The notes under the pieces are model-generated. The model had not been told where the DNA came from. It did no database searches and saw only the letters and a program-made list of their open reading frames with translations. Positions 1-64,000 of a stretch of 64,000 bases of DNA are shown one piece after another. Location: contig CP086683.1 of NCBI GenBank assembly GCA_030544685.1, positions 4,030,001-4,094,000 on the forward strand, read 5' to 3'. Source of the stretch: Pseudomonas sp. B21_DOA (GTDB taxonomy: Bacteria > Pseudomonadota > Gammaproteobacteria > Pseudomonadales > Pseudomonadaceae). Within the stretch, counting starts at the first letter, position 1. Each line of letters begins with the position of its first letter. The translations under genes and the position numbers were made by a program.

Positions 1-2
1 TC

Positions 3-626
3 GGTGAGCTGCGGGCCCTGCCGGTGGAAGACATCGACGGCGATGACCCGGAGCTGGTGGTGATCCGCGCCAATGCGCAATCGCGCTACGTTGCCGGCGA
101 AACCTGGCACACCGACGGCACCGCCGATCTGGCGCCGTCCATGGGCTCGATGCTGTACGTCAAGGAAACCCCGGCCATCGGCACCGGTGGAGACACGCTG
201 TTCGCCAACATGCACCTGGCGCTGGAAATGCTGTCGCCGACGATGCAGCAGTTTCTCGGCGGATTGACCGCGATCCATGACGGTGCGATTCCGTGGAAGG
301 GCTATGAGGCGCCGGCCAATCTGCCGAAAACCGAACACCCGGTGGTGGTTCGCCACCCGGAAACCGGGCGCAAGTCGCTGTTCGTCAATTCCGGGTTCAC
401 CTCGCACATCGTCCAGTTGTCTGACGGTGAAAGCCAGGTACTGTTGAACATGCTGTTTGACCTGGTCGCCCGCGAACCGGTCGTCAGCTGTCGCGTGCGC
501 TGGGCGCCGAACAGCCTGGTGTTCTGGGACAACCGCTGCACACAGCACCACGCGGTCTGGGATTATTTTCCGCACTCGCGGTATGGCGAGCGGGTGACGA
601 TTCTGGGGACGCAGCCCAAGGCTTGA
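3..626 (+). CDS. TauD/TfdA-family 2-oxoglutarate dioxygenase, 5' end outside the window
   Basis: C-terminal part (about 207 residues) of an Fe(II)/2-oxoglutarate dioxygenase. The frame is open to the window edge, so the true start lies upstream. The metal-binding His-x-Asp is in WHTDGT (about residue 35 of the visible part). The distal His lies in TQHHAVWDY near the C-terminus, followed by the 2-oxoglutarate-binding Arg in SRYGERVTI. Enzymes of this family hydroxylate taurine, aryloxyalkanoates, sulfonates or similar acids; the substrate cannot be read from the sequence. It converges with the SGNH gene on the minus strand, with a hairpin between them. Confidence 0.9.
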   Translation, partial: GELRALPVEDIDGDDPELVVIRANAQSRYVAGETWHTDGTADLAPSMGSMLYVKETPAIGTGGDTLFANMHLALEMLSPTMQQFLGGLTAIHDGAIPWKGYEAPANLPKTEHPVVVRHPETGRKSLFVNSGFTSHIVQLSDGESQVLLNMLFDLVAREPVVSCRVRWAPNSLVFWDNRCTQHHAVWDYFPHSRYGERVTILGTQPKA

Positions 627-637
627 GTCTAAAAATC

Positions 638-662
638 GGTGGGAGCGGGCGCCGTTCCCACC
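638..662. terminator. hairpin between convergent genes
   Basis: A GGTGGGA/TTCCCACC inverted repeat with a GC-rich centre lies in the 42 bp between two convergent stop codons. It resembles a half REP and may act as a bidirectional terminator. There is no T-tract on the plus side. Confidence 0.45.
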
Positions 663-668
663 GCTCAT

Positions 669-1358
669 TCACAGACCTTGTTTGAGCAGTTGCTCGACGA
701 TCAACTCGCCGAACGCCAGATTCCCGTGCAACGGGTCATCCACCTCGCAGTACGCCGGAAGCTGAAAACCCAGCTCATCATTCGCCGCAGCGCGCACGTC
801 GATCAGCTCGATGCCGAGTCCTTGCAGGCGCTCGATCAGCAGCGCCTGCGCGGCCATGAACACGCGTGGGTCGGACAGCTCCGGCACCCGCTGCGGCGGC
901 AGTACGGCGAACACCTTGAGGTTCAGCGCCCGGGCCTGTTCATAGAACGCCAGCGCAGGCCGGGACAAGGTGTCGATGATGGACTCGAACAGCGGCCCGC
1001 TGAGAAAACCTTCGTCGAATTCGCCGTCCGGCGTCTGGTAGCAGGTCCAGTTCGGCGCGGTGGCGAGATAGTGCAGGCTCAGGCCGATGGTACTCACCAG
1101 CGGCACCCCGACCTTCGCCAGTTGCGGTACTTCGAATGGCTCAAGGGCCTGACGATACAAGCGCTCCATCTCGACGTCCCGAAACACCACGTCATGACGG
1201 GTCAGGCTGAAAAAATCCACCGCGAAATCCCGGCCGGTGCCCAGCGGGCCGCCACTCAAAGGCAACTCGCGGGCCTGCGCCGCCTTGCCGATGACCCTGG
1301 CATGGGAATCGCCCAGCAGCAGAAACCTAGGCGTAGTAATCGAGCACGGCGTCTTCAC
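669..1358 (-). CDS. SGNH/GDSL-like hydrolase-fold protein
   Basis: A 229-residue protein beginning with the SGNH block I motif LLLGDSHA about 13 residues from the start. The chosen start is GTG at 1358, preceded by GAGGAG at 7 bp spacing; a longer frame upstream is only the shadow of the GSCFA gene. It overlaps the 3' end of the GSCFA gene by 32 bp, so the two are probably translationally coupled. A block V DPLHG element near residue 212 could supply the catalytic Asp/His. The family includes esterases and polysaccharide O-acetyl esterases; no substrate is evident and no signal peptide is seen. Confidence 0.65.
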   Translation of the reverse strand: MKTPCSITTPRFLLLGDSHARVIGKAAQARELPLSGGPLGTGRDFAVDFFSLTRHDVVFRDVEMERLYRQALEPFEVPQLAKVGVPLVSTIGLSLHYLATAPNWTCYQTPDGEFDEGFLSGPLFESIIDTLSRPALAFYEQARALNLKVFAVLPPQRVPELSDPRVFMAAQALLIERLQGLGIELIDVRAAANDELGFQLPAYCEVDDPLHGNLAFGELIVEQLLKQGL

Positions 1359-2367
1359 AGACAAGCTCCTCACTGGACACGCAGGTGGAGGCAACGCTGG
1401 TCGGCGCCTGCAGCGGTTGAACCGCATCGAGCCCGGCGAAAAACTGCCGCATGACAAATGCCACGCCTTCAGGCGTGACCTCCCGCTGGTTGGGTTGGTA
1501 GAACGCGCCCTTGAAAGGTGTGCCGGTGATGATTTCGTAGGAGGGGAAATAGTCGACGTCGTGCAGGTCTTCGCACAGCTGCCCGGCAACGGCGCGCAGG
1601 ACCGATTTGGAATAGGTGGTGGCGCTCAACACATGCTCGCCCGTGGCGGTTGCCGTCAGGGGCACCGGCGACACGGTGAGCAGCAGACGCAGTTGCGGGT
1701 TGATCGAACGCATCAATTCAAGCGCCCTGACCATGTCGCCATAGGTGTCCATGAAGCCGAAGTTGCAGAAGCAGTGCAACTGCGGATCGAAGGTGCCGCG
1801 CACGGTGCCGGGGCACACGGGATACACCAGACCGGTCTGGCGGTTCTGCCAGGCTTCGGTCAGGCCCAGGGTGAACACGAACACTTTGGCGCGGCGCAGG
1901 GCGGTGCGGATGGCATCGAGGGTGGCTTCGCGCGAGGCGAACAGTGCGTCCTCGCTGGCAAAGCCGTCGGGTTCCACGGCGGGCCGGAACGGGTCGAAGA
2001 AACGCCCGTCATGGGCCCAGGTTTCGTCGGGTGGCAGGCTCACGCCGAGCGCCCATTCCAGCCATTGGCACAGCATCGCCGGAGTGTACAGATTGCCGGT
2101 GCGAAACGAGAAAACCCCATAATTACGGGCCTTGCAGTCGGTTTCGGGCAGTCCGGGCGGGGCCGGTTCGGCATCCAGCCAGTTCATGCCGCGTTCGCCC
2201 AGCGCCCGGCCGATGTGCTGGGCGAAACACGAGCCGGCGGTGACGATGGCGTCCTTGTTGCCGATCTCGAATTGTGGCGTCCACAGTCGATCGATGTTCA
2301 GCGCGGGCTTGTCAGCCACGGCGGTGCGCCAGAAAGCGCGGGGTGGCAGGCACTGATAAGGGTTCAC
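1327..2367 (-). CDS. GSCFA domain protein
   Basis: A 346-residue protein with the diagnostic GSCFAQHIG motif at about residues 45-53, and TLGLTEAW and YPVCPGT further on, as in GSCFA-domain proteins, a branch of the SGNH esterase/acyltransferase clan. Translation starts at GTG 2367, preceded by GGAGG at 8 bp. Its end overlaps the SGNH-like gene downstream, suggesting a two-gene operon whose products modify the same substrate, possibly a surface glycan. Function of the family is not established; this role is an inference from the fold and context. Confidence 0.8.
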   Translation of the reverse strand: MNPYQCLPPRAFWRTAVADKPALNIDRLWTPQFEIGNKDAIVTAGSCFAQHIGRALGERGMNWLDAEPAPPGLPETDCKARNYGVFSFRTGNLYTPAMLCQWLEWALGVSLPPDETWAHDGRFFDPFRPAVEPDGFASEDALFASREATLDAIRTALRRAKVFVFTLGLTEAWQNRQTGLVYPVCPGTVRGTFDPQLHCFCNFGFMDTYGDMVRALELMRSINPQLRLLLTVSPVPLTATATGEHVLSATTYSKSVLRAVAGQLCEDLHDVDYFPSYEIITGTPFKGAFYQPNQREVTPEGVAFVMRQFFAGLDAVQPLQAPTSVASTCVSSEELVCEDAVLDYYA

Positions 2368-2403
2368 GAGGAGGGCCTCCTTGGCGGTCGCTGATAAAAC
2401 CGG

Positions 2404-2919
2404 TCAGCTGATTTGATAGCGGTAGATCAGGTCGTCAAACCACCGATCTCCAATCTGATAGGCCTGCGGCACGCGGCGCTCGAATACAAACCCGCATTTC
2501 TCCAAAACCTTGCATGACGCGATATTACCGTCGGTCACGGTCGACTCCAACGAGTCCAGGCCGATGTCCGCGGCATAGTCGATGATCGCCTGCCGCGACT
2601 CGGTGCCAAAGCCTTTGCCCTGATGCTCGGGCAACAGCAGGCAACCCACCTCGGCATGCCCCGGCGAGAGGATGCGGAATCCGGTCACACCCAATTCCTG
2701 CCCGCTGGCCCTGTCGATCACCACCAGACACAACCAGTGATCCGACTGCGGCCCCCAGGCCGGAAGCCGATGCTCGAAGCCTTTGCGCACCTGGTCCTCG
2801 GCGATTTCACCGAACACATACTGCATGGTTTGCGGCTCCGAATGCAGCCTGAGGAACAGCGGCCAGTCGGATTCGACCATCGTGCGCAGGTCCAGGCGTT
2901 GCGTGGTGAGCTCAAGCAT
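2404..2919 (-). CDS. GNAT family N-acetyltransferase (RimJ-like)
   Basis: A 171-residue single-domain acetyltransferase. The N-terminal TQRLDLR is typical of the RimJ/RimL subgroup (Acetyltransf_3), and the acetyl-CoA loop appears as EHQGKGFGTES at about residues 98-108, followed by NIASCKVLEKCGF, the usual alpha4 region. The ATG at 2919 follows GGAG at a good distance. The acceptor (ribosomal protein N-terminus or small amine) cannot be assigned. It lies 37 bp upstream of the GSCFA start, in the same direction, and may be co-transcribed with it. Confidence 0.85.
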   Translation of the reverse strand: MLELTTQRLDLRTMVESDWPLFLRLHSEPQTMQYVFGEIAEDQVRKGFEHRLPAWGPQSDHWLCLVVIDRASGQELGVTGFRILSPGHAEVGCLLLPEHQGKGFGTESRQAIIDYAADIGLDSLESTVTDGNIASCKVLEKCGFVFERRVPQAYQIGDRWFDDLIYRYQIS

Positions 2920-3042
2920 CCGCAGCTCCTTGCAAGGGTGGAAAGGGAAGACAGTTTTTTACTGGGTGCGGCGCGAAAGATCAATGATGCATCGAATTTG
3001 CGCTGGTGCGCTGTCGGCCGTCATCCGTCATCCGCCAGCCGT

Positions 3043-3080
3043 CAGCCGACAGCCGACAGCCGACAGCCGACAGCCGACAG
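3043..3080. repeat. 7-bp tandem repeat, CAGCCGA x 5.4
   Basis: Five perfect head-to-tail copies of CAGCCGA and a partial sixth, with one degenerate copy just upstream (3036-3042). It lies between the GNAT gene and the sulfatase remnant, outside any supported coding region. Confidence 0.85.
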
Positions 3081-3110
3081 CGCTAGCCTATTCCATGGAC
3101 TTTTTACAGA

Positions 3111-3449
3111 TCAGTGTGGTTGTTTCACGCCCTTAATCGGCGGGCCGTTGCGCAGCTCCATGGCCGCGGTCAGGTAGCTGTTGCGCCAGGTCGCCGACTC
3201 CGCCTGATAGCCCATTTGCTCGAATGCGCAGGCCAGCAACTCCTTGGCGGCCGTGTCGTCGGGTTTGGCGAGCACGGCCTGATCCAGCAGCTCGGCGACC
3301 CAGCGGTATTCGCCCTTGTCGTAGGCCACGCGGGCGGCTTCAAGCACTTTGGCGTTACCTCCCATCTATTCGACGTAGCGCTTTGCCGATTCCTTGGGCA
3401 CTAGAGGATTCAAGTGGGCGGGGTTGCCATCGTAGGCGCCCAGGTACTG
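3111..3449 (-). pseudogene. alkylsulfatase (SdsA1/YjcS-like) internal fragment
   Basis: Minus-strand sequence encodes [15 protein letters not shown], then ESAKRYVE, an in-frame TAG at about 3366, then [21 protein letters not shown] and [14 protein letters not shown]. This is the dimerisation segment of class III alkyl/aryl sulfatases of the SdsA1/YjcS type. The metallo-beta-lactamase domain before it and the SCP2-like domain after it are both missing. With a stop codon replacing an aromatic position as well, this is a true remnant and not an isolated frameshift. Confidence 0.8.
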
Positions 3450-3812
3450 AGGTATGGGCATCAACCGGAAGATGGGCTACAGACCCTATCTCGTACCCAC
3501 GGTGGTTTGTTCTCACAGGGGCGACTAGCTTCCTGGGTGGGGGAATATTTCTTTGGATCAAGCAATACCAGCGTCTCAGGGTGCTGAGCGAGAGCAATGG
3601 GAGTTGATCGACGGTATGACTGAAGCGTTCAGTAAGGCTACTAAAGACCTTGATCAGCTGTGACGCTTCGTTAGCCATCTGCTCACAATAAACTCCAATG
3701 TAGATCCGCTACGGAATGGCCAGCGACGGCAATCGCCTAGTGTCCGCTTTGGCCGTAAGCAGCCGTTCAAGGCTGCTCGTTTCTCCGGCGGTAGATACCC
3801 CTCTCGTGATCG
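3450..3812. other. gap without a supported gene
   Basis: Roughly 360 bp between the sulfatase remnant and umuC. Plus-strand frames encode a short hydrophobic stretch (TGATSFLGGGIFLW, about 3516-3560) and, in another frame, a helical tail ending at 3663. They could be pieces of one small broken membrane protein, but no family is recognised and no ribosome binding site is seen. Confidence 0.4.
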
Positions 3813-5092
3813 CTACTTGGCTCTCACCGTCCACAGCTGATCTAACTTCGTCGTGTAACTCTGACTCATCAGTTCGCGACGCATCGTCCAACCAGGCGCT
3901 GCAGGCACGCTGGCTAAACGCAGCACTCCCTTTCCCCAGCGGCCATTTATCTCATCCAGAACGCTCATCACCTTGTCCGCTATCACGGGTTGCGAATGGG
4001 CGAACAGGTCATCAGTGAATTCGCCGGGTTGTCGCAAATCCATCAGCAGCACTTCCGCCTTGCTGTATTTGTAGCCGGGACGGAAGAGACGATTGACCGC
4101 TTCGGTCGCAGCCTTCGTCATCAGCCGCACGTCGTTGGTCGGGTACGGCAACTCCACCAAGGCGCCATTCGCATATTTCGCTTCTTCGGGATTGAACATG
4201 CCGGTGCGTATGCTCACGCGGATCTTCTTGCACAGCGAGTTTTGCACTCGGAGTTTTTCCGCCGCACGCTGGGTATAGGTGGCGACGGCCTCCTTGATTG
4301 GCTCGATTTGTGTCAGCCGCATACCGAACATTCTGCTGCAGCAAATCTCCTGCTTCGGTGGGTCAGCTTCCCTAGTTCTAGACATGGTGTACCGGCCAGC
4401 TCGCGAGCAGTCTTCTCGATCACCACGCTGAATTTCTGGCGAAGCATCCACGGATCGGCTTTTGCCAAGTCCATCGCGGTCTTAATGCCCATCGTTTCCA
4501 GGTGAGCCTTCATCCGCTTGCCAATGCCCCAGACTTCGCCGACATCGGTGTTGCGCAGCGTCCAGTCCCGTTTGAACGGATCGCAGAGATCGACCACACC
4601 GCCGGTGATATCCAGCAGCCTTTTGGCGGTATGGTTTGCGAGCTTCGCCAGCGTCTTGGTGCCGGCAATACCCACCCCGACTGGAATGCCTGTGCGCTTG
4701 AGAAGGGTGGAGCGCATGTGCCTGCCGAACGCGGACAGATCTCCAGGCATGCCAGTCAAATCAGCAAATGCTTCATCAATGCTGTAGACCTCAAGTGCCG
4801 GCACCATCGATTCGATGATCGTCATGACGCGCTCGCTCATGTCACCGTACAGAGCGTAATTGCTGCTGAATGCCACCACTCCATGCCGGCGTAGATGGTC
4901 TTTGATCTGGAAGTACGGCTGGCCCATCTTCACGAAAGGCTTGGCGTCGTAGCTACGCGCGATCACACAGCCGTCGTTGTTGGACAGCACCACAATAGGT
5001 GTCTTGGCGAGGTCCGGTCTAAAGACTCGCTCGCAGCTCGCGTAAAACGAGTTGCAGTCGATCAGGGCGAAGACAGGCTCACGTGTTGTCAT
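3813..5092 (-). CDS. umuC: DNA polymerase V subunit UmuC (RulB type), frame broken by a 1-base deletion
   Basis: Y-family error-prone polymerase catalytic subunit. The first 259-codon frame carries FALIDCNSFYASCERVF (catalytic Asp), VLSNNDGCVIARS and YSIDEAFADLTG (catalytic Asp-Glu). The second frame carries the little-finger region and C-terminus, from ADPPKQEICCSR to the end. The frames join at a C run at 4370-4372 (G run on the coding strand), where one missing base explains the break. The restored length is 426 residues, normal for the family. The start overlaps the umuD end by 14 bp, as usual in umuDC. Whether the break is biological or a sequencing error cannot be told from here. Confidence 0.85.
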
Positions 5093-5509
5093 GATCGCGC
5101 ACGCTGTATTTCACAACGCCCCAGATCACAAGCTCATCGCCTTCCATGACATGTCTCGCCGGATATCTTGGGTTCTCTGACACAAGCATCACGGCGTTCT
5201 CGCGCAGAAGCAGGCGCTTGCAGAACGGTTCCGAATTCAACGCGGCGATAACGATATCGCCACTGACCGCTTCGATGCTTCGATCGACGATCACCATATC
5301 CCCGGAATAGATACCCGCGCCTTGCATACTGTCTCCATCTATCTTTACCAGGTACACGTGCGGCGCCCGGATATCGAACAGCTCATCCAGGGAAATGTGC
5401 TTTTCGATATGATCAGCCGCAGGAGAGGGAAGCCCGCTGGTACCTTGGATGAATAAAGTGGCAGCTTCTTACCGCCAGTAGCGAGTGGGCCGAGGAGGGT
5501 GATGCTCAT
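5079..5509 (-). CDS. umuD: UmuD (RulA type) S24 self-cleaving subunit, frame broken by a 1-base deletion
   Basis: SOS-regulated UmuD homologue. The C-terminal part has the catalytic Ser in KIDGDSMQGAG and the catalytic Lys in EPFCKRLLL. The N-terminal part starts at ATG 5509 (MSITLLGPLATG) and runs to KVPAGFP, where one base is missing from a run at 5427-5429. Restoring it gives SPAADHIEKHISLDEL and a 143-residue protein. The probable self-cleavage site is the Ala-Gly of VPAGF, directly before the break. If the break is real, only a piece of about 92 residues from GTG 5357 could be made. A LexA box lies 20 bp upstream. Confidence 0.85.
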
Positions 5510-5529
5510 GATGCAAGCCTTAGGAGGTT

Positions 5530-5549
5530 AACTGTACATGCATACAGTT
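5530..5549. promoter_or_regulatory. LexA-binding SOS box
   Basis: AACTGTACATGCATACAGTT is a near-perfect palindrome with the CTG-N10-CAG core at 5532-5547, matching the gammaproteobacterial LexA consensus. It sits between the divergent umuD and truncated SRAP genes and could control both. Confidence 0.9.
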
Positions 5550-5607
5550 AACGATTTGGTTCGCTTGCGGTCAATCTCATAGGTACGACAATTCGACGGG
5601 TGACAGC

Positions 5608-5727
5608 ATGTGCGGACGCTACTCGATCTACGAATCGATGGATCACTATCTTAAGGAGCTTGCGCCAAAGCAGTTGGTGATCAATGGCTATGACCTATGG
5701 CCAAAAGCACGGCGCTTTGACAGTTGA
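5608..5727 (+). pseudogene. SRAP (YedK/HMCES) N-terminal stub
   Basis: A 39-residue frame starting MCGRYSIYESMDHYL, the invariant N-terminus of SOS-response-associated peptidases. Cys2 is the residue that forms the thiazolidine crosslink to abasic sites in single-stranded DNA. Homology ends after about VINGYD. The remaining eight or so residues are unrelated, and a TGA closes the frame. The rest of the roughly 220-residue family domain, including the other active-site residues, is absent, so this is a deletion remnant. It shares the LexA box with umuDC, the usual Pseudomonas arrangement. Confidence 0.85.
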
Positions 5728-5768
5728 ATCTTGGCTGAGCAAGTGATTTGGTGATTGAGTGAAAAAGA

Positions 5769-5789
5769 GCCCTATTAGGGCCTTTTTTT
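5769..5789 (+). terminator. Rho-independent terminator after the SRAP stub
   Basis: Stem GCCCT/AGGGC with an ATT loop, followed by CC and seven T. It ends transcription from the SOS-box side before the convergent LysR gene, whose stop codon is 8 bp further on. Confidence 0.75.
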
Positions 5790-5796
5790 GAGGCTC

Positions 5797-6675
5797 TTAT
5801 TTGGAGATTGCTGTTACCTGATCACTAATAAGCTGAGCCAAAATTCGCACAGGCTCCGTAAAACTCTGTCGAGACCTATGCACCAGCCCGATATCCCGGT
5901 GAAAGGTGTGTTGTCCCAAATCGATCGCTCGTACGCCTGCGGGCCATTCCTGCTGGAATTCCGTCTGTGGCACCAGCGCTATGCCTACACCTTTTTCAAC
6001 CAGCTTGATGATGGCCTCCAGTTCATCCAGTTCGCAAACTTCCTGCAAGGTGAAATGCATCTGCCGCAGGAAACGATCGACCTGCCTGCCGCCGAAGGAT
6101 GATCGGTCATAGCGAATGAATGGCTGGCTGGACAGCATTTCTGACCAGTCTTCTCCCTCTAGGTCACGTGGCACGATCAGTCGGTAGGGCTCTAGCGCCA
6201 ATGTCGTCCAGCGCAGGTCACTTTGGAGGGAGAAGGGCGGGCGAATGATGACGGCCATGTCGATCTCGCCGGCGTCGACGAGGTTCACCATCTCCATTGA
6301 AAGGCCTGGTATGACACGTGTGCGGCACTGCGGACACTGTTTGTGAAACTTCGCAAGCGCATCGGGCAAATAGGAGCGCTGCACGGACGCGATCGCACCG
6401 ATGTTGACCAGCACGCTGGGAGGCTCGCCCGGCGTTGTAGAGCCCAGATTGTCATAAAGTCTCAGCAGCTCCTGCGCCTGCAGAAGTATCTGGTGGCCCA
6501 TTTTGTTGAGATGGGCAGAGCGTCCTTTCCTGTCGAAAATTTCGAACCCGAGCTCGGCTTCCAGGCGCTGGATTTGCGCGCTCACAGCGGCCTGAGTCAG
6601 GCCGATCTTGTTGCCAGCAGCGGCGAATGTGCCTTCCCGCGCCACAGCAATGAGTGTCTTCAGTTCTTTGATCAT
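5797..6675 (-). CDS. LysR-type transcriptional regulator
   Basis: A 292-residue LysR protein. The N-terminal winged helix-turn-helix is at about residues 3-62 (EGTFAAAGNKIGLTQAAVS as recognition region, then IQRLEAELGFEIFDR). A substrate-binding type effector domain follows from about residue 88. It is divergent from the VOC-symporter genes starting at 6830; the AT-rich 154 bp between them holds candidate T-N11-A sites (around 6681-6715). By position it probably controls those genes, and perhaps the OYE/SDR/NTF2 genes further on. The effector is unknown. Confidence 0.9.
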   Translation of the reverse strand: MIKELKTLIAVAREGTFAAAGNKIGLTQAAVSAQIQRLEAELGFEIFDRKGRSAHLNKMGHQILLQAQELLRLYDNLGSTTPGEPPSVLVNIGAIASVQRSYLPDALAKFHKQCPQCRTRVIPGLSMEMVNLVDAGEIDMAVIIRPPFSLQSDLRWTTLALEPYRLIVPRDLEGEDWSEMLSSQPFIRYDRSSFGGRQVDRFLRQMHFTLQEVCELDELEAIIKLVEKGVGIALVPQTEFQQEWPAGVRAIDLGQHTFHRDIGLVHRSRQSFTEPVRILAQLISDQVTAISK

Positions 6676-6829
6676 TCACAAATATTAATTGTGTTTCTAA
6701 GAAATATATATTGTTTTTTATGTTTGGCTTCCCGTCCTACGATGTTTCCCATCCCCGGCAAACGGCTTAATCCAGAGAGTCAATGACGGTGGAAATGTTC
6801 GCCAACCAACAAAAATATTTGGAGTACTG

Positions 6830-7255
6830 ATGAGCCTCTCGCCATTCCACCTCGCAATCCCTGTTTACGACCTGGCTGCAGCTCGCACCTTTTACGGTGA
6901 GGTTTTTGGTCTTGAAGAAGGGCGCTCCAGCACGCAGTGGGTAGATTTCGATTTTTATGGTCACCAACTGGTGATTCACGAACATCCAATAACCGCTTCG
7001 CAGGAAAGCGTGCATAGCAATCCAGTTGACGGACACGATGTTCCAGTTCCGCACTTCGGCATCATTTTAGGTTGGGAACAGTGGGAAGCACTCGCCGAAC
7101 GCCTGAAGTCGTTTGGTACTGAATTCGTGATTGAGCCGTACATTCGTTTCAAAGGCCAAGTGGGCGAGCAAGCCACCATGTTTTTGTTTGATCCGTGCGG
7201 CAACGCTCTTGAGTTCAAGGCTTTCAAGGATATGAGCCAGCTCTTCGCCAGATAA
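6830..7255 (+). CDS. VOC superfamily protein (glyoxalase/dioxygenase-like)
   Basis: A 141-residue single vicinal-oxygen-chelate domain. It begins [17 protein letters not shown], the beta-alpha start of the fold with the first metal His, and ends [14 protein letters not shown], the usual metal-Glu strand. Such small proteins are dioxygenases, isomerases or resistance proteins, and the substrate is open. The start at 6830 follows GGAG at 8 bp. It is the first gene after the divergent LysR regulator and is followed after about 110 bp by the symporter gene. Confidence 0.85.
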
Positions 7256-7368
7256 CAACAGCCATGGCACAACGGCGTTGTGCCATTTGATCTCAAATGA
7301 GCTGGAAGCTCATGACTCTAGCAACTGCGAATAGACGCAGACCTTTCACTCCAACAAAAAGGCTAGAC

Positions 7369-8625
7369 ATGAAACGTATTCCCTTGGTGTGGCAAATCGT
7401 TGCCGGGCTGTTGCTTGGCGTGCTTGTCGGTTGGTACTTCAATACGCATCCGCATTATCAGACATGGGTGAGTTCGGAGATCCTCAAACCGCTCGGAGAT
7501 ATCTTCATCAAGATGATGAAGATGGTGGTTGTACCGATTGTGTTCTGTTGCATGATTCTGGGCATCGCAGGCGGTGGCGATAACAAATCGTTTGGCCGCA
7601 TGGGGATAAAATCGCTGGGCTACTTTTTTGCAATTACGGCCTTGGCCATTGTCATCGGCTTATGTTTTGCCAACGTCTTCGAGCCGGGTACGGGCACCGA
7701 CATTTCCGGTATTTCGCACGGTACCGCATCGATCGCTCTGGAGCCGTCCAAAGGCGCATTAGTAATCTTGCAGAACATCGTCCCTGACAATGTGCTGGTT
7801 GCCATGTCAGAAGCGAAGTTGCTGTCAGTACTGTTTTTTGCAGTGTTGCTGGGCCTGGCATTGAATGCTCTACCCGAAGACAAAAGCGCACCTTTCATTG
7901 CGATGATTCAGAGCCTTTCCGATGCGATGTTCAAGGTTGTTTCAATCGTCATGGCCTACGCACCGATCGGTGTGTTTGGAATGATCGGCGCGACCGTGGC
8001 GACGTTTGGTTTCGCCTCATTGTTGCCGTTGCTCAAGCTAATAGGGGTGGTGTATTTGGCGCTGATAGTTTTCGCGTTGGTGATACTCGGCGGCATTTGC
8101 TATTTGATTGGAGAAAACATTTTCAAGTTGATCCGGTACTTTCGCAATGAGCTGATTCTGGCGTTTTCGAGTGCCGCGTCAGCCGCCGTCATGCCGCAGT
8201 TGATGACGCGATTGGAGAACTACGGTGTACCGCGTCGGATCGTCAGTTTTGTGGTGCCGGTGGGTTATGCGTTCAACCTGGATGGCGCATCGATTTTTCT
8301 CGGTGTGGCGACGATTTTCGTGGCGCAGCTCTATGGCATCGATCTGACGTTATCGCAGCAGATTCTGTTAGTGGTAACGATGGTGCTGACTTCGAAGGGC
8401 GCTGCAGGGGTGCCGGGTTTTGCCATCATCATTTTGTCCGCGACATTGGCGTCTGCCGGATTGCCACTGGAAGGCGTGGCGTTGATTGCCGGCATTTTCA
8501 GGATCATCGACAGCGGCACCACTACGCTGAATGTGCTGGGTAATGCCATCGCACCGCTGGTGATTGCGAAGTGGGAAAGGGTGCAACTGGAACCTGCGCG
8601 GGCTCAACCAGCGTCTAGCGTCTAG
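7369..8625 (+). CDS. DAACS-family (dicarboxylate/amino acid:cation) symporter with altered substrate site
   Basis: A 418-residue inner-membrane symporter of the GltP/DctA/GltPh fold, with about eight hydrophobic segments and two re-entrant hairpins. ATG 7369 is chosen because MKRIPLVWQIVAG aligns with the family start; 24 further codons upstream are weakly supported. HP1 reads AFSSAASAAVMP and TM7 NLDGASIF. In TM8 the family motif D-x-G-R-T-x-x-N-x-x-G-D appears as DSGTTTLNVLGN. The Arg that binds the substrate side-chain carboxylate is Thr, and the last Asp is Asn. A substrate other than glutamate or C4-dicarboxylates is therefore likely. It follows the VOC gene and may share its LysR control. 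Confidence 0.9.
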   Translation: MKRIPLVWQIVAGLLLGVLVGWYFNTHPHYQTWVSSEILKPLGDIFIKMMKMVVVPIVFCCMILGIAGGGDNKSFGRMGIKSLGYFFAITALAIVIGLCFANVFEPGTGTDISGISHGTASIALEPSKGALVILQNIVPDNVLVAMSEAKLLSVLFFAVLLGLALNALPEDKSAPFIAMIQSLSDAMFKVVSIVMAYAPIGVFGMIGATVATFGFASLLPLLKLIGVVYLALIVFALVILGGICYLIGENIFKLIRYFRNELILAFSSAASAAVMPQLMTRLENYGVPRRIVSFVVPVGYAFNLDGASIFLGVATIFVAQLYGIDLTLSQQILLVVTMVLTSKGAAGVPGFAIIILSATLASAGLPLEGVALIAGIFRIIDSGTTTLNVLGNAIAPLVIAKWERVQLEPARAQPASSV

Positions 8626-8680
8626 TCGTTCATCCGATACTGAGCAAGGTCACTAGCCGACCGGACTGATCACAAGCAAG

Positions 8681-8708
8681 CGCCTGCTGGCATAGGGGCG
8701 GTTTTTTT
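8681..8708 (+). terminator. terminator after the symporter gene
   Basis: A short CGCC/GGCG-type stem followed by seven T, 55 bp after the symporter stop codon. Confidence 0.55.
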
Positions 8709-8719
8709 AAGTTTTCAAC

Positions 8720-8734
8720 TAGACGACCGGTCTA
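8720..8734. promoter_or_regulatory. TetR-type operator (NemR-like) before the OYE gene
   Basis: TAGAC-N5-GTCTA palindrome (TAGACGACCGGTCTA), 16 bp upstream of the Old Yellow Enzyme start. It resembles operators of NemR-type TetR repressors that control ene-reductase genes. No TetR gene lies beside it, so the repressor would act from elsewhere. Confidence 0.5.
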
Positions 8735-8750
8735 TTCATTTGGAGTTTTT

Positions 8751-9855
8751 ATGATTGATATTGCCGCAGACACCGACCTGTTTTCCCCATGACGATGGGG
8801 GCGATGCAACTGGCTAACCGAATTGTCATGGCGCCAGTGACTCGCAGTCGAATGGCTGACGACGGCGTGCCGAACGAAATGCATGCCACTTATTACGCCC
8901 AGCGGGCCAGCGCGGGCCTGATCATCGCCGAGGCCACGAACATTTCTGCTCAGGGGCGTGGCTATGCCATGACGCCCGGTATCTGGTCCGAGGAGCAGGT
9001 GGCAGGCTGGAAAAAGTCACTGACGCAGTGCATGCGGCCGGCGGGAAAATCGTCAGCCAGTTATGGCACGTAGGTCGCTTCTCCAGCGTTGAGTTGCAGC
9101 CAAACGGCGAAGCGCCGGTCGCGCCCTCAGCAATCAAGGCCGAAGGTACGACCTATACCAACAATGGCATGATCGAAGTGTCCATGCCTCGGGCGCTTGA
9201 GACTTCAGAGATCCCGGGGATCATCGAGCAGTACAGGCATGCGGCAGAAAATGCCAAGCGAGCCGGTTTCGACGGTGTGGAAGTCCATTCTGCCAACAGC
9301 TATCTGCTCGACCAGTTCCTGCGTGATTCCACCAACCAACGGACTGACCAGTACGGCGGCTCTATCGAAAATCGGACACGACTGACACTCGAAGTCACCG
9401 AAGCCGTGGTCGCAATTTGGGGCAGTGACCGGGTCGGCATCCGCCTTTCACCAGTAACTCCTGATGCAGGTAACACGCCTCCAGACAGCAACGTCATGGC
9501 GACCTACGGTCACCTCATTCAGCAGTTGAACAGATTCAACTTGGCCTATCTGCATTTCGTCGAAGGCGCGACAGCCACCTCTCGTACCGTTCCTGAAGGG
9601 GTGGATCTGGACGCGCTGAGTGCGCAGTTCGAAGGGCCGTACATTGGCAACAACAACTATGACCTGGAAATGGCGCGGGAGCGCAGGGCGCAAGGGCGGA
9701 TTGATGCCGTGGCGTTTGGTCGATTGTTCATTGCCAACCCCGATTTGGTAGAGCGCCTGCGTCGGGGTCTCGAGCTGAGCATAGCGCCGCGCGAGAGTTA
9801 TTACGGCGGAGGCGCCAAGGGCTACATCGATTGGCCAACGGCCAACTCCAATTAA
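8751..9855 (+). CDS. Old Yellow Enzyme / NemA-type ene-reductase, two 1-base deletions
   Basis: FMN-dependent NAD(P)H ene-reductase. The start is ATG 8751 after GGAG. Three frames join at 8785-8788 (C run; DLFSP then [16 protein letters not shown]) and at 9016 (GWKK then [21 protein letters not shown]). Adding one base at each gives 368 residues, the normal size. The substrate-binding His/Asn pair is in [12 protein letters not shown], and the FMN phosphate region is in [16 protein letters not shown] TetR-type operator lies just upstream. The gene heads a plus-strand run with an SDR and NTF2-like genes. Two breaks in one gene could mean decay, but both are single-base losses like the others in this window. 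Confidence 0.85.
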
Positions 9856-9934
9856 TTGGAGATTCCCTTTGCGTCAGTTCGGCGCGGGGAGGCTTCGTCG
9901 CGAAAAAATTTCGCCGCACAAGAGGTACTCAAAT

Positions 9935-10678
9935 ATGACTTATCTGCAAAACAAGGTTGCTATTGTCACTGGCGCGTCTTCCGGCATTGGCGCTGCCACC
10001 ACCCGCGCGTTGGCCGCGCATGGCGCTCGCGTCGTGGCAGCAGCACTCGATCAGGCTGGGTTGGAAGCGTTTGTTGCCGAGCTGCGTGAGGCCGGGAGCG
10101 ACGTGGTCGCTTTCACCACAGACGTTACCCATCTGGATCAAACCAAAGCGCTCGCGAAGTTTGCACAAGACACCTATGGCGCAGTGGACATCCTGGTCAA
10201 CAACGCCGGCCTGATGCTTTTTTCCAACTGGGTCGATCTGGCCGTGCAGGATTGGGAAAAGATGATTGATGTGAACATCAAGGGCTACCTCAACACTATT
10301 GCTGCTGTATTGCCATTCATGCTCGAACAGAAAACCGGGCAGATTCTCAACATGGACTCCGTTGCAGGTCACCAGGTCGGCCCGGCGGCGGGTGTTTACA
10401 GCGCAACCAAGTTTTTCGTCCAGGCCATGACCGAATCCATGCGAAAGGAGTTGGGTGTGCAGCATGGCATCCGCGTCAACACCGTCAGCCCAGGCGTGAT
10501 AAATACCGGCTGGGCGGACAAGGTCAGTGATCCTGAAGGGCGTAAGGCTGCCCAAGAGCTGAACCGGATTGCCATTGCGCCGGACGATATTGCCCGCGCA
10601 GTGATATACGCGCTCAACCAACCGGAAAATGTCACCGTCAACGATTTGATCATCTCGCCGACTCGCCAGGATTGGTAA
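9935..10678 (+). CDS. short-chain dehydrogenase/reductase
   Basis: A 247-residue classical SDR. It has the NAD(P) motif TGASSGIGAA at about residues 12-21, NNAG at about 89-92, catalytic Ser in NMDSVAG and YSATK at about 156-160. The start ATG 9935 follows AGAGG. The substrate is unknown. It follows the OYE gene by 80 bp and probably belongs to the same transcription unit, which would pair an ene-reductase with a carbonyl reductase, a common detoxification pairing for enals and enones. Confidence 0.9.
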   Translation: MTYLQNKVAIVTGASSGIGAATTRALAAHGARVVAAALDQAGLEAFVAELREAGSDVVAFTTDVTHLDQTKALAKFAQDTYGAVDILVNNAGLMLFSNWVDLAVQDWEKMIDVNIKGYLNTIAAVLPFMLEQKTGQILNMDSVAGHQVGPAAGVYSATKFFVQAMTESMRKELGVQHGIRVNTVSPGVINTGWADKVSDPEGRKAAQELNRIAIAPDDIARAVIYALNQPENVTVNDLIISPTRQDW

Positions 10679-10746
10679 TTGTGGTTTGAGTTTCCCGTGC
10701 CCGAGTGACCAAAACGGTCACCGCAACATGCAACCAGGAGTACATC

Positions 10747-11127
10747 ATGAGCAATCCAACTTACGTCCAGGAATACAACGCGATCGTTGCTGTTCTGAGT
10801 CAGTACAACGAAGGTGGTGCCAAGGCTGACAGCACTGTGATGAAGCCCGCGTTCAATGAGCAAGCAACCATGTTTGGCGTCGACGGCGACAAGCTCGTCG
10901 GCGGCGCGATCCAGAATCTGTACGACGTCATCGACAACTCTTTCCGCCCATCTCCCGAAGCCAAAGCCGCGATCGTTCGCATCGACATCGTAGGCACTGC
11001 CGCCAGTGCGCGCATTGATACTGACAATGTTTCGGGATATCGATTCACCGACTTCTTCAATCTGCTGAAGGTAGAAGGCAAGTGGACGATCGTCAGCAAG
11101 ATTTACCACACCCATCCGACCACTTGA
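10747..11127 (+). CDS. NTF2-like (putative lumazine-binding family) protein
   Basis: A 126-residue NTF2/SnoaL-fold protein that starts MSNPTYVQEYNAIVAVL after CAGGAG, with the C-terminal strand GKWTIVSKIYH typical of this group. These small cone-shaped proteins bind or isomerise small hydrophobic molecules; nothing here indicates a substrate. It belongs to the OYE-SDR run. Confidence 0.8.
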   Translation: MSNPTYVQEYNAIVAVLSQYNEGGAKADSTVMKPAFNEQATMFGVDGDKLVGGAIQNLYDVIDNSFRPSPEAKAAIVRIDIVGTAASARIDTDNVSGYRFTDFFNLLKVEGKWTIVSKIYHTHPTT

Positions 11128-11184
11128 GCATTTGAGCGCGTTTGGCGACGTGTGTTTTACGTCGCCCAATGAAAGGAGAGAACC

Positions 11185-11325
11185 ATGTCAAAGAACATCA
11201 AGGCGGTACCAACCTCCGAGTACAACGCTGTCATCGCTACCGCCAATCGATACGTTGAAGGTCTGCGTGTGGGCAGTGCAGAAGGCGTTGCTCAAGCTTT
11301 CCATAAAGACATTTCCGTCCAGTAA
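11185..11325 (+). pseudogene. truncated second NTF2-like protein
   Basis: A 46-residue frame beginning MSKNIKAVPTSEYNAVI after AAAGGAGAG and ending DISVQ-TAA. The N-terminal third matches the NTF2-like fold of the previous gene (EYNAVIA in both), but the remaining 80 or so residues are missing. The break is followed by an AT-rich stretch unlike the neighbours. It looks like the boundary of a deletion or insertion. Confidence 0.7.
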
Positions 11326-11490
11326 TTACGAAAGGCTGACATAAAGCCTGAGGCCATTCGCATCCATGATTTAACATAATATACATTACACGCAACAAAG
11401 TATAACAAGATTAGCGCGGTCGCCCGAGAGATTTGAAGCTGCGTTGCCGCTTCAAAACCAGCTGTCCCTACAACCTGCATTCTCCAACTC

Positions 11491-12006
11491 TCATCCATCA
11501 TCACGCGTCAGCTTTTCGATCAGCGCTCGATGCTGCGGAAACTGCGTCGTCAGTTTTGTGCGATCACCGATTTCCATATCGGCAAAATCAAACCCAGGCG
11601 AAACCGCTTCGCTGATCAAGCCAAAGCCGTTTGAGCCTTCCAGTAACCGAGAGGCTTTCCAAATTCCACCCGGTACGTGCAACTGCAGTTGCTGACCAGC
11701 CAAAACATCGCTGCCTATCACCAGCGTTTGCAATGAGCCATCTGCGTGGATCAAGTGGTATTCGATGGCGTCGCCAAGGTGGAAATAATGCAGGATGTCG
11801 GACTGGTTGAAATGAAACTGGCCCACCGGCGATTGCTCAGTGAGCAGATAGTAGATCGAAGTCAGCAGATATCGCGGGCCTCTCTGCGTTTCGAGGTAAT
11901 CACGGTGATCAGCTTGATAGGTTCTGCGGTAATAACCGCCCTCGACATGAGGCTGTAGATTCAGCGCAGCAATCACATCTGTAGCATTCGGCTTACGCTG
12001 AATCAT
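11491..12006 (-). CDS. cupin family protein (DUF985, cupin_5)
   Basis: A 171-residue single-domain cupin. It has HVEGGYYRRTY at about residues 20-30, TSIYYLL, FHFNQSDILHYF with possible metal His residues, and PGGIWKASRL and LISEAVSPGFDFADME at the end, all typical of the cupin_5 group. Members are small cytosolic proteins without a settled function, related to YML079-type sugar-nucleotide epimerase-like folds. It is monocistronic, starting at 12006. A perfect inverted repeat lies about 40 bp upstream of the start. Confidence 0.85.
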   Translation of the reverse strand: MIQRKPNATDVIAALNLQPHVEGGYYRRTYQADHRDYLETQRGPRYLLTSIYYLLTEQSPVGQFHFNQSDILHYFHLGDAIEYHLIHADGSLQTLVIGSDVLAGQQLQLHVPGGIWKASRLLEGSNGFGLISEAVSPGFDFADMEIGDRTKLTTQFPQHRALIEKLTRDDG

Positions 12007-12041
12007 GGCCTTCCCGGCATGTTTCCCGTATTTTTGTTTAG

Positions 12042-12067
12042 CTCAACTAAACGGTCATTTAGTGGAG
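12042..12067. promoter_or_regulatory. palindrome upstream of the cupin gene
   Basis: CTC-A-ACTAAA and TTTAGT-G-GAG form an inverted repeat around CGGTCA in the promoter region of the cupin gene and downstream of the TonB receptor gene. It may be an operator or the receptor gene's terminator. The lack of a T-tract favours an operator. Confidence 0.4.
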
Positions 12068-12110
12068 TTAACGTATTTTCGACGACATTCGACGATTTTC
12101 CCCCGCTCCA

Positions 12111-14512
12111 CTAAAAATCCACCGTTGCCGACATCAGATACGTTCGCGGCGTCGAAAGCGTCAACCCCGGCTCACTGTCATCCGATGCACCCGCCGAACT
12201 CCAATAGCGTTTATCCAGCACGTTTTCGACGTTGGCGCGCAAGGTAATGGTCTTCTCATCCAGTTTGAAAGCATAGCGTGTGCCTACGTCGAACCGTTCC
12301 CAGGAGTCGATGTCTTTATCATTCGACTGATCCAGATACTGCGAACTCGAGTAAATCCCGCGACTGGTCAGGGTCAGCCCCTGCACGTTTGGCACATCCC
12401 ACTCCGCGCCAAGGTTGACGTTGTATTTGGGTGTCGCCGGTGCGCGATTGCCGTCGAACGTACCGTTGGTGGTCTGGCTCAGTTCGCTATCGATGTACAT
12501 CACACCGCCGAGCAACCTGAAGCCTTTGAGCGGTTCGCCGAACACGCTCAGTTCCACGCCGTTGTTCTCGCGCTTGCCGTTCGGGCCGAAGACTCGCGTG
12601 GTGGCGTTGGTTTCGTACGCCGGTTGTTTAATGCGGAACACCGCTGCTGTCAGCGCGTATGCGCCCGCGTCGTACTTGGCCCCGACTTCGACCTGGCGGC
12701 TGATGAATGGCGGGAAGATTTCGTCTTCGTTGATTGACGTTGATGGCGCGATCTTGCCTTGGCTCAGACCTTCCATGTAGTTGGCGTACAGCGAAAGTTT
12801 GTCGGTTGCCTTGAACAGAATTCCGCCCGACGGCGAGACTTTTTCCTCATCGTAAGCCGTGTCGCCCTTGATGCCGTCGCTCCAGTCGTCGACTTTGACC
12901 CGCTGCCAGCGCGCCCCCAGAGTCAGCAACAGACGATCGTCGAAGAAACCGAGCGTGTCGGACAAGGCCACGCCGCTGAAGCGGTTCTCTGTGTAGACCT
13001 TGGCGTCATTGCGGGTCGGTGTGCCGGGTCTGGCGATTTCCACTGGATCGTAGAGATTGCTGCGTCCCGCTGCATAACGCGCGCCGCCGTTTTCGAAGTC
13101 CATATAAAAGTAGTTGGCCGCCAGGTTCACCTCATGGCTGACCGGCCCGGTCTGGAACCAGTTACGCACCCCAGCGGTAGCCGTACGAACGTTTTCGTCG
13201 CGGGTGAAATCTCGCGGCTGGACGCTAAAGTCACCGGCATCGTTAGTCACCGAAACCGCATGGCGCAAGAAGTCGTGATTGCTTTTGCGTGCGCCGACGC
13301 CGCCATACAGCATGACCGAATCGCTGACATCGAACTCGCCGTTGACCGTCCCGAACGTGTCTTTGGTGCGCGCCTGGCTCCAGGGTTGCGCATAGTTGTC
13401 GCGCACATCGTTGGCGTTCGGCACCTTGGCATTGGCGGCGACTTGCACGCGTTCCTGCGGTGCGTCGGTGTCGCGCTCGGTGTGGCCGATATCGGTGGAA
13501 AGTCGCAAGCGTTCACCACGGAAATCCAGACCGACTACTGCCATGTCGCGATCGACACTCTGATGATCCCATTCGGTATCCCCGGACTGTTTAACCCCGT
13601 TGAAGCGCACCCCGAACTGATTGTCTTCGCCAAAGCGCCGACCGACATCCACCGCGCCGCCGACCTGGTTGTTCGAGGCGTAATTGGCCGTCAGCGAGGT
13701 AATCGGCTTGTCGGTCGCGCGTTTCGGCACGACGTTGATCCCCCTCCTACACTGCCCCGTGGCGAAATCCCGTTGATCAATTGGCTTGGGCCCTTGAGGA
13801 TGTCGACGCGATCAGCCATCTCCATGTCGATGGTGTACGTCGGCAAGACACCGTAAAGGCCGTTGTAGGAAACGTCGCTGTTGAACAGGCTGAAACCACG
13901 GATGGTGAATTGCTCGTAGCGGCCACCGGCCGGGTTGGTTGCGCGCACCGAAGGGTCGCTGCCGATCAGGTCGCCCAGCGTGCGCGCCTGTTGGTTTTTC
14001 ACCGTTTCGCTGGTGTAAGTGGTCATGCTGAACGGGGTTTCCATAAAATCCCTGGAGCCCAGCAGCCCTTGCGAGCCACGCCGTGCGACCTGACCGCCGG
14101 CAAACACGTCGGCATCCGCCGAGTCGCTCGCGCCAAGAATCGAGGTAGGCGCAAGCTGCAAGGTGCTGCCTTCTGCCGCAGGCACCAGCGTATAAGCCTG
14201 ATCGCCGACCGGCTGCAGCTGCAAACCAGAGCCCAGCAACAACCGGCTGAACCCCTCCTCCACGCCATATTCACCGGACAAACCATTGCTGTTGCGGCCG
14301 CTGACCAGTGCCGGATCCACCGACAGATTGACCCCGGCGAGACCGGCGAAACGCGTCAGCGCCGCACTCAGGCTACCGGCCGGCACCTGATAACTGCGGC
14401 GGCTGCCGTCGTCGGCCCAGCTCGATTGGATCAACACGGGGCTGGCACTCAGGCTCAGCAAAAGGCTCAACTGCAACAACGGACGCAAACGACCTGGAAA
14501 TACTGCGGGCAT
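12111..14512 (-). CDS. TonB-dependent siderophore receptor with STN domain, frame broken by a 1-base deletion
   Basis: Outer-membrane ferric-siderophore transducer. It has a signal peptide at about 1-33, an STN signalling domain (SYQVPAGSLSAALTRFAGL onward, about 40-95), a plug domain (RTLGDLIGSDPSVR, TIRGFSLF, ILKGPSQLINGISPRGSVGGG) and a beta barrel ending in VDF with the usual terminal Phe. The coding strand is short of one G in the run at 13740-13744 right after SVGGG. Adding it joins INVVPKRATDKP and gives 800 residues. It lies after fecI and fecR on the same strand, so it should signal through FecR to the ECF factor on binding its siderophore, which is not identifiable. Confidence 0.9.
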
Positions 14513-15528
14513 TGGAAGAAGCTCTCGATTTTGTTCACTTGCCTGGAATGACCAGCGAGGCGAAAAAAGGGACAGGCTTCAGCCAGTTTTTCTGCACGCG
14601 GTACCAGTGACACCCAAAATCGCGTTCGCGTTTGCACGTCGACGGGCAAACTGGCTGCCAGCAGTGCCAGCACTTGATCGGTATCGTCGAGGCGGAAACT
14701 GCCGGTGATGCGCAGCGATTCCAGCGCCGGATCCCAGCGCAACACACCCGAGCGGTAGCGACTCAGCTCGCGAAGGAAATCACCCAGCGGCTGGTTTTGC
14801 GCCATCAGCACGCCGTCGCGCCAACCCGGCATCAATGCATCGAACGCCGTCACCGCTCCCGCGCCCGAAGCTTGCAGGCTGACTTGCTGGCCCTGCTTCA
14901 ATACCAGCGCCGGGCCGTGCAGCGGCTGCAATTGCACCGAACCGCGCAGCACGCAGACCTGGCAATTGCGTGCATTCAGGCGCACCGAGATGTCGCTGTG
15001 ATTGACGATCATCCGCCCATAAGGCGCGTTGACGATAAAGGCCGCATCGCCCGCCACGCTGAGTCCCATTTCCCCACGAATCAGCGTCAACTGACGTGCA
15101 GGCAGATCGACATTCACCGCGCTGTCGGTGTTGAGTTGCAATGAAGAACCCTGTGCCAATTGCACTTTGCGCCGCTCACCGGTACTGGTGTGCATATCGG
15201 CGCGCCACACTTCCAGCGGCAGTTCGCGTCCGATCAACCACACCGCCGGCACCAGCGCGGCCACGCCCAAAGCACGCTTGAGCGCCGCGCGCCGCGCCGG
15301 ATCCGGCCGGTCCAGCGTGGCCATGGCCAGTGTCGGCGGCAAACCTGCGAAACGCTGGCGAAGCTGCTGGATTTTCTGCCAAGCGTTCTCGTGGCGACTG
15401 TCGCTGCTACGCCAATGCTGCAATCGCGCGTGATCTTCATCGCTGGCACCGCCGGATTCAAGCAAGGCCAGCCATTGCGCCGCCGCTCGTGCTACTTCCC
15501 GCGTTTCCTCGCTGGGGGCAACGCGCAT
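14467..15528 (-). CDS. FecR-family anti-sigma regulator
   Basis: A 353-residue inner-membrane sigma regulator. It has a cytoplasmic DUF4880 domain (EEVAR-like start, residues 8-50), one membrane segment (VAALVPAVWLIG), the FecR domain from about residue 105 and an STN-like C-terminal domain (LRITGSFRLDDTDQVLALL). The ATG at 15528 overlaps the fecI stop codon (TAATG). After the usual end at RFWVSLVPR the frame runs on about 35 residues and overlaps the receptor gene by 46 bp; this tail looks unnatural and may reflect another base error. Confidence 0.85.
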   Translation of the reverse strand: MRVAPSEETREVARAAAQWLALLESGGASDEDHARLQHWRSSDSRHENAWQKIQQLRQRFAGLPPTLAMATLDRPDPARRAALKRALGVAALVPAVWLIGRELPLEVWRADMHTSTGERRKVQLAQGSSLQLNTDSAVNVDLPARQLTLIRGEMGLSVAGDAAFIVNAPYGRMIVNHSDISVRLNARNCQVCVLRGSVQLQPLHGPALVLKQGQQVSLQASGAGAVTAFDALMPGWRDGVLMAQNQPLGDFLRELSRYRSGVLRWDPALESLRITGSFRLDDTDQVLALLAASLPVDVQTRTRFWVSLVPRAEKLAEACPFFRLAGHSRQVNKIESFFQCPQYFQVVCVRCCS

Positions 15529-16037
15529 TACAGCTCCACCAGCAGGCAATGCTCGTACGCCTGGGCCATGTAACGTTTGACGGTCCGTTCAGAAACTTGC
15601 AAGCGCTCGGCGATCTCGCGGTAGCCAAGGCCTTCGAGTTGACTCCAAAGAAATGCCCGGCGCACCGCTCGCGGCAAGCCATCGAGCAATTCATCCAGCG
15701 CCTGCAAGGTCTCCAGCAGCAACCAGCGCTGTTCCGGCGACGGTGCGCACGCTTCCGGCATTTGCGCCAAGGCGTCGAGGTAGGCTTTTTCCAGATGGCG
15801 TCGCGTGTAGAAATTGCTCAGCAGGCGTTTGCCGACAGTGAGCAAATACGCGCGCGGCTCGCGTAACTCGGCCAGTGGCGGTGCGTTGCACAGGACGCGC
15901 AGAAAGGTGTCCTGACTCAGGTCAGCCGCATCCCACGCGTTGCCCATGCGCCGGCGCAGCCAGGTTTCCAGCCAGCCGCGGTGCTCGCGGTACAACTGCT
16001 GCAGGCTCTGCTCCGACGGTGACGTGGCTTCAATCAT
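15528..16037 (-). CDS. ECF RNA polymerase sigma factor, FecI type
   Basis: A 169-residue ECF sigma factor. Region 2 has DAADLSQDTFLRVL, and region 4 has LPRAVRRAFLWSQLEGLGYREIAERLQVSERTVKRYM. It is the first gene of the iron-starvation sigma/anti-sigma/receptor operon, with a candidate Fur box about 30 bp before its start. It directs transcription of the receptor gene when the siderophore signal reaches FecR. Confidence 0.92.
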   Translation of the reverse strand: MIEATSPSEQSLQQLYREHRGWLETWLRRRMGNAWDAADLSQDTFLRVLCNAPPLAELREPRAYLLTVGKRLLSNFYTRRHLEKAYLDALAQMPEACAPSPEQRWLLLETLQALDELLDGLPRAVRRAFLWSQLEGLGYREIAERLQVSERTVKRYMAQAYEHCLLVEL

Positions 16038-16065
16038 CTCAAGAGACCCTGCGTGAAGGTAGATT

Positions 16066-16086
16066 CAAATGAGACTGATTCTATTT
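16066..16086. promoter_or_regulatory. candidate Fur box before fecI
   Basis: CAAATGAGACTGATTCTATTT is an imperfect palindrome similar to the Pseudomonas Fur consensus built on AATGAGA-N-TNATTCTATT-like halves. Its place just upstream of an iron-type ECF sigma gene supports the call. Confidence 0.6.
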
Positions 16087-16118
16087 AACTTCGCCAAGGA
16101 CACAAAGCCTTTTTCTGT

Positions 16119-17015
16119 TCAGCGCTTGAGCGTTTCGCTCGGCAGCTCCTTGAACAGCGCGTGGTAACTGCTGGAAAACCGCCCCAGATGCCAGAACGAC
16201 CAGCGCATCGCCACTTCCGCAACGGTGGTTTCGCTAGGCCTGCGCTTGAGCAATTCACGGTGCGCACTGTTCAGCCGCCTGAGGCGCAACCAGTGGCTCG
16301 GGGTCATCCCGGTGTAAGCCTTGAAAGCCTGTTGCAGCTGGCGCAGCGGTACGCCGGCAACGTGAGAAAGTTCGAGTAGATTGACCGTGTCTTCCGGCGA
16401 ATCAGCCGCCCACTCCCCTACTCGCTTCATGATTTGGCGTTCGTCATTGCGCCGCTGTAATCCGCCACGATCCAGACCGGTGTGAGCGTTATCAAGGATG
16501 AACAGGCAGTCCTCAAGCAACTGCTGCGTCAGGCGATCTTTATCAAGTGGATCAGCAGCTTGCGATAACTTCGTGAGAATCGAGCTTAACCAGCCGCTGA
16601 ACAAAGCGTTCTGTCCGCAGTTTAGCGGCGCCATGAACAACCCTTCGAGTTTCGCTACTTGCAAACCGTGCTCGCGGACGAAGTCCGGACCAAATACCAC
16701 GGCGATTTCCCGGTAGTTCTCCGGGGTGATCCAGATGTTGCGGCTCTCTTCGTTGAGCAGGTACAGCGCGTTGTCGCTGCGATCAAAGCAGAACGCCAGC
16801 GCCCCGGATGGCGCGCTGAAATTCTGCTCGACCCGGGTGTTCATCTGCTCCTCGTAAACCTCGACGCCCTGCAGATCGAGATAACGAATCTGCCCGGCGA
16901 AATGCCCCGGCGACATCTGTTGGTAATGCTGGACCCAGCCCGGTGTGGCGCGGATTTGCTCGGCCACGTCGGCGGTATTGAACGCTTGTACCTGAAGCGG
17001 ATTGCACGTTGTCAT
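16119..17015 (-). CDS. AraC-family regulator (EutR/FeaR-like)
   Basis: A 298-residue regulator with a C-terminal AraC double helix-turn-helix (LLELSHVAGVPLRQLQQAF, then TTVAEVAMRWSFWHLGRFSSSY). The long N-terminal sensory domain has no cupin signature, as in EutR-type activators. ATG 17015 was chosen (MTTCNPLQVQAFNT). It is divergent from the glutamine-synthetase-like gene, 162 bp away, and probably activates that gene, the binding protein and the oxidase in response to an amine. Confidence 0.85.
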   Translation of the reverse strand: MTTCNPLQVQAFNTADVAEQIRATPGWVQHYQQMSPGHFAGQIRYLDLQGVEVYEEQMNTRVEQNFSAPSGALAFCFDRSDNALYLLNEESRNIWITPENYREIAVVFGPDFVREHGLQVAKLEGLFMAPLNCGQNALFSGWLSSILTKLSQAADPLDKDRLTQQLLEDCLFILDNAHTGLDRGGLQRRNDERQIMKRVGEWAADSPEDTVNLLELSHVAGVPLRQLQQAFKAYTGMTPSHWLRLRRLNSAHRELLKRRPSETTVAEVAMRWSFWHLGRFSSSYHALFKELPSETLKR

Positions 17016-17177
17016 GGGGTGACCTTGCGCACTCTTTTGGTGCGCTTTGGTGCTGCGGAAAGTGGATAGATGGAATCGCCAGCCGCGCCCAAGATAGTCG
17101 CCAACGCGCCACAGGGGAAGGGGCGGAAGATGAAACCCGCCGTCCCCGGCGTCTACAAAACCAATAACGAGGTCTTT

Positions 17178-18536
17178 ATGAACGCCCCTTTCGATCAGCT
17201 GTTCACCTGGCTGAAAGATCACAAGATTACCGAAGTCGAATGCGTGGTCAGCGACCTGACCGGCATCGCCCGCGGCAAGATTGCACCGACCAACAAGTTC
17301 CTGCATGAGCGCGGCATGCGCCTGCCGGAGAGCGTGCTGCTGCAAACGGTAACCGGGGATTTTGTCGACGACGACATCTATTACGACCTGCTCGACCCGG
17401 CCGACATCGATATGGTGTGCAAACCGGTTTCCGATGCCGTCTACGTCATTCCGTGGGCAATCGAGCCGACTGCCATCGTCATCCACGACACCTTCGACAA
17501 GTTCGGCAATCCGATCGAACTGTCGCCGCGCAATGTGCTGAAGAAAGTCCTGCAGCTCTACACCGACAAGGGCTGGAAGCCGATTGTCGCGCCGGAAATG
17601 GAGTTCTACCTGACCCAACGTTGTGAAGATCCGGACCTGCCGCTCAAGGCGCCGCTGGGTCGTTCGGGCCGTGCGGAGAGCGGGCGTCAGTCATTCTCCA
17701 TCGATGCCGCCAACGAATTCGATCCGCTCTTCGAAGACGTCTACGACTGGTGCGAACTGCAAGGCCTGGATCTCGACACGCTGATCCATGAAGACGGCCC
17801 GGCGCAGATGGAAATCAACTTCCGCCACGGCGATGCGCTGGATCTGGCCGACCAGATCACCGTGTTCAAACGCACCCTGCGCGAAGCGGCGCTCAAGCAC
17901 AACGTCACTGCGACATTCATGGCCAAGCCGATCGGCGACGAGCCGGGCAGCGCCATGCACCTGCACCAGAGCGTGGTCGAGATCGCGACGGGTCAGCCGA
18001 TCTTCGCCGATGCCGAGGGCAACATGAGTGAACTGTTCCGTCATCACATCGGTGGGCTGCAGAAGTACATCCCGAAAGTCCTGCCGATGTTCGCGCCCAA
18101 CGTCAATTCGTTCCGCCGCTTCCTGCCGGACACCTCGGCACCGGTCAACGTCGAATGGGGCGAGGAGAACCGCACGGTTGGCCTGCGAGTGCCGACTTCG
18201 GGCCCTGAATCGATGCGCGTGGAGAACCGTTTGCCCGGAGCCGACGCCAACCCTTATCTGGCGATTGCCGCGAGCCTGCTGTGCGGTTACATCGGCATGG
18301 TCGAGAAGATTGAGCCAAGCGCAGCGGTCGAAGGCCGGGCCTACGAACGGCGCAATCTGCGCTTGCCCATCACCATCGAAGAAGCCCTGACGCAAATGGA
18401 AGAGTGCCCGAAGGTCGCTGAGTACCTGGGCAGCAAATTCGTCCGCGGGTATGTGGCAGTGAAGCGCGCCGAGCACGAAAACTTCAAACGCGTCATCAGC
18501 TCGTGGGAGCGCGAATTCCTGCTGCTCAGCGTCTGA
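17178..18536 (+). CDS. glutamine synthetase family protein (gamma-glutamylpolyamine synthetase type)
   Basis: A 452-residue glutamate-amine ligase of the GS fold. It has an N-terminal beta-grasp domain (VECVVSDLTGIARGK), metal and glutamate sites in APEMEFYL, GPAQMEINF, GSAMHLHQS and NRTVGLRVP, and the end segment ENRLPGADANPYLA. ATG 17178 follows GAGG. Length and motifs fit PuuA/SpuI-type enzymes that gamma-glutamylate putrescine or other amines, and the neighbouring polyamine binding protein and FAD oxidase agree. Nitrogen-assimilation GlnA is excluded because the adenylylation-site region differs. The exact amine is unknown. Confidence 0.88.
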   Translation: MNAPFDQLFTWLKDHKITEVECVVSDLTGIARGKIAPTNKFLHERGMRLPESVLLQTVTGDFVDDDIYYDLLDPADIDMVCKPVSDAVYVIPWAIEPTAIVIHDTFDKFGNPIELSPRNVLKKVLQLYTDKGWKPIVAPEMEFYLTQRCEDPDLPLKAPLGRSGRAESGRQSFSIDAANEFDPLFEDVYDWCELQGLDLDTLIHEDGPAQMEINFRHGDALDLADQITVFKRTLREAALKHNVTATFMAKPIGDEPGSAMHLHQSVVEIATGQPIFADAEGNMSELFRHHIGGLQKYIPKVLPMFAPNVNSFRRFLPDTSAPVNVEWGEENRTVGLRVPTSGPESMRVENRLPGADANPYLAIAASLLCGYIGMVEKIEPSAAVEGRAYERRNLRLPITIEEALTQMEECPKVAEYLGSKFVRGYVAVKRAEHENFKRVISSWEREFLLLSV

Positions 18537-21108
<2,572 letters not shown>

Positions 21109-21123
21109 CAGGCGCTTACACTG

Positions 21124-21153
21124 ATCGTTCCCACGCTCTGCGTGGGAATGCAG
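21124..21153. repeat. REP singlet (GATCGTTCCCACG family)
   Basis: A single palindromic element with arms CCCACGC/GCGTGGG in the gap between the oxidase and pqiB genes. Confidence 0.75.
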
Positions 21154-21331
21154 CCCGGGACGCTCAGCGCTCCAAACTCGATCAAAAGGTCGCAGCGTTC
21201 GGTAGCTCCTTGCACTGCAATCGCGTCCCACGCCAGCTATACACATTTGCTCTATCGCCAAGCACTTCTATATTGATGAAGTGTTTTTGCGTTTCTGACG
21301 CTCAGTGCCCGAATAATTGAGGAGGACATGG

Positions 21332-22987
21332 ATGAAGTCGTCAGCCAGCGACGAGCCGCGAGCACCCGGTCAGGCGCCGATCAAAACCCGCCGTTTCGGC
21401 ATTTCGCTGGTGTGGATCGTGCCCATCGTCGCGGTGCTGGTGGGCATTTCGCTGGTGATCCACAACATCCTGCAGGAAGGCCCGACCATCACCGTCACCT
21501 TCAAGACCGGCGATGGCCTGACCGCCAACAAGACTGAAGTCAGGTACCGCAACGTGGTCATCGGCCATGTCTCGGAAGTCGAACTGGCCGACGATCACAG
21601 AAACGTCAACGCCACGATCAAACTGGCCAAACAGGCCGAAGCCTTCACCCGCGAGGATTCGCAGTTCTGGGTGGTGCGCCCGCGCATCGGTGCCGGCGGT
21701 GTCTCGGGCATCGATACGCTGCTGTCGGGCGACTATATCGGCGCTGACATCGGCCAAGCGAACACTCGGGCAAAGAACTTCAAAGGCCTCGAGAATCCGC
21801 CGCCGATCACCTACGGCGAGCCGGGCAAGCGCTTCACTCTGCACACCACCGACCTCGGCTCGCTGGACATCGGCTCGCCCGTTTATTACCGCAAGATTCC
21901 CGTCGGCCAGGTGGTGTCCTACGCGCTGGACCCGGATGGCAAAGGCGTCAATATCGAAGTCTTCGTGCATTCGCCCAATGACGCCTACGTCACCGAAAAC
22001 ACCCGCTTCTGGAACGCCAGCGGCATCGACATCAATGTCGGCGCCAACGGCTTTGCGGTGAAAACCGAATCGCTGTCGACCTTGCTGGTCGGCGGCATCG
22101 CTTTCCGCGCGCCGGACTACAGCCCCAACGACACGCCGGCCGGCGACGACAAGAATTTCGAACTGTTCGCCAATCAGGCCGCCGCCCTCGCCCCGCCTGA
22201 CGGCAAAGCGCAGTATCTGGCGCTGCGGTTCGATCAGGCCTTGCGCGGGCTCAAGGTTGATGCGCCTGTGGAGTTTCTGGGTATCGAAATCGGCCGGGTG
22301 GTGGCGGTCAATCTCGACTTCGACGAGGTCAAGCGCACCTTTCCGGTGAATGTCGGCATCGTCATTTATCCGCAGCGACTCGGCCGCGCCCACGCGAAAA
22401 TTCTCAAAACCTACCATGGCGACGAAAACGACGAAGCCACCGGCGCGCGTCTGCTCGGCACTTTCGTTGAAAATGGCCTGCGCGCCCAGGCACGCAATGG
22501 CAACCTGCTCACCGGGCAGTTGTATATTTCGCTGGATTTCTACCCCAAAGCACCAAAAGTCGCTTTCGACCCTACGGCACGGCCAATCACCATTCCGACC
22601 GTTCCTGGCAGCCTCGAGCAATTGCAGGAAAAACTCGAAGCCATGGTCAACAAGATCAACGCGCTGCCGGTGGAACGCATCGCCAGCAACCTCGACGGCA
22701 ATCTGGTCGAGCTGCGCAAAGGCCTGAAGCAGTTCAATGCCAAGACCCTGCCGGGCGTACAGAGCACCCTCGCCGACGTCAGCAAGACCTTGCAGTCCGC
22801 CAATTCGACTTTGGCCGAGGATTCACCGCAACGTGAGCAGCTGACCGAGACCCTCGACGAGCTCGGGCGCATGTCACGCTCGTTGCGTGAACTGTCGGAT
22901 TACCTCGGTCGCCACCCTGAGTCGTTGATTCGCGGGCGCCCGGACAACGCCGCGCCGCTGGATCTCAAAGGGCCGCCACGCAATTGA
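21332..22987 (+). CDS. pqiB: intermembrane transport protein PqiB (MCE protein)
   Basis: A 551-residue MCE protein. It has one N-terminal membrane segment (VWIVPIVAVLVGISLVI, about 22-38), three MCE domains beginning near residues 46, 158 and 290 (first at PTITVTFKTGDGL), and a long helical C-terminus from about residue 430 that would form the periplasmic needle. PqiB forms a tunnel for lipids across the periplasm. ATG 21332 follows GAGGAGG. pqiC follows directly, but no pqiA-type membrane gene precedes it. Confidence 0.9.
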   Translation: MKSSASDEPRAPGQAPIKTRRFGISLVWIVPIVAVLVGISLVIHNILQEGPTITVTFKTGDGLTANKTEVRYRNVVIGHVSEVELADDHRNVNATIKLAKQAEAFTREDSQFWVVRPRIGAGGVSGIDTLLSGDYIGADIGQANTRAKNFKGLENPPPITYGEPGKRFTLHTTDLGSLDIGSPVYYRKIPVGQVVSYALDPDGKGVNIEVFVHSPNDAYVTENTRFWNASGIDINVGANGFAVKTESLSTLLVGGIAFRAPDYSPNDTPAGDDKNFELFANQAAALAPPDGKAQYLALRFDQALRGLKVDAPVEFLGIEIGRVVAVNLDFDEVKRTFPVNVGIVIYPQRLGRAHAKILKTYHGDENDEATGARLLGTFVENGLRAQARNGNLLTGQLYISLDFYPKAPKVAFDPTARPITIPTVPGSLEQLQEKLEAMVNKINALPVERIASNLDGNLVELRKGLKQFNAKTLPGVQSTLADVSKTLQSANSTLAEDSPQREQLTETLDELGRMSRSLRELSDYLGRHPESLIRGRPDNAAPLDLKGPPRN

Positions 22988-23004
22988 GCACAGGAGCTGC
23001 ATCC

Positions 23005-23553
23005 ATGGCTTTACCGTTGAAGATCACCGTGCTCGCTGCTGTCGTACTGCTCTGCGCGTGTCGCAGCGACCCGATCAGCTTTCACACCCTGACACCGGCG
23101 CAGCCGGCTGTCAGTCGCAACGGCACCGACATCGCCATCGAAAGCATCAGCGTGCCGCCGCAGGTCGATCGCGCGCAAATTGTCATCCGCCAAGGCAACA
23201 GCGGCGTGGCGATTCTGGAAACCGATTGGTGGAGCGCCACTCTTGCCGATGAGTTGCGCGGTGCCTTGACCGATCAACTGAGCAGCGGCGTCGGCCAGCA
23301 GCGCGCCTCCGTGCGTATCGACGTGCAGCGCTTCGATTCAATTCCCGGCCAGTACGCCTTGATCGACGTGAAATGGCGAGTGCGCCCGCTGAGTGCGGCG
23401 GACGCGGCGCTGCTGAGCTGTCGCTCGGTGTTGCAGACGCCTTCAGGGCCGGGCATCGACGAACTGGTGACCGCGCAACAGAACAACGTCAAACGTCTCG
23501 CTGCGCAGATCGCGCAAGGTGCCAGCGGCTCGCGCTGCCCGCCGCAGGTCTGA
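23005..23553 (+). CDS. pqiC: outer-membrane lipoprotein PqiC (YmbA, DUF330/ABC-type transport auxiliary)
   Basis: A 182-residue lipoprotein. Signal peptide with lipobox LCAC; the mature protein would begin at Cys23. The body carries ISVPPQVDRAQIVIRQ and WSATLADELRGALTDQL, typical of the PqiC/YmbA family. It anchors the PqiB needle to the outer membrane. ATG 23005 is used because it places the signal peptide correctly, though the frame is open from the pqiB stop. Confidence 0.87.
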   Translation: MALPLKITVLAAVVLLCACRSDPISFHTLTPAQPAVSRNGTDIAIESISVPPQVDRAQIVIRQGNSGVAILETDWWSATLADELRGALTDQLSSGVGQQRASVRIDVQRFDSIPGQYALIDVKWRVRPLSAADAALLSCRSVLQTPSGPGIDELVTAQQNNVKRLAAQIAQGASGSRCPPQV

Positions 23554-23559
23554 CGCCGT

Positions 23560-24498
23560 TTACAAATCGAAGCGATCCACCGCCCGCCGCCGCTCGTTGT
23601 CGTCGCGCACGTCGTAGTTGGCGGTCGTCTGGATATTGCTGTGATGCGCCAGTTTCTGTGCGATCGACAGGTCGTGCTCCTCGATCACCCGAGTGATGAA
23701 CGAGCGCCGAAAATCGTGGGGCATGATTTTCACCCCGACCTGCGTACCGCGCTGGCGGGCGATGTAGTAAATCGCATGTTTGGTAATGCGCTCGCGGGTG
23801 ATGTGGCTGCCCCGGCGAATGCGGTTGAACAGAAACGCATCGTCGCTCTCGCCTTCCTTGAGCTGTGAACGACGCAGTTCCAGCCAGGCGTCGAGTTTGG
23901 CGAAGGCCCAGGCCGGCGCGTACTTGATCAGCTGTTTGTTGCCCTTGCCGGTGACGGTCAGGCTGCGCTCTTTGAAGTCGACCTGACTCAGATCCAGATC
24001 CACCGATTCCGACTTGCGCATGCCGGTGCCGTACAACAGCGCAATCACCGCCGCATCACGCAAGCCCTGTGGTCGTGGGTCGGCAGCGCAGACTTCCATC
24101 AGTTCGTGAATCAGCGTGCGCTTGAGGTTGCGCCCCTGGGACAGCCGTGTGCCGGCGATGCCCTTGACCGAGCGCATTTTCAGCAGGTGATCCTGGCTGA
24201 TCAGGCTCATGCGCCACGCTTCGTTCATCACCCCGCGTACCGCGTTCACGTAAAGCGACGAGGTGTTCGGTGCATAACCGTCGGCCCGCAAAGCGGCGAC
24301 CAGCGCCACCACGTCTTCCGGTTGCAGGCCGTGCCAAGGGATGTCTTCGATATCGACGTCCTCGAAACCAAGACGGTCGGCGGCATCTTGCAGCACATAG
24401 CGCATGGTCAACTGGCTGGAAGGCGCCAGTCGCGCGAGGTAAACGGTCAGCGGATTGCTGTTGGACGGTGCGGGTTGGGTACTCGACAAATCACTCAA
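23560..24498 (-). CDS. tyrosine recombinase / phage-type integrase
   Basis: A 312-residue tyrosine recombinase with the complete catalytic set: Arg in GTGMRKSESVDL (about 170), Lys in VTGKGNKQ, His-x-x-Arg in MPHDFRRSF (about 265), His in LAHHSNIQTT and the nucleophile Tyr in ANYDVRDD. The N-terminal SAM-like core-binding domain is at about residues 12-115. No phage or mobile cargo genes lie beside it and no direct repeats marking an attachment site were seen. It may be a domesticated recombinase or the remnant of a lost element. Confidence 0.9.
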   Translation of the reverse strand: MSDLSSTQPAPSNSNPLTVYLARLAPSSQLTMRYVLQDAADRLGFEDVDIEDIPWHGLQPEDVVALVAALRADGYAPNTSSLYVNAVRGVMNEAWRMSLISQDHLLKMRSVKGIAGTRLSQGRNLKRTLIHELMEVCAADPRPQGLRDAAVIALLYGTGMRKSESVDLDLSQVDFKERSLTVTGKGNKQLIKYAPAWAFAKLDAWLELRRSQLKEGESDDAFLFNRIRRGSHITRERITKHAIYYIARQRGTQVGVKIMPHDFRRSFITRVIEEHDLSIAQKLAHHSNIQTTANYDVRDDNERRRAVDRFDL

Positions 24499-24741
24499 AC
24501 GAAACGGCCTTGAAATAAAAAACGATTCAACAAAAACAATAAATGCATGAAATGAAACGCAAAAAAACGGCGTAGCTCAATGACAGGGGTTGCCGCGAAA
24601 GGCCGACAACCTGCCGTTCGAGGCCATAAAAGTCAATCGGGCATTCCCCGAACGGTCTGTTTGCTGCTTTATCAGCACGGTAGGCGAACTGAAACATCGC
24701 GCTCTTATGTTCAATGCAGGGACTGCGAACAGGAGTGCGGC

Positions 24742-26121
24742 ATGAAGATCACGGTGTTTGGCAGTGGTTATGTCGGTCTGGTGCAAGCGGCGGTGCTGGC
24801 CGAGGTCGGTCACGAGGTCGTGTGCATGGATGTCGACGCGCAGAAGATCGAGCAGTTACGCCAGGGCCACGTCAGTATTTTCGAGCCGGGGCTGGCCAGT
24901 CTGGTGCGTGAGGGCCTGGATTCGAAACGCCTGCAATTCACCACCGATGAACGACTCGCGGTGTTGCACGGGCGTGTGGCCTTCATCGCGGTGGGTACGC
25001 CGTCACGGGAGGACGGTTCGGCCGATCTGCGCTACGTGTTGGCGGTTGGCGACGCGATCGCCCGGCATCGTGAGCAGCCATTGATTGTGGTGGAAAAGTC
25101 CACGGTGCCGGTGGGCACAGGTGACGCTTTGCGCAGCCACATCGAAAAGGCACTGATCAAGGTCGGCCGCCTGCTGCAGTTCGATATTGTCTCCAACCCG
25201 GAATTTCTCAAGGAAGGTTCAGCGGTTGCTGATTGCCGGCGGCCGGATCGTATCGTCATCGGTTGCGAAGGCGCAGACGTGCGCGATGTGATGCGCGATC
25301 TGTACGCGCCGTTCAACCGCAACCATGAGCGCATCCTGTTCATGGACCTGCGCAGCGCCGAGCTGACCAAATACGCCGCTAACTGCATGCTGGCGACCAA
25401 GATCAGTTTCATCAACCAGATCGCCGAACTCGCCGAGCACTTGGGTGCGGACATTGAAGCAGTGCGCCAGGGCATCGGTGCCGATACGCGGATCGGCTAT
25501 CACTTCATCTATCCGGGTTGCGGCTACGGTGGCTCGTGTTTTCCCAAGGACATGCGCGCGCTGATCCACAGTGCCGAGCAGGCGCATTGCTCCAGTGATC
25601 TGCTGCAAGCGGTCGAGGCGATCAACCAGCGGCAGAAGCACAAGCTCTTTGAGCGCATCAACGCGTTCTACCGGGGTGACTTGCGCGGCAGGACCTTTGC
25701 CTTGTGGGGCCTGGCGTTCAAGCCCAACACCGACGACATGCGCGACGCGCCGAGTCGGGTGCTGCTCGAAGCATTGTGGGCTGCCGGGGCCAGCGTGCGC
25801 GCGTTCGATCCGGAAGCCATGCTGCAAACCCAGAATCTCTATCCAGACGAAGCAAAACTGATGCTGATGGGCACGCCGGAATCGGTACTGGCCGGCGCCG
25901 ATGCGCTGATCATCTGTACCGAATGGCAACAATTCAAGGCCCCGGATTTCGAGCTGATCAAACAACGGCTCAACAGCCCGGTGATCTTTGACGGCCGTAA
26001 CCTTTACGACGCCGAGCGTCTGGCACGCAATGGCTTTCAGTATTTCCCGATGGGCCGTGGTGAATCGTGCAGGTTGCCGATCACATTGCGGCAGCGGCCG
26101 GCGGCGTCTGATGTAGCCTGA
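24742..26121 (+). CDS. UDP-glucose 6-dehydrogenase
   Basis: A 459-residue enzyme making UDP-glucuronate from UDP-glucose with NAD+. It has an N-terminal Rossmann motif GSGYVGLVQAAVLA (residues 7-20), catalytic Cys in CGYGGSCFPKDM (about 262), the central dimer domain, and a C-terminal UDP-binding domain with WGLAFKPNTDDMRDAP. ATG 24742 follows AGGAG. The product feeds exopolysaccharide or lipid A aminoarabinose synthesis; no such genes are adjacent. Confidence 0.95.
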   Translation: MKITVFGSGYVGLVQAAVLAEVGHEVVCMDVDAQKIEQLRQGHVSIFEPGLASLVREGLDSKRLQFTTDERLAVLHGRVAFIAVGTPSREDGSADLRYVLAVGDAIARHREQPLIVVEKSTVPVGTGDALRSHIEKALIKVGRLLQFDIVSNPEFLKEGSAVADCRRPDRIVIGCEGADVRDVMRDLYAPFNRNHERILFMDLRSAELTKYAANCMLATKISFINQIAELAEHLGADIEAVRQGIGADTRIGYHFIYPGCGYGGSCFPKDMRALIHSAEQAHCSSDLLQAVEAINQRQKHKLFERINAFYRGDLRGRTFALWGLAFKPNTDDMRDAPSRVLLEALWAAGASVRAFDPEAMLQTQNLYPDEAKLMLMGTPESVLAGADALIICTEWQQFKAPDFELIKQRLNSPVIFDGRNLYDAERLARNGFQYFPMGRGESCRLPITLRQRPAASDVA

Positions 26122-26167
26122 ACCGGCCCGCCGGTGGCCAGTGATGACAGTGGACTGCACACAGACC

Positions 26168-26260
26168 CTGTGGAGCTGGCTTGCCAGCGATGACGGAATA
26201 TCAGCCGATTCAAATGTTGCCTGACACACCGCAATCGCTGGCAAGCCAGCTCCCACAGGG
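26168..26260. repeat. REP inverted doublet (REPIN)
   Basis: CTGTGGAGCTGGCTTGCCAGCGAT at 26168 and its inverse ATCGCTGGCAAGCCAGCTCCCACAG ending at 26260 enclose a short spacer, between the dehydrogenase and MFS genes. Confidence 0.85.
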
Positions 26261-26356
26261 ACAATGTGCATGGGGGCGATGGAGGTTGACCGGTGACGTT
26301 TGCCCAGAGAGGATGGCGTTCGCCCCAGGCATTCCGAATAAGGACATTCCCCTTCC

Positions 26357-27535
26357 GTGGCCACCTATTCACCTTTCATCCGCCGGCTGATGCTCAGCTC
26401 GCTGACCGTGGTCATCAGCCGTGCCCTGGTCAGTCCGCTGCTGACGCTGCTCCTCAGCAACAAGCTCGGCCTCGATCCGCAGGATGTCGGCTTGCTGCTG
26501 GGCATCGCCGTGTTCAGCGCCACGCTGCTGTCGCTCTACGGCGGCTACATCATCGACAAGCTGGACAAGCGCCAGTTACTGATCCTGAGCATGCTCTCCA
26601 GCGGTATCGGCCTGATCCTGCTGACTTTCGCGCAGAACCTGTATCTGGTGACCGTCGTGCTGATCATCAGCGAAACGGCCTCGGCGCTGTTTCTCATCGG
26701 CAGCAAGGCAATCCTCAGTGAACACCTGCCGGTGGGCCAGCGGGTCAAGGCGTTTTCCCTCAACTACACCCTGACCAATATCGGTTACGCGATTGGCCCG
26801 ATGATTGGCGTGGTGATTGCCGGCGTGCAGCCCGCGGCCCCTTTCATCGTTGCCGGTGCGATCGCCATTGGCAGTATTTTCCTGCTGCTCGGCGCGGCCA
26901 GGGATGCCAGTCCGATAACTTCCGGCAGTGCACCGCAAAGTTTCCTCAACACGCTGATGATCCTGAAAAACGACCGCACCATGGTGCTGTTCACCCTTGG
27001 CTGCCTGCTCAGCACATTGGTGCACGGGCGTTTCACCCTGTACCTGTCGCAATACCTGCTGGTCACCCATGATCAGCAACAAATGCTCGACACCATGGCC
27101 GCCCTGCTCGCCTGTAACGCAATCACGGTGATCCTGCTGCAATATCAGATCGGTCGCTGGCTCAGCCGCGAACACCTGCGTCACTGGATTGCCGGCGGCA
27201 CCGCGCTGTTCATCGTCGGGCTGATCGGTTTCAGTCTGGCCGACAGCCTGATTGGCTGGTGCGTTGCGATGTTCATCTTCACCTTGGGCGAGATGATCAT
27301 CTATCCGGCCGATTTCCTCTTCGTCGACACCCTCGCCCCGGAGGCACTGCGCGGCAGCTACTACGGCGCGCAGAACCTGGCGGCACTCGGCGGCGGCGCG
27401 AGCCCGGTGATTTGCGGGTTTCTCTTGATGCACACGCCCGCGCCGAGCATGTTCTATGCGCTGAGCGGATTGGCGGCACTGGGCGGTTATCTATGTTTCG
27501 TCAGCGCACGTCGCGCCGCTTCAGTGCAAAAATAG
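26357..27535 (+). CDS. MFS transporter
   Basis: A 392-residue protein with about twelve hydrophobic segments and the loop 2-3 signature GGYIIDKLDKRQLL. Inner-membrane secondary transporter, probably an exporter; the substrate is unknown. The frame opens at GTG 26357; there is no strong ribosome binding site, and ATG 26390 (MLSSLTVVISRAL) is an alternative. It stands alone between two repeat-bearing gaps. Confidence 0.85.
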   Translation: MATYSPFIRRLMLSSLTVVISRALVSPLLTLLLSNKLGLDPQDVGLLLGIAVFSATLLSLYGGYIIDKLDKRQLLILSMLSSGIGLILLTFAQNLYLVTVVLIISETASALFLIGSKAILSEHLPVGQRVKAFSLNYTLTNIGYAIGPMIGVVIAGVQPAAPFIVAGAIAIGSIFLLLGAARDASPITSGSAPQSFLNTLMILKNDRTMVLFTLGCLLSTLVHGRFTLYLSQYLLVTHDQQQMLDTMAALLACNAITVILLQYQIGRWLSREHLRHWIAGGTALFIVGLIGFSLADSLIGWCVAMFIFTLGEMIIYPADFLFVDTLAPEALRGSYYGAQNLAALGGGASPVICGFLLMHTPAPSMFYALSGLAALGGYLCFVSARRAASVQK

Positions 27536-27689
27536 TGCACTAAAACTGCATTTATATGAATTTGTCAGCATCGAGTTTGATCGGCAAACTACGTGCGTTC
27601 CTCCCCCAATGTTGGAACGCTTCGAGGGCTTTCCGGATTTGCCGGACAAGTCCTTTTTTGCCCCGGATTTTGTAAAGGATCAGTTCTAC

Positions 27690-28376
27690 ATGCTTGCTCG
27701 CTGGTTGCCCGCTGCCATCAACACCCGTCCCACTGAATGGAGCCGTGCCGCGATCGGCATGGCCCTGGGCACGCTGTTCAGTGTGTGGATGTGTGCGCAG
27801 GTGTTCGGGCATGACGTTGCCTTTCACCTGATCGGCCCGCTGGGTGCTTCGGCGGTGCTGCTGTTCGCCGTATCCTCCGGCGCCCTCGCCCAGCCGTGGT
27901 CGATTCTCGGCGGCTACCTGTGTGCCGGTGTGGTCGCTTTGCTGGTGGCCCACGTGCTCGGCCGCACGCTGGGCAGCGCCTGCCTCGCCGCCGGCATGGC
28001 GGTGATTCTGATGTGCTGGCTGCGTTGCCTGCACCCGCCGGCGGGCGCATTGGCGTTGACCCTGGTGCTGGCCGACCCTGCGACCATCGCCATGGACTGG
28101 AAAGCCATGGAACCGGTGATGCTCGGCGCCCTGTGCATGCTCGCCAGCGCGCTGGCCTACAACAATCTGACCCGCATCCGCTACCCGAAACGCGCCGCCG
28201 ATCCTGCGCCGCCCGTGGTCCCGGTCGACCGCCAGGCGATCACCGCCGAAGACCTCAAGCTTGCGCTGGCGGACATGGAAGCCTTCATCGACGTCACCCC
28301 CGAAGACCTCGAACGCCTGATCCACGCCAGCGAACTGCACGCCAAACGCCGCAGCATTACCGAAACTTTCAGATAG
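27690..28376 (+). CDS. HPP family integral membrane protein
   Basis: A 228-residue membrane protein with four to five hydrophobic segments and the family signature LRCLHPPAGALALT at about residues 108-121. ATG 27690 after AAGGA is preferred over a longer start at 27609 without a ribosome binding site. HPP proteins have been linked to nitrite transport in chloroplasts and cyanobacteria. The C-terminal 60 residues are a soluble helical linker that in relatives often leads into CBS domains; here the frame stops just before a large inverted repeat. Confidence 0.8.
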   Translation: MLARWLPAAINTRPTEWSRAAIGMALGTLFSVWMCAQVFGHDVAFHLIGPLGASAVLLFAVSSGALAQPWSILGGYLCAGVVALLVAHVLGRTLGSACLAAGMAVILMCWLRCLHPPAGALALTLVLADPATIAMDWKAMEPVMLGALCMLASALAYNNLTRIRYPKRAADPAPPVVPVDRQAITAEDLKLALADMEAFIDVTPEDLERLIHASELHAKRRSITETFR

Positions 28377-28380
28377 GCCC

Positions 28381-28475
28381 TGTAGTAGCTGACGAGTGCA
28401 ACGAGGCTGCGATCTCTTGATTTCAAGAACCAAGATCAAAAGATCGCAGCCTCGTTGCACTCGTCAGCTACTACA
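28381..28475. repeat. 41-bp inverted repeat (long hairpin)
   Basis: Arms 28381-28421 and 28435-28475 match with one mismatch around a 13-bp centre. It begins TGTAGTAGCTGACGAGTGCA and is unrelated in sequence to the GTGGGAGC-type REPs. It lies between the HPP gene and the 3-hydroxyisobutyryl-CoA hydrolase-like gene. Confidence 0.9.
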
Positions 28476-28599
28476 CACAAAAACGCAGATTCCCCCTGCA
28501 CATATCCCCGTTGTACACGGCAAATTTGCACTGTTACGATCCGCTAACGCCCGCGCGCGGGCTTTTCGAATAAAGACAATAAAAAGCAGGGAGTTACAG

Positions 28600-29706
28600 A
28601 TGACAGCTCAGGCTTCATCCCGGCGGACCCCGTCCATGGATGCCATGCAAAACGACGTGCTGGCCGAGGTGCGCAATCATATCGGCCACCTGACCCTCAA
28701 CCGCCCTGCGGGCCTCAATGCAATCACCCTCGACATGGTGCGTCTGCTGCAACAGCAGCTCGATGCCTGGGCGTCTGATGCCGAGGTGCACGCCGTGGTA
28801 TTGCGCGGCGCCGGTGAAAAGGCTTTCTGCGCCGGCGGCGATATTCGTTCGCTGTACGACAGCTACAAGAGCGGCGACACGCTGCACGAAGATTTCTTTG
28901 TCGAGGAATACGCCCTCGACCTGACCATTCATCACTACCGCAAACCGGTGCTGGCCTTGATGGACGGTTTCGTCCTCGGCGGCGGCATGGGCCTGGTGCA
29001 AGGCGCCGATCTGCGCGTGGTGACCGAGAAGAGCCGACTGGCGATGCCGGAAGTGGCCATCGGTTATTTCCCCGACGTCGGCGGCAGTTATTTCCTGCCA
29101 CGCATTCCCGGTGAACTGGGGATTTATCTGGGCGTCAGCGGCGTGCAGATTCGCGCCGCCGATGCGCTGTACTGTGGCCTCGCCGACTGGTATCTGGACA
29201 GCAGCAAACTTGCGCTGCTCGATGAGAAACTCGATCAGATGGAGTGGCAGGACACGCCGCTCAAGTCGCTGCAGAACCTGCTGGCCAAGCACGCCGTGCA
29301 AACCCTGCCCGATGCGCCACTCGAGGCGCTGCGCCCGGCGATCGACCACTTCTTCGCCCTGCCCGACGTGCCGAGCATGATCGAGCAACTGCGCGCCGTT
29401 ACCGTTGCCGACAGCCACGAATGGGCGCTCACCACGGCGGATCTGCTGGAAACCCGCTCGCCGCTGGCCATGGCCGTGACCCTGGAAATGCTCCGTCGCG
29501 GCAGGCACCTGAGTCTGGAGCAGTGCTTTGCGCTGGAGCTGCATCTGGACCGCCAGTGGTTTGCCCGGGGCGACCTGATCGAAGGCGTGCGCGCCCTGCT
29601 GATCGACAAGGACAAGTCACCGCGCTGGAACCCACCGACCGTCGCTGAGCTGGACGCTGGGCAGGTCGGCAGTTTCTTCCATGGTTTTGATGAGAGCGGG
29701 AGCTGA
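28600..29706 (+). CDS. enoyl-CoA hydratase/isomerase family protein, 3-hydroxyisobutyryl-CoA hydrolase type
   Basis: A 368-residue crotonase of the ECH_2 subgroup, longer than simple hydratases as expected for 3-hydroxyisobutyryl-CoA hydrolase (valine catabolism). It has oxyanion-hole segments CAGGDIRSLYD at about 77-87 and GFVLGGGMGLVQGADLR at about 125-141, with Glu and Asp in AIGYFPDVGGSYFLPR. ATG 28600 follows CAGGGAG. The acyl-CoA dehydrogenase gene follows after 3 bp, so they form an operon that would convert isobutyryl-CoA towards 3-hydroxyisobutyrate together with an enoyl-CoA hydratase. Confidence 0.85.
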   Translation: MTAQASSRRTPSMDAMQNDVLAEVRNHIGHLTLNRPAGLNAITLDMVRLLQQQLDAWASDAEVHAVVLRGAGEKAFCAGGDIRSLYDSYKSGDTLHEDFFVEEYALDLTIHHYRKPVLALMDGFVLGGGMGLVQGADLRVVTEKSRLAMPEVAIGYFPDVGGSYFLPRIPGELGIYLGVSGVQIRAADALYCGLADWYLDSSKLALLDEKLDQMEWQDTPLKSLQNLLAKHAVQTLPDAPLEALRPAIDHFFALPDVPSMIEQLRAVTVADSHEWALTTADLLETRSPLAMAVTLEMLRRGRHLSLEQCFALELHLDRQWFARGDLIEGVRALLIDKDKSPRWNPPTVAELDAGQVGSFFHGFDESGS

Positions 29707-29709
29707 GTC

Positions 29710-30861
29710 ATGCACGATCTCGAACTGACTGAAGAACAAGTGATGATCCGCGACATGGCCCGGGATTTTGCCCGTGGTGAAATCGCCCCGCACGCGCAAG
29801 CCTGGGAAAAGGCCGGCTGGATCGACGATGCCCTGGTGGCGAAGATGGGTGAGCTGGGCCTGCTCGGCATGGTCGTGCCCGAGGAATGGGGCGGCACTTA
29901 CGTCGATTACGTCGCCTATGCGCTGGCCGTTGAGGAAATCTCCGCTGGCGACGGCGCCACTGGTGCGTTCATGAGTATCCACAACTCGGTCGGCTGTGGC
30001 CCGGTGCTCAACTACGGCAGCGATGAGCAGAAACAAACCTGGCTGGCCGATCTGGCCAGCGGGCAAACCATCGGTTGCTTCTGCCTGACCGAACCCCAGG
30101 CCGGCTCCGAAGCACACAACCTGCGCACCCGTGCCGAACTGCGCGACGGCCAATGGGTGATCAACGGCGCCAAGCAATTTGTCAGCAATGGCAAGCGGGC
30201 GAAACTGGCGATCGTCTTCGCCGTGACCGATCCGGATCTGGGCAAGAAAGGTCTTTCGGCGTTTCTGGTACCGACCGATACACCGGGTTTCATCGTCGAT
30301 CGCACCGAACACAAAATGGGCATCCGCGCTTCCGACACCTGCGCGGTAACGCTGAACAACTGCAGCATTCCCGAAGCCAACCTGCTCGGCGAGCGTGGCA
30401 AAGGCCTGGCGATTGCCCTGTCCAACCTTGAAGGCGGACGCATCGGCATCGCCGCGCAGGCATTGGGTATCGCCCGGGCAGCGTTTGAAGCGGCGCTGGC
30501 CTACTCGAAAGACCGGGTGCAATTCGACAAGCCGATCATCGAGCACCAGAGCATCGCCAATCTGCTGGCTGACATGCACATGCAGATCAACGCCGCGCGG
30601 TTACTGATCCTGCATGCGGCGCGACTGCGCACGGCGGGTAAGCCGTGTTTGTCCGAGGCATCACAGGCCAAGCTGTTCGCATCGGAAATGGCCGAGAAGG
30701 TGTGTTCGTCGGCGATCCAGATTCATGGCGGCTACGGCTATCTTGAGGATTACCCGGTCGAGAAGTACTACCGCGATGCGCGGATTACTCAGATCTATGA
30801 AGGGTCGAGCGAGATACAGCGGATGGTGATTGCGCGGGATTTGAAGAACTATCAGTTGTAA
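29710..30861 (+). CDS. acyl-CoA dehydrogenase (isobutyryl-/short branched-chain type)
   Basis: A 383-residue flavoenzyme. It has signature [20 protein letters not shown] at about residues 120-139, and the second ACAD signature [23 protein letters not shown] near 340-362, with catalytic Glu expected in [10 protein letters not shown]. The order with the hydrolase gene upstream supports isobutyryl-CoA as substrate. It converges with the enoyl-CoA hydratase on the other strand, with a REP doublet in the gap. Confidence 0.92.
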
Positions 30862-30863
30862 AG

Positions 30864-30931
30864 CTTCGCGAGCAGGCTCGCTCCCACATTGGACGGTGCA
30901 GATCCTGTGGGAGCGAGCCTGCTCGCGAAAG
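30864..30931. repeat. REP inverted doublet between convergent genes
   Basis: CTTCGCGAGCAGGCTCGCTCCCACA and its inverse in the 90 bp between two stop codons. It may double as a transcription barrier. Confidence 0.85.
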
Positions 30932-30951
30932 CGTCAGCTTAGGCACCGCAT

Positions 30952-31724
30952 CTATTTGCCTTGGAATGCAGCCTCACGCTTGGCAATAAACGCCGCCATC
31001 CCTTCCTTCTGATCCTGCGTCGCAAACGCGGCATGGAACACCCGGCGCTCAAAGCGCACGCCCTCGGTCAGGTTGACCTCGAACGCGCGGTTGACGCTCT
31101 CCTTGATCATCATCGCAATCGGCAGTGACTTGCCGGCGATCACCGCTGCAACTTTCAGCGCCTCATCAAGCAGCTCATCGCTCGGCACGATCCGCGCGAC
31201 GATGCCGCAACGCTCGGCTTCCACCGCGTCGATCATGCGCCCGCTCAGGCACATTTCCATGGCTTTGGCTTTGCCCACGGCGCGGGTCAGGCGTTGGGTG
31301 CCGCCCATGCCCGGCAGCACGCCGAGGTTGATTTCCGGCTGGCCGAATTTGGCGTTGTCGCCAGCCAGGATGAAGTCGCACATCAGCGCCAGTTCACAAC
31401 CGCCGCCAAGGGCAAAACCATTGACCGCCGCAATGATCGGCTTGCGCCGGTTCGCGACACGATCGCTGTCGCTGAACAGATCGTCCATGTAGATCTGCGG
31501 ATAGGTCAGCTCGGCCATTTCCTTGATGTCCGCGCCGGCGGCGAAGGCTTTTTCGAACCGGTGAGGACGATGCAGCCAATGTGCGCATCGGCTTCCAGCG
31601 TATCGAGGGCGTGGTTCACTTCGCTGACCAGTTGCGCGTTCAGCGCGTTCAGCGCCTGTGGCCGGTTGAGGGTGATCAGGCCGACGCGGTCGCGGGTTTC
31701 CAGCAGAATCGTTTCGTAAGTCAT
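30952..31724 (-). CDS. enoyl-CoA hydratase, frame broken by a 1-base deletion
   Basis: Crotonase-fold hydratase of the short (257-residue) type. The first frame begins [22 protein letters not shown] and reaches IVLTGS. Adding one base at 31554 continues [19 protein letters not shown], the first oxyanion segment, and the second frame has [18 protein letters not shown] with catalytic Glu residues beyond. The gene follows the acyl-CoA dehydrogenase at 31740 by 15 bp on the same strand, an ordinary beta-oxidation type pair for 2-methylbutyryl-CoA or isobutyryl-CoA breakdown. Confidence 0.88.
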
Positions 31725-31739
31725 GAATAAAATTCCTTG

Positions 31740-32867
31740 TCAGAGATTGCGCGAAATGACCATGCGCTGAATGTCGCTGGTGCCTTCGTAGATCTGGCAG
31801 ACGCGCACGTCGCGGTAGATGCGTTCCAGCGGGAAGTCGTTGAGGTAACCGTAACCGCCGAGGGTTTGCAAGGCCATGGAACAGACCTTCTCGGCCATTT
31901 CCGAGGCGAACAGCTTGGCCATCGATGCCTCGACCAGCGCCGGTTGGCCGCTGTCACGCAAGGCTGCGGCGTAATGCACCATCTGCCGGGCGACGGCAAT
32001 TTGCGTGGCCATGTCCGCCAGGCGGAACGCCACGGCCTGATGCTCGATGATCGGCTTGCCGAAGGTGTCACGCTCGCGGGCGTAATCGCGAGCGGCTTCG
32101 AACGCGGCGCGGGCCATGCCGACAGCTTGCGAGGCGATTCCTACGCGGCCGCCTTCGAGGTTGGCCAAGGCGATCTTGTAGCCCTCGCCCTCTTCGCCAA
32201 GGCGGTTGGCGACCGGCACTTTCACCTCTTCGAAGAGGATCTGACAGGTGTCGGAGGCGTGCTGGCCAAGTTTGTCTTCGACCCGCGCAACCTTGTAGCC
32301 CGGCGAGTCGGTCGGCACGATAAACGCGCTGATCCCGCGCTTGCCGGCGCTCGGGTCGGTCACGGCAAACACGATCACGATGCCGGCGTTCTGCCCTGAG
32401 GTGATGAACTGTTTGCAGCCGTTGAGCACGTAGTGATCGCCTTCCAGCCGCGCACGGGTTTTCAGGCTGCTGGCATCGGAACCGGCCTGCGGTTCGGTCA
32501 GCGCGAAGGCGCCGAGCATGGCGCCGCTGGCCAGCGGTTTGAGGAAGCGTTCGCGCTGGTCGTCATTGCCGAACTTGAGAATCGGCACGCAGCCGACCGA
32601 GTTGTGCACGCTCATGATCGTCGAGCACGCACCGTCGCCGGCGGCGATTTCTTCCAGGGCCATGGCGTACGCCAGGTAGCCGGTGTCACAGCCGCCCCAC
32701 TGTTCTGGCACGAGCATGCCGAAAAAGCCCAGCTCGGCCATCTCGGCGATGGCTTCCCTGGGGAAACGGTGCTCGCGATCCCACTCGGCGGCGAACGGCT
32801 TGAGCCGCTCCTCGGCAAACTGCCGGGCCATGTCGCGGATCTGGGTTTGATCTTCGTTGGGGATCAT
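31740..32867 (-). CDS. acyl-CoA dehydrogenase (2-methylbutyryl-/short-chain type)
   Basis: A 375-residue acyl-CoA dehydrogenase with [18 protein letters not shown] near residue 123 and [21 protein letters not shown] near 338, and catalytic Glu expected in [10 protein letters not shown]. It is about 50 percent alike by eye to the dehydrogenase at 29710. By its place with a thiolase, an SDR and an acyl-CoA synthetase on the same strand it fits isoleucine-type degradation. A REP doublet separates it from the thiolase gene. Confidence 0.9.
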
Positions 32868-32902
32868 GGTGAGTCCTTAATTCTTCCAAACAACCACAAA
32901 AC

Positions 32903-32995
32903 CTGTGGGAGCTGGCTTGCCAGCGATGAGGCCGTCACATCCAACATTGATGGTGACTGATCCATTGCCATCGCGGGCAAGCCCGCTCCCACAAG
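32903..32995. repeat. REP inverted doublet, mixed families
   Basis: CTGTGGGAGCTGGCTTGCCAGCGAT faces ATCGCGGGCAAGCCCGCTCCCACA, two related but different REP variants, between the dehydrogenase and thiolase genes. Confidence 0.85.
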
Positions 32996-33009
32996 GTCAA
33001 CTGTCAACC

Positions 33010-34203
33010 TCAATAGACGCATTCCACAGCCATGGCCGTGGCTTCGCCGCCGCCAATGCAGATCGCTGCAATCCCGCGCTTGAGCTGTTTCTGCCGCAGC
33101 GCCGCGAGCAACGTCACCAGAATCCGCGCCCCCGAGGCGCCGATCAGGTGGCCCAGTGCGCAGGCGCCGCCATGCACATTGAGCTTGTCGTGGGGAATCT
33201 CCAGGTGCGTCATCGCTGCCATGCCGACCACGGCGAACGCTTCGTTGACTTCAAACAGATCCACCTGATCCAGCGCCCAACCGGTCTTCTTCACCAGTTT
33301 CTTGATCGCGCCGATCGGTGCGGTGGGAAACAGGCCAGGGGTATCCGCGAACGCAGCGTGGCCGTGAATCACCGCCAGCGGTTTGAGGCCCAGTTGCTGC
33401 GCGTGGGACTGGCGCATCAGCACCAGCGCTGCCGCGCCGTCGGAGATCGAGCTGGAGTTGGCCGCCGTCACCGTGCCGCCCTCGCGGAACGCCGGTTTCA
33501 GCGAGGCAACCTTGTCGAGTTTGGCTTTTGGCGGCTGTTCATCATTGCTGATCACCACCTGCTCTTTGCCGACGGTCACGGTCAGCGGGACGATTTCGTC
33601 GTGGAAGCTGCCGTCCTTGATCGCCTGCTGCGCGCGGGTGGTCGAGGCGATGGCAAAAGCATCCTGCGCTTCGCGGCTGAAGCCGTTGGCCTCGGCGCAA
33701 TCCTCGGCGAAGGTGCCCATCAGGCGGCCCTTGTCGTAAGCATCTTCGAGGCCGTCGAGGAACATCGAATCAAGCACGCGGCCATGGCCCATGCGATAGC
33801 CGGCGCGGGCGCGATCGAGCAGGTACGGTGAGTTGGACATGCTTTCCATGCCGCCGGCGATCACCACGTCGGCACTGCCGGCGAGCAGCATGTCGTGGGC
33901 CATGATGGTGGTCTGCATGCCCGAGCCGCACATCTTGTTGACCGTGGTGCAGCGGGTCGATTTATCCAGCCCGGCACCCAGCGCAGCCTGGCGTGCCGGC
34001 GCTTGGCCGAGGCCGGCGGGCAATACGCAGCCGAACAGCACTTCATCAACCGCGTCACTGGCGACACCGGCGCGTTCGACCGCTGCCTTGATCGCCGCCG
34101 CGCCGAGTTGTGGTGCGGTGAGACTTTTCAGTTCGCCTTGAAAGCCGCCCATCGGTGTGCGGACGGCGCTGACGATAACAATCGGATCGTTGGCAATAGT
34201 CAT
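33010..34203 (-). CDS. acetyl-CoA acetyltransferase (thiolase)
   Basis: A 397-residue degradative thiolase. Nucleophile Cys is in TVNKMCGSGMQT (about 93), His in EVNEAFAVVGM (about 354) and the second Cys in AICIGGGEATAM (about 384). It cleaves acetoacetyl-CoA or 2-methylacetoacetyl-CoA; the latter suits its neighbours. The SDR gene ends 13 bp upstream of its start. Confidence 0.93.
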   Translation of the reverse strand: MTIANDPIVIVSAVRTPMGGFQGELKSLTAPQLGAAAIKAAVERAGVASDAVDEVLFGCVLPAGLGQAPARQAALGAGLDKSTRCTTVNKMCGSGMQTTIMAHDMLLAGSADVVIAGGMESMSNSPYLLDRARAGYRMGHGRVLDSMFLDGLEDAYDKGRLMGTFAEDCAEANGFSREAQDAFAIASTTRAQQAIKDGSFHDEIVPLTVTVGKEQVVISNDEQPPKAKLDKVASLKPAFREGGTVTAANSSSISDGAAALVLMRQSHAQQLGLKPLAVIHGHAAFADTPGLFPTAPIGAIKKLVKKTGWALDQVDLFEVNEAFAVVGMAAMTHLEIPHDKLNVHGGACALGHLIGASGARILVTLLAALRQKQLKRGIAAICIGGGEATAMAVECVY

Positions 34204-34215
34204 GACAAATCCTCC

Positions 34216-34977
34216 TTACTTGGCGGCCATGCGCAAGGCGCCGTCGAGACGGATCACTTCGCCGTTGAGCATGCTGTTTTCAATGATGTGACGCACCAGC
34301 GCGGCGTATTCGGCAGGCTTGCCCAAGCGCGGCGGGAATGGCACGCCGGCGGCGAGCGAGTCGCGCACTTCCGGGGTCATGCCGGCCATCATCGGCGTTT
34401 CGAAAATGCCCGGCGCGATGGTCATCACGCGGATGCCGAAGCGCGCCAGTTCGCGCGCAGCTGGCAGGGTCAGGCTGGCGATTGCGCCTTTCGACGCCGA
34501 GTACGCGGCCTGGCCGATCTGGCCGTCGAACGCTGCGACCGAGGCGGTGTTGATGATTACTCCGCGCTCACCGTCAGCATTGGCTTCGCTTTCGGCAATC
34601 GCCGCAGCGGCGAGGCGCAGCATGTTGAAACTGCCGATCAGGTTGACGTTGATCACTTGCGCGAAACTGCTGAGTGCGTGCGGGCCGTTCTTGCCGAGAA
34701 TCTTCTCGCCGCGAACGATGCCGGCGCAGTTGATCAGCCCGTTGACGCTGCCAAATGCGGCGATGGTTGCTTGCACCGCCGCTTCCGCAGCCGCCTCATT
34801 GCTGATGTCGGCAACCACGCTTTGCGCACCGAGACGCTGGGCCTGAGCGGCGACGGCTTCGGCGTTCATGTCGACCAGCATGACTTTGGCGCCGGCACTG
34901 ACCAGCAATTCAGCGCTGGCGGCACCGAGGCCTGAGGCGCCGCCGGTGACGATAAAAACCTTGTTCTCGATCTGCAT
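34216..34977 (-). CDS. SDR 3-hydroxyacyl-CoA dehydrogenase (HSD10-like)
   Basis: A 253-residue SDR with [18 protein letters not shown] at residues 8-25, NCAG near 83-86 and catalytic YSASKGAI near 153-160. Length and motif spacing resemble HSD17B10 enzymes that oxidise 2-methyl-3-hydroxybutyryl-CoA. It lies directly between the synthetase and thiolase genes, in pathway order. Confidence 0.88.
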
Positions 34978-34995
34978 GACAGTGTTTCCTTGGAT

Positions 34996-36660
34996 TCAAG
35001 CTGAAACGTTGTGCGCCGCGGCCTCTTGAGCCTTGGCGATTTCCTGGTTGCGCAAGATAAAGCGCTGCAATTTGCCACTTGGGGTTTTGGGCAATTCGCT
35101 GACAAATTCGATTTCACGCGGGTACGAATGCGCGGCCAGACGCTTGCGCACGTGTTGGCGCAGTTCTTCGGCCAACTCCGGCGCGGCGCGGTACTGCGCG
35201 CTCAGCACGACAAAGGCTTTGACCAGTTCGGTGCGTTCCGGGTCGGGTTTGCCGACGACCGCCGCTTCGACCACGGCAGGGTGTTCGATCAGGGCACTTT
35301 CCACGTCGAACGGGCCGACGCGGTAGCCCGAGGTGGTGATCACGTCATCGCTGCGGCCGACGAAGCTGATGCTGCCGTCCGGGTTCCACTCCACGGTGTC
35401 GCCGCTCAGGTAGTAGTTGCCGACGAAAGCCTTGGTCGGCGCGCCTTCGTAGCCGCCGAACCAGCACATCGGCGACTGCGGGCGGTCGATGGCGAGAATG
35501 CCCGGCTGACCGACGCCGAGTTCGTTGTACTGCTCATCGAGCACGACGATGCGATGCCCCGGCGAAGCGAAACCGGCAGCGCCGACATGCACCGGGTGCT
35601 CGAGGCCGTGGTGGTTGCACAGCACCATGCCCAGTTCCGTCTGGCCGTAGTGGTCGTGGATAACCACGTCGAGGTTATCGGCGAACCAGCGGATCACTTC
35701 CGGGTTCAGCGGCTCACCGGCGCTGCTGACGATGCGCAGCTTGCCCTTGATCGATCTGGCGAACGCCTCTCCTCCGGCAATCAGCAGTCGATAGGCAGTG
35801 GGCGAGCCGGTGAGATTGGTAATGCCATATTTGTTGATTACCCGGCAGGTGCTTTCGAGGGTGAACGGGCCATCGTAGAAGGTGATCGGGTGCCCGAGCG
35901 CCAACGGCCCGGTGACGCCGAAATAAATGCCGTAGGCCCAGCCCGGATCGGCGACATTCCAGAACGCGTCTTCGGGGCGCAGGTCCACCGCATCACGGGT
36001 GTAGCTCTGGAAAGCGACGATGGCTTTGAGCGGCACTGACAGTGCCTTCGCCGGCCCCGTGGTGCCCGAGGTGAACATCAGCAGGAACGGGTCTTCGCCG
36101 GTTAGTAGCACCGGTTCGCAGACGCTGGAATAGTTGGCCAGCTCAGCCCAGAAACTGAAATCACCACGAACGATGCCCTGACCTTTGGCGCCACCAACGG
36201 TGGCGATGGTCGGGCATGCGCTGACTTCATTGAGCTTGGGGCGGTTGACCGCGTCGGTGACGACAACTTTCGCCCCGGAACTGTTCAGGCGATGTTCGAG
36301 GGCTTTCGGCCCGAATGCAGTGAATAGCGGCTGATACACCGCGCCGATGCGCCAGGTGGCGAGCACGGTGATGAGTAATTCGACGTTGCGCGGCAGCAGG
36401 CCGGCGACCTTGTCGCCCTTCTGCACGCCCTGGGCGAGGAGGAAATTGGCGAAACGCGCGGCTTTGTCTTGCAGATCAGTGAAGGTGTAAGTCGCACTTG
36501 AGCCGTCGCGACCTTCCCAGAACAACGCAATGCGCCCGGGCAAGGCATGGCGGTCGCAACATTCGACGCAGGCGTTGAGCGCAGCGAGCGTGCCGCTGAG
36601 CGATGCATCGACGGTGTGCTGATAGTTGAACTGTTCGGTGGCAGACAAGTAATCGCGCAT
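34996..36660 (-). CDS. AMP-dependent acyl-CoA synthetase
   Basis: A 554-residue ANL-superfamily ligase. P-loop LLMFTSGTTGPAKAL is at about residues 188-202, the A5 region YGQTELG and the A10 lysine in PKTPSGKLQRFIL near the C-terminus. It activates short or branched acids to CoA esters. First gene of the minus-strand catabolic run, with the AraC regulator upstream on the same strand. The substrate is probably a branched short-chain acid, by context only. Confidence 0.92.
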   Translation of the reverse strand: MRDYLSATEQFNYQHTVDASLSGTLAALNACVECCDRHALPGRIALFWEGRDGSSATYTFTDLQDKAARFANFLLAQGVQKGDKVAGLLPRNVELLITVLATWRIGAVYQPLFTAFGPKALEHRLNSSGAKVVVTDAVNRPKLNEVSACPTIATVGGAKGQGIVRGDFSFWAELANYSSVCEPVLLTGEDPFLLMFTSGTTGPAKALSVPLKAIVAFQSYTRDAVDLRPEDAFWNVADPGWAYGIYFGVTGPLALGHPITFYDGPFTLESTCRVINKYGITNLTGSPTAYRLLIAGGEAFARSIKGKLRIVSSAGEPLNPEVIRWFADNLDVVIHDHYGQTELGMVLCNHHGLEHPVHVGAAGFASPGHRIVVLDEQYNELGVGQPGILAIDRPQSPMCWFGGYEGAPTKAFVGNYYLSGDTVEWNPDGSISFVGRSDDVITTSGYRVGPFDVESALIEHPAVVEAAVVGKPDPERTELVKAFVVLSAQYRAAPELAEELRQHVRKRLAAHSYPREIEFVSELPKTPSGKLQRFILRNQEIAKAQEAAAHNVSA

Positions 36661-36812
36661 TGCCAGAATCCCTCGGTGTTTTTATTAGGCTGGGAACCGT
36701 AAACAACACAGGGATAGTCGCGCCGCGCGGGACTCGGGGCAATGGTCAAAGTTATCAAAGTGGCTGACTGGTTTGGCCAAGCCTTGTAAGGGGAATGATC
36801 ACGTGGCCCTGG

Positions 36813-36838
36813 GTGGGAGCGAGCCTGCTCGCGAAGGC
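36813..36838. repeat. REP singlet
   Basis: One GTGGGAGCGAGCCTGCTCGCGAA-type palindrome between the AraC gene end and the synthetase start. Confidence 0.8.
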
Positions 36839-36844
36839 GTCGGG

Positions 36845-37861
36845 TCAGACCACCTCATTGAGGATCAGTGTGCGGTAATGCCCCGGATTCGACCCGGACC
36901 ATTTGCGAAACGCCTTGTAGAACGAACTGGCATCAGCAAAACCCAGCCGTGCAGCAATCTCGACGAAACTGATCGAGGGCTCTGCCAGCCAGGTAATCGC
37001 CAGCTCTTTTCGCACGCTGTCTTTCAGGCCCTGATAGGTCTGCCCTTCTTCGGCGAGACGGCGGCGCAGCGTGGACGCCGAAATACACAGTTGCTGGGCC
37101 AGCGCTTCGGTTTCCGGCCATTGCTCGGCGGGCAGCTGTCGCAGATCCTGTTTGATCCGGCTGGCCAGGCTGTCGGGGTCGCGGTACTTGACCAGAATGT
37201 TGGCCGGCGCCTGGGCCAGAAAGCGCTTGAGCTCTTCGGCACTGCGTTTGATCGGCAGATCGAGGCAATCGGCGGAAAAGATCATTCGTGTCCGTGGTCG
37301 CTCGAAACGCAGGTTTTCCGAAAACATCACCCGATAGTCGTCAGTGAAATCCGGTTCGGCGCAGCGCAGTTCAATCGCCAGAATCGGAATCCGCCGCCCG
37401 GCCAGCCAGCACGCGACGCCATGCACGATCATCCAGTAAGTGAAATAGGTAAAGGCGCGGCGCGGCTCGGCGTCGTCTTCGAGCAGGACGATTTCGGCCA
37501 GGCTCTGCTGATGCACCAGTTGCGCCGGCAGCTTTTCCAGCATCAGTGAAAGGAAACTCAGGCCAGTATCCAGTGCCGCCGCCAGCGTCGGTTGCGCCAT
37601 GGCGCTGCGACACAAAAACGCCAGGCTGCCGGACTTGAGCGGGCGTGGGTCCATGCCGAAGAACTCGTCATCACCGCGTCGTGCCAGCAGGCGCCAGAGT
37701 CTGGCGTATTGCGAAGCCGGCACCCTGCCCTCGTCGGCCGTTAACTGAGCCGGATCGATGCCGACCTTGCTCAACGCCTCATCGCTGGCCGCGCCCGGGG
37801 CACAACTCTGCAGCAGCGCTTCGCGCACCAGTTGAATGGCAATGGTGTCTTTTTCCGCCAT
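36845..37861 (-). CDS. AraC-family regulator with arabinose-binding-like N-terminal domain (OruR type)
   Basis: A 338-residue regulator. The N-terminal Arabinose_bd domain covers about residues 15-215. The C-terminal HTH_18 domain has ALAQQLCISASTLRRRLAEE and SFVEIAARLGFADASSFYKAF. It is read in the same direction as the synthetase-SDR-thiolase run and ends about 185 bp upstream of it, so it is the likely activator. The inducer would be a pathway acid or acyl-CoA (inference). Confidence 0.88.
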   Translation of the reverse strand: MAEKDTIAIQLVREALLQSCAPGAASDEALSKVGIDPAQLTADEGRVPASQYARLWRLLARRGDDEFFGMDPRPLKSGSLAFLCRSAMAQPTLAAALDTGLSFLSLMLEKLPAQLVHQQSLAEIVLLEDDAEPRRAFTYFTYWMIVHGVACWLAGRRIPILAIELRCAEPDFTDDYRVMFSENLRFERPRTRMIFSADCLDLPIKRSAEELKRFLAQAPANILVKYRDPDSLASRIKQDLRQLPAEQWPETEALAQQLCISASTLRRRLAEEGQTYQGLKDSVRKELAITWLAEPSISFVEIAARLGFADASSFYKAFRKWSGSNPGHYRTLILNEVV

Positions 37862-37934
37862 GGAGCGAGATGAGCCTTGTTATTTTCGGGTGGTGGGCAT
37901 CTTAACCCAGCTCCTGATTTCACCGCAGGACCAA

Positions 37935-38024
37935 TGTGGGAGCGAGCCTGCTCGCGAAAGCGGTGTGTCAGATAAAGACATGTCACAGGCATACCGCATT
38001 CGCGAGCAGGCTCGCTCCCACAGG
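37935..38024. repeat. REP inverted doublet (REPIN)
   Basis: TGTGGGAGCGAGCCTGCTCGCGAA and its inverse ending at 38024, in the divergent gap between the AraC and efeU genes. Confidence 0.88.
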
Positions 38025-38074
38025 AATCACAGTTGTTCAGCTAAGGTTCAGCTAAATGTCAATGAATGCCATTT

Positions 38075-38095
38075 GGGAATGAGTGTCATTATGTT
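38075..38095. promoter_or_regulatory. candidate Fur box before efeU
   Basis: AATGA-GTG-TCATT (38078-38090) is a perfect short palindrome with AT-rich flanks, close to Fur half-site order, 44 bp upstream of the first iron-uptake gene. Confidence 0.5.
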
Positions 38096-38133
38096 ACAAC
38101 TTAGCCTCCTATCTAAATCGCTGTGGCTAGCCA

Positions 38134-38973
38134 ATGCTCGTTCCCTTTTTGATCATGTTGCGCGAAGGCATCGAGGCCGCGCTCATCGTTGGCATCATCG
38201 CCAGTTACCTGCAGCAGACCGGCCGCGGCCAGTGGATGCCGGCCGTATGGATCGGTGTCTTCCTCGCCGCTGCCCTCGCCTTGCTGGTCGGTGGTGGCCT
38301 GGAACTGGTCAGTGCTGAATTTCCGCAAAAGCAGCAGGAGCTGTTCGAAGGTGTAGTCGGCCTGGTCGCGGTGGGCATCCTCAGTTCCATGGTGTTCTGG
38401 ATGCGCAAGGTCGCGCGGTCGATCAAGCACTCGCTGCAAGCCTCGCTGGATCAGGCGCTGACGCAATCCAGGCATCAGGTGATTGCATTGATCGCCATGG
38501 TTTTCTTCGCCGTCGCTCGCGAAGGCCTGGAGACGGTGTTCTTCCTGCTCGCCGTGTTCCAGCAAAGCGAAGGCCCGGGCGCGCCGATTGGCGCCCTGCT
38601 CGGCCTGGTCCTGGCGGTGATCGTCGGTTTCCTGATCTACAGCGGCAGCATGCGCCTCAACCTCTCGGCGTTCTTCAAGTGGACCGGGTTGTTCATCCTG
38701 GTAGTCGCCGCCGGCATCCTCGCCAACTCGGTGCAGGCGCTGCATGAAGCCGGTCTGTGGAATCACCTGCAAACCGTGCTGTTCGACTTCAGCGCGACGC
38801 TGCCGATGGACGGCCCGCTCGGCTCGGTGCTGGCCGGCATGTTCGGTTATCAGGATGCGCCGACCGTCAGCACCCTCGGTGCGTACCTGATTTATCTGCT
38901 GCTGGCGCTGGTGATGTTCTTCATGCCCGCGCCTCGCCAGGCAACGCCAACGACTTCCGTTTCCAACCAATAA
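38134..38973 (+). CDS. efeU: ferrous iron permease EfeU (FTR1 family)
   Basis: A 279-residue inner-membrane permease with seven hydrophobic segments. Both iron-binding R-E-x-x-E motifs are present: REGIE at residues 9-13 and REGLE at about 129-133. It imports iron in the EfeUOB system. The efeO start follows 8 bp after its stop codon. The frame from ATG 38134 lacks a clear ribosome binding site. Confidence 0.93.
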   Translation: MLVPFLIMLREGIEAALIVGIIASYLQQTGRGQWMPAVWIGVFLAAALALLVGGGLELVSAEFPQKQQELFEGVVGLVAVGILSSMVFWMRKVARSIKHSLQASLDQALTQSRHQVIALIAMVFFAVAREGLETVFFLLAVFQQSEGPGAPIGALLGLVLAVIVGFLIYSGSMRLNLSAFFKWTGLFILVVAAGILANSVQALHEAGLWNHLQTVLFDFSATLPMDGPLGSVLAGMFGYQDAPTVSTLGAYLIYLLLALVMFFMPAPRQATPTTSVSNQ

Positions 38974-38981
38974 GGGCACCC

Positions 38982-40165
38982 ATGTCTGACATTCAAACCC
39001 CTCGGCCCTGCGTTGGGCGCTGGCCGGCTCGGTAGTGCTGATGATCGCCGCCGGTGGATTGTTCTGGTACGCCTCGAACATGGCCGCCGCCAAGCGTCAG
39101 CACAACCACGACGAAATCATCGTCAATATCCATCCGCACAGTTGTGAGCCGAATGCGCTGACGGTGCCGGCCGGCCGCGCCAGCTTCCGCATCGTCAACC
39201 GCTCCGAGCGTGCGGTCGAGTGGGAAATTCTCGACGGCGTGCTGGTGGTCGAAGAGCGGGAAAACATCGCCCCGGGCCTGAGCCAGGTGATCAACGCCAA
39301 CCTGCAACCGGGCGACTACGCGATCACCTGCGGCTTGCTCAGCAACCCGCGCGGCACCTTGCACGTCACACCGACGGCAGCGTCGGATGCCGCCGCCAAG
39401 GCCAAGCCGTCAATGGTGGCGTTCGTTGGACCATTGTCGGAATTTCGCGTGTATCTGGCCGTTCAGGGCAGCGCGTTGATCAAAGCGGCGACGGCGCTGA
39501 ATCAGGCGGTCGCCAGTGGCGATCTTGCGCAGGCGCAAGCGTTGTACCTGCCGGCGCGTGCCGCGTATCAGCGTCTGGCGCCGGCGGCGCAGCGTCTGGC
39601 CGAGCTGGACAATCACATCAATGCCCGCGCCGATTATTTCGAGAAGCGCGAGCAGGATCCGGCTTTTGTCGGTTTCCATCGCCTCGAATACGCGCTGTTT
39701 CAGCAGCGCAAACTCGACGATGTCGCGCCGATTGCCCCGCGCCTGCTCGCTGACGTCACCGAGCTCAAACAGCAATTGCTCGCCCAGTCACTGCCACCGG
39801 AGCAACTGGTGAGCATCGTCGTGCGCAACCTCAACAGCCTCGCCGAGGTGCGCGCTGCCAGCGGAGAAGAAGAGCGCTACAGCCACAGCGATCTCAACGG
39901 TTTCGCCGCCAACGCGCAAACCGCGCGCAAGGTCGTCGACCTGTTGCGCCCAATGCTGAGCAAATCCTCCGCTGACGTGTTGGCGAACGTCGATCAGGCG
40001 CTGAGTGATTTCGACAGCCAGCTCAACGCGTTCAAATCCGCCGATGGCTACGTCAGTTACGACGCCGTGACCGCCGCGCAACGCCAGCAGATCGCCGCCA
40101 AAGCCAAGACTCTGGCCACGGCGCTGGATGGCATCGACCCCGCCCTCGGCCTTTCCGGCCTGTAA
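38982..40165 (+). CDS. efeO: iron uptake protein EfeO (cupredoxin plus M75), frame broken by a 1-base deletion
   Basis: Periplasmic iron-binding component. From ATG 38982 (MSDIQT) one missing C in the run at 38998-39001 breaks the frame. Restored, PSALRWALAGSVVLMIAAGGLFW gives the membrane signal segment and the total is 394 residues. The cupredoxin-like domain (about 45-145) has NIHPHSCEPNAL and YAITCGLLSNP with metal-type His and Cys residues. The M75/imelysin domain follows, with its His-x-x-Glu in GFHRLEY. It passes iron to EfeU; efeB follows after 15 bp. Confidence 0.9.
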
Positions 40166-40180
40166 GCAGAAGACGACCCG

Positions 40181-41479
40181 ATGAACGATTCAGAACCACT
40201 CAACCTGCAACGACGTCGCGTGCTGATGGGCATGGGCGCCGCCGGTGTCGCCCTTGCCGGATCGGCGCTGAGCTGCCCGGCCATGGCCGCCGCACCGGCA
40301 CAAGTCACCGAAGCACCGAGCAGCGACAAGACCGAAGATCGCCACGATTTCCACGGCGTACACCAGGCCGGCATCGTTACCCCGCGCCCGGCCTCGGGAA
40401 TGCTGGTGGCGTTCGATGTGCTGGCCAGTGATCGCGAAGACCTCGAGCGGCTGTTCCGCACCCTCAACGAACGCATTGCGTTTTTGATGAAGGGCGGCCC
40501 GGTCGCACAGATCGATCCGAAACTGCCGCCGCCGGACTCCGGCATCCTCGGCCCGGTAGTCACCCCGGACAACCTGACCATCACCGTTTCCGTCGGCGAT
40601 TCGCTGTTCGACGAGCGCTTCGGTCTGGCGGCGGCAAAGCCCAAGCGTCTGCAACGCATGGTCGGCTTTCCCAACGATGCGCTGGATGCCGATTGCTGCC
40701 ATGGCGACCTGAGCCTGCAGTTCTGCGCCAACACCGCCGACACCAACATTCACGCGCTTCGCGATATCGTCAAAAACCTCCCCGACCTGCTGCTGGTGCG
40801 CTGGAAACAGGAAGGCAGCGTACCGCCGCAAGCGCCGGCCAAACCCGGTGTGCCGGCGCAGTCGGCGCGCAACTTTCTCGGTTTTCGCGATGGCTCGGCC
40901 AACCCTGATTCCAACGACGCCAAAGCCATGGACCGCATCGTCTGGGTGCAACCGGACAGTGACGAACCGGCCTGGGCTGCCCATGGGAGTTATCAAGCGG
41001 TGCGCATCATCCGCAACTTCGTCGAGCGCTGGGATCGCACGCCCTTGCAGGAGCAGGAAAGCATTCTCGGCCGGGTCAAGAGCAGCGGCGCGCCCTTCGG
41101 TGGCCAAACTGAAAGCGAAGTGCCGGATTACAGCAAGGATCCGGCCGGCAAGCTGACCAAACTAGACGCGCACATCCGATTGGCCAACCCGCGCACCGCC
41201 GCAACCCAGGCCAACCTGATCCTGCGCCGGCCGTTCAACTACTCCAACGGCGTCAACAAGAACGGCCAACTCGACATGGGCCTGCTGTTCATCTGCTACC
41301 AGGCCGACCTGGAAAAAGGCTTTATCACCGTGCAAACCCGCCTCAATGGCGAGCCGCTTGAGGAATACCTCAAACCGGTCGGCGGCGGTTACTTCTTCAC
41401 CCTGCCCGGCGTGACCGGCGATGACGATTTCATCGGTCGTTCGTTACTGGCTGCCACCTCCCACAACAAAACCGCATGA
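40181..41479 (+). CDS. efeB: deferrochelatase/DyP-type peroxidase EfeB
   Basis: A 432-residue Tat-exported heme peroxidase. The twin-arginine signal [17 protein letters not shown] lies near the N-terminus, the DyP motif GFRDGSANP (distal Asp) near residue 235, and the proximal heme His is expected about residue 330-340. In EfeUOB it oxidises ferrous iron or extracts iron from heme. It sits between efeO and a second EfeO-like gene. Confidence 0.93.
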
Positions 41480-41505
41480 CACCCAACCGACACTGGAGCC
41501 GCCCC

Positions 41506-42330
41506 ATGAAAAAGACGCCACTCGCGTTATTGCTGACCCTTGGTTTGCTCAACACCCCGCTGTCGGCGTTCGCCGCGACTGCGCCGCTGGATCTGGTGGG
41601 GCCGGTGTCGGACTACAAGATTTACGTCACCGAAAAACTCGATGAACTGGCCAGCCACACCCAGCAGTTCACCGACGCCGTGAAGAAAGGCGATCTGGCC
41701 ACCGCGCAGAAGCTCTACGCGCCGACGCGGGTGTATTACGAGTCGATCGAGCCGATTGCCGAGCTGTTCAGCGATCTCGATGCGTCCATCGACTCGCGTG
41801 TCGACGACCACGAAAAAGGCGTGAAGGCTGAAGATTTCACCGGCTTCCACCGCATCGAATATTCGCTGTTCGCGGAGAAATCCACCCAGGGCCTGGATGC
41901 ATTGGCCGACGGCTTGAACAAGGACGTGCAGGATCTGCAAACCCGTGTGGCCGGGCTGACTTTCCCGCCGGAGAAAGTCGTCGGCGGCGCTGCTGCGCTG
42001 TTGGAAGAAGTCGCGGCGACGAAGATCTCCGGCGAGGAGGATCGCTACAGCCACACGGACCTGTACGACTTCCAAGGGAATATCGACGGCGCGAAGAAGA
42101 TCGTCGATCTGTTCCGCCCGCAGATCGAACAGCAGGACAAAGCGTTCGTAGCGAAAGTCGACAAGAACTTCGCCACGGTCGACAGGATTCTGGCCAAGTA
42201 CAAGACCGCGGATGGCGGCTTTGAAACCTACGACAAAGTGAAGGACAACGACCGCAAAGCGCTGGTCGGACCGGTGAATACGCTGGCGGAGGATTTGTCG
42301 ATGATGCGCGGGAAGTTGGGTCTGAATTAA
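41506..42330 (+). CDS. EfeM-like M75 peptidase-family lipoprotein-type iron binder (cupredoxin-less EfeO)
   Basis: A 274-residue periplasmic protein. Signal peptide residues 1-23 (cut after AFA), then a single M75/imelysin-like domain with His-x-x-Glu in GFHRIEYSLF, EEDRYSHTDLYDF and a closing KLGLN. It lacks the N-terminal cupredoxin domain that EfeO has. ATG 41506 follows GGAG at 8 bp. It sits at the end of the efeUOB operon, giving the system two M75 proteins. Confidence 0.88.
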   Translation: MKKTPLALLLTLGLLNTPLSAFAATAPLDLVGPVSDYKIYVTEKLDELASHTQQFTDAVKKGDLATAQKLYAPTRVYYESIEPIAELFSDLDASIDSRVDDHEKGVKAEDFTGFHRIEYSLFAEKSTQGLDALADGLNKDVQDLQTRVAGLTFPPEKVVGGAAALLEEVAATKISGEEDRYSHTDLYDFQGNIDGAKKIVDLFRPQIEQQDKAFVAKVDKNFATVDRILAKYKTADGGFETYDKVKDNDRKALVGPVNTLAEDLSMMRGKLGLN

Positions 42331-42343
42331 ATCTTCAGCGCCT

Positions 42344-42437
42344 CATCGCGGGCAAGCCCGCTCCCACAGGTTTCTAGGTGTGCACAGGCTTTGTGAACGA
42401 CATCGAACACTGTGGGAGCGGGCTTGCCCGCGATAGC
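42344..42437. repeat. REP inverted doublet (REPIN)
   Basis: CATCGCGGGCAAGCCCGCTCCCACAG faces CTGTGGGAGCGGGCTTGCCCGCGA, filling most of the 120 bp between two convergent genes. Confidence 0.9.
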
Positions 42438-42450
42438 GATTTCAGCAGCG

Positions 42451-43794
42451 CTAGAGAATCCTGTAGAGCAACCGCTCAATCCTCACCCGGCTCACCCGCT
42501 TGAGAAACTTCGCCACCCCTGCCGGGTAATCCGGCAGTGTCTCCAGATTCTGAAAACTGTCGATCCGCGTGGTATGGCGGAAGATGTTTTCCAGCTCTGT
42601 CGCCCGCGGCTCCAGCCACTCGCCCTTCGGGTCTTCAATCAGCAGCGCGTTTTCCAGGTCGAGGCGGAACGCCCGTGGGTTGAGGTTGTTGCCGGTCAGC
42701 AAGGTGTAACGCTGATCGATCCACATGCCTTTGAGGTGGTAGGTGTTGTCGCCGTCGCGCCACAGGTGCAGATTCAACTGGCCGCTGTCGATGCTGTGCT
42801 GATGACGTTTGGCAAAACGGCGCAGGCTGATCTCATACAGATAAGGCAGCGCGGCGATCACCTTGAACGGCTCGCTCGGCGGAATATAGAAATCGTTGGC
42901 GGTCTTGTCGCCGACCACGATGTCGATCTTCACGCCACGGGCCAGCGCACGGTTGATCTCACGAATCACGCCCAGGGGCAGGTTGAAGTACGGCGTGCAG
43001 ATGGTCAGCTGCTTTTGCGCGCTGGCGATCAGTTCAAGAATCGCCCGGTTCAGCGGGTTGTTCTTGCCGACGCCGAGCAATGGCGTGACTGACAGCCCTT
43101 CTTTACTCGTGCTGCCGGCCCCGGTGTCGTAAGTCGCGTATTTCAGGCGGCTGCGCAGGTCGCCGATGTCGTTGCGCAGGCTGCGCGTGCTCGGCAGGTT
43201 CGGCAGGTCGAGGCGATGCACGGCTTTCGATTCGATCAGGCCATGCTTGACCAGATGATGCATCGAATCCGCCAGCTCACGGCTGTGCAGCACGTGGTAG
43301 CGGTCGAAGCGGTACTTGTCGAGTTTGTGCAGGTAGACGTTGTTGAGGCTGGCGCCGCTGTAGACCACCTTGTCGTCAATCACGAAGCCTTTGAGGTGCA
43401 GCACGCCGAACAGCTCGCGGGTCTGCACCGGTACGCCGTAGATCGGCACTTCGCTTTGATGCGTGCGGGTCATGTCCTGATACCAGGCGGCATTGCCCGG
43501 TTGCTTGCCGGCACCGATCAGACCGCGCTGGGCGCGCAACCAGTCGACCACCACGGCGATTTCCAGCTCGGGACGCTTGAGCTTGGCGGCGTGCAGGGCG
43601 TCGAGGATTTCCTGGCCGGCTTCGTCTTGCTGCAGATACAGCGCAACGATGTAGATGCGTTGGGTCGCTGCAGCGATTTGCTCGAGCAGGCAGCGTCGGA
43701 ATTCAGCAGCACTGGACAGAATGCTCACCGCCTCGGCGGTCAGCGCGAAGCTGCGCAGTTTAGGCAGCAGAGAACGTTTGAAAAGCAACGGCAT
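42451..43794 (-). CDS. pssA: CDP-diacylglycerol-serine O-phosphatidyltransferase (PLD-type PssA)
   Basis: A 447-residue phosphatidylserine synthase of the enterobacterial phospholipase-D type. It has two HKD motifs: HLKGFVIDD at about 133-141 and HLKGMWIDQ at about 352-360. ATG 43794 (MPLLFKRSLLPKL) matches the usual length of about 450; the upstream 34 codons are not supported. It makes phosphatidylserine from CDP-diacylglycerol and serine, the first committed step to phosphatidylethanolamine. Confidence 0.92.
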   Translation of the reverse strand: MPLLFKRSLLPKLRSFALTAEAVSILSSAAEFRRCLLEQIAAATQRIYIVALYLQQDEAGQEILDALHAAKLKRPELEIAVVVDWLRAQRGLIGAGKQPGNAAWYQDMTRTHQSEVPIYGVPVQTRELFGVLHLKGFVIDDKVVYSGASLNNVYLHKLDKYRFDRYHVLHSRELADSMHHLVKHGLIESKAVHRLDLPNLPSTRSLRNDIGDLRSRLKYATYDTGAGSTSKEGLSVTPLLGVGKNNPLNRAILELIASAQKQLTICTPYFNLPLGVIREINRALARGVKIDIVVGDKTANDFYIPPSEPFKVIAALPYLYEISLRRFAKRHQHSIDSGQLNLHLWRDGDNTYHLKGMWIDQRYTLLTGNNLNPRAFRLDLENALLIEDPKGEWLEPRATELENIFRHTTRIDSFQNLETLPDYPAGVAKFLKRVSRVRIERLLYRIL

Positions 43795-43884
43795 AAGGCT
43801 CGCAAGGTTCGATTCCGAAGAGTTTGAGAGCTTACACCATCGTCTGCGCCGGGTGTTGTCAGTGTCTATGAACGCCCGGAACCT

Positions 43885-43990
43885 GATCGTTCCCACGCGC
43901 TGCGTGGGAATGCCTCAATGGACGCTCTGCGTACGCTTTGGGACGCAGAGCGCCTCGGGCTGCGTTCCCACGCAGAGCGTGGGAACGATC
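43885..43990. repeat. REP inverted doublet, GATCGTTCCCACG family
   Basis: GATCGTTCCCACGCGCTGCG faces CGCAGAGCGTGGGAACGATC at 43885-43913 and 43965-43990, in the divergent gap upstream of the TetR gene. Confidence 0.88.
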
Positions 43991-44062
43991 ATTCAAAGCG
44001 CCTTTATAGACGCCGAAGAAATTCGCTTGACCAAGGAGAACAGTCGTTCTACTGTTCGTCAC

Positions 44063-44626
44063 ATGAACGAATCAATCAGCAATGACACACGCGACATCAT
44101 TCTGGATGTCACCGAAAAGTTGATCTACAAAAGTGGCATCGCTGCCACCAGCATGGATCTCTTGGTGAAGACCGCCGGCGTCTCCAGAAAAAGCATCTAC
44201 CGTTACTTTGCCGATAAGGACGCGCTGGTGGTCGCCGCCCTGCAACGACGCGATATCCGCTGGATGCACTGGTACACAAACGCTGTCGAACAGGCCGAAA
44301 CGCCGGCCGGTCGCCTGCTCAACATGTTTACCGTGCTCAAGGGCTGGTTCGACTCGGAAGGCTTTCGCGGCTGCGCCTTTATCAACACCAGCGGCGAAAC
44401 CGGTGATCCACTGGATCCGGTGCGGCTGGTGGCCAAGGAACACAAACAGAAGCTGCTCGACTACGTGTGCGAGCTGTGTACCGAATATGGTGCCGAGGAT
44501 CCGCAGCTATTGGCCAGACAGTTGCTGATCCTGATTGAAGGCGCCATTACCGTAGCGCTTGTGATGGGTGATCACAGTGCCGCCGATAATGCGCAATGCA
44601 TGGCGCAAAAGTTATTGGGCCTGTAA
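44063..44626 (+). CDS. TetR/AcrR-family regulator
   Basis: A 187-residue repressor. N-terminal HTH (GIAATSMDLLVKTAGVSRKSIYRYF) at about residues 24-48; the ligand domain follows, ending AQKLLGL. ATG 44063 (MNESISNDTRDII) is used because the upstream open frame crosses a REP. It lies 54 bp before the DUF1348 gene on the same strand and probably controls it. Confidence 0.88.
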   Translation: MNESISNDTRDIILDVTEKLIYKSGIAATSMDLLVKTAGVSRKSIYRYFADKDALVVAALQRRDIRWMHWYTNAVEQAETPAGRLLNMFTVLKGWFDSEGFRGCAFINTSGETGDPLDPVRLVAKEHKQKLLDYVCELCTEYGAEDPQLLARQLLILIEGAITVALVMGDHSAADNAQCMAQKLLGL

Positions 44627-44680
44627 CTCTTAATAAGCCGGACTTGTTGTTCATACATCAAATGAATCAGGAGATTGAAC

Positions 44681-45160
44681 ATGTCGACTGCAGCCCAGGT
44701 ACGTCCGCCATTGCCGCCATTCAACCACGCCTCAGCCATCGAGAAAGTTCGCCTGGCCGAAGATGGCTGGAACAGCCGCGATCCGGAAAAGGTATCGCTC
44801 GCTTACACCCTCGACACGCAATGGCGCAATCGCGCCGAGTTCGCCAACAATCGCGAAGAAGCCAAGGCTTTCCTGACGCGCAAATGGGCGAAGGAACTGG
44901 ATTATCGCTTGATCAAAGAACTCTGGGCCTACTCTGATACGCGTATCGCGGTGCGTTATGCCTATGAATGGCACGACGACTCGGGCAACTGGTTCCGTTC
45001 GTACGGCAACGAGAACTGGGAGTTCGATGACAACGGCCTGATGTTCCAGCGCTATGCCTGCATCAACGACATGCCGATCAAGGAAAGCGAGCGCAAATTC
45101 CACTGGCCGCTGGGCCGCCGGCCGGATGATCATCCGGGGCTGAGTGAACTCGGCCTCTAA
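44681..45160 (+). CDS. DUF1348 family protein (NTF2-like fold)
   Basis: A 159-residue cytosolic protein beginning [15 protein letters not shown], with the DUF1348 marks [31 protein letters not shown] and [18 protein letters not shown] at the end. The fold is SnoaL/NTF2-like and the function is unknown. ATG 44681 follows CAGGAG. It appears to be controlled by the TetR gene upstream. Confidence 0.88.
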
Positions 45161-45175
45161 GCCGAACACGGTCCC

Positions 45176-45334
45176 ATGTAGGAGTGAGCCTGCTCGCGAT
45201 AGCGTCATGTCTGTGACATCTTCACGTCTGACGAGCCGCCATCGCGAGCAGGCTCACTCCTACGATGGTTTTGTTGTGAACATTGATGTTGGGTAAGGCC
45301 CCCATGTGTGGGAGCGAGCCTGCTCGCGAAGAGG
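45176..45334. repeat. REP doublet plus singlet
   Basis: ATGTAGGAGTGAGCCTGCTC... (45176-45203) and its inverse (45239-45266) form a doublet; a third copy of the usual GTGGGAGCGAGCC type lies at 45307-45334. This fills the 264 bp before the TSUP gene. Confidence 0.85.
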
Positions 45335-45424
45335 ACCTGTGACTCGCCGCAACAGTTGGATACAGGTAACATGACCGCCCTCCCCGCAGCCCACGTTCTG
45401 CGCCCTGCCGAATAAGTCGACTCC

Positions 45425-46204
45425 ATGCCTTTCGAACTCAGCGTTGACCTCACCACCCTGGCCATTCTGGCTGCCGTTGCCTTCCTTGCCGGTTTCATCG
45501 ATGCCATTGCTGGCGGTGGCGGTCTGTTGACCACACCGGCGCTGCTGACGGCGGGCCTGCCGCCGCATCTGGTGCTGGGCACCAACAAATTGAGCTCGAC
45601 CTTCGGTTCGGCGACTGCCAGCTTCACCTTCTACAAGCGCAAACTGTTTCATCCACGCCAGTGGACCCACGCGATTGTCGGTACCCTGGTCGGTGCGCTC
45701 ACGGGTGCGGTGGTTGCGCATTACCTGCCGGCCGAATGGCTGAACAAGATGCTGCCGGTGATCGTCTTCGCCTGCGGCCTGTACTTGCTGTTTGGCGGCA
45801 CGCCGAAAGCGCCGCTGGACAGCGATGCTCCGATCAAAAAGAAATGGCAATCGACCCAAGGCTTCAGCCTCGGTTTCTACGATGGCGTGGCTGGCCCCGG
45901 CACGGGAGCGTTCTGGACGGTGAGCAGTCTGCTGCTGTACCCGATCGATCTGGTCAAGGCCAGCGGCGTGGCGCGCAGCATGAACTTCGTCAGCAACATC
46001 GCGGCGTTGTCGGTGTTCATCTTCTCGGGTCAAGTCGACTGGATCATTGGCCTGTGCATGGGCCTGTCGGTGATGGTCGGGGCCTTCTTTGGCGCACGCA
46101 CGGCCATTAGCGGCGGCGCCAAATTCATTCGTCCAGTGTTCATCACCGTGGTGCTTGGCTTGACTGTGCGCCTAGCCTGGCAGCACTGGTTCAGCGTGGC
46201 CTAA
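45425..46204 (+). CDS. TSUP (TauE/SafE) family membrane transporter
   Basis: A 259-residue membrane protein with about eight hydrophobic segments and the paired family motifs [19 protein letters not shown] (about 22-40) and [15 protein letters not shown] (about 155-169). Members export sulfite, sulfoacetate or related anions; the substrate is open. The 3' end overlaps the convergent nudC by 33 bp. Confidence 0.9.
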
Positions 46205-47000
46205 GCGCCGCGCCACGTAGACATCGATCAGGTATCGAGCAATCGAGCGCGACGCCGGCAACGGCGGCAGCTCATGCACGTTGAACCACTGGGCGTCCTC
46301 GATCTCGTCTTCCTGACAGACAATCTCGCCACCGGCGTATTCGGCATGGAAGCCGAGCATCATCGAATGCGGGAACGGCCAGCACTGGCTACCGATGTAC
46401 TGGATGTTCTTCACCTCGATCTGCACTTCTTCGCGCACTTCGCGAATCAGGCAATCCTCAGCCGACTCCCCGGCTCGGCGAAACCGGCCAGCGTGCTGTA
46501 AACCCCAGTGACGAAACGCGGTGAGCGCGCCAGAAGGATCTCGTCGCCACGGGTGATCAGCACGATCATGCTCGGTGAGATGCGCGGATAGCTGCGCAGA
46601 TCGCACGGCTGGCAATACATCGCCCGCTCGCGCGGCACTTGTGTCATCGGCTGTCCACAATTGCCGCAGAAGCGATGCTCGCGCGCCCAAGTGCCGATCT
46701 GTGCGGCATAACCGAGCACTTTGTACAGGGTGTGATCCCCTCGAGCATGAACGCCCGCAGGCCTTTCCAACCGCAACCGGGCACTTCGCTGGCACTGCGC
46801 AACTCGAGCAGATACACCGGTTCGCCATCGAGATGACCAATGCCATGCTCGGCGAGGACCGAAAGGTCCTGGCGCTTGAGCCATTCACGCGGGAACAGCG
46901 CGCCGTTGTCATCGAACAGAAAGCCTTCCGGGCTGCGCGCTACGGCCCAGCCGCCGGGTTGATCGGTGTCGAGTACTGCAGTGGTCCAGCGAGAGGTCAT
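46172..47000 (-). CDS. nudC: NAD+ diphosphatase / RNA deNADding enzyme NudC, two 1-base deletions
   Basis: Nudix hydrolase removing NAD caps and cleaving NADH. Three frames join at G5-to-G4 sites at 46737-46740 (FMLEG then [15 protein letters not shown]) and 46468-46471 (FAEPG then [15 protein letters not shown]). Both corrections give 276 residues, the family norm. The zinc ribbon is FCGNCG and YCQPC, the Nudix box spans [13 protein letters not shown] to REVREEV, and the NudC-specific [14 protein letters not shown] follows. The start is ATG 47000, 7 bp downstream of the crotonase stop. Confidence 0.9.
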
Positions 47001-47007
47001 GGTTAAC

Positions 47008-47820
47008 TCAATCCAGAAATTCGGGTTTCTGTTTGCTCATGTGGGCGGCCATGGCCACGCGCAGATCGTTGGATTGCAGCATGGCAGCGTTCCAGGTGGC
47101 AACGTATTCGAGACCATCGTCGATGCGGTGGTCACGCATGTAGCTGATCATTTCCTTGGTACCGGTCACGGCAATCGGCGACTTCGCAGCGATGTCACGG
47201 GCAATATCGAATACGCCCTCAAGCAGTGTGTCCTTGTCGCTGTAGACCCGATTGACCAGGCCCATGCTGCGCGCTTCTTCGGCGCCAAAGGTGCGACCGG
47301 TGTAAGCCAGTTCACGCAGCATGCCGTCTCCGATGATTCGCGGCAACCGTTGCAACGTGCCGACGTCGGCGGCCATGCCGATATCGATTTCCTTGATCGA
47401 GAACTGTGCGTCCTCGGCGGCATAACGCATGTCACAGGCGGCGATCAGATCGATTGCCCCGCCCAGGCAATAGCCCTGAATCGCGGCGAGTACCGGTTTG
47501 CGGCAGTTGTCGACGGCGTTGAATGAGGTTTGCAGATTGAGGATCTTGCGTCGCAACAGGCGCGCATTGCGGCCCACGTCCTTACCCAGTTCATTGGCGA
47601 CACCGGCGAGCATCATCAGATCGATGCCGGAAGAGAAATGTTTGCCGTTACCGCTGAGGACTACCACGCGGACTTCGTCGGTATCGTCGATCCATTGGAA
47701 GATTTCGACAATCTCGCTCCAGAACGGCGCGTTCATTGCGTTGATCTTTTCCGGGCGATTGATCTGCACATGCGCGATGTTATCGGCCAGTTCGACGCTG
47801 AAGGCGGAGTATTGAGTCAT
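47008..47820 (-). CDS. enoyl-CoA hydratase/isomerase family protein (dienoyl-CoA isomerase-like)
   Basis: A 270-residue crotonase. The oxyanion segments are [16 protein letters not shown] (about 55-70) and [18 protein letters not shown] (about 112-129). Asp and Glu follow in [18 protein letters not shown], the acidic pair used by delta3,5-delta2,4-dienoyl-CoA isomerases, so that activity is more likely than simple hydration. It is upstream of nudC on the same strand, with 7 bp between. Confidence 0.85.
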
Positions 47821-47968
47821 GGCAGAAATCCTTTACCGGGCTGGGAATTAAGGCCCGAACTATAACAAGGCAACAGGACGGCGGTTCAGCCAAATGCGGG
47901 ACTGCTCTGAGTCTGCGCAAGATGCGCGGGCCTGCTCGCGAAGGCGTCTGATCACTCACCGCACGCAA

Positions 47969-49114
47969 TCATTTCAGCCCCAGCCTGTACAGCGAGCCAT
48001 TCTCTTCATCCGTCAGCACGTACAAGTAACCATCCGGCCCTTGCCGCACGTCGCGGATGCGCTTGTTCAACTCACCCAGCAAACGCTCTTCATGCACGAC
48101 TTTGTCGCCATCGAATTGCAGGCGAATCAGTTCCTGGGACACCAGCGCGCCGATAAATGCGTTGTGCTGCCACGGTTTGAAGCGATCGGCGTCGTAGAAC
48201 GCCATGCCGGTAACGCCGGGCGATTTTTCCCAGACATGGTGCGGCGCCACGGTGCCTTCAGCAGTTTTGCCCTTGGCCTCTGGAATCGGCTGCATCGAGT
48301 AATTGATGCCATGGGTCGCCAACGGCCAGCCGTAGTTTTTGCCGCGCTCGATGATGTTCACTTCATCACCGCCACGTGGCCCGTGTTCGTTCTCCCACAG
48401 CGTGCCGGTCCACGGATTGAGCGCCGCGCCCTGCGGATTGCGCAGGCCATAGGACCAGATTTCAGGCCGGACGCCGGATTGGCCGACGAAAGGGTTATCG
48501 TCCGGCACCTTGCCATCCGGGAAGATGCGTACGACTTTGCCTTGCAACTTGTCGAGATCCTGCGCAGTCGGCCGATCGTTGTTTTCGCCGAGCGTGATGA
48601 ACAGATATCCGTCGCGATCAAACACGAGCCGCGAACCGAAATGGTTGCTCACCGACAGCTTCGGTTCCTGACGGAAAATCACATTGAAGTCCTTCAGCGT
48701 CTTCAGGTCATCGGAAAGCCGTCCGCGCCCTACCGCCGTACCAGCCTTGCCGCCCTCACCACCAGCTTCGGCATACGACAGATAGACCATACGGTCCTGC
48801 TTGAAGTCTGGCGACAGCGCCACATCGAGCAAACCGCCCTGCCCTTTGGCCCAGACTTGCGGCACGCCACTGATCGGCTCCGACAGTTTGCCGTCCTTGC
48901 TCACGACGCGCAGGTGGCCCGGGCGCTCGGTCACCAGCATGCCCTTCTGATCAGGCAGAAATGCCAGCGCCCACGGATGTTCCAGGCCTTGGGCAACGGT
49001 GGTGACTTCAAGAATGCCCTGTTCGCTTTTCAGCTCCTTGGGCGCGGCGGCGAAGGCCGGGGCACTGATCAGCGCGGCGGCGCAGCAGGTGGCTAGTAGG
49101 GTTTTACGCAACAT
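47969..49114 (-). CDS. PQQ-dependent aldose sugar dehydrogenase (YliI/GDH-2 family)
   Basis: A 381-residue periplasmic six-bladed propeller quinoprotein of the soluble glucose dehydrogenase family. The signal peptide is residues 1-22 (cut after AFA). Conserved marks are GLEHPWALAFLPD, NHFGSRLVFDRDGYLFITLG (with the catalytic-type His), ENEHGPRGGDEVNII and GKNYGWP. It would oxidise aldose sugars in the periplasm when PQQ is available. Downstream of a small secreted-protein gene on the same strand. Confidence 0.9.
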   Translation of the reverse strand: MLRKTLLATCCAAALISAPAFAAAPKELKSEQGILEVTTVAQGLEHPWALAFLPDQKGMLVTERPGHLRVVSKDGKLSEPISGVPQVWAKGQGGLLDVALSPDFKQDRMVYLSYAEAGGEGGKAGTAVGRGRLSDDLKTLKDFNVIFRQEPKLSVSNHFGSRLVFDRDGYLFITLGENNDRPTAQDLDKLQGKVVRIFPDGKVPDDNPFVGQSGVRPEIWSYGLRNPQGAALNPWTGTLWENEHGPRGGDEVNIIERGKNYGWPLATHGINYSMQPIPEAKGKTAEGTVAPHHVWEKSPGVTGMAFYDADRFKPWQHNAFIGALVSQELIRLQFDGDKVVHEERLLGELNKRIRDVRQGPDGYLYVLTDEENGSLYRLGLK

Positions 49115-49166
49115 GCACGATTCCTTTTGTTCGTGTGAAAGGCTGACAGAACATCAGTCCTGCCGT

Positions 49167-49487
49167 TCAACGGTTGCTGCCGGTGCCCCGTGGGGGCGGG
49201 TTGGGAATGAAGGTTGGCGGATTGCTCGGTACCGAGCGAATCGGCTGGCCGTTGCCGATACCGCGATTTTCGACGGTCGGCTGACGTGGCACGGGAACGG
49301 TGTTCGGCCCGCGAAGGGGCGGAGCGCTGGGCTGGGTGCCCTGCATGCTGTTGGGATTGGCCCGGCGGATCGGGCTGTTGTAGGGATTGTTGCTGTTGCC
49401 GGTAGGGCTTTGCGCCAGCACGACATCGGCATGAACCAGGCCGCCACTGAGGGCGAGGACGGCGATGCCAATCATTAACCGGTTCAT
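49167..49487 (-). CDS. small secreted Pro/Asn-rich protein of unknown function
   Basis: A 106-residue protein with a clear signal peptide (MNRLMIGIAVLALSGGLVHA). The mature part of about 85 residues is rich in Pro, Asn, Gly and Arg and probably disordered (SNNPYNSPIRRANPNSMQG, ending PPPRGTGSNR). ATG 49487 follows AGAGG. No family is recognised. It lies 52 bp upstream of the sugar dehydrogenase and could be co-transcribed. Confidence 0.7.
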   Translation of the reverse strand: MNRLMIGIAVLALSGGLVHADVVLAQSPTGNSNNPYNSPIRRANPNSMQGTQPSAPPLRGPNTVPVPRQPTVENRGIGNGQPIRSVPSNPPTFIPNPPPRGTGSNR

Positions 49488-49676
49488 GGAAAATACCTCT
49501 CGATGTGCGTGGACTAGAGCCTTGGAGCCCACGCTACGCCGTGGGTTCGGATTTGTTAACCCTCGTGCCTTAAACAACATGTAACACGGCTTGACCGTAG
49601 CGCTGGAAGCCGCGCAATCACTGGAAACTTTCTCGCCGCGGCACAGGTCACCTGATCATCACTCGGAGGACAGGTC

Positions 49677-50543
49677 ATGGCTCGGGCAATCTGGAAAGGC
49701 GCAATCAGTTTTGGACTGGTACACATCCCCGTGGCGCTGGTTTCAGCGACGTCGTCCCAAGGCGTGGACTTCGACTGGCTCGACAGCCGCAGCATGGACC
49801 CGGTGGGCTATAAACGCATAAACAAGGTCACCGGCAAGGAAGTCACCAAAGAGAACATCGTCAAAGGCGTTGCCTACGAAAAGGGCCGCTACGTGGTGCT
49901 CAGCGAAGAGGAAATCCGCTCGGCGCACCCCGTTTCCACGCAGACCATCGATATTTTCTCGTTTGTCGACGCCGAGCAGATTCCGCTGCAGAACATCGAT
50001 ACGCCCTACTACCTGGCGCCAGACAAGCGCGGCGGCAAGGTCTACGCGTTGCTGCGCGAAACCCTGAGCAAAACCAACAAGGTCGCCCTCGCCCGCGTTG
50101 TCCTGCATACACGTCAATACCTGGCTGCGTTGATGCCGCTGGAGTCGGCGCTGGTTTTGGTCAAACTGCGCTGGCCACAGGAAGTGCGCAGCCTCGATGA
50201 ACTGGCGCTGGGCAGCGAAGTGACCAAGCCGCAATTGGCCAAGGGCGAGCTGGACATGGCCAAACGCCTGGTTGAAGACATGACCTCGGAGTGGTCGCCT
50301 GACGACTACAAGGACGAGTTCGAAGACAAGATCATGGCGCTGGTCGAGAAGAAAGCCCACGAAGGCAAGATCGAGGACGTCGAGACCGCCACTGGCGAGG
50401 AAGAGCGCAAGACTGCCGATGTTATCGATTTGACCGAACTGCTCAAACGCAGCCTTGGCGGCAAGGCACCGGCCAAGCCCAAGGCGAAATCAACCAGCAA
50501 GGCGGCGCCGGCTAAGAAGACCAGGAAGGCGTCTGGGGAGTGA
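49677..50543 (+). CDS. ku: non-homologous end-joining protein Ku
   Basis: A 288-residue bacterial Ku homodimer subunit. The beta-barrel core begins ARAIWKGAISFGLVHIPVALVSAT, followed by DRSMDPV-like and VALARVVLHTRQYLAAL segments, the usual core. The C-terminal tail (about 255-288) is rich in Lys, Ala and Pro, as in DNA-binding Ku tails. It binds DNA ends and recruits LigD; no ligD is in the window. ATG 49677 follows GGAGG. Confidence 0.95.
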   Translation: MARAIWKGAISFGLVHIPVALVSATSSQGVDFDWLDSRSMDPVGYKRINKVTGKEVTKENIVKGVAYEKGRYVVLSEEEIRSAHPVSTQTIDIFSFVDAEQIPLQNIDTPYYLAPDKRGGKVYALLRETLSKTNKVALARVVLHTRQYLAALMPLESALVLVKLRWPQEVRSLDELALGSEVTKPQLAKGELDMAKRLVEDMTSEWSPDDYKDEFEDKIMALVEKKAHEGKIEDVETATGEEERKTADVIDLTELLKRSLGGKAPAKPKAKSTSKAAPAKKTRKASGE

Positions 50544-50582
50544 GCGTTGAATCAGACGAAATTGCTTTGAAGCTGAAGGCCC

Positions 50583-51413
50583 TTCGCGAGCAAGCCCGCT
50601 CCCACAGGGTTCGGAGTCGAATGCAATATTGCATTTACCCCACTCGAATGTGGGAGCGGGCTTGCTCGCGAAGAGGCCAGCGATAGCACCTTAAATCTAG
50701 ATCAGAATAAAGATTGCCAGGTGCAGTCAGGACCAAACGTGTTGAATGTGAACCAGCATTCGCGAGCAAGCCCGCTCCCAAAGGGTTCGGAGTCGAATGC
50801 ATATCTGCATCCACCCCAATCAAATGTGGGAGCGGGCTTGCTCGCGAAGAGGCCAGCGATGACACCGCAAATCTTCAGATCAGAATGAAGATCGCCAGGT
50901 GGAGTCAGGACCAAACGTGTCGAATGTGAGCCCGCTCCCACAGGGTTCGAAGTCGGAATGCATATCTGCATCCACCCCAATCAAATGTGGGAGCGGGCTT
51001 GCTCGCGAAGAGGCCAGCAATGGCACCGCAAATCTTCAGATCAGAATGTATATTGCCAGGTGGAGTCAGGTCGAGACGTGTTGAATGTGAGCCGGCATTC
51101 GCGAGCAAGCCCGCTCCCACAGGGTTCGGAGTCGAATGCAATATTTGCATCCCCCCAATCAAATGTGGGAGCGGGCTTGCTCGCGAAGAGGCCAGCGATA
51201 GCACCTTAAATCTAGATCAGAATAAAGATTGCCAGGTGCAGTCAGGACCAAACGTGTTGAATGTGAGCCCGCATTCGCGAGCAAGCCCGCTCCCACTGGG
51301 TTCGGAGTCGGATGCAATATTTGCATCCACCCCAATCAAATGTGGGAGCGGGCTTGGTCGCGAAGAGGCCAGCGATGGCACCGCAAATCTTCAGATCAGA
51401 ATGAAGATCGCCA
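50583..51413. repeat. tandem array of about 4.8 REPIN-containing units (period 161-179 bp)
   Basis: Each unit has an inverse REP (GCGAGCAAGCCCGCTCCCA), a short spacer, a direct REP (GTGGGAGCGGGCTTGCTCGCGAAGAGG), then a stretch with GATCAG (starts 50700, 50878, 51039, 51215, 51394) and a tail CCAAACGTGTTGAATGTG. Units 1 and 4 share one variant; units 2, 3 and 5 share another. Unit 3 lost part of its first REP. The last unit runs into the 3' end of lpxO. Frames read through here are artefacts. Confidence 0.93.
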
Positions 51414-52289
51414 ACAACGCGGCAAAAATCGCCCATTTTTCCAGGTAATACCGCGTGCGGTTGCGCTTCTTCAGCTCTTTACCGCGCAAACGGATCTTGT
51501 AGATTTTGGTAAACAAGCGGTTGATGCCACCGGTCTTGTCCCCGGCATCATTCGGCGCGCCCGCCGCGGACATCACCGTGCGGCTGAACCAGCGGTTGAA
51601 GGCGGCGGCCCAGCGGTATTTCAGCGGTCGCTCGATGTCGCAGAACAGAATGATACGGTTCTGATCCGTGGTGTTTTCTGCGTAATGGATAAACGTCTCA
51701 TCGAACATCACCGCTTCGCCATCGCGCCAGTGATAGTTCTCACCGTCGACGTTGATGTAGCAGCCAGGATCATTCGGCGTGTCCAGACCCAAGTGATAAC
51801 GATATGAGCCGGCGTAAGGATCGCGATGGCGCACCAGTTTCGAGCCCGGTGGCAGCTCGGCAAACATCGCCGCTTTGATCGAGCCGATGCTCTGCACCAG
51901 TTCGGTGGTGCGTGGGCACAGCTTCATTGCCGACGGGTGACTGTCGCCGTACCACTTCAGATAAAAGCGCTTCCAGCCAGTCTTGAAGAAGGAGTTGAAG
52001 CCGACATCGTCATACTGATTCGAACGCTTGATCTCGCCGGCACGCAGCAGATTCTGGCCTTCCTCGCGAATCTCTTCCCAATGGGCCTGCAACGGGCTCA
52101 GATCAGGAAATCCGCCGGGTTCAGATACGGCTTGTTCGGCATCCTGGAAAACAGATAGAGGAAGCAGTTGATCGGCGCGAGGAACGTCGAATGGTCACTC
52201 AATTGCCGCCCCAGCTTGTGGCGTACGCGTCCACGCAGGTGAACGTAAGCAATGGAGATGACATAAACAGCGGCAATGATGAGTTTCAC
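51391..52289 (-). CDS. lpxO: lipid A 2-hydroxylase LpxO-like dioxygenase, frame broken by a 1-base deletion
   Basis: Aspartyl/asparaginyl beta-hydroxylase-family Fe(II)/2-oxoglutarate enzyme that hydroxylates the 2-position of a lipid A acyl chain. It starts at GTG 52289 (KLIIAAVYVISIAYVHLRGR, a membrane segment). The break at 52106-52107 (one C missing on the coding strand) joins NPADFP to DLSPLQAHWEEI. Restored length 299. The metal His and Asp lie in VRHRDPYAG, the second His in DETFIHYAEN, the 2-oxoglutarate Arg in QNRIILFCDIERP; a C-terminal membrane helix ends IFILI. Its last codons are part of the tandem array unit. Confidence 0.88.
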
Positions 52290-52599
52290 GGAAAAGGGTC
52301 ACACGTCAAAAGTGAACAAACTGCGCGCGTGGCGGCCTGGGGCCCAGCGTCTTATGCAGCGGTCTTGATGCACAGGGCGCGTCCTTGGCCCGCGCCGTTT
52401 CCGGGCGCTCGGTGAACGGCTGGCATTTTAGCCACACTTTGTAACCGATAGTGAATCCTCAACTGTGAAAAACTGTCTTGCAGCTCTCTCAGGTAATGCC
52501 CGCGCCGCTCCGCAAGCAGGCGAAACGCCCGTTGCTCATTTCGATGGAACCACGCTTGGCACGCGCTCCTCTATCGCTTACCAATAACGGAGGACCCCC
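52290..52599. other. gap without a supported gene
   Basis: 310 bp between the lpxO start and the next gene. No conserved frame, REP or hairpin stands out. It should contain the divergent promoters. Only GGAGG at 52589-52593, the ribosome binding site of the next gene, is clear. Confidence 0.5.
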
Positions 52600-53033
52600 A
52601 TGATCGCCCCAGAAACCGGTATGAAACCAGGTCAGCGCTATCGAATTGAAAGCGTCGAGCGCGCGCCGCAATTCTCTGGCTTTTTTCTCGATGGAAAGTA
52701 TTACCTGGGACCTGAATTGCAGACCGCTGTCGGCTGGCTTGAAGGGCAGACTTTCTTTACGACCAGCTCGACCCGACCGGTGAGCCGGTTTATCCGGACA
52801 GGATTGCCGGCACTATCGAGGGGCTGACGCTGGTGATGGCGGATGGCTTGCGCCTGGAGATCGAAGAAGCGCCCTATCAGGCGGAACCTGCGGCGCCGGT
52901 ACGCGCTTCGATCGCAGGGCGCATCGAGCGCATCTCGCGCCAGCCGATACGCCCTTCTCCACTGCTGGTAGCCGGGGCAGCGATGTTGGTGGGGGTTTGC
53001 CTGCTGACGATCTCGCGCATCAGAAATCGTTAA
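52600..53033 (+). CDS. small membrane-anchored protein of unknown function, frame broken by a 1-base deletion
   Basis: From ATG 52600 the first frame gives MKPGQRYRIESVERAPQFSG and LDGKYYLGPELQTAVGWLEG, breaking at a T run, 52756-52758. One added T gives YDQLDPTGEPVYPDRIAG and leads into the second frame, which ends with a membrane segment (LLVAGAAMLVGVCLLTI) and a basic tail. Restored length 144 residues. No family is recognised with certainty. It is monocistronic, convergent with the methyltransferase gene. Confidence 0.7.
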
Positions 53034-53066
53034 AGGCCACGGTGCGAGCAGTGGCCCAATCATCGG

Positions 53067-54011
53067 TCACTGCTCGCGGGTCACCGTCAGCGCGACCACG
53101 GCGATGCGCTCGGCGCGCTCATATTCAGGCTTTAGCAGTTCCTCACTGAACACATCCGGATCGAGCTCGCGATAGGTCCAGCCGAAACGTTCGCCCTTGA
53201 GCAGCGGCGCCACCGCCTCGCGGAACGGATCCTGCCCGGCGACGATCGCCACGCCGGTATACACCAGCAACGTGCCGCCGACCTCCAGGCGCGGCAGCGC
53301 CTCACGCACGATCCGCACCGACAAACCCTCACCCAGCGCCCCGCCGCCATGGCGATAAGCGCGCTGTTGCGAGTCATTCATGTACGGTGGATTGGCGATG
53401 ATCAAGTCGAATTGGCCTTCGACGCTGGCGAGCAGATCGCTGTGATACACCGACACATTGCTGGCCCCGGCCAGCTCGGCATTGACCGCACTCATGCGCA
53501 ACGCCTGCGGGTTGATATCCACCGCCCACACCTCGGCATCAGGCCGAGCCTTGGCGATCAGCACCGCACCGGCGCCGCTGCCGCAACCGATATCTACTGC
53601 GCGCCTGATCGGCGAAAAGCGCTGCTGCAACTGCGCTTCGATGGCTTGGGCGAAACGGTAAGTGTCGGGGCCGAAGAACACCGCGTCGCTCGCCGTCGTC
53701 GGAAACGCCGAGTGAGCGAACAAGCGGTCATTCAGCGTCGACCAGCGCACATGGCTGCGCCACACCGCGCCATCGCGTTCGACGATGCCGGCCTGCTCCA
53801 GGCTGGCCAGTTCGTCCGCGCTGAACAGCTCGGCAGGAAACGGCATCGACCAGCCGAAGACGTCCCGCAGATCCTTGGCCAATGGCGTAGCAAAGCGCTG
53901 CAGAAATCGTTCATGAGTCAACGGCGTTGGGGTAATGAAGTGATAACCGCTGTCGAGCAGGCGCTTGCCCAGCTCGAACAGCGCTCTGTCCGATGTTTCT
54001 TGTGCCGACAT
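53067..54011 (-). CDS. class I SAM-dependent methyltransferase (HemK/PrmC-like)
   Basis: A 314-residue methyltransferase. SAM motif I is VDIGCGSGAGAVLIAKARP at about residues 135-153, the acidic motif II AVDINPQALRM, and the catalytic IIANPPYMND at about 202-211. The NPPY motif is used by enzymes methylating amide or exocyclic nitrogens (glutamine in release factors, rRNA or DNA bases). ATG 54011 follows AAGGAGG. It lies 14 bp after the iron-redox gene and so forms an operon with it. Confidence 0.87.
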   Translation of the reverse strand: MSAQETSDRALFELGKRLLDSGYHFITPTPLTHERFLQRFATPLAKDLRDVFGWSMPFPAELFSADELASLEQAGIVERDGAVWRSHVRWSTLNDRLFAHSAFPTTASDAVFFGPDTYRFAQAIEAQLQQRFSPIRRAVDIGCGSGAGAVLIAKARPDAEVWAVDINPQALRMSAVNAELAGASNVSVYHSDLLASVEGQFDLIIANPPYMNDSQQRAYRHGGGALGEGLSVRIVREALPRLEVGGTLLVYTGVAIVAGQDPFREAVAPLLKGERFGWTYRELDPDVFSEELLKPEYERAERIAVVALTVTREQ

Positions 54012-54025
54012 GAAGCCTCCTTGTT

Positions 54026-55392
54026 TCAACGCAAGCGGGCGCGCAGTTGGATGAAGCGACGCGTCGCGAAAAGTCCGGCCGGGCGCCAGTGCCGCTGCGG
54101 TTGCAGCCAAGGCATCAACAATGCCATTTGCTCGGTGGCAGGCTTGTCAGCCAGTGCCGCTTCCAGATTGAGCAGATCGGCATCATCGTCAAGGTTTCCT
54201 CGACAGCGGCTTCACGGCGCACGTAAGGCCGAGGCCGGGATGCCGGGCAATCCTGAGTGATCCAGTCGCGCAACAGCTGTTTTTCATAGCCGTTGAACAC
54301 ACCAAACATCGCCGCATCGCTGCCGTCGATCAAACGCCAGAAACGGCTTTCTTCCACCGCCTCACCGCGCTTGATCCAGCTCTTGCGTTCCAGCGCCGAG
54401 AGGAATTCGCCCATTTGCCCCGGCGTGGCCAGCCATTGGTTGATGGTGCGGTTTTCGATGCGGCAGTAATCGGAATGCATGTGCCGACCGAACACCGCTT
54501 TGCGCTCAAGCATGGCGATCACTTCGCGGTCCAGATCGAACTCTTTGATCACTGCGGTGGTGCCCTTGCCGACATCATTCAGGCGATAACCGATCGACAT
54601 GCGCCGATAGAACTCGTCGCGCTCTTCACCCAGCGGCATCAGCTCGAGCATCGATTGCACGGCTTTGCGTGCATGACCCGTGCTGGCGTTGTCGATGGTC
54701 ACATGTAAGCGGAAATAATGCGGATCGATGCCCAGCTCTGCCAGCTCATACGCAGTGATCAACAAGTGCAGCGGCAGTTGTTCGTAGCCCAGATTGAAGC
54801 CGATGACTTCCGGCAGAAACTGCCCGCCGAAACGTCCCAGTGCCAACTGCACCGCGCCTTGCAGAAAATACTCGTCAGCAAGACCGCTCAGATCGGAGCA
54901 ATCGTGCTCGGCGAGCAGTTTGCGATAGATCACCACATGGTTCTGCCGAGGCACGCCCTCGCCCAACTCTTCAAGGTAGGTGTCGAGCAAGTCATCGAAA
55001 CGAGGATCCTGCCACTGCGGCAACAGCCCGGCCAGCCAAGCGCCATCGACCTCTTTGGTCGGTGCCACATGCAGAATGAAGTACAACGCGTGGGATTTGT
55101 TGCGGAAATAGCGGCGTGGCCCGCCCTGCTGGCGTTGTTCAAGGTATTCAGCGTATTCGGCAGCCACGCTGGCGCAACGGCTTTCGGACCATTGCAGCAA
55201 CTCTTCGGCGGTAGCCGGCAAATCGTCAGGCAGCGCAGCCGCCTTGCTCAATTGCCGGCGCAAAAAGTCCAGTGCCGCGCGATCAACCGTGGAGTCTTCC
55301 GCCAGCAATCGGTCATAGAGCCGGCGCTCGGTATCCGCCGGCATGGATGTTTTACCCGAAGACTTCCTGGTCGGGATTTCGATCAGCGACAT
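54026..55392 (-). CDS. iron-containing redox enzyme (heme-oxygenase-like fold, Haem_oxygenas_2 family), frame broken by a 1-base deletion
   Basis: An all-helical diiron-type oxidase/oxygenase-family protein. YFRNKSHALYFILHVAPTKEVDGAWL (about 95-120) and the helices with DLLDTYLEELGEG and Glu/His-rich segments are typical. The C-terminal region breaks at 54193-54194. One added base (AAVEET then LDDDADLLNLEAALADKPA) carries the frame to a TGA at 54026 and gives 455 residues. The reaction is unknown; relatives modify small molecules or amino acids. An NPPY methyltransferase is encoded 14 bp downstream. Confidence 0.82.
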
Positions 55393-55497
55393 GACTCATT
55401 CCCCTGCGTTATTGGCATTGCCTATAAACGAAAGAGTGATTGGCGCTGAAAAAATTCCTTTTGTGCGGGGCAATACGCTGAGTGGCGTGTGAGGGTT

Positions 55498-56426
55498 TTA
55501 GCCCAAAGCGGTATCGAGAAACATCATCACGCCGAAGCCGAGCATCAGCCCGAGCGTGGCCGGGGTTTCGTGACCGTTGCGGTGAGTTTCCGGAATCACT
55601 TCATGGGAAACCACGAAAATCATCGCGCCCGCAGCCAGCCCCATCGCCACCGGAAAGCCCAACGCGAAGCTGTTGGTGATGCCCAAACCGATAATCGCGC
55701 CCAACGGTTCCATCAATCCAGAAGCGGCGGCAATCAACGCTGCACGTCCAGCGGAAATGCCGGTGACCCGCAGCGCCAACGCCACGGCCAGACCTTCGGG
55801 GATGTCCTGAATGGCAATGGCAGTGGTCAGCGGCAGGCCGATTTTCATGTCGCCGGTGGCGAAGCTGACGCCGATCGCCATGCCTTCCGGGAGGTTGTGC
55901 AGCGTGATCGCCAGGACAAACAGCCAGACCCGATTGAAGCGCTTCGCCTCAGGCCCGCGCCGCCCGCTTTTTCATGTTCATGCGGGACGAAGCGGTCGAG
56001 GCCGACCATCAACGCCACGCCCAGAGCCATGCCGGCCACGACGACGGCCGCGGCGAGCATGGGACTGCTCACCGCCTCCTTCGCCGCCGCGATGCCCGGC
56101 AGGATCAATGAAAAGGAACTGGCCGCCAGCATCATCCCCGCCGCAAACCCGAGCATGGTGTCCTGGGTTCGCGAAGTAATCGCCCGCAACGCCAAGGCCA
56201 ATAACGCACCGACTGCCGTAGCGGCAAAACCCGACAGCCCGCCAAGGCTGGCGAGGCGCAAGGTGTCGCGGCCCGTACTGACCAAACCAGTGTAGCCACT
56301 GATCAGCAGCAACACGGTCACACCGACCAGGGTCAGCCAGAAAATGCGACCTCCCCAGCCAGTACGCGCCAGGCTGACAAACCATGCGCGCACGGGGGCT
56401 GCGAACGAAGATGACGGTAGCGCCAT
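55498..56426 (-). CDS. ZIP family metal transporter (ZupT/GufA-like), frame broken by a 1-base deletion
   Basis: Inner-membrane divalent-metal importer (zinc and possibly iron or manganese). The first frame reaches HEHEKAGGAG, a cytosolic His loop. A base is missing at 55954-55956. Restoring it gives PEAKRFNRVWLFVLAITLHNLPEGMAIG and then AIQDIPEGLAVAL: the two metal motifs HNLPEG and QDIPEG of the family. The total is 309 residues with eight or more hydrophobic segments. It starts at ATG 56426, next to the zinc alcohol dehydrogenase on the same strand. Confidence 0.9.
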
Positions 56427-56441
56427 GAAAACTCCTCAGTT

Positions 56442-57668
56442 TCAGGTGGCCGGTGCGAACGGCGTGGTTTCATCCATCTGCGCCAGCGGAACATCGCTGC
56501 CACCCGGGGTCAGAATCACCTTGCGGCATTCTTCCTGTTTTTTATTGAAGATCTTATAGCCCTCGGCGGCCTGTTCCAGCGACAGCCTGTGGGTGATGAT
56601 CGCCTCGGGCTGCAACTTGCCGGTTTCGATGTAGCCAAGCAGTTCGGGCAGAAAACGCTGCACATGAGTCTGGCCCATTTTGAAGGTCAGGCCCTTGTCA
56701 AAAGCGTCGCCGAACATGAAGCCATGGATAAACCCGGCATACACCCCCGGGACGCTGACCACACCACCGCGCCGGACGGCCGCGATGCACTGGCGCAAGG
56801 CCTTGCCGCTGCTGCCTTCGAGCTTGAGTGTAGCCATGACCGTTTCGGTGGTGCTGCCCTTGGCTTCAAGGCCGACGGCGTCGACCACCGCATCAACGCC
56901 GCGGTGGCCTGGGGTCTGGCTGGTGATCGTGTCGGCCGGGTCATCGTCCTCATCGAAGTTGATCGGAATCACCCCGTAGGTGCGCTGGGCGTAATCGAGG
57001 CGGTACTGATGGTGGTCGACCATGAAGATCTGCTCGGCGCCGAGCATTCTGGCGCAGGCTGCGGTCAACAAACCGACCGGGCCGGCGCCGTAGATGGCCA
57101 GACTCGAACCTTGCACCACGCCGGCGTTGATCACGGCTTGCCAGGCAGTCGGCAGGATGTCAGAGAGAAACAGTACTTTCTCGTCCGACAGTGTGCCCGG
57201 CACCTTGAACGGGCCGGTATTGGCTTTTGGCACCCGCACCAATTCCGCCTGGCCGCCGGGAATTCCGCCATACAAGCGGCTGTAGCCGAACAGCGCCGCC
57301 GGTGGCGGAATCATTTTCTTGTTCAGCGCCGCGCCGGGACCTTCGTTGGTGGTCTCGCAAGCGGCATAAAGCTCTTGCTGGCAGAAGAAGCAATCGCCGC
57401 AGGCGATCACGAAAGGGATCACCACCCGATCGCCGCGCTGCACAGCGGTGACGCCTGGACCGGTTTCTTCGACGATGCCCATGAACTCGTGGCCAAAGAT
57501 ATCGCCGTGTTCGACGGTGGGTATCTTGCCTCGGTACAGGTGCAGGTCCGACCCGCAGATGGCGGTGGCGGTGACGCGCAGGATGATGTCGTCGGCGGCT
57601 TCAAGTTTCGGGTCCGGTACGGTTTCGACGCGCACATCATGAGCGCCGTGATAGGTCATTGCTCGCAT
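56442..57668 (-). CDS. zinc-dependent alcohol dehydrogenase (formaldehyde dehydrogenase-like MDR)
   Basis: A 408-residue medium-chain dehydrogenase. Catalytic zinc ligands are in [12 protein letters not shown] (Cys) and [10 protein letters not shown] (His/Glu). Structural zinc Cys residues are in [15 protein letters not shown]. The NAD motif is YGAGPVGLL, near residue 195. Length and the long insert match glutathione-independent formaldehyde dehydrogenase-like proteins. ATG 57668 follows GAGGA; a longer frame to 57848 is not supported. It lies upstream of the ZIP gene by 15 bp, and the two probably form an operon linking zinc supply and a zinc enzyme (inference). Confidence 0.9.
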
Positions 57669-58041
57669 GGCTTGGTCCTCACTCGATTGAACGAAATGGC
57701 TACTGCTCCACTTTCCGAAGTGAAAATGGCCGAGTGAGTTCATTCGGGTTTTCGAGATTTTGATCAGCGGATATCGATCGCTTCTCGGACGCGCCGATGC
57801 GTACGCCCGTTTGCCTGCCATATAACTGCCGTCTGAGTTATGCGACAATGCGCGCCAATGTCCAACAAGAACCCCGCACTCTTCGCTCAGCAGCTTGCCT
57901 TCAACGGCCCCAGTTGCGGACGGCTTATGCGCGTTGGCTCAACTCAAGCACAGACTGGGGGAGCTGGAAAAGCTCCAGATTGGTACTCAAGTTTGTACCA
58001 GGCACCACAGACCAGCTCTAACCCATTGATAGGTAAGGTAA
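57669..58041. other. promoter region and possible leader of the ABC-F gene
   Basis: 373 bp between divergent genes. A short frame starting at ATG 57856 ([18 protein letters not shown]) stays open for 67 codons or, with one added C near 57911-57914, ends after about 54 residues. No family match and no clear ribosome binding site. Otherwise nothing is seen but likely promoter elements near 57809-57840. Confidence 0.4.
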
Positions 58042-59628
58042 TTGATCTCCACAGCTAACATCACGATGCAGTTTGGCGCCAAGCCGCTGTTCGAAAACGT
58101 TTCGGTCAAATTCGGCGCAGGCAACCGCTACGGCCTGATCGGTGCCAACGGTTGCGGCAAGTCGACCTTCATGAAAATCCTCGGCGGCGATCTCGACCCG
58201 TCCGGCGGTCAGGTCATGCTCGAGCCGAACGTGCGTCTGGGTAAGCTGCGCCAGGATCAGTTCGCCTACGAAGAATTCACCGTGATCGACACCGTGATCA
58301 TGGGCCACGAAGAGCTGTGGAAGGTCAAGGCCGAGCGCGATCGCATCTACTCGCTGGCTGAAATGTCCGAAGAGGACGGCATGGCCGTCGCCGAGCTGGA
58401 AACCGAATTCGCCGAGATGGACGGCTACACCGCCGAATCCCGCGCCGGCGAACTGTTGCTGGGTCTGGGCATTCCGCTGGAACAGCATTTCGGCCCGATG
58501 AGCGAAGTCTCGCCAGGCTGGAAACTGCGCGTATTGCTGGCGCAGGCACTGTTCTCCGATCCGGAAGTGCTGTTGCTCGACGAACCGACCAACCACCTGG
58601 ACATCAACACCATTCGCTGGCTGGAAAACATTCTGACCCAGCGCAACAGCCTGATGATCATCATCTCCCACGACCGTCACTTCCTGAACAGCGTGTGCAC
58701 GCACATGGCTGACCTGGATTACGGCGAGCTGCGTCTGTTCCCGGGCAACTACGACGAATACATGACCGTGGCGACCCAGTCCCGCGAGCAGCTGCTGTCG
58801 GACAACGCCAAGAAGAAAGCGCAGATTTCCGAACTGCAATCGTTCGTCAGCCGCTTCTCGGCCAACGCCTCGAAAGCCAAGCAGGCCACCTCCCGCGCGA
58901 AGGCGATCGACAAGATCCAGCTGGCCGAGGTCAAGCCTTCCAGCCGTGTCAGCCCGTTCATTCGTTTCGAACAGAACAAGAAGCTGCACCGTCAGGCGGT
59001 CATGGTCGAGAAAATGGCCAAGGGTTTCGATGGCAAGCCCCTGTTCAAGGACTTCAGCTTCCAGGTTGAAGCCGGCGAGCGCGTTGCGATCATCGGCCCG
59101 AACGGTATCGGCAAGACCACCCTGCTGCGCACCCTGGTCAACGAACTGACCCCGGACGCCGGTAGTGTGAAATGGACCGACGCCGCTGAACTGGGCTACT
59201 ACGCTCAGGACCACGCTCACGACTTCGAAGACGACGTTACCCTGTTCGACTGGATGGGTCAGTGGACCCAGGGCGAGCAGATGATTCGCGGTACTTTGGG
59301 CCGCATGCTGTTCTCCAACGACGAGATCCTCAAGTCAGTCAAGGTCATCTCCGGTGGTGAGCAAGGCCGCATGCTGTTCGGCAAGCTGATCCTGCAAAAG
59401 CCGAACGTGCTGATCATGGACGAACCGACCAACCACTTGGACATGGAATCGATCGAGGCGCTGAACCTGGCGCTGGAAAACTACCCGGGCACGCTGATTT
59501 TCGTCAGCCACGACCGTGAGTTCGTATCGTCCCTGGCCACGCGCATCATCGAACTGAGCCCGAACGGCGTGACCGACTTCAGCGGCACTTATGACGACTA
59601 CCTGCGTAGCCAGGGCGTTGTTTTCTAA
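58042..59628 (+). CDS. ABC-F family ATPase (YbiT-like)
   Basis: A 528-residue soluble twin ABC protein. Walker A motifs are GANGCGKST (about 36-44) and GPNGIGKTT (about 352-360). Walker B regions are [11 protein letters not shown] and [11 protein letters not shown]. The linker between them (about 240-310) is long and charged (the P-site tRNA-interaction motif). No membrane domain. ABC-F proteins act on the ribosome and relieve stalls. The TTG start at 58042 is preceded by AGGTAAGG and gives [12 protein letters not shown], the known N-terminus for the group. Confidence 0.93.
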
Positions 59629-59664
59629 GAGCAGCTTTTAGTTTCAAGCGGCAAGCTGCAAGTT

Positions 59665-59695
59665 AAAAGCCCTGTCCTTTGTGACGGGGCTTTTT
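59665..59695 (+). terminator. Rho-independent terminator of the ABC-F gene
   Basis: AAAAGCCCTGTC pairs with GACGGGGCTTTT around a six-base loop and ends in T-tract, 36 bp after the stop codon. Confidence 0.88.
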
Positions 59696-59730
59696 GCATT
59701 CGGCGTTTGGGAATTGTGGATGCGAAGAAA

Positions 59731-59864
59731 TTCGCGAGCAAGCTCGCTCCCACATTGATCGTTCCCACGCTCCGCGTGGGAATGCAGCCCGGAACGCTCC
59801 GCGTCCCAACAGCGGACGCAGAGCGTCCATGGCGGCGTTACCACGCAGAGCGTGGCAACGATCA
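59731..59864. repeat. REP singlet joined to an inverted doublet of the second family
   Basis: TTCGCGAGCAAGCTCGCTCCCACA at 59731-59754 runs straight into GATCGTTCCCACGCTCCGCG (59757) whose inverse ends at 59864. The two REP families abut here as at 18551-18701. Confidence 0.85.
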
Positions 59865-59955
59865 TTAAGGCGAAGTAGTTAGCCTGCTTTCATTTATCCC
59901 GGCCCCGCGCCATGATGTTCGCAACTCTCCCACCGCCACCCGCGAACGAGTGCTC

Positions 59956-61143
59956 ATGTCTGCGCAGCCACTGCCACCGCAAAGCTCCCTGGCGATCACC
60001 CTGCAGATCGTCTCCATCGTTTTCTACACCTTCATTGCCTTTCTCTGCATCGGTTTACCGATTGCGGTATTGCCCGGTTACGTCCATGAGCAACTGGGTT
60101 TCAGCGCGATCATCGCCGGGCTGGTGATCGGTTCGCAGTACCTGGCCACACTGCTCAGCCGGCCCATGGCCGGGCGCATGTCGGACACCCTCGGCACCAA
60201 GCGGGCAATCATTTATGGCTTGTGGGGAATTGTCCTCAGCGGCGCGCTGACCCTGCTGTCGACCTTGCTGCAGAGCTTTCCGCTGACCAGCCTGCTGATC
60301 CTGATTGCCGGGCGTCTGTTGCTCGGTATTGCTCAAGGCCTGATCGGCGTCGGCACCATAAGCTGGTGCATGGGCCAGGTCGGTGTCGAGCACACGGCGA
60401 AATCCATCGGCTGGAACGGCATCGCCTCCTACGGCGCGATTGCCATCGGCGCGCCACTGGGTGTGGTGATGGTGGCTGAATACGGTTTCGTCAGCCTTGG
60501 CATTGCGCTGTCGGCGTTGGCGGCCGGTGCGTTGTGGCTGATCCGCAACAAGCCATCGGTGCCAGTGATTCGCGGTGAGCGCCTGTCGTTCTGGGCGGTG
60601 TTCGGCAAGATTGCGCCGTACGGCACCAGCCTGACCCTGGCCTCGATCGGCTACGGCACGCTGACCACCTTCATCACCCTGTATTACCTCAACCGAGGCT
60701 GGACCGGCGCGGCTTACTGCCTGACCGTGTTTGGCGTTTGTTTCATTCTGTCGCGGCTGTTGTTTATCTCGGCCATCGCCCGGTTTGGCGGCTTTGCCTC
60801 GGCCATCGCCTGCATGACAGTGGAAACCATTGGGCTGGTGATGCTGTGGCTGGCGCCTTCCACCGCGTATGCCCTGATTGGCGCGGGGCTGGCGGGGTTC
60901 GGGCTGTCGCTGGTGTACCCGGCGCTGGGGGTTGAAGCAATCAAGCAAGTGCCGAGTTCGAGTCGCGGCTCAGGGCTGGGAGCTTATGCCGTGTTCTTCG
61001 ACCTGGCCTTGGCAATTGCCGGGCCGCTGATGGGCGCGGTGGCGTTGAACCTGGGTTATTCGTGGATTTTCTTCAGCGCAGCACTGCTGTCGGTGACCGG
61101 ACTGGGCCTGACTTTGCTGCTCAAGCGCCGGGCAATGGCCTGA
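59956..61143 (+). CDS. MFS transporter (YfcJ/YhhS-like)
   Basis: A 395-residue twelve-segment transporter. Loop 2-3 carries SRPMAGRMSDTLGTKRAI, a typical MFS signature, and the second half keeps the pattern. ATG 59956 (MSAQPLPPQSSLAI) is favoured. The family includes arabinose and drug exporters; substrate unknown. Monocistronic between a REP cluster and the porin gene. Confidence 0.87.
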   Translation: MSAQPLPPQSSLAITLQIVSIVFYTFIAFLCIGLPIAVLPGYVHEQLGFSAIIAGLVIGSQYLATLLSRPMAGRMSDTLGTKRAIIYGLWGIVLSGALTLLSTLLQSFPLTSLLILIAGRLLLGIAQGLIGVGTISWCMGQVGVEHTAKSIGWNGIASYGAIAIGAPLGVVMVAEYGFVSLGIALSALAAGALWLIRNKPSVPVIRGERLSFWAVFGKIAPYGTSLTLASIGYGTLTTFITLYYLNRGWTGAAYCLTVFGVCFILSRLLFISAIARFGGFASAIACMTVETIGLVMLWLAPSTAYALIGAGLAGFGLSLVYPALGVEAIKQVPSSSRGSGLGAYAVFFDLALAIAGPLMGAVALNLGYSWIFFSAALLSVTGLGLTLLLKRRAMA

Positions 61144-61236
61144 CTCTGGCCAGCGCCAACTGAGCACATCGACCCAATCCTTTTGGCTCGGCACAGTCGA
61201 TCATCAGCGCCATCCCAATTGCCGCCGGCCCTGACC

Positions 61237-62532
61237 ATGATCAACTGCGCCCCCTCGCGCTTCACCCTGCTTGCACTGTTCTGCAGCCTCAGCGCTAGCG
61301 CCTGCGCCGATGGTTTTTTCGCCGATGCGAAAAGCGATGTACTGCTGCGCAACTTTTACCTGAGCAACGATTACCGATCGCCAACACCCTCCGGTAAAAA
61401 CTACAAACAGGAGTGGGCTCAAGGAGTTATAGGTAACTTCTCATCAGGTTTCACCGATGGAGCCGTCGGTTTCGGCATCGACGCCCACGCCTTCGCCGGC
61501 CTGAAACTCGACGGCGGCAAGGGTCACTCCGGCACCGGTCTGCTGCCGGTCGACAGCGATGGTCGCAGCGAACATGACTACTCCAGCGCGGGCGGTGCAT
61601 TCAAGCTGAAAGTTTCGCGTACTACGCTGGCGTTCGGCGAAATGACCGTGGAAACCCCGGTCTTCGACACGTCCGACAAACGCCTGCAACCGGAATACGC
61701 CACAGGCTTTCTGCTCAACAGCGCCGAGTTCAATAACGTCAATCTGGTCGCCGGGCATTTCACCGCGTTCAAGAATCAGGACAGCTCTTCCGGCCAAGGC
61801 GACTTCTACGGTTACGGCGCCAACACCGAAGCGGGCGGCATCAGCTTCGTCGGCGCCGACCTGTTCAGCAGCAGCCCGGTCGGCGGCGCGTTGTATGCCT
61901 CGAAACTGAGCGACACCTGGCATCAGTACTACGGCAACCTGCATTTCAAACAATCAGGTGTGTTGCTCGACGCCAACCTCTACCACACCCGCGACACCGG
62001 TCGCGCATTGGCCGGCGAAATCGACAACACCGCCTTCAGCCTCTCCGGCAAGTACAGCTTCGGCCCCCACGCGGTGATGCTCGGCTGGCAACGGATCAAT
62101 GGCGACACGCCGTTCGATTTCGTTGGTGGCGACTCGATCTACCTGGCCAACTCGATCAAATACGCCGACTTCAACGGCGCCAACGAACGCTCCTGGCAAG
62201 CCCGCTACGATTTCGACTTCGCCGCTCTCGGCGTCCCCGGCCTGAACTTCATGACCCGCTACGTCAGCGGCAGCCACATCGACGGCAGCCACGCACCCCG
62301 AGGCGGCGCCTACAACCCGTTCGACGCCGACAGTGGCGACTATCAGCCGCAACAGGGTGATGGCGGCAAACACTGGGAACGCGACATCGACCTGAAATAC
62401 ATCGTCCAGTCCGGCGCCGCGAAGGACCTGTCGGTACAGCTGTCGCACGTCACCCACCGCGCCAACGAAGCGCAGGCTGGCGATGATATTGACCGGATTT
62501 ACGTGGTCATCCAGTACCCGTTGGGTTTCTGA
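61237..62532 (+). CDS. OprD-family outer membrane porin
   Basis: A 431-residue 18-strand porin of the Pseudomonas-specific OprD/Occ family. Signal peptide residues 1-24 (cut after ACA), mature start DGFFADAKSDVLLRNFYLSNDYRS with the family N-terminal strand, the conserved EWAQGVIGNFSSGFTDGAVGFGIDAHA and terminal F. It takes up amino acids, small acids or aromatics; the substrate cannot be named. ATG 61237 fits the signal peptide; 18 further codons upstream are unsupported. Confidence 0.9.
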   Translation: MINCAPSRFTLLALFCSLSASACADGFFADAKSDVLLRNFYLSNDYRSPTPSGKNYKQEWAQGVIGNFSSGFTDGAVGFGIDAHAFAGLKLDGGKGHSGTGLLPVDSDGRSEHDYSSAGGAFKLKVSRTTLAFGEMTVETPVFDTSDKRLQPEYATGFLLNSAEFNNVNLVAGHFTAFKNQDSSSGQGDFYGYGANTEAGGISFVGADLFSSSPVGGALYASKLSDTWHQYYGNLHFKQSGVLLDANLYHTRDTGRALAGEIDNTAFSLSGKYSFGPHAVMLGWQRINGDTPFDFVGGDSIYLANSIKYADFNGANERSWQARYDFDFAALGVPGLNFMTRYVSGSHIDGSHAPRGGAYNPFDADSGDYQPQQGDGGKHWERDIDLKYIVQSGAAKDLSVQLSHVTHRANEAQAGDDIDRIYVVIQYPLGF

Positions 62533-62570
62533 ATAGCCCACTCAGCTCTTGCTGAAAACAGGATTCCAAC

Positions 62571-62597
62571 TGTGGGAGCGAGCTTGCTCGCGTAGGG
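62571..62597. repeat. REP singlet
   Basis: CTGTGGGAGCGAGCTTGCTCGCG palindrome just after the porin gene. Confidence 0.8.
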
Positions 62598-62700
62598 GCC
62601 ATCAGGTTCGGCGCAATTCTTCAATTTAAACGACGCTGTTTAAAAGACACCTGCTGACACGGTCTCAAGGCTACAAATCCTTGCGCCGTTGCCTACAGCT

Positions 62701-62950
62701 ACGCCAGAATCCGCCGGCTTGTGCGCCTTGGGGGCGGGTTCTATTGTGGTGCGGTCGCTGACGAATCAGCGATCGGGTTTAGCGACCCGGATCTTGAATA
62801 GGTGCATCAGCGTTCCATGCTTTGTCGCGGGTTCAATGTCTGCGACTGCGCCATGGTGGCTGTATGTGGGAGACCTTCGGGTCTGCCGGGTGCCTATAAC
62901 CGGTTCGCTAACCTGCGTACAGCCGCCACCTCACTGTTTAGCGACAGTGC
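62701..62950 (+). ncRNA. candidate structured RNA leader upstream of the DUF6124 gene
   Basis: Consecutive hairpins can be drawn: 62706-62715 with 62733-62742; 62755-62761 with 62766-62772 (CGAA loop); 62774-62778 with 62785-62789; a long stem 62855-62864 with 62918-62930 enclosing AGACC-UUCG-GGUCU (62871-62884) and GGUU-CGCU-AACC (62902-62913); and 62932-62936 with 62945-62949. A CCGG/CCGG pairing (62886-62889 with 62900-62903) excludes the GGUU stem. A plus-strand frame through it (62689-62967) is judged spurious. Function unknown; a cis-acting leader of the next gene is the simplest idea. Confidence 0.5.
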
Positions 62951-62980
62951 CTGACGGCTCCACTTAATAGGAGCTTCACC

Positions 62981-63339
62981 ATGATCAAACCAACACCCAA
63001 CCCACCCGAAACCGACCCCACCTCCCCTACGAATCCCTCGACTCCAAAAAACTCCACCAAGCCGCCGACCGCGCCCTCGACCACTATCTCTGCCCACCCG
63101 GCTCCACCCCACCGCCGTACAGCCCCCGCGCCATGTATGCCGTCACCGCCGACACTAAAAACGAAGACCTGCTGGCCAACGCCTGCGAAACCCTCGCCTC
63201 GGCCAAAACCATCGCCCAGGAATTCGCCGGACTGGTCAAGCCATCGCAGCGCCGGACGCTGATGGGGATTGCGCAACTGATCATGCTCGGGGAACTGGCG
63301 GTGAATCGGGTGCTGGATAATCTGGAGCTGCCGGGATAA
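62981..63339 (+). CDS. DUF6124 (formerly DUF3077-like) small Pseudomonas protein, frame broken by a 1-base deletion
   Basis: A 119-residue protein when one C is added to the run at 63024-63027. It starts MIKPTPNPPETDPTSP, continues YESLDSKKLHQAADRALDHYL and ends with TLMGIAQLIMLGELAVNRVLD-NLELPG, a pattern of the DUF6124/DUF3077 group that occurs in many copies in Pseudomonas. It is soluble and mostly helical with no known function. AGGAG lies 8 bp before ATG 62981. A hairpin-rich leader precedes it. Confidence 0.8.
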
Positions 63340-63380
63340 TGCGAGCCGGCTGAATTATCCGGTGTCCGTGCCGGCCTCTT

Positions 63381-63672
63381 CGCGAGCAAGCTCGCTCCCA
63401 CATTTGATCTTGGTCGGATACAAGTTCTGCGACCTCTGCAAGATCCCTGTGGGAGCGAGCTTGCTCGCGAAGGCTGAGTGTCAGTCGACCTCCCCGTCAC
63501 TGACCCAATTTTTCGCGGGCAAGCCCGCTCCCACATTTGATCTTGGTCGGATACAAGTTCTGCGACCTATGCAGGATCCCTGTGGGAGCGGGCTTGCTCG
63601 CGAAGGCTGAGTGTCAGTCGACTTCCCCGTCACTGACACAATGCTTTCGCGAGCAGGCTCGTTCCTGCAGTG
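63381..63672. repeat. two tandem copies of a 133-bp REP-bearing unit plus a third REP
   Basis: Units start at 63381 and 63514 and share CATTTGATCTTGGTCGGATA and GGCTGAGTGTCAGTCGAC besides the inverted REPs; a third partial begins at 63648. The copies differ at a few positions. The 356 bp between the DUF6124 gene and tRNA-Sec hold only these repeats. Confidence 0.92.
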
Positions 63673-63695
63673 GATTGCGGATGGCTATGAAAAAC

Positions 63696-63791
63696 TGGCG
63701 GAAGACAGCCGGAGTCGAACCTGCCCGGGAACGGATGCCGTCCCCAACCGGGTTTGAAGCCCGGCCGCGCCACCGGGCGCGATTGTCTTCC
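63696..63791 (-). tRNA. selC: tRNA-Sec (anticodon UCA)
   Basis: 96-nt tRNA ending in an encoded CCA. The acceptor arm GGAAGAC pairs with GTCTTCC and its 8-bp length and the long extra arm (GGGGACGGCATCCGTTCCC-type) are diagnostic of selenocysteine tRNA. The loop GGCTTCAAACC contains the TCA anticodon, and TTCGACTCC forms the T loop. The selB end lies 5 bp upstream on the same strand. Confidence 0.93.
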
Positions 63792-63796
63792 TGAAC

Positions 63797-64000
63797 TCAG
63801 AGTGCGTCGGCGTTAGCCAGCGCGTTGTCGGGGCGGATCTGGCGGGATTCGCCGAGGCGGCGGGTCAGGCCGAGTCGGTCGAAATATTCCAGATACTGAA
63901 TGCAGCGTTTGCGTCCCAAGCCTAGCGCATCGCGGAAGGTTGTCACTTCGATCGCTGGATTTTCTTCGGCGAGTTTCAGCAGCAGCGCCGCCATTTGCCG
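63797..64000 (-). CDS. selB: selenocysteine-specific elongation factor SelB, C-terminal end
   Basis: Last 67 codons of a gene entering from the right edge. EENPAIEVTTFRDALGLGRKRCIQYLEYFDRLGLTRR is the fourth winged-helix domain of SelB, which reads the SECIS hairpin. It ends DNALANADAL. Together with tRNA-Sec just downstream it shows that the organism decodes UGA as selenocysteine. Confidence 0.88.
   Translation of the reverse strand, partial: RQMAALLLKLAEENPAIEVTTFRDALGLGRKRCIQYLEYFDRLGLTRRLGESRQIRPDNALANADAL

Follow-up and report, generated by a model that had tools for sequence, protein, structure and literature searches.

Single-base deletions that break genes across the sampled regions of the Pseudomonas sp. 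B21_DOA assembly almost certainly reflect homopolymer under-calling

The window analysed here is a stretch of 64,000 nucleotides of the Pseudomonas sp. B21_DOA genome (contig CP086683.1, positions 4,030,001 to 4,094,000 of the forward strand), and between positions 3813 and 63339 it contains thirteen genes whose reading frames are interrupted in the deposited sequence. Near the left end are two genes on the reverse strand, umuC (3813..5092; break near 4370–4373), encoding a subunit of DNA polymerase V, and umuD (5079..5509; break near 5425–5429), encoding the autoproteolytic subunit, followed by a forward-strand gene of the Old yellow enzyme/N-ethylmaleimide reductase type (8751..9846) with two breaks, near 8786 and 9013. 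To the right of these are genes for a TonB-dependent siderophore receptor with an N-terminal STN domain (12112..14512, reverse strand; break near 13739), an FAD-dependent amine/amino acid oxidase of the DAO family (19784..21104, forward strand; break near 20863), an enoyl-CoA hydratase (30952..31724, reverse strand; break near 31548), and the iron uptake protein EfeO (38757..40165, forward strand; break near 39003). The right part of the window has the reverse-strand genes nudC, encoding an NAD(+) diphosphatase (46173..47000; two breaks, near 46467 and 46737), and lpxO, encoding a lipid A hydroxylase (51391..52289; break near 52110), a small protein gene on the forward strand (52523..53029; break near 52758), and, again on the reverse strand, genes for a haem-oxygenase-like iron-containing redox enzyme (54026..55392; break near 54192) and a ZIP metal transporter (55499..56426; break near 55971). 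The rightmost is a forward-strand gene for a DUF6124 protein (62981..63339; break near 63026). Gene names were assessed on the unbroken copies in relatives, and the names proposed in the earlier note mostly stand: the relative's UmuC scores above the cut-off of its model, umuD is placed in its family by a model match, and the others have family matches, with two reservations. The relative's copy of the small protein has no match in NCBIfam or Pfam, making this the weakest gene call among the thirteen, and what had been called an amine oxidase is better described as a DAO-family FAD oxidoreductase.

The genome is a single contig of 5,940,484 bases with an estimated completeness of 95.32, compared to 99–100 in 24 genomes of the same genus, a few drafts in a larger list reaching down to 86. 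A 2.4-kb stretch gave no match in the plasmid collection that was searched. Of 80 named loci, ten were compared and reach no more than about 90% identity over the aligned part, which places the genome in Pseudomonas, probably in the fluorescens lineage. Among 398 genomes of the genus, the closest relatives are two that we refer to as G110 and G046, both 100% complete and 94% identical to the window over a 1,681-base stretch. Their alignment to the window spans about 11.3 to 61.1 kb, and the initial 11.3 kb and final 3 kb are without a counterpart in this block. Two more distant relatives, G019 and G048, were used for additional comparisons.

All fifteen of the breaks listed in the earlier note correspond to one-base gaps in the window relative to intact homologues, and lie within about 7 bases of where they had been placed (within about 17 bases for the ZIP gene). 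Ten of them, those in the genes for the TonB receptor, amine oxidase, enoyl-CoA hydratase, EfeO, NudC (two), LpxO, the small protein, the iron-redox enzyme and ZIP, fall in the aligned block and are deletions relative to G110, and G046 has no gap relative to G110 at any of the ten. Seven of these were recovered at the same place in direct gap lists against both G110 and G046; those in the amine oxidase, small protein and ZIP genes are absent from the shared list, and are based on the gene-wise comparison with G110 together with the gap-free state of G046. At the sites in the enoyl-CoA hydratase, EfeO, NudC, LpxO and amine oxidase genes, G019 and G048 are likewise without a gap.

The other five sites, in umuC, umuD, the Old yellow enzyme gene (two) and the DUF6124 gene, are deletions relative to copies located elsewhere in the genomes of relatives. 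The umuC break is seen against all four relatives' copies, as are both breaks in the Old yellow enzyme gene, and the umuD break is seen against three of four, with the fourth alignment (82% coverage) showing none. In G110 the umuDC copy most similar to that of the window is at another place in the genome (3,053,585), and a 167-base piece of umuC with 93% identity is present at G110 position 3,346,073, directly outside the block in common with the window; there are thus signs that umuDC (window 3813–5509) was gained or lost at the junction near 11.3 kb that forms the edge of the block. The DUF6124 break is seen against all five of the loci examined (six were fetched), and a second one-base gap near 62965, absent from the earlier note, is seen against three of these five, whose frames begin further upstream; in G046 the gene is a 119-codon frame whose start is downstream of the 62965 gap. 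DUF6124 proteins form a multicopy family, and in DNA comparisons with 20 relatives each genome has at least 9 to 28 matches to the stretch from 62640 to 63420. A selenocysteine tRNA gene lies further to the right, at 63696–63791.

Further breaks were screened for in the aligned part of the window, about 11.3–61.1 kb, which covers 41 G110 genes; 12 of these are broken, with 13 isolated one-base deletions, no isolated one-base insertion, and one other break. Ten of the 13 deletions are the ten sites described above, and the three additional ones, near 24723, 37881 and 52595, are not clear gene breaks. At 37881 the state of the window is shared by G046, G019 and G048, making this a peculiarity of G110; the gap near 24723 precedes the part conserved in G019 and G048; and that near 52595 probably lies just before a likely start codon. 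The latter two are thus at or before gene starts that are themselves uncertain. Close to the 37881 gap is an inverted repeat (37935–38022) with 33-base arms, 94% complementary and 22 bases apart, which recurs in many similar copies both in B21_DOA and in other Pseudomonas genomes, and which we take to be a REP-type repeat. In the vicinity of the enoyl-CoA hydratase gene there are two neighbouring frames on opposite strands, 29843–30836 and 31750–32743; in four relatives, the counterpart of each is also matched by the other, at 67–69% DNA identity, and to judge from this cross-matching the pair is an old inverted duplication.

To place the window in its genomic context, gene-wise comparisons with G110 were extended to eight regions, comprising the window, the rpo and mutS regions, and five others; a control comparison of G046 with G110 was available for the window, rpo and mutS regions, and for the other five G110 is the sole reference, so that a few of the differences there will be natural. 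Of nine region pairs, three did not align because the corresponding G110 position had been misjudged (B21_DOA at about 5.30 Mb and the two window flanks), and these were dropped before counting. Genes were kept if they had a match reaching 80% in both coverage and identity, which removed 27 of the 68 G110 genes of the window set, many of which lie beyond the shared block, and 2 of 33, 2 of 27, 3 of 38, 5 of 157 and 2 of 116 in other regions; open reading frames were removed if they had fewer than 5 substitutions or fewer than 55% of these in third codon positions, through which many small ribosomal genes were lost. Gaps in the initial 9 or final 20 bases of a gene were ignored, and groups of gaps that cancel each other within 45 bases were taken out.

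Across the eight regions (431 genes, 456,401 coding bases) there are 112 isolated one-base deletions, 8 insertions and 11 other breaks, and 112 of the 431 genes are broken; a count over 165 genes gave 40 isolated deletions and 3 insertions. The control is very different, with 1 deletion, 2 insertions and 3 other breaks in 99 genes (102,065 bases), 6 of them broken, and the excess of deletions is therefore confined to the B21_DOA assembly and hardly seen in its closest relatives. When all aligned sequence of the window is counted regardless of genes, the excess over G110 is modest (27 one-base deletions and 16 insertions, compared with 23 and 18 for G110 against G046), because natural intergenic gaps add to both sides. 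Raw frame-breaking gaps, with neighbouring gaps left uncancelled, also affect 16 of 46 genes in G019 and 16 of 42 in G048 relative to G110, but with the two directions in balance (13 deletions and 19 insertions in G019, 12 and 13 in G048), whereas the window has 14 and 2. The density in B21_DOA works out at about one deletion of a single base in every 4 kb of coding bases, and extrapolation suggests more than a thousand such deletions in the whole genome.

The likelihood that a run of identical bases is shortened depends strongly on its length and composition. Considering runs with exact flanks in G110, the G/C runs are shortened at 26 of 879 instances of length 4, 38 of 96 of length 5, and 9 of 10 of length 6 (3%, 40% and 90%), and A/T runs at 9 of 938 (length 4), 10 of 292 (length 5), 22 of 84 (length 6), 16 of 24 (length 7) and 5 of 5 (length 8). 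Lengthened runs of at least 4 are rare (2 of 985 for G/C and 5 of 1,343 for A/T), and in the control comparison of G046 with G110 the shortened runs number 4 of 106 at length 5, none of 31 at length 6, and 1 of 7 at length 7. Shortening occurs both in called genes and in the remaining sequence, which includes genes missed by the filters: among runs of 5 it affects 26 of 235 in genes compared with 22 of 153 elsewhere (11% and 14%), and among runs of 6 it affects 11 of 37 compared with 20 of 57 (30% and 35%). Runs of 4 are less often shortened in genes, at 15 of 1268 compared with 20 of 549 elsewhere. G/C runs of 6 occur at 0.5 per 100 kb in the B21_DOA sample and at 5.8 in the G110 sample; the two samples comprise 622,000 and 736,000 bases and are not entirely homologous.

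Not all of the deletions can be assigned to long runs, and the claim of the earlier note that nearly all breaks in the window are in G/C runs is overstated: the longest nearby run is G/C at eight of the fifteen sites and A/T at six, with one tie. A run of at least 3 is present within 5 bases of all fifteen sites (background 44%), and one of at least 4 at ten of the fifteen (background 10%). Measured in G110, run length at the ten sites of the aligned block is 5 or 6 in four cases and 1–3 in six, some of the latter perhaps being gaps misplaced beside a substitution. In the larger set, 42 of the 112 deletions are in runs of 1–3 by the relative's sequence. Enrichment of AAAAA and CCCCC around these short-run deletions suggests gaps misplaced beside runs, so that part of them probably reflects alignment ambiguity next to longer runs, with others remaining. 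A search for methylation-type motifs around the 42 found none, the best words of 4–6 letters being mostly pieces and edges of runs.

The genes affected include several that a cell could not dispense with. The rpoB–secY region (40 kb, 19 genes passing the filters) has five isolated one-base deletions, with rpoB hit twice and rpoC, rplB and secY once each, and G046 has no such deletion in any of the same 19 genes. The open frame of rpoB in B21_DOA (G000) is 1227 codons compared to 1363 in both G110 and G046, and rpoB, the one gene for which copy number was checked, is single-copy. Breaks are also present in rpoS and truD, both in the mutS region. The genes rpoB, rpoC, rplB and secY are essential, and no cell survives without them, and real deletions would not be tolerated there. 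The earlier note had argued that essential-type and conserved genes would not decay together with intact flanks. Within the window this argument is weaker than supposed, as none of the thirteen broken genes is strictly essential and G/C runs account for well short of nearly all sites.

Several biological explanations of the pattern can be weighed against this evidence. The gaps could be natural differences between species, with insertions in the relatives and the ancestral state in the window, and some small gaps are of this kind, as illustrated by the site near 37881 where G110 alone deviates and by the intergenic gaps present in all pairs compared. At the gene sites, however, G110 and G046 are the same, at six of these G019 and G048 agree as well, and the frames of the window are the broken ones, such that we consider this reading highly improbable. 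Real gene decay, following a recent bottleneck or host restriction and leaving many young pseudogenes, is in keeping with a record in which 112 of 431 sampled genes are broken. It would nevertheless be expected to spare essential genes and to mix stop codons, substitutions and larger deletions, whereas one-base deletions dominate here and essential genes are hit; the genome, at 5.94 Mb, is also within the size range of the genus. Moreover, the share of third-position substitutions is 81.4% in 97 genes with deletions and 82.0% in the rest, and although this measure is blind to very recent breaks, it indicates that selection on the broken genes matched that on the others until very recently at least. 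The chance that decay accounts for the pattern is therefore minute.

A mismatch-repair-deficient (hypermutator) strain, in which slippage in runs breaks genes at random, would share the preference for longer runs, this being well established for slippage. But slippage yields insertions too, and 112 deletions were observed against 8 insertions; the MutS and MutL open frames (886 and 653 codons) have the same lengths as in G110, with no frame-breaking gap in mutS; and a living strain could not bear the breaks in rpoB, rpoC, rplB and secY. We attach almost no weight to this explanation. Alternatively, the shortened runs could be real, with the cell compensating through slippage of RNA polymerase or through ribosomal frameshifting. 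Rescue of this type has been proposed for insect endosymbionts, and many of the breaks here are in runs. Such rescue is reported in a review (PMC5009743) and in the Blochmannia genome paper (PMC3017870). In B21_DOA, though, it would be needed at hundreds of genes at once, with about a quarter of the genes, including that for RNA polymerase itself, decoded through genome-wide homopolymer slippage or frameshifting, and it leaves unexplained both the shortened runs outside called genes and the near-absence of shortening in the closest relatives; we find it scarcely credible.

We conclude that the breaks are, with near certainty, systematic consensus errors of sequencing and assembly arising from homopolymer under-calling, rather than a biological feature. 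This agrees with the interpretation offered in the earlier note, and is supported by the bias towards deletions, the steep dependence on run length, the occurrence both inside and outside genes, the presence in all eight regions, the ordinary pattern of selection, and the involvement of essential genes. Runs of a single base would lose one base in the consensus, increasingly often as they get longer, with a steep rise that sets in at shorter lengths for G/C than for A/T; a gene containing a run shortened in this way would have its frame lost in the record but would most likely be whole in the cell. A point against is the set of short-run deletions (42 of 112), which simple miscounting of run length does not predict. 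The source would be an unpolished long-read consensus, most likely of the nanopore R9 type. The artefact is of a known kind, and extends beyond the window to every sampled and aligned region of the assembly. The record should therefore not be taken as gene decay; the assembly is not a safe basis for statements on gene absence, pseudogenes or pan-genome content, and any frame break elsewhere in the genome should be regarded as an error first. The value of these observations is as a warning on data quality, and they carry no biological import.

Similar errors are described in published work. In the Polypolish paper (PMC8812927) and a comparison of R9.4.1 and R10.4 (PMC9262707), the residual errors of long-read-only bacterial assemblies are mostly homopolymer indels, up to hundreds per genome, that cause frameshifts in genes. 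B21_DOA resembles these assemblies in its homopolymer indels and its frameshifted genes, and differs in rate, the extrapolated number of more than a thousand exceeding the published hundreds; the order of failure, G/C before A/T, is a measurement from the present comparison. A closer parallel is from the same genus: in the Kastor paper (PMC12007338), a nanopore-only draft of Pseudomonas syringae 508 has 1101 frameshifted genes, reduced to 190 after correction, with deletions outnumbering insertions by 1708 to 900 with one reference set and by 263 to 36 with a second. That study worked with reads and a correction, and the share of insertions with its first reference set is much larger than the 8 to 112 seen here; in both genomes deletions exceed insertions. 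Together, these published descriptions would fit a long-read consensus without short-read polishing as the origin of the B21_DOA pattern.
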